In this document: in pieces, positions 1-42,465 of the stretch
How positions within the stretch are numbered: position 1 is the stretch's first letter
Layout: every line of letters begins with the position of its first letter
Origin: a virus
Length of the DNA stretch: 42,465 bases
Reading direction: 5' to 3' (one strand)
Virus record (IMG/VR): IMGVR_UViG_3300031974_002866
Coordinates: 1 to 42,465 of that record
Notes under the pieces: model-generated
Told to the model about the DNA's origin: nothing
The model's input: only the letters and a program-made list of their open reading frames with translations
The model's database searches: none
Program-made: the position numbers and the translations under genes

Positions 1-35
1 CAGGGACTTGACACATAAAAAATATAAGTATCTCT

Positions 36-43
36 CATAAATA
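36..43 (+). promoter_or_regulatory. T4-type late promoter motif
   Basis: CATAAATA matches the T4-like late promoter core (TATAAATA in T4; xATAAATA reported for cyanomyoviruses). It ends 19 bases before the start codon of the gene at 62, the same spacing as in front of many structural genes in this window. Confidence 0.5.
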
Positions 44-61
44 CCGCTGAGAGATTGACAT

Positions 62-283
62 ATGGCAACGGTTATTCTACACTGTAAAAGCATCACCACT
101 CGGAGCATCATGCCTGCTATCTATCATCACGCACAGAAGCAACGTTATCGCATCACGTTGGATATTGAGGCACTGGGAGATTTTGACCCCCATAATATCA
201 ACTGGGATAGGTTATTTCAGTTGGAAGGTTCTGAGAGTTGTGATGCTTATGTAGAGGACCTAAGTACACCTGACCGTTGGTAA
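62..283 (+). CDS. Small hypothetical cyanophage protein (73 aa)
   Basis: I do not recognise a family. The product is a soluble 73-residue protein with a mixed N-terminal half and an acidic C-terminal half (DIEALGDFDP, YVEDLSTPD). There is no signal peptide or membrane segment. The ATG follows a late-promoter-like motif with no strong Shine-Dalgarno. It is the first of a run of small genes upstream of the baseplate cluster, so a role late in infection is possible, but the function is unknown. Confidence 0.7.
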   Translation: MATVILHCKSITTRSIMPAIYHHAQKQRYRITLDIEALGDFDPHNINWDRLFQLEGSESCDAYVEDLSTPDRW

Positions 284-351
284 TAACAGTCAATTAAAGT
301 TACTCACCTTTAAAGTGTCCTTATAGTGTAAGGGTCACACGTCCACACATT

Positions 352-696
352 ATGAACACCGCCACCAACCTGGTCAACATCATCGACGACCTTAAGGCAC
401 AGGGAGTAACACCTAAGGTCACTAAACTGAAGAGCACTGTTAAAAAGGTTCGTAAGTCTGCATTGAATAAGACTAACAGCAGCGGCAAGAATGCCCTTGG
501 CACACATGATACCACAAAGGGATCTTATGTGAGTTCTGGTGACATTTCGATCGGTTCTGGTCGTATGGGTACACTGAACCCTGTGAATTCTTTGGGTCGT
601 CAGTATACCGGTGATAAGGCAAAGGTCGCTGCTATCTACAACAAACAGGTTGCTGCTGACCGTAAGGCTGCAGCACTTGATCGTCTCGCTAACTGA
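352..696 (+). CDS. Hypothetical basic protein (114 aa)
   Basis: I recognise no family. The first half is lysine-rich (KLKSTVKKVRKSALNK, about residues 26-41). The middle is rich in glycine and serine (GSYVSSGDISIGSGRMG), and the C-terminus is an alanine-rich probable helix (KQVAADRKAAALDRLAN). The charge would suit a nucleic-acid-binding or virion-internal protein, but that is speculation. The gene is noticeably richer in G+C and C-ending codons than the baseplate genes: a hand count of 361-420 gives 32 of 60 G+C. This may reflect strong expression or a different origin. Confidence 0.8.
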   Translation: MNTATNLVNIIDDLKAQGVTPKVTKLKSTVKKVRKSALNKTNSSGKNALGTHDTTKGSYVSSGDISIGSGRMGTLNPVNSLGRQYTGDKAKVAAIYNKQVAADRKAAALDRLAN

Positions 697-771
697 TACA
701 AACTGGGCAGCACAGTAAGTGTTATAAGTCCCAGTATTTTCTCAACCAAACTAACACTTTTCTTTCTTATT

Positions 772-930
772 ATGTCCCGCGAAGTTGCACTTGGTCTCCT
801 GCGTCAAGGTAACACTGGTTCTGAAATTCTGCAGATCCTTGATGTTATCGCTGAAGATAATCAGCAGTCCATTGATAACACACAAGACGCAGCAGTAAGT
901 TATATCACTGGGGAGACTGTGACCTTCTGA
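772..930 (+). CDS. Small hypothetical protein (52 aa)
   Basis: A short open frame beginning MSREVALGLLRQGNTG and ending ETVTF before TGA. The middle is probably helical (EILQILDVIAEDNQQ). Third positions are often C, as in the 114-aa gene before it, which supports real coding. It resembles small cyanophage proteins that start with a similar 'ALGLLRxGN' sequence, from memory. No function can be given. Confidence 0.75.
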   Translation: MSREVALGLLRQGNTGSEILQILDVIAEDNQQSIDNTQDAAVSYITGETVTF

Positions 931-955
931 TTCATACTTATGAGGGGCACAGTTA

Positions 956-985
956 TTGACACTTTGCCCCCTTATGTGCTACACT
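956..985 (+). promoter_or_regulatory. Putative sigma70-type promoter
   Basis: TTGACA (956-961) is followed after 18 bases by TACACT (980-985). The -35 box is perfect and the -10 box differs from consensus at two positions. It lies in the gap between the 52-aa gene and the HNH endonuclease, so it could give the latter its own host-polymerase transcript. Confidence 0.45.
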
Positions 986-1085
986 TATTCGTATGCGTAT
1001 TCGGCAGTTATTTGTGCCCTTATGTGTAAGCGTTATGGCGCGTAACGGGGCGCGTATATAAAATTAATGGGTCCCCCTAGTCTAC

Positions 1086-1106
1086 AGAGGTGACAAATCG
1101 ACCTCT
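1086..1106 (+). promoter_or_regulatory. Small hairpin in the leader of the HNH gene
   Basis: AGAGGT (1086-1091) and ACCTCT (1101-1106) are perfect inverted repeats with a 9-base loop. The left arm contains the only GAGG Shine-Dalgarno-like sequence near the gene and overlaps the alternative GTG start at 1090. The hairpin could therefore occlude that start. Its function is inferred only. Confidence 0.35.
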
Positions 1107-1137
1107 CTATATCAGTCTCATAAAAAATTTCCGGCAG

Positions 1138-1485
1138 ATGAAAAAGCACCCCACAAAGTTTCCAGGATATTATGTAACAGAAAGCGGAGAGGTATATCGA
1201 GATGCTATGAGAAGTAATGAGAGTGGATTAATAAGGGTTGGGGAGCACCTGAGAGGAGGAGATATAGGCAACAAGAGAAACTATCCAAGTGTCAATATAT
1301 CACTCAAAGAGAATGGAAAAACCGTCAAGCAAATCCGATATTATGTTCATCGACTAATTGCAGAAACATTCATAGATAACCCACACGGTTATACAGAGAT
1401 AGACCATATCAATCGCGACAAGTGCGATAATCGGGTTGATAATCTGCGATGGTGTGACAGAAAGATGAACCTTGCTAACATCTAG
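1138..1485 (+). CDS. Free-standing HNH homing endonuclease (NUMOD4-HNH type)
   Basis: The product is a probable mobile nuclease of the HNH family common in T4-like phages; such enzymes cut phage DNA lacking the gene and so drive its spread. With the ATG at 1138 the protein is 115 aa. Residues 8-21 (FPGYYVTESGEVYR) match the NUMOD4 DNA-binding motif. The C-terminal half holds the HNH core: H71 in YYVHRLIAETF, D89-H90 in IDHINRD, and N98/N102 in DNRVDNLRW. An in-frame GTG at 1090 would add 16 residues of no family resemblance, so I prefer the ATG, although neither has a good Shine-Dalgarno. A terminator follows directly. No split host gene is visible, so it appears intergenic rather than inside an intron. 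Confidence 0.88.
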   Translation: MKKHPTKFPGYYVTESGEVYRDAMRSNESGLIRVGEHLRGGDIGNKRNYPSVNISLKENGKTVKQIRYYVHRLIAETFIDNPHGYTEIDHINRDKCDNRVDNLRWCDRKMNLANI

Positions 1486-1569
1486 ATAAAAAAATCCCGG
1501 AGATATAAAAAGCATCTCTGGGGTTTTTTAATAAGGAAGCAATATAGATAAAAAAACCCGGAGGTATAA
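1483..1569 (+). repeat. Duplicated leader segment (two copies of about 25 bases)
   Basis: The segment at 1483-1508 (TAGAT, A-run, CCCGGAG, TATAA) recurs at 1545-1569 with only a single-base length difference and one G/A change. The first copy forms the left arm of the terminator. The second supplies the GGAGG ribosome binding site (1560-1564) of the 65-aa gene. This looks like a duplication made when the HNH gene entered: the old leader ended up on both sides. Confidence 0.6.
1489..1529 (+). terminator. Rho-independent terminator after the HNH gene
   Basis: A 16-bp stem (1489-1504 with 1514-1529) contains two G-U wobbles, a 9-base loop, and ends in six T residues (1524-1529). The A-run on the left side pairs with the T-run, so it could also act on the opposite strand. 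It begins four bases after the HNH stop codon and isolates that gene from the one downstream. Confidence 0.85.
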
Positions 1570-1766
1570 TGAGTTCTACAAAGGTGTATCACATTTATGC
1601 AAAGGATAAGTGTTTATATCATAGTATTATGGAGGAGGACTTTAAGATAAAGTGGGAGGAGATAAAGATGATGGTAGGACTAATGAAGACTGAGTATAGT
1701 GTGGAGGATTTAAGTTATGAGGAATGTGAGGTTAACCGAGTATCTGCAATTGATAGTTCACATTAA
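1569..1766 (+). CDS. Small conserved-type cyanophage protein (65 aa)
   Basis: The start is fixed by GGAGG at 1560-1564, four bases before the ATG, one of the few strong Shine-Dalgarno sites here. The N-terminus (KVYHIYAKDKCLYHS) resembles a small protein I recall from several cyanophages. The rest is acidic and probably helical (EEDFKIKWEEIKMMVGLM). There is no membrane segment and the function is unknown. It lies between the HNH terminator and the promoter of the glycosyltransferase gene. Confidence 0.8.
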   Translation: MSSTKVYHIYAKDKCLYHSIMEEDFKIKWEEIKMMVGLMKTEYSVEDLSYEECEVNRVSAIDSSH

Positions 1767-1795
1767 AGTGCAGCAAACCGAACAAGGTTGCAGCA

Positions 1796-1824
1796 TTGAC
1801 AACGGATAGATAGCACAGTATAAT
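1796..1824 (+). promoter_or_regulatory. Consensus sigma70-type promoter
   Basis: TTGACA (1796-1801), a 17-base spacer and TATAAT (1819-1824) match the sigma70 consensus at all twelve positions. Transcription would start near 1831, about 15 bases before the ATG at 1846. This points to transcription of the glycosyltransferase gene by unmodified host RNA polymerase, i.e. probably early in infection. Confidence 0.85.
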
Positions 1825-1845
1825 TGAGTTGAGTTTTCAAGACTT

Positions 1846-2613
1846 ATGGCAAAAGGATTTACAGTAAAAGCAGCAGCACCAAAGAAGAAGGAAGCAGAGT
1901 TTGATATTACTGCTATCAAGGAACGTATGCGTGGTAAGCAGATTGTATTTTGTTTACCTGGTCGTGGGTGTTCATTTATTTTTCTGAAGAACTTTGTACA
2001 ACTGTGCTTTGATATGGTACAGAATGGTATGGGTATTCAGATTAGTCAAGACTATAGTTCAATGGTAAACTTTGCACGGTGTAAGTGTCTTGGTGCAAAT
2101 GTATTGAGAGGACCGAAGCAGATTCCGTGGGATGGTAAGTTGAATTATGATTATCAACTTTGGATTGATAGTGACATTGTATTTGACACAAATAAGTTCT
2201 GGCAGTTGTGTGATCTTGCATTATCAGAAGATGGTACGGAACGTGAGATTGTTGCTGGATGGTATGCAACAGAAGATGGGCACACGACTTCAGTGGCACA
2301 TTGGTTAGAGGAAGATGATTTCCGTAAGAATGGTGGAGTCATGAACCACGAAACTGTGGAATCAATTCAGAAGAGGCGTAAGCCATTCACTGTAGACTAC
2401 ACAGGTTTTGGATGGGTGCTCATTAAGAAAGGAGTCTTTGAGAATCTTGAGTATCCTTGGTTTGCACCAAAGATGCAAGTTTTTGAGTCTGGTGCAGTAC
2501 AAGATATGTGTGGAGAAGACGTATCATTCTGTTTAGATGCAAAGGAGGAAGGATTTGAGATTTGGTGTGACCCTCGAATTCGTGTAGGACATGAAAAAAC
2601 AAGAGTTATCTAA
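1846..2613 (+). CDS. Putative GT-A fold glycosyltransferase (255 aa)
   Basis: The enzyme likely transfers a sugar from a nucleotide-sugar donor; the acceptor cannot be read from the sequence. D108-S109-D110 (in LWIDSDIVF) is the DXD motif that binds metal and nucleotide sugar. E224-D225 (in CGEDVSFCL) fits the catalytic acidic pair, and H249 (in IRVGHEK) fits the C-terminal metal ligand of GT-A enzymes. There is no signal peptide or membrane segment, so it acts in the cytoplasm. It stands behind its own consensus promoter, unlike the late structural genes, and has tiny genes close behind it. Possible targets are host surface sugars, phage DNA or virion proteins; none can be chosen here. Confidence 0.75.
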   Translation: MAKGFTVKAAAPKKKEAEFDITAIKERMRGKQIVFCLPGRGCSFIFLKNFVQLCFDMVQNGMGIQISQDYSSMVNFARCKCLGANVLRGPKQIPWDGKLNYDYQLWIDSDIVFDTNKFWQLCDLALSEDGTEREIVAGWYATEDGHTTSVAHWLEEDDFRKNGGVMNHETVESIQKRRKPFTVDYTGFGWVLIKKGVFENLEYPWFAPKMQVFESGAVQDMCGEDVSFCLDAKEEGFEIWCDPRIRVGHEKTRVI

Positions 2614-2614
2614 T

Positions 2615-2767
2615 ATGTACAATATCTTATGTAATGGACGTAAGATATATCAAGGTCTCAGTGCAGAAGAATGTACTGAGATTCTTGACGAATATGCTCA
2701 GAAGTACTATGATACTTCTGATGAAACCATCAACCCAAATGTATTTGAAGTGGAGGTAATTGATTAA
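2615..2767 (+). CDS. Small hypothetical protein (50 aa)
   Basis: It starts one base after the glycosyltransferase stop codon and ends in TAATG, sharing one base with the next start, so the genes are translationally linked. The 50-residue product is acidic (ECTEILDEYAQKYYD; VFEVEVID at the end) and begins MYNILCNGRKIYQGL. I recognise no family. The tight packing and intact frame support a real gene. Confidence 0.72.
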   Translation: MYNILCNGRKIYQGLSAEECTEILDEYAQKYYDTSDETINPNVFEVEVID

Positions 2768-2907
2768 TGGCACGTTCGATGATGAAAGGTGGGTCTTATG
2801 TACCCGGAAAACCGAAGAAGACTCGCCAAGGAAGTTCTCAAAATACACTTCTTTCAGCAACTTCTCGTAATGGACGAAAGAAAAGGTATCGTGGTCAAGG
2901 GCGGTAA
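2767..2907 (+). CDS. Small very basic protein (46 aa)
   Basis: The start overlaps the preceding stop by one base (TAATG at 2765-2769). The product is strongly basic, starting MARSMMKGGSYVPGKPKK and ending GRKKRYRGQGR, with no hydrophobic core. It is probably disordered and may bind nucleic acid or an acidic partner. I recall similar small basic proteins upstream of gp25 in other cyanophages, but no established role. Confidence 0.75.
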   Translation: MARSMMKGGSYVPGKPKKTRQGSSQNTLLSATSRNGRKKRYRGQGR

Positions 2908-2910
2908 ATA
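2903..2910 (+). promoter_or_regulatory. Late-promoter-like motif
   Basis: GGTAAATA overlaps the stop codon of the small basic protein and ends 24 bases before the next start. It keeps the TAAATA core but lacks the preferred A before it. A second weak match, CTTAAATA, lies at 2923-2930. Confidence 0.35.
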
Positions 2911-2933
2911 GTACAAGAGATACTTAAATATGA

Positions 2934-3611
2934 ATGTCTTGTTTAATTACTAACTTACCATCAGTTGAAGTATGGGTAAGAAAAGAATATCTCACCGATC
3001 ATCAAAGTGGTCATGGTGAATTTGTAAAGGGCGTTTGGGTTTCGGCTAAGTCGATACCTGGACGCGCTTTTTATTTTGAGACTTATTTACCAGAATATGC
3101 TGCAATGTATGATAAGTTACCCATTAGTGCCTTTGTAAATCGTCCAGAGACACCTAATCCTGATATGAACCTACCAAATCTACAGTTTTGGAATTGTATG
3201 GACTATGGTGTTGTCAGTATTGATAAAAAATTCATTGGTAGTATGGATTTTGAGTTATATACACGCGATTATGGTACGATGAAAGGGACTTATGTGTGTA
3301 CTTTAGACAATTATCATCGTGATCCTGATATGGTTGACTATGCAACAAGTGAAAATCCTGCCGAACATAAGTCACATAACCTTATTGAACTTGAAAATGG
3401 ACAGTTTGCACTGTATCCAAACAATAGAATGCGTATTTTTGACAATAGTTTAACACCTGAGACACCAAAAGTACCTGATTTTAAGGTCTCTACACAATAT
3501 TATCAAGTTGAAAATGGTTTTGATAGACTCGGAATGGGTCGTGAGGATGAATATTTTTGGAAAACTTCAAAAGAACGTGAAAATTTAGAAAAAAACACTT
3601 CAGAGGAGTAA
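2934..3611 (+). CDS. Hypothetical cyanophage protein (225 aa)
   Basis: I do not recognise the fold. The 225-residue product has no signal peptide or membrane helix and is rich in aromatic residues (GRAFYFETYLPEYAAMYDK; NLQFWNCMDYGVVS). The C-terminal tail is charged (KTSKERENLEKNTSEE). An ATG four bases upstream (2930) opens only a seven-codon frame, so 2934 is the start. It is close to the 57-aa gene (two bases apart) and gp25, so it may belong to the late group. My recollection of related cyanophage proteins gives no function. Confidence 0.8.
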   Translation: MSCLITNLPSVEVWVRKEYLTDHQSGHGEFVKGVWVSAKSIPGRAFYFETYLPEYAAMYDKLPISAFVNRPETPNPDMNLPNLQFWNCMDYGVVSIDKKFIGSMDFELYTRDYGTMKGTYVCTLDNYHRDPDMVDYATSENPAEHKSHNLIELENGQFALYPNNRMRIFDNSLTPETPKVPDFKVSTQYYQVENGFDRLGMGREDEYFWKTSKERENLEKNTSEE

Positions 3612-3613
3612 AA

Positions 3614-3787
3614 ATGGGCAACTCAAGAGTCGATAGGAATGAAAATTACATGAAAAATGAGTATGGAACTGAAGGATTAATCACTGATTATGATAATGTG
3701 TATGATCGTTGGATGAAAAAGAAGGAAAAAGACCTAAAAGAGGTTGATTATGAGGAAGTTGATGACAAAACCTTCCTACAAGACTGA
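3614..3787 (+). CDS. Small charged protein (57 aa)
   Basis: AGAGGAG at 3602-3608, inside the end of the previous gene, gives a good ribosome binding site five bases before the ATG. The product is highly charged and probably helical (WMKKKEKDLKEVDYEEVDD) and ends FLQD before TGA. Its stop codon is embedded in the late promoter motif of gp25. I recognise no family. Confidence 0.78.
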   Translation: MGNSRVDRNENYMKNEYGTEGLITDYDNVYDRWMKKKEKDLKEVDYEEVDDKTFLQD

Positions 3788-3793
3788 TAAATA
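3786..3793 (+). promoter_or_regulatory. T4-type late promoter of gp25
   Basis: GATAAATA overlaps the upstream TGA stop (3785-3787) and ends 23 bases before the gp25 ATG. It probably drives gp25, gp6 and the giant gene, as no further match lies between those genes. Confidence 0.6.
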
Positions 3794-3815
3794 AAAATAG
3801 GTTTATAATTTACTC

Positions 3816-4217
3816 ATGCCTGTACAAAGGGTAAGTAAAGGTTTCAAGGATATTGGGAGTACTTTTCAAGTAAATCCACTATCGAATGATCTTCTTGCAA
3901 TTAAAAATGAGACTGCGATATCAAGATCGATAAGAAATCTTGTATTTACCCTTCAAGGTGAGAGATTTTTCAATCCAGATCTTGGTTCTAGGGTGTCTAG
4001 ATCATTATTTGAGAATATTGATGGTATTTCTGCATCCATTATTCAAGATGAAATTGAAAATACCATCAATGCCTATGAACCAAGAGTTGATTTAAATCAA
4101 GTTATTGTTGCACCAAACTACGATAACAATGAATTCAACGTTACTATAAGTTATTTTATTGTTGGTATTGATGCATTACCACAACAGTTATCATTCGCAT
4201 TACAGCAGACACGATAA
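3816..4217 (+). CDS. 25: gp25-like baseplate wedge protein
   Basis: gp25 is a small wedge subunit of contractile tails, related to TssE of type VI secretion. In T4 it helps join the wedge to the sheath and hub. The product is 133 aa, against 132 in T4. It has the family EPR core motif at residues 88-90 (AYEPRVDL) and the typical FTLQGERFFNPDLGSRV stretch at 44-60. The stop overlaps the gp6 start by one base (TAATG), so the two are translated together as in T4 order. A late promoter motif lies upstream. Confidence 0.95.
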   Translation: MPVQRVSKGFKDIGSTFQVNPLSNDLLAIKNETAISRSIRNLVFTLQGERFFNPDLGSRVSRSLFENIDGISASIIQDEIENTINAYEPRVDLNQVIVAPNYDNNEFNVTISYFIVGIDALPQQLSFALQQTR

Positions 4218-6130
4218 TGCCATTAGTCAATTTCACAAATCTAGACTTTGATCAGATAAAAACATCGATTAAAGATTATCTACGATCAAACTCAAACTTT
4301 ACTGACTATGATTTTGAAGGGTCTAACCTTTCAACGATAGTTGATGTATTGGCATATAATACATACATATCCTCATATAATGCTAATATGATTAGCAATG
4401 AGGTGTTTATTGATAGTTCAACATTAAGAGAGAATGTTGTTTCTTTGGCACGTAATGTTGGATATGTTCCAAGGTCAAGAACATCAGCACGATCCATTAT
4501 TTCTTTCTTTGTTGATACTACAACCTTTGACACGAACCCTATCACATTAACCCTTAAGAGGGGTGTAGTTGCCTCTACAAGCGCGTTTGGTGGGGAGAGT
4601 TATACATTTGCCATACCAGAAGATATTACCGTTCCTGTTGTAGAAGGTATTGCATCTTTTGATGACGTTGAGATATTTGAGGGTGAGTTCTTAGTAGATA
4701 ACTATACAGTACAGTCTGAAAATCCAGCACCACCACAGAGATATATTTTAAGCAATCCAAATATTGATACATCAACATTAAGAATTTTAGTTAGAAATAC
4801 TGAAGCAAGTTCTATTAGTAAGAAGTTTATATTATCCAATAGTTTATTTGATATTACAGCAACATCAAGAGTTTATTTTATTCAAGAGATTGAAGACCAA
4901 AGATATGAATTGATTTTTGGTGATGGTATTTTTGGCGAAAAACTTGAGACATTAAACTACATTGAAGCATCATACATCAAAACAAGTGGAGAGGCAGCAA
5001 ACGGTCTTTCTTCATTCTCATTTAGTGGAAGAATATTAGATAATAATGGTGTTTCAGTTTCTAATGGAATATCATTAATAACAACTATTAATGCATCTGA
5101 AGATGGAAAAGAGATTGAGTCTGTAGATTCAATCAAAAATTATGCTACAAGAATATATGCATCACAGAACAGAGCAGTTACAGCAGCAGATTATGAAGCT
5201 CTGATTCCTACCATCTATCCAGAAACCCAATCAGTTTCTGTTTTTGGTGGGGAAGACTTAAATCCACCACAATACGGTAAAGTCTTTATTACAATTAAAC
5301 CATTCTATGGTCCATTTGTACCAAACTCAATTAAAGACAACTTAAAGAATATTCTGCGTAGATATAGTGTTGCAGGAATAGTTCCAGAAATTCTTGACCT
5401 TAAGTATCTTTATATTGAATCAGATTCTTCTGTTTATTATAATGAGAACCTTGCTCCTGGTTCAGATTATGTGAAGACAGTTGTATCTACAAATATCAAT
5501 AACTATGCTAATTCTATTGAATTAAATAAGTACGGAGCACGTTTCAAATATAGTAAATTCCAAAACATCATTGATAATAGTCACGAATCTATTACATCAA
5601 ATATTACCAAAATTCAAATTAGGAGAGACTTAAGAGCAAGTTTAAATCAAGTTGCAAACTATGAAATTTGCTTTGGTAATGAGTTCTATATCAAGAGACT
5701 TGACGGATACAATATCAAGTCGTCTGGGTTTAGAATATTCGGTAATGATGATGTTTTATATCTTGGCGATATTCCTGATGACAATCAAGTAACTGGAGAG
5801 GTATTCTTCTTTAAACTAGATTCTCCAACTCAACCAGCAATTGTAAGAAGATCTGTAGGAACGATTAACTATCAAAAGGGTGAGATATTACTCAATAATG
5901 TCAACATCACTTCAACGTTAAAATCAGTTCAAGGACAGTCAATTATTCAAATTTCTGCCTGCCCAAGATCAAATGATGTTATCGGATTACAGGACTTGTA
6001 TTTGCAACTAGATATTAGTAATAGTGTGTTAAATATGTTAAGCGATGAAGTTTCTTCTGGAGCAGACCCATCAGGAACTACGTATATAACGACTTCAAGC
6101 TACACAAACGGAACTTTAGTACGTTCATAA
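4217..6130 (+). CDS. 6: gp6-like baseplate wedge protein
   Basis: gp6 forms the continuous ring that connects baseplate wedges around the hub in T4. This product is 637 aa, against 660 in T4. The N-terminal helical part (residues about 1-90, LVDVLAYNTYISSYNANMI-like) and the central FGDGIFGEKL motif near residue 234 are typical. Residues about 296-335 carry the baseplate-J-like signature (RAVTAADYEALI). The start overlaps the gp25 stop, and only three bases separate its stop from the giant gene. The C-terminal part contains no obvious extra repeat, unlike its neighbours. Confidence 0.95.
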   Translation: MPLVNFTNLDFDQIKTSIKDYLRSNSNFTDYDFEGSNLSTIVDVLAYNTYISSYNANMISNEVFIDSSTLRENVVSLARNVGYVPRSRTSARSIISFFVDTTTFDTNPITLTLKRGVVASTSAFGGESYTFAIPEDITVPVVEGIASFDDVEIFEGEFLVDNYTVQSENPAPPQRYILSNPNIDTSTLRILVRNTEASSISKKFILSNSLFDITATSRVYFIQEIEDQRYELIFGDGIFGEKLETLNYIEASYIKTSGEAANGLSSFSFSGRILDNNGVSVSNGISLITTINASEDGKEIESVDSIKNYATRIYASQNRAVTAADYEALIPTIYPETQSVSVFGGEDLNPPQYGKVFITIKPFYGPFVPNSIKDNLKNILRRYSVAGIVPEILDLKYLYIESDSSVYYNENLAPGSDYVKTVVSTNINNYANSIELNKYGARFKYSKFQNIIDNSHESITSNITKIQIRRDLRASLNQVANYEICFGNEFYIKRLDGYNIKSSGFRIFGNDDVLYLGDIPDDNQVTGEVFFFKLDSPTQPAIVRRSVGTINYQKGEILLNNVNITSTLKSVQGQSIIQISACPRSNDVIGLQDLYLQLDISNSVLNMLSDEVSSGADPSGTTYITTSSYTNGTLVRS

Positions 6131-6133
6131 GAA

Positions 6134-9100
6134 ATGATAGAAACTAGAATCAAGATTAGTACAATTGTTGCAAACCAACTTCCTGCGTTTGTAAGAGAGG
6201 AATTTCCTCTTGTAAGTGAGTTTTTATCACAATACTACCTTTCCCTAGAAGGACAAGGTTCAACTTTAGATATTTTACAGAATATCGATCAGTATGTAAA
6301 GGTAGATAACTTAACCAACATTGTCGATTCAACGACATTGGGTGCTGATGTATCTTTTATTGATGATGTCATTACTGTTCAGTCCACATATGGATTTCCT
6401 AAGTCCTATGGATTGATTCAGATTGGTTCAGAAATCATTACTTACACAGGAATTACTGCAACAACGTTTACTGGTTGTATTCGTGGTTTTAGTGGCGTCA
6501 CATCATATCAAAGTTCAAATGCTCCAGATGAACTGACATTTAAAGAATCTGAAATTGCAGAGCATACATCTGGTTCAACTGTAACAAACTTAAGTGTCCT
6601 TTTCTTAAAAGAATTTTTCCATAAAGTAAAAAGACAGATAGTTCCTGGTTTTGAAGACAGGGAACTGTATTCTGGTATTGACCAGAGAATTTTTATCAAG
6701 CAGTCTAATGATTTCTATACCTCAAAAGGTACAGATCAATCGTTTGAAATTTTATTCAGAGCACTTTATGGTGAAGATGTTGAAGTCATAAAGCCAAGAG
6801 ACTATCTTCTTACCCCATCAAACGCAGAATATAGAGTATCAAGAGACTTAGTTGTAGAAGCATTAGAAGGCAATCCTGAAGATCTTCTGAATAGAACGCT
6901 TTTCCAGGATGAGACTGACGAATTTCCTGGTGCAAGTGGTTCTATTAATAATGTTCAAAGGATCGAAAGAGATAATAAGACCTATTATGTCATAAGTTTA
7001 GATTATGATTACGATAGAGATATTAGCGTAACTGGTTCTATTTTTGGTGAGTTTTCTGTTCATCCAACCACAAAAGTAGTCACATCAGTTTCTTCTGGAA
7101 GCACAGTTCTTGACGTTGATTCTACAGTAGGTTTTCCTTCATCTGGAACTTTAATTGTAGAATATTCTGATGGTTCTTCTATTACAATTGAGTATACATC
7201 AAAGTCTTTAACACAGTTTTATGGATGTAGTGGTATTACTAGAGACATTGGTTCTGAACAAGTTTTAAGAGTTGATGCTTTTGCTTATGGTTATCTTGGA
7301 TTTAATACAGATGAGACTGTTAAGGTAAGAATTACTGGCGTAATTTCTGATATTGATGTTTATGAATACACCTATTATTATGAACCTGGTGATATTATTG
7401 AAAATAAGCACCCCGGTATTGGTTTAACATCGGTTATTGGAAACAATTGGTTCTTTAATATTGCAACTTCATATGATATTAGTGCAATAACCGTTCAAGA
7501 TCTTGTCAACTTTAAGTATAAAGTTACTACTTTTGATGAGCACGGTTTCTCCATTGGAGACAATGCAAATTTAATTAAAACTGATGGAACATCAGTAAAG
7601 ACTGAAATCGTTTCGATACTGAATCCATATTCATTTATTATTGCCAATCAGGGACAAATTCAAACTCAAAACGTTATTCGCATACAAAGATTAGTATCGA
7701 AAGTAGAGTCTAATAACTATCCTGGTGCGGACATTTATTCTACAAATGTTCAGAACGTATATTCTGACAGAGAGTCCGTTTATGTAGCATCACCATCTAT
7801 TCCAAATTACTTGAATGAACCTTTAACTGTCAACAATAGGTCAGTAAAGTTCTCTGGAACAGTTAGTGGAGAAGAACTTACAGTTACTAATCACGGTTTC
7901 TATACTGGTGATTCAGTAACATATAGACCTATTAGTTCTACTAATACATTAAACATTTCGGAAGGAATCTATTTTGTCGAGAGAGTAAATGAGGATACTA
8001 TAAAACTTTCTAGAAGTAGAGCAAATATCAACAATAGGTTGTATTTAACTTTAGAAGGTACTGTAACTGATAATATTTTTGAATATACCGATCTTGCATA
8101 TCAAGAACTTGAACCTCAAAAAATTATTAGAAAGATCTCTGATCCAGTAACTGATACTAATGACCATACAACAGTTCCTGGAACTACTGGAATTCTTGTC
8201 AATGGTGTTGAGATATTAAACTACAAGTCAAGTGATGCAGTTTTCTACGGTCCCATTCAGACTGTTGATGTCACAAATGGCGGTGAAAAATATGATGTAA
8301 TTAATCCACCTGTTTTACAAGCAAATGGATCAGTAGGAACTGGTCTTTCTGCATATTGTGAAGTTGAAGGTTCTTTAGAAAGAATTGAAGTTATTGATGG
8401 TGGTTTTGATTATGTAGAAACACCTGTAGTAAACATTACTGGAGGAAACGGTGGTGGAGCAGTTGCAAGACCTGTTTTAAAAACCGTAACTCATTCTGTT
8501 GACTTTAATTCAACCGTATCTGGTAGTTCAGTTAACCTGACAAATGATACTATTGCATTTTCATCATATCACAAGTTTAGAGATGGTGAACTAATCATCT
8601 ACCAAACAAATGGTCAAACATCTGTTGGTGGAATGACTACTGGTGCTCAATATTATGTTTCTGTTCAAGATGAATATACAGTAAAAGTCCATAAAACATA
8701 TACTGATGCGATTGACGTAACAAACGCAGTCAATCTGACATCATACGGTGTAGGTAATCATACATTTAGATGTGCAAATTCTAAAAAGATTATTTCTGCT
8801 ATTTCTGTAGTAAGTTCTGGTAATGGGTATTCTAACAGAAAGACGACTACTACTTCAGCAGGAATTAATACATCATTAAACACCATTACATTAAAGTCTC
8901 ACGGTTATAGAAGTGGAGAATTAATTTCATATACTTCTGGAACAACCGCTATTGGTGGATTGAGTAATGAGAATTATTATGTAACTAAAGTTGATGATAA
9001 TACTATTAGATTATCTCAAGTTGGAGTAGGGTCAACTGCAGCAAACTTCTATTTTGCAAACGACCAATATGTCGAACTGACTTCAACTGGTTCTGGAGTT

Positions 9101-12100
9101 CAGTCATTCAATTATCCACCCATTAGTGTTTCTGTAAAGGGTAAAATTGGTGTATCGACAGTTGCAGGACAAAACTTTGGAGCACAATTGCAACCTGTCT
9201 TTAGAGGAGCAATTAAATCAGTTTATGTTGAAGATGGTGGTGTTGGATATGGTTCTTCAGAAATTCTAAACTACAATAAGCAACCAGAGTTTACATTAAA
9301 CAGTGGTTCTGGTGCTCAACTCAAAGCCATTGTCTCTAATGGAAAGATTACACAGGTATTGGTATTAAACACTGGTAGCGGATACAATTCTCCACCAGAT
9401 ATTGAAGTCAATGGTTCTGGAAATGGTGCTATTCTTGTACCTGTAATTTCTTCTGGAACAATTACCGAAGTTAAGGTAATAAGTGGTGGATTTAATTATC
9501 TTGAGAAAGATACAACAATTACTGTTATTAGTTCTGGAAAGAATGCTGCATTTGCATTTACTCCAAAAGTATGGAATATTAATATCTTTGAAAGGATTTT
9601 AAATAATAACCAAATATCAGATGATGATGGAGTAATTGTTGACGGAAACAATTCTTCTTATGGACTTCAATATTCTCACTTATACTCTCCAAGAAAACTG
9701 AGAAGAACTATACTTGGTTCAAAGGTTGTTAATGGCAGTCTGTCCTTTGTTCCAGATCTTCAAGTTCAAAATGGAAGAGAAATTTTATCAAATACCCACT
9801 CACCTATTATTGGATGGGCGTATGACGGAAATCCAATCTATGGACCTTATGGATACACATTAAGAACTGGTGGTTCTCCAAGATTACTTAAATCTGGATA
9901 TATTTTATCTTTAGATTCTGATAGACCAAATCCTCTGGATTCTAGCGGTAATGCAATTTATCCAGATGGTTTCTTCATTAATGACTATGTTTATGATGGT
10001 TCTGGAGATCTTGATGAGCATAATGGAAGATTCTGCAAAACTCCAGAATTTCCAAATGGTGTTTATGCATACTTTACCACAATAAACACAAATTCTGTAG
10101 AATCTGGTGGTGCATTTAAGAATTATAGAAAACCAGAATTCCCCTATTTCATCGGAGATAAGTTCAAATCAACTCCAATTTCATACAACTTTGAAAGTGG
10201 TTCTAACCAAGACGATATTGATTTAAATGATACGACTTTATCTAGAAACATAACCCCATATGGTCCTTTAAATCCAAATACTAAGTATGACTTTATTTTG
10301 GATTCTAACCAAATTCAAAAGCAAAATACATTAGTTAAGTCAGTAAGCAGAGGAACCATTCAAGGTATTGGAATCAATAGTGGTGGTATCAATTACAAAG
10401 TTGGAGATAGGTTAGAATTTGATAATGAAGGAACTAAAGGTTTTGGTGCAAGTGCAGTAGTTTCTTCGGTATTAGGAAAACAAATCTATAGTGTAGACAT
10501 ATCAAAAACTGAAATACCAAGTGTAGAGTTTTATCCTTATGGAGGAATAGACTATCTTGTTGGTTTTGCTACATCTCCACACGATTTAAAGACCAGAGAT
10601 ATTATTACTTTATCTGGTATTTCTACAACAGACAATTTAACAAATAAATTCTTTACCGTTGGTATTGGAACTGCAGGGTTCACTCTTAGTTCTGACGTAG
10701 ATACATCTTCTGTTACAGGCATCATTACTTATTTTAATGTATCTGGAAACCTTTCATTCCCAAATATTAGAGAAAATGATATTTTGGGCATTGGAACTGA
10801 GAAGATCAGAGTCCTTAATGTTGATACAGTTTCTTCTAGACTGAGAGTAGAAAGAGCATATGATGGAACATATGGAATTGCACATACTGGTTCATCAATT
10901 ATTAATGAAAACCCAAGAAAGTTTATTATTGATGGTAGAAATTTAGATATTTCTCAAGTATATGACTATAGCAGAGAACTGCATTTCAAACCATCAGAAA
11001 CAGTTGGATTGGGAACAACTGGTGGAGTTGGTATCACTTCCACATTATCATTTGCAAATCCTGGTGCTGGCATAACTCAAATCAGTGTTCCAACAAAGTC
11101 ACTGTATATCCCAAGCCATAGATTAACTACTGGCGATGAATTAATCTATTTCAATTATGGTGGTGATTCTATTGGCGTTTCTACAGATGGTATAGAAACA
11201 TTTGCTTTTGAAAATGGACAAACTTTATATGCAGCAAGAATTTCAGATGACCTTGTTGGAATAGCAACTACTAAAGTTGGTCTTGGTTCAACAGGTTCAT
11301 TTGTTGGTATCAATAGTAGCGTTTTTGTTGATACATTATACTTTGTTGGTGTTGGAACTGGCGAAAACCATAGTTTAAAGACAGTTCCTGCAAATATTTT
11401 ATCAGGAACTGTAAATAGGAACTCTGCAACAGTATCAACATCATCTACTCACGGTCTTCAGTATCAAGATACAGTCTCATTAAATGTATTTGCAGGCATT
11501 TCTACTACCCTTTCTGTAAGATATAACGACTACCACAGAAAACTTGTTATTGATTCAAGAGACTTTGTTTCTGGCGATGTAGATATTATTGATAATTCTA
11601 TAACATTATTAAACCACAACTTGACTACTGGACAAAAAGTTATTCATACTGCAACAACACCTGCAGCAGGACTTATTGATAATGAAATTTATTATGTTTA
11701 TGTTGTAAGCAAAGATAAAGTTAAACTTTGTCAAACTGTAACAGATTCCTTAGAACAAAATCCAAAGGTAGTTGATATTACAGGAACTTCTTCTGGAACT
11801 ATTTCACAAGTTAATCCACCTTTGATTCTGGAAAGAAATAAGACCTTAATATTTGACTTATCGCACTCATCACTTTCATTCACAAATAATTCAATAGCAT
11901 ATTCTGCATTTGACTTTGGTATTTTCTCTGATAAAGGACTGAAGAATCAGTTCTACTCATCAACTGATACTAAAGACTTTGAAGTAATAAAGAGTGGAAC
12001 TGTTGGTATAGACACAAATGCAAAACTGACTATCAAAGCATCTGATTCTTTACCAGAGACTTTATATTATGGTGCTGTTCCCATCAACTTGGAATTAAAT

Positions 12101-15100
12101 AATAACAGCAAAAAAGGAATTAAATCAGACACTCAAAATGTAAAGAATAATAATGAACTTATTCTGACCAATAGTGTTTTAACTTCAACATTTACTGTAA
12201 GTGGTATTGGTTCCACAACATTCTCATTCAGTATTCTTGGTTCTCCCAGTGAAGATCAATATCTCCCTGCTGATGGCAATCTTTTCTACACAACAGATTC
12301 TCAATATGCATATGGTCCAATTGCAGAAGTTGAATTAAAATCAAATGGAAGAAATTATGAGATACTTCCATCTGTATCAAGAGTAATAAGTGGAACAGGG
12401 ACAGATGCTGTTCTTTATCCACAAAGCTCAACCATTGGAAAGGTTATAAGTCTGGATATTCAGGACATTGGTTTTGATTATTCTGCAGATAAAACTCTTA
12501 GACCAGAAGTTCAACTTCCTCAGATATTAAGTATTGATCCATATTCTAAATTTGATACTATTGGAATATCATCTATTGGTGTCAATTATTCTCTTGCTCC
12601 AGATTTAGTAGTGGTAGATGGTCTTTCAAAGAAAGTAATTACTGATATTGAACTTGATTATGAGTTGGGAGATTCTTTCGTAACGATTGTAAAAAATACA
12701 TCATCTCTGAATGAAGTTACTCCAACAATAATTCCAATCAATAACACGAATGGTGTTTCTATTACAAATGTCCAATTTAACACAACATCTAAGGATGTAA
12801 CAGTTTCTTTAGGTTCTAGTTATAGTGCTTTAGCAGACTTCCCATTTGCTGTTGGCGATTCTGTACTGATTGAAAATGTTAGTGTTGGTATTGGATCAAC
12901 TGCAAAAGGTTATAACTCATCAAGATATAATTATAGTCTCTTCACTCTTACTCAAACAGATCCAAATATTGGTGGTGCAAATGCATCTGTCACATATAAT
13001 TTAACGGAATATCTTGCTTCTGGTGAATATCCAGGAACATTTGATTCCATAAACTCAGTTGGTAGAGTTATACCATCAAAACACTTCCCAATATTTGATA
13101 TTAGTTTAGAACAAAACAAATTCTACAAAGGTGAAATTGTAAGTTCTCCTTCTGCTAGTGGCGTCGTAAATTCTTGGAATGAAAAAACTGGAAACCTCAA
13201 AGTATCCACAATACAGAAGTTTAATATAGGGGAAAATATTACAGCATCTTCTTCTAAATCTATAGGAAGAATCACTGCCATCAGTCTATTCAATTCTTTC
13301 TATAATATTGGTTCTTCTTCTGTAGTTAAGAAAGGATGGCAAACTGAATCAGGATTCTTGAATAGCAGTCTGCAAAGATTGCACGATAATGACTATTATC
13401 AGTATTTCTCATATGCTATCAAGTCAAAAGTAGAATATGAAGATTGGAATAATGCAGTCAGTTCTCTTAACCATGCTGCAGGATTTAAAAAGTTCTCTGA
13501 TTTGATTGTAGAATCTGAAGATACTACTGCAGGTATATCCACAGATCAAAATCTTGGAACTTTTGATGCTATTTCTGACTTAGTATCTGAAATTGATTTA
13601 AACTGTGTAAATGACTTTGATTTGGCAAGAGAATTAACTGTCAATATTGATTCAGAAATTGCATCCAATGAAATTGTATTCAACTCTCGCACACTTCAAG
13701 ATTACTTAGAATCTGTTGGAAATAGAGTTCTCTCTATTGATGATATTAGCACTCAGTTCAATAGTAACCCAAGACCAGAAAGATATAATTCTATCGATCT
13801 TTTCCTTTTAGATGATGCAAGATCTAAAAAGTATATTGTTTTCATAAAAGATAAGAGATATACAGATGAAAGACAGATTAATTTGGTATCCATCCTTCAC
13901 GACAACTCAAATGGTTTCCTAAACCAATATGGTAGAGTTGAAACAGTTGGTGATCTTGGTTCATTTGACTTTAATATTGTAGGAACTGAAGGACAACTTC
14001 TTTATTATCCAACCAAGTATGCGTTAAATGATTACAACTTAAGTTATGTTGCATACAGAATCGAAGATAGTATTGCAGGAACTGATTCTAGAGATTTTGG
14101 AGACACTGCCAAAGTTTATAGCACAACTCAAACATTGGCATCTGGAACAAGCACTGCATCTACAATTGTAAGTATTGCTTCTACATATAGATCTTCCAAG
14201 ATTCTTGTACAATATGCTGCAGTCGATAACTCTTACTTTGAGTATGATGAACTCACAGTAATTCATGATGGAACCAATGTAGATCTTTTAGAATATGGTC
14301 AGTTGTCAACTGATATTCTAACTCCATTTGCTTCCTCTGGACTTGGAACATATAGTGCATACATATCTGGTTCTAATATCAATATTGATATCACTCCAAA
14401 TGCCGCATTAGGAGTTGATTATAATGCAAATACTATAATTATATCAATTGCAGATACATCTTCTGTTGGTGTTGGAACATTTGGAATGTCTGATGCTAAG
14501 TTGGATTCAACCATAACATCTATTGCATCAAGCACTTCACCAGTATCTACAAAAGTTGCAGAATATTCTAGTGATCCTTATTCTTGTGCATATTATGTTG
14601 TAAGTGTTGAAGATACTACAAATTCTCAGTACCAAGTTTCAGAAATTATCGTTGCTAATGATTCAAGTGATGTATTGATTACAGAATTTGGTAATTTAGA
14701 AACTGGATCTAGTATTGGAACTTTCGATGCAAGTGCATCAGGAGGTAATATAGAATTAACATTTACTCCAATTGCAAATGCAGACATTGAAGTTAGAGTT
14801 TTCCAAAATGCTCTTGGTTTAATTGATCCAAAAAATACAAATACGATTATTGACTTAAACAATGCATCAGTTTTTGCTGGATATGGCGATTATACTGGAA
14901 CAGATGCTGATGTTAAGAGACAGTTTAATTTAACTCACAATCAACTTCCAATTTTTGAAAGATACTTTGTTGGAAGTGCATCCACTGTCGTTGATGTTTC
15001 AAATAACAAAGTTTTCATTCCTAATCATTATTTTGTTACTGGTGAAGAATTAACTTATAAACATGCTGGAGCTGGAACTACTCAAGCAATTACAATTGCC

Positions 15101-18100
15101 TCAACAAATATTCCTGGTATTGGCATAACAGATAAATTACCAAGCACAGTTTATGCAATTAAAGTTGATGAGGTTTCAATAAAATTTGCTGGAAGTGCAG
15201 AGGATGCTCTTAAGGTTGTTCCAACAGAATTGGATATAACTTCAGTAGGTATTGGAACTTCGCACTCTCTCACATCTAAGAAACAAAATTCAAGAGTTCT
15301 TGTTTCCATTGACAATGTAATTCAATCTCCTGTTGTTTCTACAGCAATTACAACAACACTCTCAACAGATCTTCCAATAACAGATAACACATTGACCTTG
15401 AGTGGAATAACATCATTCTTTGGCGGTGACCTAATCAAGATTAATAATGAGATTATGAGAGTTGATGCAGTTGGTATTGGAAGCACAAATGTATTAAGAG
15501 TCAGAAGACCTTGGATGGGAACTGGAATTGGAACACATCCTTCAGGTGCTTTGGTAACTAAGATTGATGGTGATTACAATATTGTTGATAACACAATTAA
15601 CTTTATATCTGCACCTTATGGACCAGTTCCACTTAGTACAACTACTGCAAGTCCAGATGAGGTAGATTATACTGGTATTGCCACATATTCTACATTTAGT
15701 GGAAGATCTTTCTTAAGATCTGGTGTGCCAAATACGGATATTGAACCATACACAAACAATTACGTACTTGATGATGTTTCTTCACAGTTTACTGGTTTTA
15801 CCACATCATTCAACTTAACCTCTGAAAATTCAAACGTAACAGGATTCTCAACAGACAATGCTATTATCTTGGTTAATCAAATATTCCAAGGTCCAGAAAG
15901 AGATACATTCCCAGTACGTGTTGATGGAGATTATACATTAGAAGAATCCGTTGGTATTACCAGCATTAACTTCACTGGCTCAATTTCTTCAACAGCATAT
16001 GATATTAATACTGCAAATGTTCCTTTAGGTGGTGTTATTGTTTCTGTTGGTTCTACTGAAGGATTTGGTTATCAACCATTAGTGGCTGCTGGAGGAACAG
16101 CAGTTGTTTCTGGTTTAGGAACCATTTCGTCTATCAGCATTGGAAATAGTGGTTCTGGTTATAGAGCAGGAATTCAAACAGTTGTTAATGTTGGTGTTGC
16201 GACTTCAAGTACAGGAATTCCAAATATTGAGTTTATTGGAACTGCTGCTATTAGTGGTGGACATATTGTTAGTGTTGCTATCACAAATCCAGGAACTGGG
16301 TATACATCCACAAATCCACCAATTGTTATTTTCGACGATCCTTTATCATACTCCAATATTCCATTAGTTTATAGTTCTTCTTCCGTATCTGGAGTTGGAA
16401 CACAAGCAACTGCTGATATTGTTGTTGGACAAGGATCTAGTGTAATTGAATTTACCATTCGAAATGCTGGATATGGATATGGTCAGGGTGAAATACTGAC
16501 ATTTGATATTGGTGGAACTGCAGGAATTCCAACAGATACTTCACTTACATTTGATGAGTTCCAAGTTTCTATTGAGTCAACATATTCAGATAGTTTCTCT
16601 GGTTGGTCTATTGGAAATCTGTTGGTCTTAGATAATATTGATTACTTGTTTGATGGAACAAAGACTTCTTTCCCAATCAAAATAAATGGCATCCAAAAAA
16701 CAATAAGATCTGCTGTTGGATCACTTATTGATGTTCAGGAAACATTATTAGTTTTTGTTAATGATGTTCTTCAAGTTCCTGGAAAAGGATACACTTTTGC
16801 AGGTGGAAGTTATATTACATTCACTGAAGCACCAAAGGTTGGAGATACAACAAAAATTCTCTTCTATCAAGGCACATCTTCTGTTGATGTTATTGATGTT
16901 GATGTACTGGAAACTATTAAGAAAGGTGATACTGTAACATTAAATGATGATGATTATTTCTATCAAGAAGATGAAAGACTTGTATATACCATTAATTCGA
17001 CGGACACCATTGATACAAACCTTTATAATGGTCCAGGCGTTACTGCAAACGAATCTTATGAAAGACCAGTTAAGTGGTGCAGACAAACTGAAGATAAGTT
17101 TGTAAATGGAGAATATGTTGCTAAGGATAGACCAATCTACGAACCATTGATTTATCCAACTTCAACTATCATTCAACCTGTAGGTATTGGTTCAACAATT
17201 GTTTATGTTGAAAGTGTAAAAACTTTCTTTGATAGTGAAAAAGAAAACTATGCAGATAGTGATGAAATTGCTCTCATTTCTCAGGATTCATTGGTATCTG
17301 CAGCTGCAACTGCGATTATCTCTGATTTTGGTGAAGTATCGTCTATTTCAATAACAGACGGTGGGCAAGGATATTCAACTCCTCCTCAGGTAACAGTATC
17401 AAATCCAGTTGGTCTTGGAACTACTCAAAGAGCACAATTAACAGCATCAATTTCTATTAATGGTGAGGTATCAGCGGTTACTGTTGTTTCTCCTGGAACA
17501 GGATATACAACAAGCAATCCACCACAAGTTCTTATCGAACATCCAAATGTTGCATATGAAGCAAATTCTTCACAGTCATATGTTGGAGATTTTGGAAGTA
17601 TTGTTGGATTTGGCACAACTACCATTGGTGTTCAAAATCAAATTATCTTTGATTTGTATATCCCAGAAAATTCATATTTGAGAGACACAACTATTGTTTC
17701 TTCGGCAACAACTGTTAGTGGATTAACTTATGGCGATTACTTTGTTATTAAGGATAGCAATGTTGGAAGTGCTACCACATTTATAACATCACTGAGAAAT
17801 ACTGGAGAAGTTATTGGAATTGGAACACAATTTGTTGATAATGTGTATCAAGTAGCAAATTCATTAATAGTTGAAACTAATATTGTAGGAATTGGTTCTA
17901 CATATGTGACCAGAGTATTTGCAAATATTGACCAGTTTAACTCAGAGTCATTCTCTTCTGATGCAATAACTTTTGATTCTACAACATATACATTTGATTC
18001 TACCGTTGGTTCTTACACAGTTTACTCTGGTGGTATTTCAACATCCAGTTATTTTGGTTCGTATACTTGGGGCAAAATAACACTTACAAGTGAAATCCAG

Positions 18101-18202
18101 TCGGAAACATTTAACTTCTACGGATCTCAAGGTGTTGGTGGAATATCAACATCTGCGATTGTAAGAAGAAGACATCCACTAAGATATAACAACTACCTCT
18201 AA
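6134..18202 (+). CDS. Giant virion/baseplate protein in the gp7 position (4022 aa)
   Basis: The gene occupies the place of T4 gene 7 (1032 aa) but is about four times longer, and I see no direct sequence likeness to T4 gp7. Residues about 136-240 form a distinct non-repetitive head domain (FLKEFFHKVKRQIVPGFEDR; LFRALYGEDVEVIKPRDYLL). Residues about 1220-1345 resemble a YHYH domain (IIGWAYDGNPIYGPYGY; LDEHNGRF; YAYF; FPYFIG). The rest is mostly beta-type repeats. There are at least twelve 'GxGY...P' units, about nine 'HGFxTGDxVxY' units, three tandem units at about 2563-2900, and a phage 'LLVFVNDVLQVPGKGY' motif near 3536. It is probably a long baseplate arm or peripheral spike. There are no catalytic residues I can defend. 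The frame is intact over 12 kb with only three bases to gp6, so it is translated with the baseplate genes. Confidence 0.92.
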   Translation: MIETRIKISTIVANQLPAFVREEFPLVSEFLSQYYLSLEGQGSTLDILQNIDQYVKVDNLTNIVDSTTLGADVSFIDDVITVQSTYGFPKSYGLIQIGSEIITYTGITATTFTGCIRGFSGVTSYQSSNAPDELTFKESEIAEHTSGSTVTNLSVLFLKEFFHKVKRQIVPGFEDRELYSGIDQRIFIKQSNDFYTSKGTDQSFEILFRALYGEDVEVIKPRDYLLTPSNAEYRVSRDLVVEALEGNPEDLLNRTLFQDETDEFPGASGSINNVQRIERDNKTYYVISLDYDYDRDISVTGSIFGEFSVHPTTKVVTSVSSGSTVLDVDSTVGFPSSGTLIVEYSDGSSITIEYTSKSLTQFYGCSGITRDIGSEQVLRVDAFAYGYLGFNTDETVKVRITGVISDIDVYEYTYYYEPGDIIENKHPGIGLTSVIGNNWFFNIATSYDISAITVQDLVNFKYKVTTFDEHGFSIGDNANLIKTDGTSVKTEIVSILNPYSFIIANQGQIQTQNVIRIQRLVSKVESNNYPGADIYSTNVQNVYSDRESVYVASPSIPNYLNEPLTVNNRSVKFSGTVSGEELTVTNHGFYTGDSVTYRPISSTNTLNISEGIYFVERVNEDTIKLSRSRANINNRLYLTLEGTVTDNIFEYTDLAYQELEPQKIIRKISDPVTDTNDHTTVPGTTGILVNGVEILNYKSSDAVFYGPIQTVDVTNGGEKYDVINPPVLQANGSVGTGLSAYCEVEGSLERIEVIDGGFDYVETPVVNITGGNGGGAVARPVLKTVTHSVDFNSTVSGSSVNLTNDTIAFSSYHKFRDGELIIYQTNGQTSVGGMTTGAQYYVSVQDEYTVKVHKTYTDAIDVTNAVNLTSYGVGNHTFRCANSKKIISAISVVSSGNGYSNRKTTTTSAGINTSLNTITLKSHGYRSGELISYTSGTTAIGGLSNENYYVTKVDDNTIRLSQVGVGSTAANFYFANDQYVELTSTGSGVQSFNYPPISVSVKGKIGVSTVAGQNFGAQLQPVFRGAIKSVYVEDGGVGYGSSEILNYNKQPEFTLNSGSGAQLKAIVSNGKITQVLVLNTGSGYNSPPDIEVNGSGNGAILVPVISSGTITEVKVISGGFNYLEKDTTITVISSGKNAAFAFTPKVWNINIFERILNNNQISDDDGVIVDGNNSSYGLQYSHLYSPRKLRRTILGSKVVNGSLSFVPDLQVQNGREILSNTHSPIIGWAYDGNPIYGPYGYTLRTGGSPRLLKSGYILSLDSDRPNPLDSSGNAIYPDGFFINDYVYDGSGDLDEHNGRFCKTPEFPNGVYAYFTTINTNSVESGGAFKNYRKPEFPYFIGDKFKSTPISYNFESGSNQDDIDLNDTTLSRNITPYGPLNPNTKYDFILDSNQIQKQNTLVKSVSRGTIQGIGINSGGINYKVGDRLEFDNEGTKGFGASAVVSSVLGKQIYSVDISKTEIPSVEFYPYGGIDYLVGFATSPHDLKTRDIITLSGISTTDNLTNKFFTVGIGTAGFTLSSDVDTSSVTGIITYFNVSGNLSFPNIRENDILGIGTEKIRVLNVDTVSSRLRVERAYDGTYGIAHTGSSIINENPRKFIIDGRNLDISQVYDYSRELHFKPSETVGLGTTGGVGITSTLSFANPGAGITQISVPTKSLYIPSHRLTTGDELIYFNYGGDSIGVSTDGIETFAFENGQTLYAARISDDLVGIATTKVGLGSTGSFVGINSSVFVDTLYFVGVGTGENHSLKTVPANILSGTVNRNSATVSTSSTHGLQYQDTVSLNVFAGISTTLSVRYNDYHRKLVIDSRDFVSGDVDIIDNSITLLNHNLTTGQKVIHTATTPAAGLIDNEIYYVYVVSKDKVKLCQTVTDSLEQNPKVVDITGTSSGTISQVNPPLILERNKTLIFDLSHSSLSFTNNSIAYSAFDFGIFSDKGLKNQFYSSTDTKDFEVIKSGTVGIDTNAKLTIKASDSLPETLYYGAVPINLELNNNSKKGIKSDTQNVKNNNELILTNSVLTSTFTVSGIGSTTFSFSILGSPSEDQYLPADGNLFYTTDSQYAYGPIAEVELKSNGRNYEILPSVSRVISGTGTDAVLYPQSSTIGKVISLDIQDIGFDYSADKTLRPEVQLPQILSIDPYSKFDTIGISSIGVNYSLAPDLVVVDGLSKKVITDIELDYELGDSFVTIVKNTSSLNEVTPTIIPINNTNGVSITNVQFNTTSKDVTVSLGSSYSALADFPFAVGDSVLIENVSVGIGSTAKGYNSSRYNYSLFTLTQTDPNIGGANASVTYNLTEYLASGEYPGTFDSINSVGRVIPSKHFPIFDISLEQNKFYKGEIVSSPSASGVVNSWNEKTGNLKVSTIQKFNIGENITASSSKSIGRITAISLFNSFYNIGSSSVVKKGWQTESGFLNSSLQRLHDNDYYQYFSYAIKSKVEYEDWNNAVSSLNHAAGFKKFSDLIVESEDTTAGISTDQNLGTFDAISDLVSEIDLNCVNDFDLARELTVNIDSEIASNEIVFNSRTLQDYLESVGNRVLSIDDISTQFNSNPRPERYNSIDLFLLDDARSKKYIVFIKDKRYTDERQINLVSILHDNSNGFLNQYGRVETVGDLGSFDFNIVGTEGQLLYYPTKYALNDYNLSYVAYRIEDSIAGTDSRDFGDTAKVYSTTQTLASGTSTASTIVSIASTYRSSKILVQYAAVDNSYFEYDELTVIHDGTNVDLLEYGQLSTDILTPFASSGLGTYSAYISGSNINIDITPNAALGVDYNANTIIISIADTSSVGVGTFGMSDAKLDSTITSIASSTSPVSTKVAEYSSDPYSCAYYVVSVEDTTNSQYQVSEIIVANDSSDVLITEFGNLETGSSIGTFDASASGGNIELTFTPIANADIEVRVFQNALGLIDPKNTNTIIDLNNASVFAGYGDYTGTDADVKRQFNLTHNQLPIFERYFVGSASTVVDVSNNKVFIPNHYFVTGEELTYKHAGAGTTQAITIASTNIPGIGITDKLPSTVYAIKVDEVSIKFAGSAEDALKVVPTELDITSVGIGTSHSLTSKKQNSRVLVSIDNVIQSPVVSTAITTTLSTDLPITDNTLTLSGITSFFGGDLIKINNEIMRVDAVGIGSTNVLRVRRPWMGTGIGTHPSGALVTKIDGDYNIVDNTINFISAPYGPVPLSTTTASPDEVDYTGIATYSTFSGRSFLRSGVPNTDIEPYTNNYVLDDVSSQFTGFTTSFNLTSENSNVTGFSTDNAIILVNQIFQGPERDTFPVRVDGDYTLEESVGITSINFTGSISSTAYDINTANVPLGGVIVSVGSTEGFGYQPLVAAGGTAVVSGLGTISSISIGNSGSGYRAGIQTVVNVGVATSSTGIPNIEFIGTAAISGGHIVSVAITNPGTGYTSTNPPIVIFDDPLSYSNIPLVYSSSSVSGVGTQATADIVVGQGSSVIEFTIRNAGYGYGQGEILTFDIGGTAGIPTDTSLTFDEFQVSIESTYSDSFSGWSIGNLLVLDNIDYLFDGTKTSFPIKINGIQKTIRSAVGSLIDVQETLLVFVNDVLQVPGKGYTFAGGSYITFTEAPKVGDTTKILFYQGTSSVDVIDVDVLETIKKGDTVTLNDDDYFYQEDERLVYTINSTDTIDTNLYNGPGVTANESYERPVKWCRQTEDKFVNGEYVAKDRPIYEPLIYPTSTIIQPVGIGSTIVYVESVKTFFDSEKENYADSDEIALISQDSLVSAAATAIISDFGEVSSISITDGGQGYSTPPQVTVSNPVGLGTTQRAQLTASISINGEVSAVTVVSPGTGYTTSNPPQVLIEHPNVAYEANSSQSYVGDFGSIVGFGTTTIGVQNQIIFDLYIPENSYLRDTTIVSSATTVSGLTYGDYFVIKDSNVGSATTFITSLRNTGEVIGIGTQFVDNVYQVANSLIVETNIVGIGSTYVTRVFANIDQFNSESFSSDAITFDSTTYTFDSTVGSYTVYSGGISTSSYFGSYTWGKITLTSEIQSETFNFYGSQGVGGISTSAIVRRRHPLRYNNYL
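13820..14830 (+). repeat. Three tandem divergent protein units inside the giant gene
   Basis: Residues about 2563-2646, 2680-2785 and 2815-2900 of the giant protein share one layout: a strand like KxIVxI or YYVVSVED, then an LxxIxxD strand, then 'LxEYGxLxT', then 'GTFDA' or 'GSFDF', then an 'NIDITPNA'-like strand. The DNA copies are well diverged, so the tandem array is old. It is seen by eye at the protein level only. Confidence 0.6.
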
Positions 18203-18208
18203 TAAATA
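18201..18208 (+). promoter_or_regulatory. T4-type late promoter
   Basis: AATAAATA starts inside the TAA stop of the giant gene (18200-18202) and ends 17 bases before the next ATG. It would uncouple the LamG protein from the 14-kb transcript upstream. Confidence 0.55.
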
Positions 18209-18224
18209 TTTAAAAAATTTCAAA

Positions 18225-20249
18225 ATGTCTAAGTTAGGGATAAGTACTGGAACAGTACCAAATGATGGAACAGGTGATAGTCTGTTATCTGGTGCAGTAA
18301 AAATTAATAGCAACTTTGACGAAATTTATAGTTATTTCGGTGATGGTAATGATTTAAGTTTTAGTGAAAGCACTTGGCAAACTACTTTATCTGGAATTAA
18401 TACATTATCAAATGTTGGTGTTGGAACTACAAATCCAAGATTTGCATTAGAAGTTGGTTATGTAGGTGCTTCAGGAACTTCATTGTGGGTAAATGGTGAT
18501 GCAAGAGTTACTGGAATACTCACAGTAGGACCAGCATCAGTTACCATTGATGGAGTTAATAATAAAATTACAGTTGGTTCTGGAGTAACCATCGATGGTT
18601 CTACAGGTATCATTAGTGCAACTTCTATTGTTCTTGATGGAACCCCAATATCTGGAGCAGGAGTAACTTATATTACTGCTGGCAGCGGTGTTTCTGTAGA
18701 CCAGAATACTGGAAACGTAACAATCACTGCAACTGGAGGTGTAGGATCGGGCGTAACTTATATTACTGCTGGTGAGGGTGTTTCTGTAGACCAGAATACT
18801 GGAAACGTAACAATCACTGCAACTGGTATTGCACAGACAGCAAATATTAATGCAGATATAATAACTGTTACTGGTGTTTCTACATTCAGTTCGGATGTAT
18901 TAATTGGCAGAAATGTAGACGTTACTGGAGTTTCTACTTTTAGTTCAAATGTCTCAATTGGTGGAAGTGCAATTGTCACTGGAGTTTCTACTTTCAGTTC
19001 AGACGTATCAATTGGCGGAACTGTCAGTGTTGATGGTGCGGTAAAACTTGCAGGTATTAATACCACTATTATAGGAACTGCAGGAACTACTGGTGAAATT
19101 AAACAGATTGGTGGAGCACCATTTTATTATGATGGAACTGCTTGGAGAGAGTTTTATCTGATTGATGCCGTACAGGTTACAAATACACCTGATACTGATT
19201 GGGATAATACAATTCTGAGAATGACATTTAATGATGCAGGTGATTTTGATGACCTTAGATTTGGAGCAAGTCCTACTACAAGAGGAACACCTACAAACGT
19301 AACATCTCCAGTAAAAGTTGGAACAAGAGCTTTAAGATTGCGTGACAACTTAGATTCTCTACAGTATTCATATAGATCAGAATATGATTTTACTGGTGAG
19401 TGGACTATTGAATTTTGGGTGAATTTTGATAGTATTACTACTGACCCTCTTGGTTCAGGAACTGATGCGATTATTTCTGTTGTAGATCGTAGTGGTCTTT
19501 ACAATACTAATGCTTTGTGTCTTGGTACAAGAGCATATGCATCCAATCCAACTGCCAAATTTTATTTTTATTGGTATAATGATAACCTTAATCCACAGAA
19601 AGAGTATAATATTTCTGACCTACTTGATACATCAGACTTTATTAATCAATGGCACCATATTGCGTTAGTAAGGCAACCACTTACTGGAACACTTCATTTT
19701 TATATTGATGGTGTGGAATCTTCCGTAACTTCTCCTAGCACTTTTGTCGATAATAATATTGTTCAAGATAGTAATAATGACTTATATCTTGGTATTTTTG
19801 ATGGATCTGCTGATAATAGATATTTTGACGGATTCCTTGATGACTTAAGAATTTCTACAACCGCAAGATATGTATCTGTTGGAATAGCAACAACAGCAAC
19901 ATTTACTCCACCAACTACCGAATTACCAATTACTGGAGACACAACCGTTGTTGTAACTCCACCAACAAATAAAGTTGGTGAAATTGGTCTTGGCACTTCA
20001 CCATCTTGGACAGGAACAACAGGTGTTACTGCTTCTCAACAATCAAGCGGCAATTATCGACTAACATTTACATCATCATTCTCAAATGCCAATGATTATT
20101 TTGTTATGGCAAATGGAATGGATCAGGGTTTTGCTTCATATGTTGGTATCGCAAGATCTACAACTCATATCGATTTCTCAATAAATAAAGAGAGCGATGA
20201 TACTGCGGTAGATACTGGTTCTCTTGCAGTTCAGGTATTACTTCACTAA
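18225..20249 (+). CDS. Fibre-like virion protein with a LamG/concanavalin-like lectin domain
   Basis: The 674-aa product begins with the cyanophage fibre head 'GISTGTVPNDGTGDSL...GAVKINSNFDEIY'. Two nearly identical 30-residue units (about 147-206) and three tandem 18-residue 'VTGVSTFSS' units (about 215-268) form a repetitive shaft. Residues about 325-550 match a LamG-type jelly roll: LRMTFNDAGDFDDLRFG, TIEFWVNF, WHHIALVRQ, LHFYIDGV and FDGFLDDLRI in family order. Such domains bind sugars, so host-surface polysaccharide is the likely ligand. Lying between the gp7-position gene and gp8, it is probably attached to the baseplate, perhaps in place of T4 gp9-gp12. Its late promoter is its own. 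Confidence 0.85.
   Translation: MSKLGISTGTVPNDGTGDSLLSGAVKINSNFDEIYSYFGDGNDLSFSESTWQTTLSGINTLSNVGVGTTNPRFALEVGYVGASGTSLWVNGDARVTGILTVGPASVTIDGVNNKITVGSGVTIDGSTGIISATSIVLDGTPISGAGVTYITAGSGVSVDQNTGNVTITATGGVGSGVTYITAGEGVSVDQNTGNVTITATGIAQTANINADIITVTGVSTFSSDVLIGRNVDVTGVSTFSSNVSIGGSAIVTGVSTFSSDVSIGGTVSVDGAVKLAGINTTIIGTAGTTGEIKQIGGAPFYYDGTAWREFYLIDAVQVTNTPDTDWDNTILRMTFNDAGDFDDLRFGASPTTRGTPTNVTSPVKVGTRALRLRDNLDSLQYSYRSEYDFTGEWTIEFWVNFDSITTDPLGSGTDAIISVVDRSGLYNTNALCLGTRAYASNPTAKFYFYWYNDNLNPQKEYNISDLLDTSDFINQWHHIALVRQPLTGTLHFYIDGVESSVTSPSTFVDNNIVQDSNNDLYLGIFDGSADNRYFDGFLDDLRISTTARYVSVGIATTATFTPPTTELPITGDTTVVVTPPTNKVGEIGLGTSPSWTGTTGVTASQQSSGNYRLTFTSSFSNANDYFVMANGMDQGFASYVGIARSTTHIDFSINKESDDTAVDTGSLAVQVLLH
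18663..18826 (+). repeat. Direct repeat, two copies of a 74-base unit at 90-base spacing
   Basis: Copies at 18663-18736 and 18753-18826 differ only around one GGCAGCGGT/GGTGAGGGT stretch. The 90-base offset keeps the frame and duplicates 30 residues (VTYITAGxGVSVDQNTGNVT). The near-identity points to a recent duplication. Confidence 0.85.
18867..19028 (+). repeat. Tandem repeat, three 54-base units
   Basis: Units start at 18867, 18921 and 18975, each encoding 18 residues that begin VTGVSTFSS and end with an 'IGGxxxV'-like strand. They form part of the fibre shaft before the LamG domain. Copy number could change in frame by slippage or recombination. Confidence 0.8.
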
Positions 20250-20255
20250 TAAATA
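20248..20255 (+). promoter_or_regulatory. T4-type late promoter of gp8
   Basis: AATAAATA is embedded in the TAA stop of the LamG gene (20247-20249) and ends 22 bases before the gp8 ATG. It would drive gp8 and the DUF4815-type gene behind it. Confidence 0.55.
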
Positions 20256-20276
20256 AGAAAAAAAGTCCTATAAAAA

Positions 20277-21830
20277 ATGGCAGCCATAATTACTGACCAA
20301 CTTCGCATTTTAAATGCTAAGAACTTTGTAGCAGCGGCGACTTCATCTGCAAATGCATACTATTCATTTGTTGGTTTACCAAACGCTACAGATTATTCAT
20401 CCACTTGGGATCAAACACCTCCTGCACCAAAGGATTCCTTTGAGCAGGAGAATGATTATTGGGACACAATGATCGCACTGAAAAAAATTAGTGAGAGTGA
20501 TGTTCGCCAAGTAGTTAAAAAAACTACTTGGATTTCAGGAACAACTTATGACATGTATCGTCATGACATTAGTAGAACCAATACATCAAAACCTTCTGGA
20601 GCAACAAGTTTATATTCTGCAAATTATTATGTTGTAAACGAAGATTATAAAGTTTATATTTGCCTTCAAAATGGAACTGACCCAGAAAACCCAACTGGAA
20701 GACCATCTTTAGACCAACCAACATTTACAGATCTTGAACCAAGAACTGCTGGTGATAGTGGCGACGGATATATTTGGAAATATCTTTATACAATCAAACC
20801 AAGTGATTTGGTAAAATTTGATTCTACAAACTTTATGCCTGTTCCTAAAGAATGGGAATCAAATTCTACAGATGCATCTGTTAGAAATAATGCTGCGTCA
20901 AGTGGTCAATTAAAAATTGTAACCATCACTAATAGAGGTGCTGGTATTGGAACTGCAAATAGAACTTATACAAATGTCCCCATCAAGGGAGATGGTTCTG
21001 GTGCAGAAGCAACTATTGTTGTCAATAATGACTCTAAAGTTGAATCAGTAACCATTTCAAAAGGTGGTTCTGGTTATACTTATGGAACTGTAGACCTTGT
21101 TTCTGGTAGCGTTCCTACTGGAACAACAACACCAGTGTTTAATGTTATTATTCCACCTCAAGGTGGTCATGGAGCAGATATTTACAGAGAACTTGGTGCT
21201 TATAATGTTCTGGTTTATTCCAGAATTGAAAATGATACAGAAAATCCCGATTTTATTACTGGAAATCAAATTGCTAGGGTTGGAATTGTAGAAAACCCTG
21301 AGGCATTTAACTCTTCGGTAACTTTATCATTAGATAAAGCAAGTGCATCTTATGCATTGAAGTTAGTTGGTGCTGGTTATAGTACTGCTACATTTACCGC
21401 AGACGAACAGATTACACAAACTATTGGGGTAGGATCAACTTCTGTTGGTAGAGTTATTTCTTATGACCAGAATACAGGAGTTCTTAAATATTGGCAAGAT
21501 AAGAGTCTTGTAGGATTTAACACTGATGGATCTTTAAAAACAGACCCAACATATGGGTATAACTTGAATACATTTACTGCATCACCAGCAACTGGAGGTT
21601 CTGTAAATATTGTCGGTGGAAGTGTCACTTTAGGTATTGATACTAACTTTACTGGTCTCTCTACCACAATAAATAATAGGACATATTACCTCGGAAATTC
21701 TTTTACCAACGGTGTTGCTAATCCAGAAGTTAAAAAATATTCTGGAAACATAATATATGTTGATAATAGACCTTCCATCACAAGGTCAATAAATCAAAAA
21801 GAAGATATCAAAGTCATTTTGCAATTCTAA
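20277..21830 (+). CDS. 8: gp8-like baseplate wedge protein
   Basis: gp8 is a wedge subunit that binds gp6/gp7 arms and gp10 in the T4 baseplate. The product is 517 aa, longer than T4 gp8 (334 aa). The family N-terminus is clear (AAIITDQLRILNAKNFV; YYSFVG; WDTMIALKKI; YDMYRHDIS), as is the GYIWKYLYTIKPSDLVKF motif near residues 160-180. Residues about 217-285 carry two units of the 'GxGY' repeat (TNRGAGIG, SKGGSGYTYGT) that T4 gp8 lacks. The gene ends with TAA overlapping an AAGGA ribosome binding site for the next gene, six bases away. Confidence 0.93.
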   Translation: MAAIITDQLRILNAKNFVAAATSSANAYYSFVGLPNATDYSSTWDQTPPAPKDSFEQENDYWDTMIALKKISESDVRQVVKKTTWISGTTYDMYRHDISRTNTSKPSGATSLYSANYYVVNEDYKVYICLQNGTDPENPTGRPSLDQPTFTDLEPRTAGDSGDGYIWKYLYTIKPSDLVKFDSTNFMPVPKEWESNSTDASVRNNAASSGQLKIVTITNRGAGIGTANRTYTNVPIKGDGSGAEATIVVNNDSKVESVTISKGGSGYTYGTVDLVSGSVPTGTTTPVFNVIIPPQGGHGADIYRELGAYNVLVYSRIENDTENPDFITGNQIARVGIVENPEAFNSSVTLSLDKASASYALKLVGAGYSTATFTADEQITQTIGVGSTSVGRVISYDQNTGVLKYWQDKSLVGFNTDGSLKTDPTYGYNLNTFTASPATGGSVNIVGGSVTLGIDTNFTGLSTTINNRTYYLGNSFTNGVANPEVKKYSGNIIYVDNRPSITRSINQKEDIKVILQF

Positions 21831-21836
21831 GGAATC

Positions 21837-24800
21837 ATGCCCCAGGAAACTAATCTCAATACCGCTCCATATTTTGACGATTTTGATCCTCAAAATAATT
21901 ACTATAAGGTTTTATTCAAACCAGGATATCCTGTTCAGGCTAGAGAATTAACAACTCTCCAATCAATGCTTCAAGACCAAATTGAAAAATTTGGTAATCA
22001 TATTTTTAAAGAAGGCGACTCTATAACGGGTGGTGGAGTTCGTTATAACAATAATTTACCTTCAGTTATTGTTAATACGACTTTTTCTGGGATTAATGTA
22101 TCTAATTATATTAGCGATTTGAATGGTGGCACCTTAATTGGTACAGTTTCTGGGGTAAAGGCAAGAGTTAAAGCACATTTGAATGAAAGTGCGTTTCCTG
22201 GTGAACCATATACTTTATATGTAAATTATCTTTCTTCATCTGGGGACAATACAACTTTTATTGAGGGTGAAACACTAGCAATTGAGACTGGTTTCTCAAA
22301 TGATGTGGTATCTTTCCAAGATGGAGAGAATGTTTTAAATATCGTTGCAGAAAATGCACTGTCACTCGGTTCTATGGCAGTGCTGGCAGAGGGTGTTTAT
22401 TTTGTTAGAGGATATTTTATCAATATTCCAGAACAAACTATTATTCTCGAACCATATAGCAATGTTCCATCATATAGAATTGGATTAGAAGTTTTTGAAG
22501 AAGTAATTAATTCAGATATTGATCCAGATTTAAATGATAATGCAAAAGGATTTTCTAACTACACTGCTGCTGGCGCAGATAGATTAAAAGTCAGAGCATA
22601 TTTGGTCAAAAAACCACTTGATAATGAAAAGTATGAGAACTTTATTGAATTGATGGTGGTCAATAATGGCGATGTTACTGCCATAAGAAAAAATACACAA
22701 TATAATGAAATTGCAAAAGAATTTGCAAGAAGAACGTATGATGAATCAGGGGATTATTATGTAAATCCACCTTCAATCGTAGCGAAAGAAACTTTAAACG
22801 ATTTAGTAGGAAGTCAAGGCGTATTTCTTGAGGATCAAACAACTTATAATGGAAATACTCCTTCAGAAAGTTTAGGAACATATACTATCAGCCCAACTAA
22901 GGCATATGTTAGAGGTTATGAGGTAGAAACTGTCAGTCCAACATATTTGGATTTTGAAAAACCAAGAACTACCAAACTTGCAGAAAATCAGAGCATAAAT
23001 TATACAACTGGTCCAACATTTTCTCTCAATAGAGTAAGTGGTTCTCCAATTATTGGTCTTTCAACTACTTATACAGTAAGTTTGAGAGATTCTAGAATTG
23101 GCGCTTCTCCTACTACTGCTGCTGGAAAGGAAATTGGTGTTGCTAGAGTTTATGATTTTGCATTAGAGTCTGGTGCATATGATGTTACAGATTCCAACCT
23201 TAATGTTTGGGACACCGCATTATTTGATATTCAGACATATACTGAAATCACTTTAAACGAAAATATTACTTTAGACACTCCAACACATATCAAAGGAAAA
23301 GCAAGTGGAGCAACTGGTTTCCTTAAGTATGCAGCAACAAACTCTGGAATTATCACAGCATATAATATAAGAGGTTCTTTTGCACTTGGAGAGAACTTTA
23401 TCTTTGATGGAATAGAAAATAATAGAGTTTCAACAGCAGTAACTGCATATGGAACTAATGATGTAAAATCCATTTATGGTATTGTTGGTGCAGCATCTAC
23501 GTTTAATGGTGATGTTATCCAAAGTTCAAACAATGTTATTGGTCTGGTAAACATTAGCGCAGGTTCTGGTGGTATCAGTACAGTCACTAATGCAGATTTA
23601 TCAAAATACTTTGTTGGAATTGCTACTGTTGGTAACTTAGTAGCATATTCGAATCCAGGATTATCTGTTCCAACATTCTCTAAAGTAGAATCAGTATCGC
23701 AGAATTCACTTACACTGTCTAGCGTCACGTCAGTGTCTGGAATTTGTGATGGCAGCCTCCCAACTACAGATATCAATCCAAGTGACTTTAGAATTCTGTC
23801 TTCAAATTTCCAAGAAGCATTAGACAAGACATTATATACAGTTCTTCCAAAACAGAAGGTCTCTTCTGTAGATTTGACAGATTCTAACCTTACAATTAGA
23901 AAGCAGTTTGATGTCACTATTTCTTCAAACTCTACTGGAGCAGTTATCTCTGGTTCTGATGAATTGACTTTCTTGCCTTTTGATGAAGAAAGATATGTTT
24001 TGATGAGAACTGATGGTTCTACAGAAATCTTAACCGAAGATAAGTTTGTATTTACGAATGGTAGCAAGACATTAACTATTAACGGTTTAGGTACTGATAG
24101 TCCTGCAAAGTTAATTGCCACATTGAGAAAAATCAATGTAAAGTCTAAGATTAAGAATAGAAATAAAGTAAAGACAATAACCGTTACAAAATCTAAGTAT
24201 GAGAAGTCTGGTATTGGTGCAACCACAGCAAATGATGGTTTAACCTATGGACCTGGATATGGTATGAGAGTTCAGGACGAAGAAATTTGTCTGCTCGTAC
24301 CAGATGTATTCAAAATTCACGCTATTTTTGAATCTTCAGGAACATCTGATGCAACCTTACCAAAACTAACCCTCACTCAGTTATCTGGTCCCACAAATAA
24401 AACTGGTGATCTTTTAAGTGGTGACGAATTTAAAAGCGAAACAGGATCATTTGTTGGTCTGTATGTTGGTGCGGTTGATGATTTAAATATTAACTATATT
24501 GCTTTAAATAACAAAACTTTATCCGCTGGAGAAGTAATCAAGTTCAAAGAATCAGGAATAACTGCTGTTGTTTCTGTAAATGATCTTGGAGATAATGATA
24601 TTTCGGATAACTACTATCTCGATAACGGTCAAAGAGATACCTTCTATGATTACTCAAGAATAGTTAGAGTTCCAACATCAAAAGAACCAACAAGAAGATT
24701 AAAAATTGTTTATGAGTATGCTGATTTCTCAGCATCTGATACGGGCGATATAACAACTATCAATAGTTATGGAGAATTTGACTATTGCGATCTTCCTAGT

Positions 24801-27800
24801 ATTAATTCTGTCAGCGTTTCTGATATTATTGATATTAGACCGAGAGTTTCTGAATTCTCATCAACTACATTATCACCATTTGAATTTAATGCAAGAAACT
24901 TTACTTCTGCAGGAAATTCTGCTGCAAATATTCTTGCTTCTGATGAGTCAATTCTTCTCGACTATTCGTTCTACTTACCAAGAGTTGATAAAATCTTCTT
25001 GAGCAAAGATGGAACTTTCCAACTTATTAAGGGTGTCCCTGCCGAAGTTCCCATTCTTCCAAATAACATTGAAGAAAGTTTAGAAGTTGCAACAATAACT
25101 CTTCCCGCATATCTTTGTGATGCAAATGAAGTTAATATTGTTGCAAATAGACATCCTAGATACACGATGTCAGATATTAAGGGTCTTGAGCAAAGAATTA
25201 AGAACCTGGAATTCTACACATCACTGACATTATTAGAATCAGATACATCAAATCTTTACATTAGAGATGTTAATGGTCTTAATAGATTTAAGTCTGGTTT
25301 CTTTGTCGATGATTTCTCTTCTACAAGATCTCAAATTAAGAAGACTGGTGTTAAAAACAGCATTGATATCAAGAATTCAGTATTGAGACCTTCTCACTAT
25401 ACGAATGAAATTGACTTGGTTCTTGGTTCAAATTCTCTTCTTGGCATTGGAACAAGTCCAGATGCAAGTGTCGATCAAAGGTTTACTACTGATTTAGATG
25501 CAGTTGGTGTTGTTAGAACTGGAAGAGTTCTTACATTGGATTATGTTGAAGACACATATATCGTACAAAACTATGCAACAAGAACTGAAAATGTTACTCC
25601 ATTCTTAGTTACTTATTACTCAGGAACTATTGAGTTAACACCTTCCTCTGATGTTTGGATTGATACTACAATAACCAATTCAAAAACTATTGAACTTGAA
25701 GGTGATTACACAAAGACTGTCGCACAACTAGAACTTGAAGGTTATGATAAGAAAACTGGATATACTCCTTTAGTTTGGGGTTCTTGGGAAACTACTTGGA
25801 CTGGTGAAGATAAGAAACAAACAAGTGATACTGCTTGGAAGGGAAACAACCTTGTCAGAACTGATTCTGAAACCGTAACAAAAACTGGAACAAAAAGTAG
25901 AGAAGGCACTAGAAAGGTTGCTAAAGAAGTATTTGATGATATTAACATTGGACAATCGCTTCTTAGCACTCAAATTGTACCTTATTTGAGATCAAGAAAC
26001 ATTGAATTTGTTTCAAAGAGAATGAAACCATTGACAAGAGTTTATGGATTCTTTGATGGACAAGATGTCAATGAATATGTTGTACCAAAATTACTTGAGA
26101 TCGAAATGGTCAGCGGTACTTTTGAAGTTGGAGAAACTGTAAAAGATGTTTCTGCTACGACACCTGAGATATATGTTAATATATGCATTATGCCTCCTAG
26201 GTTACGAGATGGAAGTATAATGGGAAGACCATTGAGTCCAGCATTTGGTGGAGGAAATCCCGAAGCAACCGTATCATTTAGAGTTGCTCAACAAAATCAT
26301 AAGTATGGTCCATACAATGCACCGACTTCAACATATAATTTGAATCCTTATGATGAGCAACCAATTTCGGATTCTTATTCATCAACATCTAATATTCTTA
26401 ACATAGACACATTTAGTATATGCGATAAAAACACTAACAATTTCTTTGGATATGTCAAAGAAGGCACCAAACTTATTGGACAAACTAGTGGAGCAGTTGC
26501 GATTGTTAGAAGTTTAAAACTTGTCACTGATGATATTGGAACTATTATTGGTTCCTTATTTGTCCCCGATCCAAAGTTGGTTAATAATCCAAAGTTTGAG
26601 GCTGGAACAAAACTCTTTAGACTTACAAGCAGTGCAAATAATTCACAGATTCCTGGTTTTGTAGACACAAGTGCTGAAGAAAGATTTGAATCTAGAGGTA
26701 TTTTAAATAAGACCCAAGAAAATACATTATCTGTGAGAAATATGCGAGTCGAAACACAGACTCAAAAAGAAAGTGAATCTGTCACTGATGTGAATACTAC
26801 TGTTGTAGGAACAACTGTAGTTGGAACATATAAGCCACCCTCTGGACCCTCATACAGCGGAGGTGCATCAACTGGTGTAGAGATTTTTATTCCAGTAACT
26901 TCAAGTACTTCAGGTACTGTTACCGCTGGTTCAAAAAATATCAACCAAACAATTCTTAATGCTGTACAAAGTGCATATGTAAATGCTTTAGGAAGAAGAC
27001 CAGACTCTAGTGGTGAGCAATATTGGTCTACTACCAGATATAACGAACTGGTGGGACAAGGAAAAACGCAAGCACAAGCACTTGCCCAAATTAAAAAAGA
27101 TATTGCATCTAGCCCAGAAGCAACATACATTGGAAGAGGAACTGTTGCAAGTCAACAATCAAGTTATGCAATCAGTAGACCAACAGGTGGTGGTGGAACA
27201 ACATATACCAGTAGAGCAAATACTAGTACTGTAGGATCCACAAATGCTTCTCTGATTACAGCACAATATCGTGCAAGTTTGGGGAGAACACCTTCTGCAA
27301 GCGAAGTTTCTTATTGGACTAATGCAGTAAGAAGAACCGGATCTAACGTCGCTGTTGCTTTAAGTGCAATTAAAAATTCACCAGAAGCAAAAGCAAGAAG
27401 CAGTCGTACTTGTATCTTTGATCCTCTGGGACAAACCTTCTTTGTTGAAGAAACAAGTGGTATTTTTGTAACTTCTATTGATGTATTCTTTAGAACTAAG
27501 GATAATACTTTACCAGTTACAGTACAACTTCGTTCAACCAAACTTGGTCTTCCAACTTCGAAGGTATATCCATTCAGTGAAGTTGTAGTTGACCCCGACG
27601 ATATCAATCTGTCGGATGATGGAAGTGTTCCTACAAGAATCAACTTTAATTCCCCCGTTTATCTGAGTGGCGGAGAATTCCATTCAATCGTATTACTGTC
27701 TGCAAGTAATGATTATACTGCTTGGATTTCAAGACTTGGTGAAGTTGATATTACTACTGCAAATGAACCTGAAGAAAGACAAGTTGTTGTTACTACACAA

Positions 27801-29876
27801 CCTCTGCTTGGTTCTCTCTTCAAGTCTCAGAATGGTGTAACTTGGAATCCAAGTCAATATGAAGATCTTAAGTTTATTCTGAACAGAGCAATATTTGCAC
27901 CACAAGGAAATGTCAACTTCTACAACCCAGTTACCAATATTGATAGTGATTCTTCTGTCTTTGCAACCAGAAATGCTTTAGAGATTTCTTCTAATCAAAT
28001 TAGAGTTGGTCTCGGAACTACGGTACAAGAACCAGACTTTACTATTGGAAATACTGTCATTCAACTAGGTTCAAATGTTAGTGGAAATTATGTCGGTTCT
28101 GCAGGAACTGCAACTGGCACTATGAGCATTATTAACTCTGGTATTGGATATACACCATCATCTGGTTCCTTCACCTATTCCAATGTTGCATTAACTAATG
28201 TCACAGGAACTGGTAAAAATGCTACCGCAAACATCACTATTACCAATGGAGTTGCTGTTGCAGCAACTATCTCTAATGGTGGAACTGGATATTCTGTTGG
28301 TGATGTATTGACTTCGACAGGAATTGGTACAAATTCTCTTGGCAGAAACCTGAGACTGTCGGTTTCCGATATCACTGGTATTAATGAACTGATTATTGAT
28401 AATGTTCAGGGTGAGTTTACAGTTGGTGCTGCTGGAACAATTCAATATATCAATAACTCTGGTGTAACAACTGCATTGAATAGCAGTATTGGTGGAAATG
28501 TACTTGTTACTGATGTTGAGACTATTACTGATGGTCTTCATATCAGAGTCAATCAGAAGAATCACGGAATGCATTCTGCTCTGAATAGAGTTCAGATTGC
28601 TAATGTTGCAAGTGATATTCTTCCAACGAAACTCACTGCAGATTATGCAGTAGATTCTACCGATACTATTCTTATCGCAGATGCTTCCAACTTCGGAACA
28701 TTTGAAAATGTAGGTGTTGGAACAACCAATCCAGGATATGCAAAGATTGGTAGCGAAATTATTGAGTACACTGGCGTTTCTGGCAATTCACTTGTTGGAA
28801 TTACAAGAGCAATAGACGCTACAGTTTCCTCTTCTTATGATACTGGCAACTTTATAAGCAAGTATGAGTTGGGTTCTGTTTCTCTGCGTAGAATAAACAA
28901 GACTCACAGTCTGGCAGATTCTACTGTAACGGATTCTGTTGGTTTGGACTACTACACCATCAAACTTGATATGTCACAAAATGGCATAGACAGAAGTGTT
29001 GGAACAAGTTTCCCCAAACTGTACTTAAATGAAACAAAGTCTACAGGTGGAAGCAGAATCAAGGCTACTGAAAACCTTCAATATGAAATTGTAACACCTA
29101 TTGTTGAAAATATTACTCCACAAGGAACCAATATTGACGCTTCTATCAGAACAATTACTGGCACAAGTATCAATGGAACCGAAACTTCATATATCGATAA
29201 GGGATTTGAATCTATTTCGTTGAGAGGAGCAAATTACTTAACTTCTCCAAGATTGATTGCATCGAGAGTCAATGAAACAAATATGTTATCTACTTTACAG
29301 GGTAACAAATCATTTACTCTTGCATTGAATCTTACTTCGGCAAATGCTGCACTATCACCTGTTATTGACTTGGATCGCGTTGCAATGATTCTTACTTCAA
29401 ATAGAGTCAATGAACCAATCACAAATTATGTAACTGATAATAGAACTGCAGATCTCTTGAATGATCCAAATGCCTTTGTTTATGCAACAAAACCAATTTC
29501 CTTAGAAACTCCTGCAACTGCTATTAAGATTTTCCTGGCAGCAAACATTAACAAGTTTAATGATGTCAGAGCGTTCTTTGCTATTGCAAAAGAAGCAACT
29601 GAAGAAATGGTTTATTACCCATTCCCAGGATATTCAAACCGTCTTCAGTCTGGTCAGGTAATTGACATCTCACAAAACAACGGTTCTCCAGATAAGTTCT
29701 TCTCTAAGACTGATACTTTGGCACTGACAGAAGATCAAGTATCTTACACAGATCTTGAGTTTACTATTGATAACTTGCCATCGTTTAAATACTTCAGTGT
29801 GAAACTTGTTGGAACATCAACTAACCAAGCATATCCACCAAGAATCAAAGACTTTAGAACCATTGCACTTGCATAA
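21837..29876 (+). CDS. Giant virion protein with DUF4815-type N-terminus (2679 aa)
   Basis: The N-terminus (APYFDDFDPQNNYYKVLFK, then PVQARELTTLQSMLQDQI) is the signature of DUF4815 phage structural proteins. A conserved-looking core lies near 1384-1421 (RSRNIEFVSKRMKPLTRVYG; FFDGQDVNEYV). Two DUF4214-like segments occur at about 1703-1765 (ALGRRPDSSGEQYW) and 1806-1856 (YRASLGRTPSASEVSYW...NSPEA). 'GxGY' repeats lie near 2100 and 2146, and a 'GSEIIEYTG...GITRAID' module near 2268-2340. The C-terminus ends with a compact domain (FPGYSNRLQSGQVIDIS). AAGGA at 21829-21833 supports the start. It follows gp8, where T4 has gp9-gp12, so it is probably the peripheral baseplate or fibre-attachment protein of this phage group. 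The function is inferred from position. Confidence 0.92.
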   Translation: MPQETNLNTAPYFDDFDPQNNYYKVLFKPGYPVQARELTTLQSMLQDQIEKFGNHIFKEGDSITGGGVRYNNNLPSVIVNTTFSGINVSNYISDLNGGTLIGTVSGVKARVKAHLNESAFPGEPYTLYVNYLSSSGDNTTFIEGETLAIETGFSNDVVSFQDGENVLNIVAENALSLGSMAVLAEGVYFVRGYFINIPEQTIILEPYSNVPSYRIGLEVFEEVINSDIDPDLNDNAKGFSNYTAAGADRLKVRAYLVKKPLDNEKYENFIELMVVNNGDVTAIRKNTQYNEIAKEFARRTYDESGDYYVNPPSIVAKETLNDLVGSQGVFLEDQTTYNGNTPSESLGTYTISPTKAYVRGYEVETVSPTYLDFEKPRTTKLAENQSINYTTGPTFSLNRVSGSPIIGLSTTYTVSLRDSRIGASPTTAAGKEIGVARVYDFALESGAYDVTDSNLNVWDTALFDIQTYTEITLNENITLDTPTHIKGKASGATGFLKYAATNSGIITAYNIRGSFALGENFIFDGIENNRVSTAVTAYGTNDVKSIYGIVGAASTFNGDVIQSSNNVIGLVNISAGSGGISTVTNADLSKYFVGIATVGNLVAYSNPGLSVPTFSKVESVSQNSLTLSSVTSVSGICDGSLPTTDINPSDFRILSSNFQEALDKTLYTVLPKQKVSSVDLTDSNLTIRKQFDVTISSNSTGAVISGSDELTFLPFDEERYVLMRTDGSTEILTEDKFVFTNGSKTLTINGLGTDSPAKLIATLRKINVKSKIKNRNKVKTITVTKSKYEKSGIGATTANDGLTYGPGYGMRVQDEEICLLVPDVFKIHAIFESSGTSDATLPKLTLTQLSGPTNKTGDLLSGDEFKSETGSFVGLYVGAVDDLNINYIALNNKTLSAGEVIKFKESGITAVVSVNDLGDNDISDNYYLDNGQRDTFYDYSRIVRVPTSKEPTRRLKIVYEYADFSASDTGDITTINSYGEFDYCDLPSINSVSVSDIIDIRPRVSEFSSTTLSPFEFNARNFTSAGNSAANILASDESILLDYSFYLPRVDKIFLSKDGTFQLIKGVPAEVPILPNNIEESLEVATITLPAYLCDANEVNIVANRHPRYTMSDIKGLEQRIKNLEFYTSLTLLESDTSNLYIRDVNGLNRFKSGFFVDDFSSTRSQIKKTGVKNSIDIKNSVLRPSHYTNEIDLVLGSNSLLGIGTSPDASVDQRFTTDLDAVGVVRTGRVLTLDYVEDTYIVQNYATRTENVTPFLVTYYSGTIELTPSSDVWIDTTITNSKTIELEGDYTKTVAQLELEGYDKKTGYTPLVWGSWETTWTGEDKKQTSDTAWKGNNLVRTDSETVTKTGTKSREGTRKVAKEVFDDINIGQSLLSTQIVPYLRSRNIEFVSKRMKPLTRVYGFFDGQDVNEYVVPKLLEIEMVSGTFEVGETVKDVSATTPEIYVNICIMPPRLRDGSIMGRPLSPAFGGGNPEATVSFRVAQQNHKYGPYNAPTSTYNLNPYDEQPISDSYSSTSNILNIDTFSICDKNTNNFFGYVKEGTKLIGQTSGAVAIVRSLKLVTDDIGTIIGSLFVPDPKLVNNPKFEAGTKLFRLTSSANNSQIPGFVDTSAEERFESRGILNKTQENTLSVRNMRVETQTQKESESVTDVNTTVVGTTVVGTYKPPSGPSYSGGASTGVEIFIPVTSSTSGTVTAGSKNINQTILNAVQSAYVNALGRRPDSSGEQYWSTTRYNELVGQGKTQAQALAQIKKDIASSPEATYIGRGTVASQQSSYAISRPTGGGGTTYTSRANTSTVGSTNASLITAQYRASLGRTPSASEVSYWTNAVRRTGSNVAVALSAIKNSPEAKARSSRTCIFDPLGQTFFVEETSGIFVTSIDVFFRTKDNTLPVTVQLRSTKLGLPTSKVYPFSEVVVDPDDINLSDDGSVPTRINFNSPVYLSGGEFHSIVLLSASNDYTAWISRLGEVDITTANEPEERQVVVTTQPLLGSLFKSQNGVTWNPSQYEDLKFILNRAIFAPQGNVNFYNPVTNIDSDSSVFATRNALEISSNQIRVGLGTTVQEPDFTIGNTVIQLGSNVSGNYVGSAGTATGTMSIINSGIGYTPSSGSFTYSNVALTNVTGTGKNATANITITNGVAVAATISNGGTGYSVGDVLTSTGIGTNSLGRNLRLSVSDITGINELIIDNVQGEFTVGAAGTIQYINNSGVTTALNSSIGGNVLVTDVETITDGLHIRVNQKNHGMHSALNRVQIANVASDILPTKLTADYAVDSTDTILIADASNFGTFENVGVGTTNPGYAKIGSEIIEYTGVSGNSLVGITRAIDATVSSSYDTGNFISKYELGSVSLRRINKTHSLADSTVTDSVGLDYYTIKLDMSQNGIDRSVGTSFPKLYLNETKSTGGSRIKATENLQYEIVTPIVENITPQGTNIDASIRTITGTSINGTETSYIDKGFESISLRGANYLTSPRLIASRVNETNMLSTLQGNKSFTLALNLTSANAALSPVIDLDRVAMILTSNRVNEPITNYVTDNRTADLLNDPNAFVYATKPISLETPATAIKIFLAANINKFNDVRAFFAIAKEATEEMVYYPFPGYSNRLQSGQVIDISQNNGSPDKFFSKTDTLALTEDQVSYTDLEFTIDNLPSFKYFSVKLVGTSTNQAYPPRIKDFRTIALA

Positions 29877-29878
29877 TT

Positions 29879-30097
29879 ATGGAATACGCAAAAGTAGAAG
29901 GTCACGTAAATTTAATACGTGACCAAAATACCAACGCAATTTTAAATACTAATATGACTGAATATGAAAAATACATTTCTATGAGAGATACAAAAAATAA
30001 TGAAAACCAGAGAATGAAAAATATTGAAGATGAAGTATCTGGTATTAAATCAGATCTTAATGAAATTAAAAATCTTCTTAAAAATCTGGCAAAATAA
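29879..30097 (+). CDS. Small coiled-coil protein (72 aa)
   Basis: It starts two bases after the stop of the DUF4815-type gene. The N-terminal part (YAKVEGHVNLIRDQNTNAIL) is hydrophilic. Residues about 45-70 form a heptad-like helix (IEDEVSGIKSDLNEIKNLL), predicting an oligomer. Placed between the baseplate and neck genes, it may be a minor virion component or assembly factor. I recall similar small proteins beside gp13 in cyanophages but no assigned role. Confidence 0.82.
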   Translation: MEYAKVEGHVNLIRDQNTNAILNTNMTEYEKYISMRDTKNNENQRMKNIEDEVSGIKSDLNEIKNLLKNLAK

Positions 30098-30106
30098 TTA
30101 CCATCT

Positions 30107-30114
30107 ACTAAATA
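30107..30114 (+). promoter_or_regulatory. Late-promoter-like motif before gp13
   Basis: ACTAAATA has the TAAATA core with C in place of the usual A, and ends 21 bases before the gp13 ATG, at the same spacing as the better matches. Confidence 0.45.
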
Positions 30115-30134
30115 CTACAGGATAAGTTGTATAA

Positions 30135-30965
30135 ATGGCACAACCATCATCTAGACAAGGACTCATAGATTATTGTAAGAGGCAACTTGGTGCTCCTGTA
30201 TTGGAAATCAATGTTGCCGATGAGCAACTTGATGATTTAGTAGATGATGCTCTACAATATTTTAATGAAAGACATTTTGATGGCGTATCTCAAACATATT
30301 TGAAATACCAAATTACTCAGGATGATATTGATAGGGGTAGAGGAAATGTTGGTATAGCAACCACAACTGCTACTGCAACAATAGGAGGGTCTTCAGAAAC
30401 CTTTACCTTTACTGAAAATAGTAACTATCTTCAAGTTCCAGCATCAATCATTGGTGTTAATAAAATATTTAAGTTTGATGGAACTAATAGTGTCACTAAC
30501 AATATGTTTAGTGTTAAATATCAGTTATTTTTGAACGATATTTACTTCTGGGGTTCTACTGAACTTTTAACATATGCAATGACCAAAACCTATCTTGAAG
30601 ATATTGATTTCTTACTCTCTACTGATAAGCAGATAAGATTCAATCAAAGAATGGATAGGTTATATTTGGATATTGACTGGGCAAGTGTTTCTATTGGAGA
30701 TTACATTGTTATTGATTGTTGGAGGTTATTAGATCCTAATGATTTCAGTAGAGTATGGAATGATTCATTCCTTAAGAAATACTTGACTATCTTAATTAAA
30801 AAACAGTGGGGACAAAACCTTATCAAGTTCCAAGGAGTTAAACTTCCTGGTGGCGTTGAGTTAAATGGGAGACAAATATATGATGATGCTCAAAGAGAAC
30901 TTGATCAGTTAATGGAGAGAATGTCCAATACATATGAACTTCCACCATTAGATATGATCGGATGA
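30135..30965 (+). CDS. 13: gp13-like neck protein
   Basis: gp13 forms the head-completion ring with gp14 that closes the portal after packaging and receives the tail. The product is 276 aa (T4 gp13: 309). The N-terminal block (RQGLIDYCKRQLGAPVLEIN, then DEQLDDLVDDALQYFNERHF) is diagnostic. Later segments (LNDIYFWGSTELLTYAMTK; LYLDIDWASVSIGDYIVIDC; FLKKYLTILIKKQWGQNL) agree with the family. One base separates its TGA from the gp14 ATG. It shows no repeat insertion, unlike gp14 and gp15. Confidence 0.95.
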   Translation: MAQPSSRQGLIDYCKRQLGAPVLEINVADEQLDDLVDDALQYFNERHFDGVSQTYLKYQITQDDIDRGRGNVGIATTTATATIGGSSETFTFTENSNYLQVPASIIGVNKIFKFDGTNSVTNNMFSVKYQLFLNDIYFWGSTELLTYAMTKTYLEDIDFLLSTDKQIRFNQRMDRLYLDIDWASVSIGDYIVIDCWRLLDPNDFSRVWNDSFLKKYLTILIKKQWGQNLIKFQGVKLPGGVELNGRQIYDDAQRELDQLMERMSNTYELPPLDMIG

Positions 30966-30966
30966 T

Positions 30967-32376
30967 ATGCTTAACCCATTTTTCCAGCAAGGTTCAAATA
31001 CAGAACAGTCTTTAATACAAGACTTAATCAATGAACAACTTCGTATGTACGGAGTTGAGGTATATTATATTCCAAGAAAATATGCGACAACTAATACAAT
31101 AATAAGAGAGGTTATTGAGTCTAAGTTTGACAATGCATATCCTATTGAAGCATATGTGAATACCTATGAAGGGTATGAAGGACAGGGAACTATCTTATCA
31201 AAGTTTGGTGTCCAACCATTGGATGACTTAACCATTACTATTTCAAAAGAAAGATTTGAAACTTATATTACACCTCTTATAACGAGTTTACCAAATATAG
31301 AACTTGCAACTAGACCAAAGGAAGGAGACTTAATTTATTTTCCTCTTGGTGATAGACTTTTTGAAATTAAGTTTGTAGAGCACGAAAAACCATTCTACCA
31401 ACTTCAAAAGAATTATGTTTATCAACTAACTTGCGAACTCTTTAGATATGAAGACGAACTTGTTGATACTGGTGTTGATGAAATTGATGATAATGTAAAA
31501 GACGAAGGATATATTCAAACTCTTACACTTGTTGGTTCAGCAGTAACTGCAACAGCAAACACATATATTGTCAATGGTGGTGTAAGATTCTTCACTCTTT
31601 CAACTAGAGGAGATGGATACTCCGCTGCTCCAAGAGTTGCTCTTTCAGCAGCACCTGCAGGTGGTTTAACTGCGGTTGGTGTTGCAACAATGATTGGTGA
31701 TTTAGTTGATTGTGCTGGAGATAAGGCAGCATCCAAAGTTCAAGGTGTAGAGGTTGTAAACTCTGGATATGGTTATACTGTCGCACCATCTGTTGCATTC
31801 TTTGGTGGTGGTGGAGCAGGTGCCGCGGCCACTGCAACAATTGGTGATGGTGTAATTGGAATTGTTACGGTTACAGGTGGTGGATCTGGATATACTACTT
31901 CACCTTCTGTTTCGTTTACTAATGAAATATTCCAATCAGGTGTCACAACAGCATCTGCATCAGCACACGCATATATCAATGGTGCAGGTATTGTAACTGC
32001 AATTTACATTACAAACGCAGGTCTTGGTTATAGTGTTGCACCAACTGTTGAAGTTGCAACTCCTGTTGGTGTTGGTTCTACTGTTGGTATCGGAACCTTC
32101 ACTTACAATGAAGTTATTACTGGAAGTGTCAGTGGAAACACTGCTCGCGTAAGAGAGTGGAATACTGTAACAAATACTTTAGAAATTGCAAATCTGACTG
32201 GAGACTTTGTTCCAGGAGATGTTGTTATGGGATCAGAGTCTGGTGCAATCTATAAGGTTAGAGTTGTTAATAAGGACAATCTTGTCGATCCTTATGCTCA
32301 GAATGATATTTTTGAGACAGAAGGTGACAGTATTCTCGACTTTACTGAAGGAAACCCATTTGGAACTCCTTCCTAA
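30967..32376 (+). CDS. 14: gp14-like neck protein with a large internal repeat insertion
   Basis: gp14 pairs with gp13 in the T4 neck. Residues 1-180 are typical (LINEQLRMYGVEVYYIPRKY; YVNTYEGYEGQGTILSKFG; PKEGDLIYFPLGDRLFEI). The protein is 469 aa, against 256 in T4. The extra length is mainly four repeat units with 'GxGY(S/T)xxP' at about residues 217, 268, 308 and 354, followed by a 'GSVSGNTARVREWN' strand-rich segment. The last 35 residues (NDIFETEGDSILDFTEGNPF) look like an original gp14 end, which makes the repeats an internal insertion rather than a tail. The repeats resemble those in the giant baseplate proteins. They may decorate the neck. Confidence 0.93.
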   Translation: MLNPFFQQGSNTEQSLIQDLINEQLRMYGVEVYYIPRKYATTNTIIREVIESKFDNAYPIEAYVNTYEGYEGQGTILSKFGVQPLDDLTITISKERFETYITPLITSLPNIELATRPKEGDLIYFPLGDRLFEIKFVEHEKPFYQLQKNYVYQLTCELFRYEDELVDTGVDEIDDNVKDEGYIQTLTLVGSAVTATANTYIVNGGVRFFTLSTRGDGYSAAPRVALSAAPAGGLTAVGVATMIGDLVDCAGDKAASKVQGVEVVNSGYGYTVAPSVAFFGGGGAGAAATATIGDGVIGIVTVTGGGSGYTTSPSVSFTNEIFQSGVTTASASAHAYINGAGIVTAIYITNAGLGYSVAPTVEVATPVGVGSTVGIGTFTYNEVITGSVSGNTARVREWNTVTNTLEIANLTGDFVPGDVVMGSESGAIYKVRVVNKDNLVDPYAQNDIFETEGDSILDFTEGNPFGTPS

Positions 32377-32379
32377 ATA
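32372..32379 (+). promoter_or_regulatory. Late-promoter-like motif before gp15
   Basis: CCTAAATA includes the TAA stop of gp14 (32374-32376) and ends 22 bases before the gp15 ATG. Confidence 0.45.
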
Positions 32380-32400
32380 GTTTATCACATTGTTTGAAAA

Positions 32401-33396
32401 ATGTTTGAGTATTTTTACCACGAAATATTAAGAAGAACCGTTATTGGATTCGGAACACTCTTTAATGATATTTCGATTCAACACACCGATTCTTCGGACA
32501 ATACAGTAAGCACTCTCAAGGTGCCGCTGGCATATGGTCCTACTCAAAAGTTTCTTGCAAGGTTAGAGCAGGTTGCAGACCTGAATAAACCAACTCAATT
32601 GTCTCTGCCAAGAATGTCTTTTGAGATGATTGGTCTTAGTTATGACCCTACAAGAAAAGTAACTTCAACTCAAACATTTATTTCTGCTCTTAGTAGCGAT
32701 AAGAAGAAACCAAGAAAGACATATATGCCCGTGCCATACAATATGGCATTTGAACTAAGCATATACACAAAGTTGAATGATGATATGCTTCAGATTGTGG
32801 AACAAATCTTACCATATTTCCAACCAGCATATACTTTAACTGTTGATTTGGTAGATCAAATTGGTGAAAAGAGAGATATTCCTGTGGTGTTTGAAGGCAT
32901 CACAATGTCTGACGATTATGAAGGAAACTATCAGACAAGAAGGTCATTGATTTATACTTTAAGGTTTACTGCAAAGACATATCTCTTCGGTCCTATTTCC
33001 GATCCTTCAAAAGATATTATCAAAAAGGTTACTGTTGGTTATACTGCTGGAGACAGAACACAAACACCAACAAGAGAATATACATACAGTGTAGAACCAA
33101 GAGCAACGCAAAGTTATACAAATAATGTTGTAGCAACTCTCTCTACAGATATCACCGATGTAGCAACAACTATTCAAGTTAGTGATGCGTCTTCTATTGC
33201 AGTCGGTGGTGTTCTTGTTATTGATGATGAGAACTTCCGTGTTGCATCTAAGTCAGGAACTAAGATAACTGTTGAAAGAGGATACGACTCCACAACAGCA
33301 ACTAACCACGTCTTAGGAACGGACATTAAGTTAATTACTGCAGCAGATGCAGACCTTATTCAATACGGCGATAATTTTGGTTTTGATGGATTCTAA
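32401..33396 (+). CDS. 15: gp15-like tail sheath stabiliser/completion protein
   Basis: gp15 caps the tail tube and sheath and makes the contact with the neck. The N-terminus (YFYHEILRRTVIGFGTLFND) and the segments MSFEMIGLSYDPTRK, YMPVPYNMAFELSIYTK and VFEGITMSDDYEGNYQTRRS are typical. The product is 331 aa, against 272 in T4. The surplus corresponds to a C-terminal module at about 243-315 (ATTIQVSDASSI; GGVLVIDDENFRV; ITVERGYDSTT), which also occurs in the giant proteins of this window. gp16 begins six bases after the stop. Confidence 0.94.
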   Translation: MFEYFYHEILRRTVIGFGTLFNDISIQHTDSSDNTVSTLKVPLAYGPTQKFLARLEQVADLNKPTQLSLPRMSFEMIGLSYDPTRKVTSTQTFISALSSDKKKPRKTYMPVPYNMAFELSIYTKLNDDMLQIVEQILPYFQPAYTLTVDLVDQIGEKRDIPVVFEGITMSDDYEGNYQTRRSLIYTLRFTAKTYLFGPISDPSKDIIKKVTVGYTAGDRTQTPTREYTYSVEPRATQSYTNNVVATLSTDITDVATTIQVSDASSIAVGGVLVIDDENFRVASKSGTKITVERGYDSTTATNHVLGTDIKLITAADADLIQYGDNFGFDGF

Positions 33397-33401
33397 CTTA
33401 T

Positions 33402-33836
33402 ATGGCAAACAAATTTGACGACTTAAATGAAACTTTCAATGTTGCTGGAGATATAGTTTCAGCAGCAACAGAAAAAACTGAAGTTATACCAAAGGAAGAA
33501 AAGAAAGAAAATTTAATTTCTGACGATATCAAGAAAGATTATGAATATACTAGAGGCAATCTTTACAGTTTGATTGAAAAAGGTCAAGAAGCAATTAACG
33601 GTATTCTTGAGTTAGCACAAGAAAGTGAAATGCCTAGAGCATATGAAGTTGCTGGTCAACTTATTAAAAATGTTTCTGATGCTACAGACAAACTTATGGA
33701 CTTGCAGAAGAAACTGAAAGATATTGACGAATCTGGAAAAGTTAAAGGTCCAACAAATGTTACCAATGCATTGTTTGTTGGTTCTACAGCAGAATTGTCT
33801 AAAATGCTTAAGCAACAAAAGACCGATGATAAATAG
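33402..33836 (+). CDS. 16: gp16-like small terminase subunit
   Basis: The small terminase recognises phage DNA and regulates the large packaging ATPase. The product is 144 aa (T4 gp16: 164). It has a variable acidic N-terminus, a helical core at about 45-110 (YEYTRGNLYSLIEKGQEAIN; AYEVAGQLIKNVSDATDKLM) fitting the oligomerising coiled coil, and a conserved end (NALFVGSTAELSKMLKQQ). In T4 gene 17 follows directly. Here virion and fibre genes follow instead and gp17 is not in the window. Confidence 0.92.
   Translation: MANKFDDLNETFNVAGDIVSAATEKTEVIPKEEKKENLISDDIKKDYEYTRGNLYSLIEKGQEAINGILELAQESEMPRAYEVAGQLIKNVSDATDKLMDLQKKLKDIDESGKVKGPTNVTNALFVGSTAELSKMLKQQKTDDK
33828..33835 (+). promoter_or_regulatory. 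T4-type late promoter
   Basis: GATAAATA overlaps the TAG stop of gp16 (33834-33836) and ends 20 bases before the next ATG. It separates the gp15-gp16 unit from the downstream virion genes. Confidence 0.55.
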
Positions 33837-33854
33837 TTAAAATGATTTGTACAG

Positions 33855-34190
33855 ATGTCAGTACCTTCAGTTAATATAAGAATTGAAAAAGGAACTACCT
33901 TTGAGACAACCTTTACTGTCACAAATTCTGATGGTTCCGTATATTCTCTGAATAATTATACTGCAACATCAAAAATAAGAAAACATCCAACGGCATCATC
34001 TTCAAAATCATTTTCGTCAACCATAACATCATCAACTGGTGAAATTAAAATTTCTATGAGTGCAGCAAATACTGCAGATTTGAGTTCTGGTAGAAATTAT
34101 TTTGATGTCATTATTACAAAAACATCTGATGGATCGGTGACAAAAGTTATTGAAGGTATGGCTTTAGTAGTAGACACGGTATCTCTATGA
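33855..34190 (+). CDS. Small virion-type beta protein, BppU-N-like (111 aa)
   Basis: The layout of alternating strands (VNIRIEKGTTFETTFTVTNS, then SVYSLNNYTATSKIRK, GEIKISMSAANTADLSSG, YFDVIITK) resembles the N-terminal domain of baseplate upper proteins such as BppU, which mounts receptor-binding parts. The similarity is by pattern, not by a firm motif. It overlaps the next gene by four bases (ATGA), so the 111-aa and 108-aa proteins are probably made together and may form one complex. Confidence 0.82.
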   Translation: MSVPSVNIRIEKGTTFETTFTVTNSDGSVYSLNNYTATSKIRKHPTASSSKSFSSTITSSTGEIKISMSAANTADLSSGRNYFDVIITKTSDGSVTKVIEGMALVVDTVSL

Positions 34191-34513
34191 ACGTTAGTGT
34201 ATCTGGTTCGCAGTCATTTACTGTATCTTTAAAACAATCTCAAGAAAATACCTTTAAGGTAGCAACAATTAGTGGAGGTGTTCAAGTGCCAGCTAGTTTT
34301 GGAGACTTAGACGACTTTGATGAGCAGAATGTTAGAGACAAATCAGTGATTATGTATGATGCAGCAACTCAAAAGTATACCACAGTCAATGTTGATGAAT
34401 TACTATCTGCTGCAGTAACTGATACATCATCTCCTGGATTACCAAGTGTCTTTATAGATCAATTAGATACTGATTTAGATGATCGTATTGATTTGGATGC
34501 AGGAACCTTCTGA
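34187..34513 (+). CDS. Small virion-type protein (108 aa)
   Basis: The N-terminal half is strand-rich (NVSVSGSQSFTVSLKQSQEN). The C-terminal half is acidic (FGDLDDFDEQNVRDKSVIMY; IDQLDTDLDDRIDLDAGTF). The middle 'VIMYDAATQKYTTVNVDEL' segment is like linkers seen in phage fibre proteins. The end DLDAGTF resembles the IDGGTF end of the 549-aa protein that follows. The four-base overlap with the 111-aa gene implies coupled translation. A structural role is inferred from context. Confidence 0.82.
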   Translation: MNVSVSGSQSFTVSLKQSQENTFKVATISGGVQVPASFGDLDDFDEQNVRDKSVIMYDAATQKYTTVNVDELLSAAVTDTSSPGLPSVFIDQLDTDLDDRIDLDAGTF

Positions 34514-34516
34514 TTT

Positions 34517-34546
34517 AATAAATAATATTAATTGTCAAAATAAATA
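34517..34546 (+). promoter_or_regulatory. Two late promoter motifs in tandem
   Basis: AATAAATA occurs at 34517-34524 and again at 34539-34546. The first ends 27 bases before the ATG at 34551 and fits the spacing seen elsewhere. The second ends only five bases before it, too close to give a leader with a ribosome site. Confidence 0.5.
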
Positions 34547-34550
34547 AAAA

Positions 34551-36200
34551 ATGGCTTCTCCAGTAATTCAGTTTAAGAGAGGTGCATTTGCGAATCTTCC
34601 TGGTCTTCAGGCAGGTGAACCCGCACTTACTACAGATACCTTTGAACTTTATGTTGGTATCAATAGCACCACTGGTGGAAATAAGTTCTTTGGTTCACAT
34701 AGATACTGGACTAGAGAAGGATCTACAACAGGTAGTGCAGTAAATCTTGTTGAAGGAACTTCAAATGGTTCTTCATATGTTTCATTAAAGTCTCCAGACA
34801 GTCTTTCTGCAACAGTCACATACGTATTGCCAGGAACTGATGGTTCCAATGGTCAAGTTCTTTCAACAAATGGTTCTGGAACATTATCATTTATTGATGC
34901 TGCAGCAAATCTCAGCATGGCAGGTGATAGTGGTACTGACACTGTTGCCCTTCTTACAGATACTCTTACATTTGCAGGGACAGCAAATGAAATTGAAACT
35001 GCCGTAACTAATAATCAGGTTCAAATTGGTCTCCCAGATGATGTTACTGTTGGAAATGATTTAACTGTTACTGGTGCATTAACATCTAATGGAGATGTAA
35101 CTCTCGGAAATGCTGGTGCTGATACTGTAACTGTTGTTGGTGTTGCAACTTTTACAACTTCAAATGTTTATATTGACAACCAACTTTATGTTGGTGGATT
35201 TGAAGTTAATGGTGGTGTATCGATTGGTCAAGATATTGCCACAAGACATTTAAGCGTATCTGGTATTTCCACATTTACTGGGGCAATTGATGCAAATGGT
35301 GGTGCAGATATTTCTGGAGGAGAGACTACACTTTCATCTGCGACTGTTTCAGACTTAACTTCTGGTAGAGTTGTTCTTGCAGGTACTTCTGGTGCATTAG
35401 AAGACAGTGCAAATCTTACCTTTAATGGTTCTACTTTAGATGTTACTGGAAGTATTACAGTTTCTGGTACAGTTGATGGTAGAGATGTTTTAGATGATGG
35501 ACAGGCTGGTGATAATCTTGTAACTTTATCTGGCGTATCCAGAGATTCCACAGATCTTGGAACATTTACTGGTTCCACAATTGTCGATTCCAGAACAATT
35601 AAACAAGCACTACAAGATCTGGAAACATCATTAGAAGCAGTTGATTTGACGATCACCACTGCAGAAGGTACTAATGGTACTGGTGGTGGCGGTGGTTCTG
35701 TGGCAACGTCACAGACAATGACTTTTGCTGGAACAACAAATGAGATTGATGTAACCGTTTCTGGTCAATCAATTACTTATGGACTTCCTAATGATGTTAC
35801 TGTTTCCAACAATTTAACTGTTAGTGGAAACCTGTATGTCAATGGTTCCACCACTCAGGTTAATACATCACAAACAACCATTGAAGACCAACTCCTGGAA
35901 CTGGGAATAGTTGATGGTTCTGCACCATCTTCTGACTTAAATAAAGATCTGGGTGTTCTGTTTAATTATTATACTTCTTCTGCTAAGAAAGCAGCAGTAT
36001 ATTGGGATGACAGTGCATCAAGAATTGTAATTTCTGATGATGTTTCAGAAAGTTCTGGTGTTCTGACTGCAGCATCACATGCAGCACTTGAAATTGGTTC
36101 TTTGTGGGTTAATGACTGTGCCGGTCAATCACAAGTTATCAACTGTTCTGGTTCCGAAAGAACTCTTGAAAACATTACTATTGATGGTGGAACATTCTGA
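34551..36200 (+). CDS. Tail-fibre-like protein (549 aa)
   Basis: The N-terminus (QFKRGAFANLPGLQAGEPAL, then TTDTFELYVGI) is the phage fibre attachment-like domain also seen at the start of Mtd-type and hyaluronidase-type fibres. The shaft is made of short strand repeats: 'ANEIETAVTNNQVQIGLPDD' near 145-165 recurs as 'TNEIDVTVSGQSITYGLPND' near 395-415, each followed by 'VTVxNxLTVxG'. The segment at about 455-500 (EDQLLELGIVDGSAPSSDLN; DLGVLFNYYTSSAKKAAVYW) is a familiar cyanophage fibre domain. The end is IDGGTF. It has its own late promoter and a terminator close behind. Confidence 0.85.
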   Translation: MASPVIQFKRGAFANLPGLQAGEPALTTDTFELYVGINSTTGGNKFFGSHRYWTREGSTTGSAVNLVEGTSNGSSYVSLKSPDSLSATVTYVLPGTDGSNGQVLSTNGSGTLSFIDAAANLSMAGDSGTDTVALLTDTLTFAGTANEIETAVTNNQVQIGLPDDVTVGNDLTVTGALTSNGDVTLGNAGADTVTVVGVATFTTSNVYIDNQLYVGGFEVNGGVSIGQDIATRHLSVSGISTFTGAIDANGGADISGGETTLSSATVSDLTSGRVVLAGTSGALEDSANLTFNGSTLDVTGSITVSGTVDGRDVLDDGQAGDNLVTLSGVSRDSTDLGTFTGSTIVDSRTIKQALQDLETSLEAVDLTITTAEGTNGTGGGGGSVATSQTMTFAGTTNEIDVTVSGQSITYGLPNDVTVSNNLTVSGNLYVNGSTTQVNTSQTTIEDQLLELGIVDGSAPSSDLNKDLGVLFNYYTSSAKKAAVYWDDSASRIVISDDVSESSGVLTAASHAALEIGSLWVNDCAGQSQVINCSGSERTLENITIDGGTF

Positions 36201-36215
36201 TAGTCAAGTACATAA

Positions 36216-36223
36216 TCTAAATA
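36216..36223 (+). promoter_or_regulatory. Late-promoter-like motif abutting a terminator
   Basis: TCTAAATA ends at the first base of the terminator stem and 27 bases before the ATG at 36250. If transcription starts about six bases downstream, as in T4 late promoters, the new RNA would lack most of the left stem arm. Confidence 0.45.
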
Positions 36224-36249
36224 GAGGGGTCTAAGAACCCCTCTTTTTT
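36223..36249 (+). terminator. Rho-independent terminator after the 549-aa fibre gene
   Basis: AGAGGGGT (36223-36230) pairs perfectly with ACCCCTCT (36237-36244) around a six-base loop, and six T residues (36244-36249) follow. The T-run ends directly at the ATG of the next gene, so the terminator and the next leader overlap completely. Confidence 0.9.
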
Positions 36250-36465
36250 ATGACTGAACAAGATTTAAAGTATCTGATTGCATCATATCAACAAAAGTCA
36301 TTTGACTTACTTTCACAATCAATTGCAAGTGATGCAAAAGTTAAACAACTTAGCGAATTGGTTGAAGTGTTGACTACAAAGATTAATGAGCAGAATGAAG
36401 AAATTGAAAAACTTAAGTCAAAAACAAAAAGAACGATAAAAACAGAGACAACAGACTTTCAATAA
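36250..36465 (+). CDS. Small coiled-coil protein (71 aa)
   Basis: Residues about 5-60 form a long amphipathic helix (DLKYLIASYQQKSFDLLSQS; LVEVLTTKINEQNEEIEKL) followed by a basic tail (KSKTKRTIK). It is probably a homo-oligomeric coiled coil. The ATG sits immediately after a terminator T-run and has no Shine-Dalgarno, so translation should be weak or leader-poor. I recall similar proteins beside cyanophage fibre genes. It could be a fibre chaperone or trimerisation aid, but this is conjecture. Confidence 0.8.
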   Translation: MTEQDLKYLIASYQQKSFDLLSQSIASDAKVKQLSELVEVLTTKINEQNEEIEKLKSKTKRTIKTETTDFQ

Positions 36466-36468
36466 ATA
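36461..36468 (+). promoter_or_regulatory. T4-type late promoter
   Basis: AATAAATA overlaps the TAA stop of the 71-aa gene (36463-36465). It lies 57 bases before the next ATG, a much longer leader than for the other genes, and that leader carries a perfect palindrome. Confidence 0.55.
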
Positions 36469-36477
36469 ACTAATAAG

Positions 36478-36495
36478 TCTCAATATATATTGAGA
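36478..36495. promoter_or_regulatory. Perfect 18-base palindrome in the leader of the 528-aa gene
   Basis: TCTCAATATATATTGAGA equals its own reverse complement. In RNA it can fold into a seven-pair stem with a four-base loop, close to the expected 5' end of the transcript from the late promoter at 36461. It could protect the message or bind a dimeric regulator; there is no T-run, so it is not a standard terminator. Confidence 0.55.
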
Positions 36496-36524
36496 TCTAT
36501 GGTATATACCAAAGATGAACTCAA

Positions 36525-38111
36525 ATGGCAGATCCGATTATTAAAATAAAACGTTCTGCTGTAGCTGGAAAAAAACCAACTACTTCAGACCTAAATTTAG
36601 GAGAAATTGCTCTTAATACATACGATGGACAACTTTTTACCAAAAGGGTAAGAAGTGGTATAGCAACAGACATCGTAAATATTGGAGCTGGTGCAACAGT
36701 AACGAATATTTTATATGTCACAGAAGACGGAAGCGACACAAACACAGGAGAAAGACTTGGAGACGCAAAAGCAACAATCTCAGGAGCAGTTGCGATCTCA
36801 ACAACAGGAACAGTTATTAGAGTTTCTGCTGGTACATACGTAGAAAGTAACCCTATCAAACTACCACCCCAAGTTAGTATTATTGGGGATAGTTTGAGAG
36901 AGGTGACGGTTCAACCACAAAACTCAAATCAAGATTTATTCCACGTAGCACCTGGAAATTATATTACTGAGTTATCTTTTACTGGAACATTAGATTCTGG
37001 AAAGGCAGTGGTTGCTTTTGATCCAGACACTATTAGAAACTCGACACAATCTCCATATATTAGAAACTGTACCAATTTTATTGAGAACAGTATTGGAATG
37101 AAGATTGATGGAGATCACGTTCTTGGTGATACTAAGAGTATGGTTACAGACTCTTATACACAATATAATAAGAATGGAATTGGTGTTTCTATCACAAACG
37201 AAGGATATGGTCAGTTAGTTTCATTATTCACTATTTGTTCTGATACAGCAATCTATTGTGGTTCTGGTGGAGGATGTGACTTAACAAACTCCAACTCATC
37301 ATTTGGCAATTATGGACTAATTGCAGAAGGAGTAAGTACCGAAAAAATATCTGGTATTGTCACAACAGCAGCAGATGCAGGAAGTTCTGTATTTTCAATT
37401 GCTGGTGTTGGAACAGTTAGACCTTATGACGGACAAGTAATAATATTTGATAACTTATATTATGAAGTTGAAAGTATAACAGTTGGTTCTGGTGGAACAG
37501 GATATACAAGTCAACCAACTGTGACTATTGATGCCCCAAGTGAATCGTGGGGTGTTACAGCAACGGCATCGGCAAATATTGAAAACGGAAAAGTAACATC
37601 TATTGATATTATTTCAAATGGTAGAGGATATGGTTCTTCTACTCCAACTGTAACAATATCTTCTCCAAATGTTGGTGTTAATACAGCAACTGTTACTGCA
37701 ACATTAACTCCAAAATATTATGTGATTGAAAGTGCTACACAACCAGTATCTGGTGTTTCTACTGTAACAATTACAGAGAATTTGCCATATGCTGTTGGTG
37801 TAGGAACTACTGCACCAATATATAAACAAAGTAGAATTTTGGCGTCCAGTCATTCTTTTGAATATATTGGAAGTGGGGTCACAATTGCAACTGCATTACC
37901 ACAAACTGGTGGAATTGCAATTCAGGCAAATGAAGTAGTTTCTAAAAATGGTGGTTTGGTGATTTATACCAGTACAGATCAATCTGGAAACTTTAGAATT
38001 GGTGATGGTGTTATTATTAACCAATCTACTGGAACTATTTCTGGTAATTTTTATTCAAAGAGTTTGATAGCAAATGTTACGCCAATTGTACTAGCATTAG
38101 GAGGTATGTAA
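36525..38111 (+). CDS. Beta-helix tail-fibre/tailspike-like protein (528 aa)
   Basis: The N-terminus (DPIIKIKRSAVAGKKPTTSD, then LNLGEIALNTYDGQLFTKR) is a phage fibre attachment-type domain. From about residue 65 a right-handed parallel beta-helix pattern follows (VTEDGSDTNTGERLGDAKAT; GTVIRVSAGTYVES; LPPQVSIIGDS; GNYITELSFTG), as in pectate-lyase-like spikes. No catalytic residues can be pointed to, so sugar binding is as likely as cleavage. Two 'GxGY...P' repeat units interrupt it at about 325 and 367. The C-terminal part (NGGLVIYTSTDQSGNFRIGD) is a common cyanophage fibre end. Its leader is unusually long. Confidence 0.84.
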   Translation: MADPIIKIKRSAVAGKKPTTSDLNLGEIALNTYDGQLFTKRVRSGIATDIVNIGAGATVTNILYVTEDGSDTNTGERLGDAKATISGAVAISTTGTVIRVSAGTYVESNPIKLPPQVSIIGDSLREVTVQPQNSNQDLFHVAPGNYITELSFTGTLDSGKAVVAFDPDTIRNSTQSPYIRNCTNFIENSIGMKIDGDHVLGDTKSMVTDSYTQYNKNGIGVSITNEGYGQLVSLFTICSDTAIYCGSGGGCDLTNSNSSFGNYGLIAEGVSTEKISGIVTTAADAGSSVFSIAGVGTVRPYDGQVIIFDNLYYEVESITVGSGGTGYTSQPTVTIDAPSESWGVTATASANIENGKVTSIDIISNGRGYGSSTPTVTISSPNVGVNTATVTATLTPKYYVIESATQPVSGVSTVTITENLPYAVGVGTTAPIYKQSRILASSHSFEYIGSGVTIATALPQTGGIAIQANEVVSKNGGLVIYTSTDQSGNFRIGDGVIINQSTGTISGNFYSKSLIANVTPIVLALGGM

Positions 38112-38114
38112 GAA

Positions 38115-38456
38115 ATGGCATTAGCACTAAACGTTTACAAAACAGTAACTCAAGTTGTTCCTACTAGTGCAGTTGGTATTTACACCGCACCAGTGGGTTA
38201 TTCTGGAGTTGTTCTATTAGCACAAGTTGCAAATATTGGTTCATCAACACAAACAGTCACTGTTTCTCACGAAAGAAGTGTTTCTGGTGCTGCAGTAACC
38301 ACAGAAATTGTAAAAGATTTTCCAGTGTCTGGTAATGATACTGCAAGTATTTTGAATGGAAAATTAATTATGGAAACCAATGATATTATCAAAATATCAG
38401 GTAGTACTGCAACAGACCTTAAGTTCATTGGAAGCATTTTAGAGACACTCAACTAA
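38115..38456 (+). CDS. Small virion-type protein (113 aa)
   Basis: It begins three bases after the preceding stop. The product is strand-rich without charged clusters (VYKTVTQVVPTSAVGIYTAP; GVVLLAQVANIGSSTQTVTV; NDIIKISGSTATDLKFIG), consistent with a compact beta-sandwich. I recall similar proteins in cyanophage virions but no function. It sits between two fibre genes and is probably a fibre accessory or cap. Confidence 0.84.
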   Translation: MALALNVYKTVTQVVPTSAVGIYTAPVGYSGVVLLAQVANIGSSTQTVTVSHERSVSGAAVTTEIVKDFPVSGNDTASILNGKLIMETNDIIKISGSTATDLKFIGSILETLN

Positions 38457-38468
38457 TATTTTACGAAG

Positions 38469-41400
38469 ATGGCAAAATTCCTAAGCAACCGTCAAAGATC
38501 ATTAGATGTAGGTATAAGCAGTTATACCGAAGGAAGTGGTGTATTAACTATAACTGGAAATACTAATATTTCTGGTATTGTCACTGCAATAGCAGGTGCT
38601 GCAGTTACTTATTATGGGGATGGTTCCAATTTAACGAACCTTCCTCCTGCTTCGGTTAGTATTAGTACAACTCCACCTACATCACCTTCTCCTGGCGATC
38701 TTTGGTATAGTCCAGATTATGCTAGGACATTAATTTATTATAACGATGGTTCATCATCACAATGGATTGATGCTTCACCATTTAATGTAGGAATTTTAAC
38801 AGTCACAAATTTCACTGCAAGTAATCTCAATGTTACTAGTGGATTAAATGTAACTGGTGTTGTTACTGCAACATCATTTGTTGGTGATGGTTCTGGTTTA
38901 ACTGGTCTTGCTAATACTGCTTTTATTAATGCCGAGCAAGTTAATGTAGTTGGTGTTGTTACTGCAAGTTCTGCAGTGTTTACTGGTAATGTATCTATTG
39001 GTGGCACCTTAACGTATGAAGATGTTACCAATGTAGATTCTGTTGGTCTCATCACAGCAAGAACTGGCGTTAGAGTTACTACTGGTGGTATTGAAGTTTC
39101 TGCTGGTGGTCTTAATGTCACTGGTGTTTCTACATTTTCCAGTGATGTTGATATTAGTGGAAATATAACTTCAAATGTAACTATTGTATCAACTGATGCA
39201 GGAAGTTCAGCAGCTCCAGAACTTACACTGTATAGAAATAGTGCTTCTCCAGCAGATGCAGATTATATTGGACAGATTAAGTTTGCAGGCGAAAGTGATA
39301 CTGGTGTTCAACGCAATTATGCCAAAATTACTGGCAAAATTGGAGATGCTAGTAACGGAACAGAAGACGGCATTCTTGAGTTTGCTCATATCAAGAACGG
39401 ATCTCAAAATATAAGTGGAAGATGGAATAGCACAACTCTCCAACTTCTTAATGGAACTGATTTAAGTGTTGCTGGTGATGTTACTGCAACATCATATTAT
39501 GGAGATGGAAGTAACCTCACTGGTCTCCCAACACAAGGAGTTGGCATTAACACAGCAGGAGGTTCTGTAGGAACTGGTGTAACCATACTTGATTTTAGAG
39601 GGGCAGGTATATCAACAGTTACTGTTACTGCTGGTATTGCTACTCTTAATATTACTGGTGGAGGTGGTAGTGGTTCAATCAGTATTAGTACAACAGCACC
39701 CACATCACCTTCTGCTGGCGATCTTTGGTACAATCCAGATTATGGTAGAACACTAATTTATTATGATGAAGCAGAAGTAGGATATGGAACATCAAAACAA
39801 TGGATAGATTCATCACCCCTAACAAATACTGGGATATTAACTAGTACTAATATTAATACCAACAACCTTTATGTAACTGGAGTAGCTACTGCAACTTCTT
39901 TTGTTGGTTCTGGAGCATCTCTAACCAATATTCCCAATTCTGCTTTAGACAACTCTACAGTATCTTATGGTGGAGTTCAGTTGTCATTGGGTGGTTCTGA
40001 TGCAACCCCAGCATTTGATCTTACAGATGCTATCAACTACCCATATAGTTCTCTTACAGGAATTACCACCGAAATAGTTGGAGATACAACACCACAATTA
40101 GGTGGAAACTTAGATCTTAACGGTAGTGATATTACTGGAACAGGTAATATTAATATTACGGGTATCGTAACTGCAACTTCATTTGAAGGAGATGGAAGTA
40201 ATTTAACAGGTCTTCCAACACAAGGAGTTGGTATCAATACTGCAGGAGGTTCTGTAGGAACTGGAGTTACAATACTTGACTTCAGAGGAGCAGGAATTTC
40301 TACAGTTACTGTTGCTGCTGGTATTGCTACTCTTAATATTGAAGGAGGTGGTAGTGGTTCAATTAGTATCAGCACAACTGCGCCTACATCACCAACATCA
40401 GGTGATCTTTGGTACAGTCCTGATTATGGTAGAACCTTCATTTACTATGATGAAGCAGAAGTAGGATATGGTACATCAAAGCAGTGGGTTGATGCTGCAC
40501 CATTTAATGTTGGAATATTAAGTACCACTAATTTATCAACTAACAATGCGTCTATTTCTGGTATTATTACTGCATCTAGTTTTGTAAAATCTGGAGGAAC
40601 CTCATCACAGTTCCTAAAAGCAGATGGTTCCGTTGATAGTTCTACTTATATTACTTCAAGCGATAATATTAGTGGTACTGCTGGTGGTTTAAGTGGTTCT
40701 CCAAGTATTACAGTTGCAGATATAACCGCAACTGGCAATGTATCTATTGCTGGCACATTAACTTATGAAGATGTTACCAATGTAGATTCCGTTGGTCTTA
40801 TCACAGCAAGAAGTGGCATTCACGTCACTGGTGGATCAGTTGGGATTGGAACTGATTCACCCACAACAATCACATCCGGCAACACTAACTTAACATTAGG
40901 TCCAGGATCTACTGGATCGCAAGGTTCTGAAATTCATTTAGAATCTTCCACTCATAATGGAGCCAACAATGGAGCCAATATTAGTTACATAGGTAGTGAT
41001 TTATATGTTGTAAACCGAGAAAGTGGCAACCTTACTCTGTGGACTAACACCACCGAGCGAATGAGAATCACCTCATCGGGAAATTTTGGAATTGGGGATA
41101 GTGCGCCTGGGTCCAAGTTAACCGTAAAAGATACGACTGTCGGTGGGACACCTGTTCAGATTATTGGCGCAAACAACTTCACGTACAACTTGCGGTCGTT
41201 GAGCGATGGTAGTACCGACGGACGTAGATTTGACATCAACATTGGCAGCAGTTCTGGGCAAATTTCGTTATCCAATAGTGCCGCCGAGTTTATGCGCCTT
41301 ACTCCAACTGGTATAGGGATTGGCATTGCGAGTCCTGATCAAAAGCTGCACGTTTATGGCAATAGCGGAACAACTTTTGTTTCCGTCGGCGATCAGACAA

Positions 41401-42465
41401 GAACAGCTCCGTATGGATACTTTGGCGCTGATGCTTCAGCGGGTAAAATGTCGCTCGTTTCCAGGAGTGCTCATCCGCTTACTTTCCAGATTGAAACCAG
41501 TGAGGTTGCTCGGTTTGATACATCCGGCAGGTTGTTGGTTGGGACTTCTAGTAGTCCTAGTGCTGGCTTGGGTCAGTATGCACGTCTTGTTGTTCAAGGT
41601 TACGTTGGCGGTCCTAACAACATGGGAACTGTCGCTATCCAGCGAGGCACAGATGCATACAGTTCGGGTGCTGGGATAGGCCGAATTACATTTAACAACA
41701 ACAGTGGAGGTACTTACGGAAACATTGAATGTATTATTGACGGAACACCTGGAACTAATGACTATCCAGGCCGCCTCGTATTCTCTACCACTGCGGATGG
41801 GGCGTCTTCTCCGACGGAGCGGATGTTAATCAAAAAAAATGGACATATTGTCTTAGATAACGGTAATGTCATTCGCTCAAATGACGATGCTGACTTTGTT
41901 GGAATTGCTGGAGGAACCTGGACTAATTCAGGTGCAAATATGTGGGTGTATGGCCCTTCACATTCTACTAACCCTAATGTAACTTTATTCAGGACAGGCT
42001 CCTCCGAGCGGATGCGCATCGACAGCTCGGGTCGGTTGTTGATTGGGACAAGTAGTGCGCGTACAAACTATTTCAACAGTTCTGCATACGGTCCAATTTT
42101 AAACTTGGAAGGAACCTCAAACTCCAACAGAGTTCTTTCGTTCATACACAATGACAACAGCGGCGGTCCACTTTTAGTACTTGGATCAACGGGTGGATCA
42201 TCAGCAGGAAGTAATACTTTGGTGGCAGCACAAGGTACACTTGGTTTTCTTTCTTTCCAGGGTGCTGACGGGTCAGAGCTGGTTGAAGCTGCAAATATTA
42301 AAGTACAAGTAGACGGCACCCCTGGCTCTAACGATATGCCAGGCCGCCTCGTATTTTCTACCACGGCGGATGGTGCGTCTTCTCCGACGGAGCGGATGAG
42401 GATTACAAGCAATGGCACTGTTTTAATTCAAATGACTGCAGCAAATAGCGCCATTAGCGGCTGCT
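38469..42465 (+). CDS. Long tail-fibre protein, 3' end beyond the window (at least 1332 aa)
   Basis: The frame opens at the ATG in GAAGATGGC and stays open to the last base, so the gene is partial at its C-terminus. It is built of typical cyanophage fibre pieces: several 'GDGSxLTGLP' turns; three 'TTxPTSPxxGDLWYxPDY' units (about residues 61, 404 and 631); two 'LTYEDVTNVDSVGLITAR' units (about 178 and 760); an 'ADADYIGQIKFAGE' domain near 260; then, from about residue 857, repeated 'ERMRIxSSGRLLIGT' units. Such ends often precede a peptidase-S74 intramolecular chaperone, which would lie outside the window. The last 1.4 kb is clearly richer in G+C than the first part. It probably carries the host-binding tip. 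Confidence 0.9.
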   Translation, partial: MAKFLSNRQRSLDVGISSYTEGSGVLTITGNTNISGIVTAIAGAAVTYYGDGSNLTNLPPASVSISTTPPTSPSPGDLWYSPDYARTLIYYNDGSSSQWIDASPFNVGILTVTNFTASNLNVTSGLNVTGVVTATSFVGDGSGLTGLANTAFINAEQVNVVGVVTASSAVFTGNVSIGGTLTYEDVTNVDSVGLITARTGVRVTTGGIEVSAGGLNVTGVSTFSSDVDISGNITSNVTIVSTDAGSSAAPELTLYRNSASPADADYIGQIKFAGESDTGVQRNYAKITGKIGDASNGTEDGILEFAHIKNGSQNISGRWNSTTLQLLNGTDLSVAGDVTATSYYGDGSNLTGLPTQGVGINTAGGSVGTGVTILDFRGAGISTVTVTAGIATLNITGGGGSGSISISTTAPTSPSAGDLWYNPDYGRTLIYYDEAEVGYGTSKQWIDSSPLTNTGILTSTNINTNNLYVTGVATATSFVGSGASLTNIPNSALDNSTVSYGGVQLSLGGSDATPAFDLTDAINYPYSSLTGITTEIVGDTTPQLGGNLDLNGSDITGTGNINITGIVTATSFEGDGSNLTGLPTQGVGINTAGGSVGTGVTILDFRGAGISTVTVAAGIATLNIEGGGSGSISISTTAPTSPTSGDLWYSPDYGRTFIYYDEAEVGYGTSKQWVDAAPFNVGILSTTNLSTNNASISGIITASSFVKSGGTSSQFLKADGSVDSSTYITSSDNISGTAGGLSGSPSITVADITATGNVSIAGTLTYEDVTNVDSVGLITARSGIHVTGGSVGIGTDSPTTITSGNTNLTLGPGSTGSQGSEIHLESSTHNGANNGANISYIGSDLYVVNRESGNLTLWTNTTERMRITSSGNFGIGDSAPGSKLTVKDTTVGGTPVQIIGANNFTYNLRSLSDGSTDGRRFDINIGSSSGQISLSNSAAEFMRLTPTGIGIGIASPDQKLHVYGNSGTTFVSVGDQTRTAPYGYFGADASAGKMSLVSRSAHPLTFQIETSEVARFDTSGRLLVGTSSSPSAGLGQYARLVVQGYVGGPNNMGTVAIQRGTDAYSSGAGIGRITFNNNSGGTYGNIECIIDGTPGTNDYPGRLVFSTTADGASSPTERMLIKKNGHIVLDNGNVIRSNDDADFVGIAGGTWTNSGANMWVYGPSHSTNPNVTLFRTGSSERMRIDSSGRLLIGTSSARTNYFNSSAYGPILNLEGTSNSNRVLSFIHNDNSGGPLLVLGSTGGSSAGSNTLVAAQGTLGFLSFQGADGSELVEAANIKVQVDGTPGSNDMPGRLVFSTTADGASSPTERMRITSNGTVLIQMTAANSAISGC
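39501..40496 (+). repeat. In-frame duplication of about 310 bases within the fibre gene
   Basis: The stretch 39501-39812 recurs at 40188-40496 with high DNA similarity, offset 687 bases at the start (229 codons) and 684 at the end because one glycine codon differs. Both encode 'GDGSNLTGLPTQGVGINTAG' through 'DEAEVGYGTSKQW'. A more diverged third relative of the second half lies at about 38649-38790. Confidence 0.85.
41742..42398 (+). repeat. Direct repeat of 84 bases in the fibre tip region
   Basis: Copies at 41742-41825 and 42315-42398 have equal length and few differences, 573 bases (191 codons) apart. They encode 'GTPGxNDxPGRLVFSTTADG' followed by ASSPTERM. The frame is kept, so a unit of 191 residues could be gained or lost by recombination. 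Confidence 0.85.

Follow-up and report, generated by a model that had tools for sequence, protein, structure and literature searches.

A GxGY unit family in five virion proteins of a T4-like cyanomyovirus forms a candidate portable accessory domain

Five different virion proteins of one marine virus share a short GxGY module, which raises the questions of whether these units are homologous, how they came to lie in otherwise unrelated proteins and what they do on the particle. The window (the whole stretch of DNA that was analyzed) is a 42,465-base virus record whose gene content is that of a T4-like cyanomyovirus, a group with cyanobacterial hosts. The gene order gp25, gp6, giant protein, gp10-like, gp8, DUF4815/VrlC-like, gp13, gp14, gp15 and fibres is as in Kyanoviridae (S-SM2, S-B43). 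The window gp14 is 59% identical to S-SM2 gp14, and the window gp8 is 67% identical to S-B43 gp8. No tail sheath protein is encoded within the window.

A profile HMM of the unit was run in its final form on the 13 window proteins (Z=13), and the top score among reversed sequences was 4.8 bits. Motif search and profile place the units between about 8249 and 37712 of the window, at the sites given by the first-pass annotation. The features are as follows.

8249..8467, + strand: giant baseplate protein (6134-18202), unit pair, residues 706-778; HMM 19.6 and 28.6 bits; kept in the S-SM2 and S-B43 orthologues
9206..9538, + strand: giant protein, three units, residues 1025-1135; HMM 17.2, 30.7 and 7.9 bits
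10352..10456, + strand: giant protein, single unit (GY.xGD variant), residues 1407-1441; HMM 18.8 bits
16118..16531, + strand: giant protein, three units, residues 3329-3466; HMM 6.1, 26.4 and 10.2 bits
17330..17548, + strand: giant protein, unit pair, residues 3733-3805; HMM 38.7 and 25.7 bits
20901..21125, + strand: gp8 (20277-21830), unit pair, residues 209-283; HMM 5.0 (weak) and 26.4 bits
28104..28361, + strand: DUF4815/VrlC-like protein (21837-29876), unit pair, about residues 2090-2175; 7.6 bits for the second unit, the first recognized by eye
31573..32085, + strand: gp14 neck protein (30967-32376), four units, residues 203-373; HMM 22.5, 34.5, 22.0 and 26.3 bits
32098..32226, + strand: gp14 module M4 (GE..G..SGA beta-barrel), residues 378-420, after the GxGY array that it hosts; HMM 54.4 bits
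37458..37712, + strand: 528-aa fibre (36525-38111), unit pair, residues 312-396; HMM 33.6 and 27.0 bits; AlphaFold2 model

The giant protein has 11 units with E<0.01, starting at residues 706, 746, 1025, 1069, 1107, 1407, 3329, 3376, 3436, 3733 and 3776, and further weak units at 887, 2061 and 2142. Units start at residues 203, 256, 294 and 341 of gp14 and at 315 and 354 of the 528-aa fibre. gp8 combines a strong unit at residue 253 with the weak one at 209. The DUF4815 protein is the weakest case, with the profile match at residue 2143 and the unit recognized by eye at 2102. The positions of the weak gp8 and DUF4815 units are conserved among orthologues. Earlier counts of about twelve units in the giant protein, four in gp14 and two each in the fibre, gp8 and the DUF4815 protein agree with the 11, 4, 2, 2 and 2 found here, one of the gp8 units being weak and the DUF4815 pair weakly detected.

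Other modules recur in the same proteins. M4 (GE.V.G..SGA.A.V..W...L.V...G.F..GE) is found in the giant protein, gp8, the DUF4815 protein (twice) and gp14, at 13121-13240, 21393-21491, 23289-23396, 26463-26576 and 32098-32226 of the window; it has 90 copies at iE<0.01 in 15 clusters with 0 reversed, and is also present in the S-RIM2 tail sheath. M3 (GFp..G.i.Ig.EiitYtg...tf.g..RG) has four copies in the giant protein and one each in the DUF4815 protein and gp15 (6371-6496, 7112-7228, 10754-10867, 15395-15520, 28668-28817 and 33172-33288). Eight copies of M2 (HGF.tGd.V.Y...iGGL..YyV..vd..tikLs) lie in the giant protein, at 7865-8068, 8531-8755, 8864-9097, 10553-10747 and four more places in 6134-18202. 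The giant protein also contains a YHYH domain (PF14240, E 1.9e-22; 9788-10099), and DUF4214 stretches occur also in the DUF4815 protein (27234-27395).

The GxGY unit is ~40 residues long and consists of three strands with the consensus NG-x-V-xx-V-x-V-x-N-G-G-x-G-Y-xxx-P-x-V-x-I...A-x-A. The conserved columns are G2, V/I4, V/I7, V/I9, N/D11, the invariant G13, G15, Y16 (96%), P20 (75%, sometimes D), V22 and I24, followed by a run of glycines and then G31, A32 and A34. Spacing between units is typically 38-46 residues. AlphaFold2 modeled the gp14 array (residues 191-370) with a pLDDT of about 74-94 and the fibre module (residues 296-415) with a mean pLDDT of 88.7 as two times three strands. In both models each unit starts with a long strand; the short one comes about 17-20 residues later, past GxGY, and is followed by a third strand that forms a hairpin at the NG turn with the first strand of the next unit. 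The predicted strand order is the same in gp14 and the fibre, the two of the five proteins that were modeled, and for these two the common fold sought by the first-pass annotation holds at the level of strand order. The long first strand (G-x-V-xx-V-x-V) would lead into a tight turn, which the invariant GxGY residues G and Y hold in place, with the short second strand (P-x-V-x-I) and the third strand (A-x-A-x-A) following it. The pairing of units in the sequences and the confident model suggest that two tandem units close into one ~80-residue domain, and by analogy with T4 gp18 Domain I (below) this domain may be a six-stranded barrel. A Foldseek search with the fibre module model returned no significant PDB match, galectins being among the insignificant rows, and among the matches of full-length gp14 the core region predominated.

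Profiles trained on one gene and scored on the others, a split by gene that avoids circularity, were used to determine whether the units are related. The profile built from the giant protein alone scored 26.9 and 24.6 bits on the fibre, 23.9 and 21.3 bits on gp14 and 13.0 bits on gp8, compared with a top score of 8.2 bits for reversed sequences and 5.5 bits for the best of 20 shuffles. Growing the profile over 15 phage structural clusters gave 140 units at iE<0.01 and 0 in reversed ORFs. There was no significant match to the unit profile in other beta-rich proteins of the window (gp10-like, the Mtd_N fibre and the 1332-aa fibre) or in the T4 cluster, where the single weak match is at residue 102 of gp18. 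No Pfam or NCBIfam model covers the unit. These results bear out the first-pass view of one unit family linking otherwise unrelated proteins, and the GxGY units in the five virion proteins are one homologous family.

The unit is common far outside cyanophages. A consensus query retrieved 80 loci from the genomes of bacteria and archaea in many phyla, among which the phage-trained profile found 389 units and 0 in reversed sequences; collection with the consensus skews these units toward it, so their identities are not usable for judging origin. tblastn with the consensus against phages found nothing, perhaps because of low-complexity filtering. Tail sheath proteins are among the carriers examined (Nostoc, another genome of the same class, Metarhizobium and locus L308), as are major tail proteins (Arthrobacter and Pseudomonas), a minor head protein (Acetobacter) and, outside virions, bacterial multicopper oxidases and one molybdopterin enzyme. 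Prophage proteins of three kinds (major tail, sheath and minor head) have GxGY pairs as additional segments; each matches its own PHROG family over almost its full length, and the part with the module matches a dozen PHROGs besides. In these sequences the module looks like an inserted domain. PHROGs 460, 438, 701, 708, 2885, 5342, 17885, 19630 and others contain the unit and cross-match through it, but they are whole-protein clusters and none defines the module. Bacterial tail sheath genes, one of them from Nostoc, have 2-6 tandem inserted units (L254 1873-3975; L307 610-2508; L233 2488-4239; L308 727-2151). A contig labeled Euryarchaeota archaeon TMED129 (L293 2065-3516) encodes a cyanophage-like gp14 and is probably a viral contig binned with an archaeal genome. 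Tandem units at E<=1e-6 occur in only 6 of the 194 genomes of the Nostoc carrier's class, with tail sheath genes at three of the six best loci, so the hosts are no obvious source of the module.

Comparison of orthologues identifies the tandem pair as the portable entity. In T4 and phiM7, nothing of this kind separates the gp14 core from the conserved C-terminal tail. At this site S-RIM44 and S-SSM4 have the M4 module (in gp14, GE.V.G..SG..A.V..W...L.V...G.F..GE.I.G..SGA) without a GxGY array. In S-RIM2 and Syn9, M4 contains a GxGY pair that lies between GE.I.G and AEVKSW. Four units precede the first GE strand of an uninterrupted M4 in the window, S-SM2, P-SSM2 and S-B43. The number of gp14 units is thus 0, 2 or 4 by lineage, and the positions of the arrays before or after the GE.V.G strand point to repeated independent insertion. 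Over 308 aligned residues the gp14 proteins of S-RIM2 and S-SSM4 share 78% identity; what chiefly sets them apart is the 82-residue GxGY pair of S-RIM2. The DUF4815 proteins of the window, S-SM2, S-B43 and ACG-2014f share one site, which is empty in Syn1 and S-CRM01; the latter two have a pair upstream of the PVYL segment instead. Two non-overlapping sites, each empty in the other lineage, again point to repeated independent insertion. All aligned Kyanoviridae and phiM7 have the gp8 pair at one and the same site, and nothing in T4 gp8 corresponds to it. Two units are present in gp13 of S-CRM01 (L013 32612-33757), whereas the window gp13 has none. An apparent 104-aa insertion in relatives of the giant protein was an artifact that arose from a match to a different type of repeat lying upstream. 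The presence or absence of the pair and its differing sites among orthologues indicate that the module was inserted or lost several times and at more than one site, as expected of the transferable module postulated in the first-pass annotation. By these alignments the portable entity is the tandem pair (~80 aa), which is gained or lost repeatedly and otherwise inherited with its gene. The pair would be lodged in loops of proteins that the virion already had, in the case of gp14 within a second beta-barrel module, and would add accessory surface, presumably exposed on the virion, with the core undisturbed.

Two origins of the common units other than such portability and descent were weighed against these data. 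Convergence, in which G/T/V-rich beta proteins resemble one another through composition and the units lack a common ancestor, draws on the shortness and low complexity of the units and on marginal scores for a few unrelated proteins (GFP-like); it is barely credible given the success of training and testing across genes, the zero reversed matches against 140 phage and 389 bacterial units, an ordered multi-site motif over about 35 columns and the like strand order predicted for gp14 and the fibre. Recent copying among the genes of one genome by repeat recombination would account for units in five genes of one cluster, and the repeats themselves could supply the homology. Nearest neighbors of the 140 units contradict it. 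The closest unit was in the same gene of another phage for 79 of them (19 expected), in another gene of another phage for 55 (108 expected), in the same protein for 6 (4.6 expected) and in another gene of the same genome for 0 (8.2 expected). When only cross-gene neighbors were considered, 11 were in the same genome against 9.9 expected, and the mean cross-gene identity was 32% within and between genomes alike. We consider recent copying very improbable, and the spread inside one structural cluster proposed by the first-pass annotation is not supported, on this count and in view of the abundance of the module outside cyanophages. The order of descent of the units cannot be told from about 35 columns. 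The module appears to be old in each gene, with vertical inheritance and occasional gains and losses, and would belong to a pool common to prophages and bacterial proteins.

Structures in the PDB were searched for relatives of the pair. Among PDB sequences the pair profile best matches Dpo31, the tailspike of phage Carin-1 (E 0.0041; stretches 431-463 and 476-507), and the matched units lie at the N-terminal edge of, and within, the inserted domain D3* (434-536). D3* is an Ig-like insertion in the beta-helix of the tailspike that adjoins the presumed depolymerase site and has a distant likeness to sugar-binding Ig-like domains (DALI Z 2.8-2.9); its binding of sugar is the authors' speculation (PMC13317679). 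D3* (PDB 28lx, 28mg and 8ck1) resembles the module in having two tandem units of the same motif inserted into a tailspike beta-helix, and the pair in the 528-aa fibre likewise follows a stretch with a weak pectate-lyase-like (beta-helix) match. Dpo31 differs in coming from a podovirus of Cobetia and in the description of D3* as an Ig-like domain rather than a family member; the link is by sequence, and D3* is absent from the rows listed in the structure comparison with the fibre module.

The top row of that comparison is T4 gp18 Domain I (3fo8 99-188; Z 5.2, rmsd 3.2 Å over 74 residues, 22% identity), a score that is weak by itself because Z is below 8. A Klebsiella KP1-type sheath also matched, and the next unrelated row has Z 3.0. 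The sole sequence match in the T4 cluster falls on this domain as well (gp18 102-118, 9.0 bits). hhalign with eleven sheaths gave P 7e-4 compared with 0.1-0.54 for control segments, and that segment (unit 1) reaches 7.5-14 bits in 10 of the 11 sheath homologues, against at most 4.1 bits when reversed. A chance match to gp18 was considered and dropped after the structural match and the sheath profile comparison. These scores are modest, and together they make it quite probable that T4 gp18 Domain I is homologous to the GxGY module. Domain I is a six-stranded barrel with a helix that is inserted in Domain II, points outward without sheath contacts and binds the baseplate and the retracted long fibres, and the substitutions G106S, S175F and A178V stop fibre retraction (PMC3004832). 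All three published wild-type residues fit only with mature numbering (Met1 uncounted), in which G106 is the invariant glycine of the GxGY motif. Domain I (PDB 3fo8 and 3foa) is an inserted, outward-pointing six-stranded barrel of about 90 residues, as the module may be, with a first unit of PGSNY..GD.I.V, and differs in its degenerate second unit with a helix and in its location on the sheath rather than on neck, baseplate or fibre.

The best explanation for the GxGY pair, to which we assign a probability of about 0.6, is an exposed accessory docking or adhesion domain that is portable as a pair, old, and vertically inherited with gains and losses. It would act on the outside of the neck, baseplate and fibres through contacts with fibres, neighboring virion parts or, loosely, the host surface; such a role is presumed for phage Ig-like accessory domains, and T4 gp18 Domain I, the one relative with genetic data, plays it for retracted tail fibres. 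By homology with T4 gp18, the cyanophage proteins may have a docking role as well. The carriers among multicopper oxidases and a molybdopterin enzyme mean that fibre docking cannot be the general role of the module. The units could instead be passive filler that adds only length, rigidity or stability and has no binding partner of its own, which would fit the changes in gp14 unit number without other obvious change and a giant protein that is largely a string of several such modules. We regard this as unlikely because the invariant G/Y/P positions are kept within lineages over 50 diverse gp14s and 31 fibres and because the T4 relative has a mutant phenotype. Doubtful too is a small lectin-like domain making weak, many-copy contacts with host surface glycans. 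Sugar binding, which the first-pass annotation had raised, would suit exposed accessory domains in many copies and is in line with the position of D3* in Dpo31, its resemblance to sugar-binding Ig-like domains and the galectin rows of the Foldseek search. Those DALI and Foldseek likenesses are weak, the units match no Pfam carbohydrate-binding family, and the conserved G, Y, P and alternating V/I look structural, with no conserved charged or multi-aromatic site seen.

Small portable beta-domains on phage particles, mainly Ig-like, are already known, as are additional domains of sheaths (PMC9230969). Phage Ig-like accessory domains (Big_2, I-set and Fn3) are likewise small, portable, present or absent among orthologues and located on tail, sheath and head proteins; the GxGY module differs in its two sequence-repeated halves and invariant GxGY, and the units have no match above the Pfam cut-off to an Ig-superfamily profile. 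No prior description of the motif or module was found in the Ig-like and cyanophage neck literature searched, most subscription journals lying outside it. On balance we favor the view that the GxGY pair is an uncatalogued two-unit barrel, portable and of very wide distribution, which phages of many kinds use in place of Ig-like domains in neck, baseplate, sheath, tail tube, head and spike, with Dpo31 D3* and T4 gp18 Domain I as solved examples and an invariant glycine needed for docking. The module gives the impression of an old clip-on surface domain, reused widely and not peculiar to this virus. This assignment unites segments now spread over many PHROG families under a single name and with a structure that can be tested. 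Profile matches through the module can give wrong gene names ('neck protein' or 'baseplate wedge'), and the module accounts for much of the size variation in cyanophage neck proteins. The tie to a classical T4 mutant makes the choice between docking and glycan binding testable.
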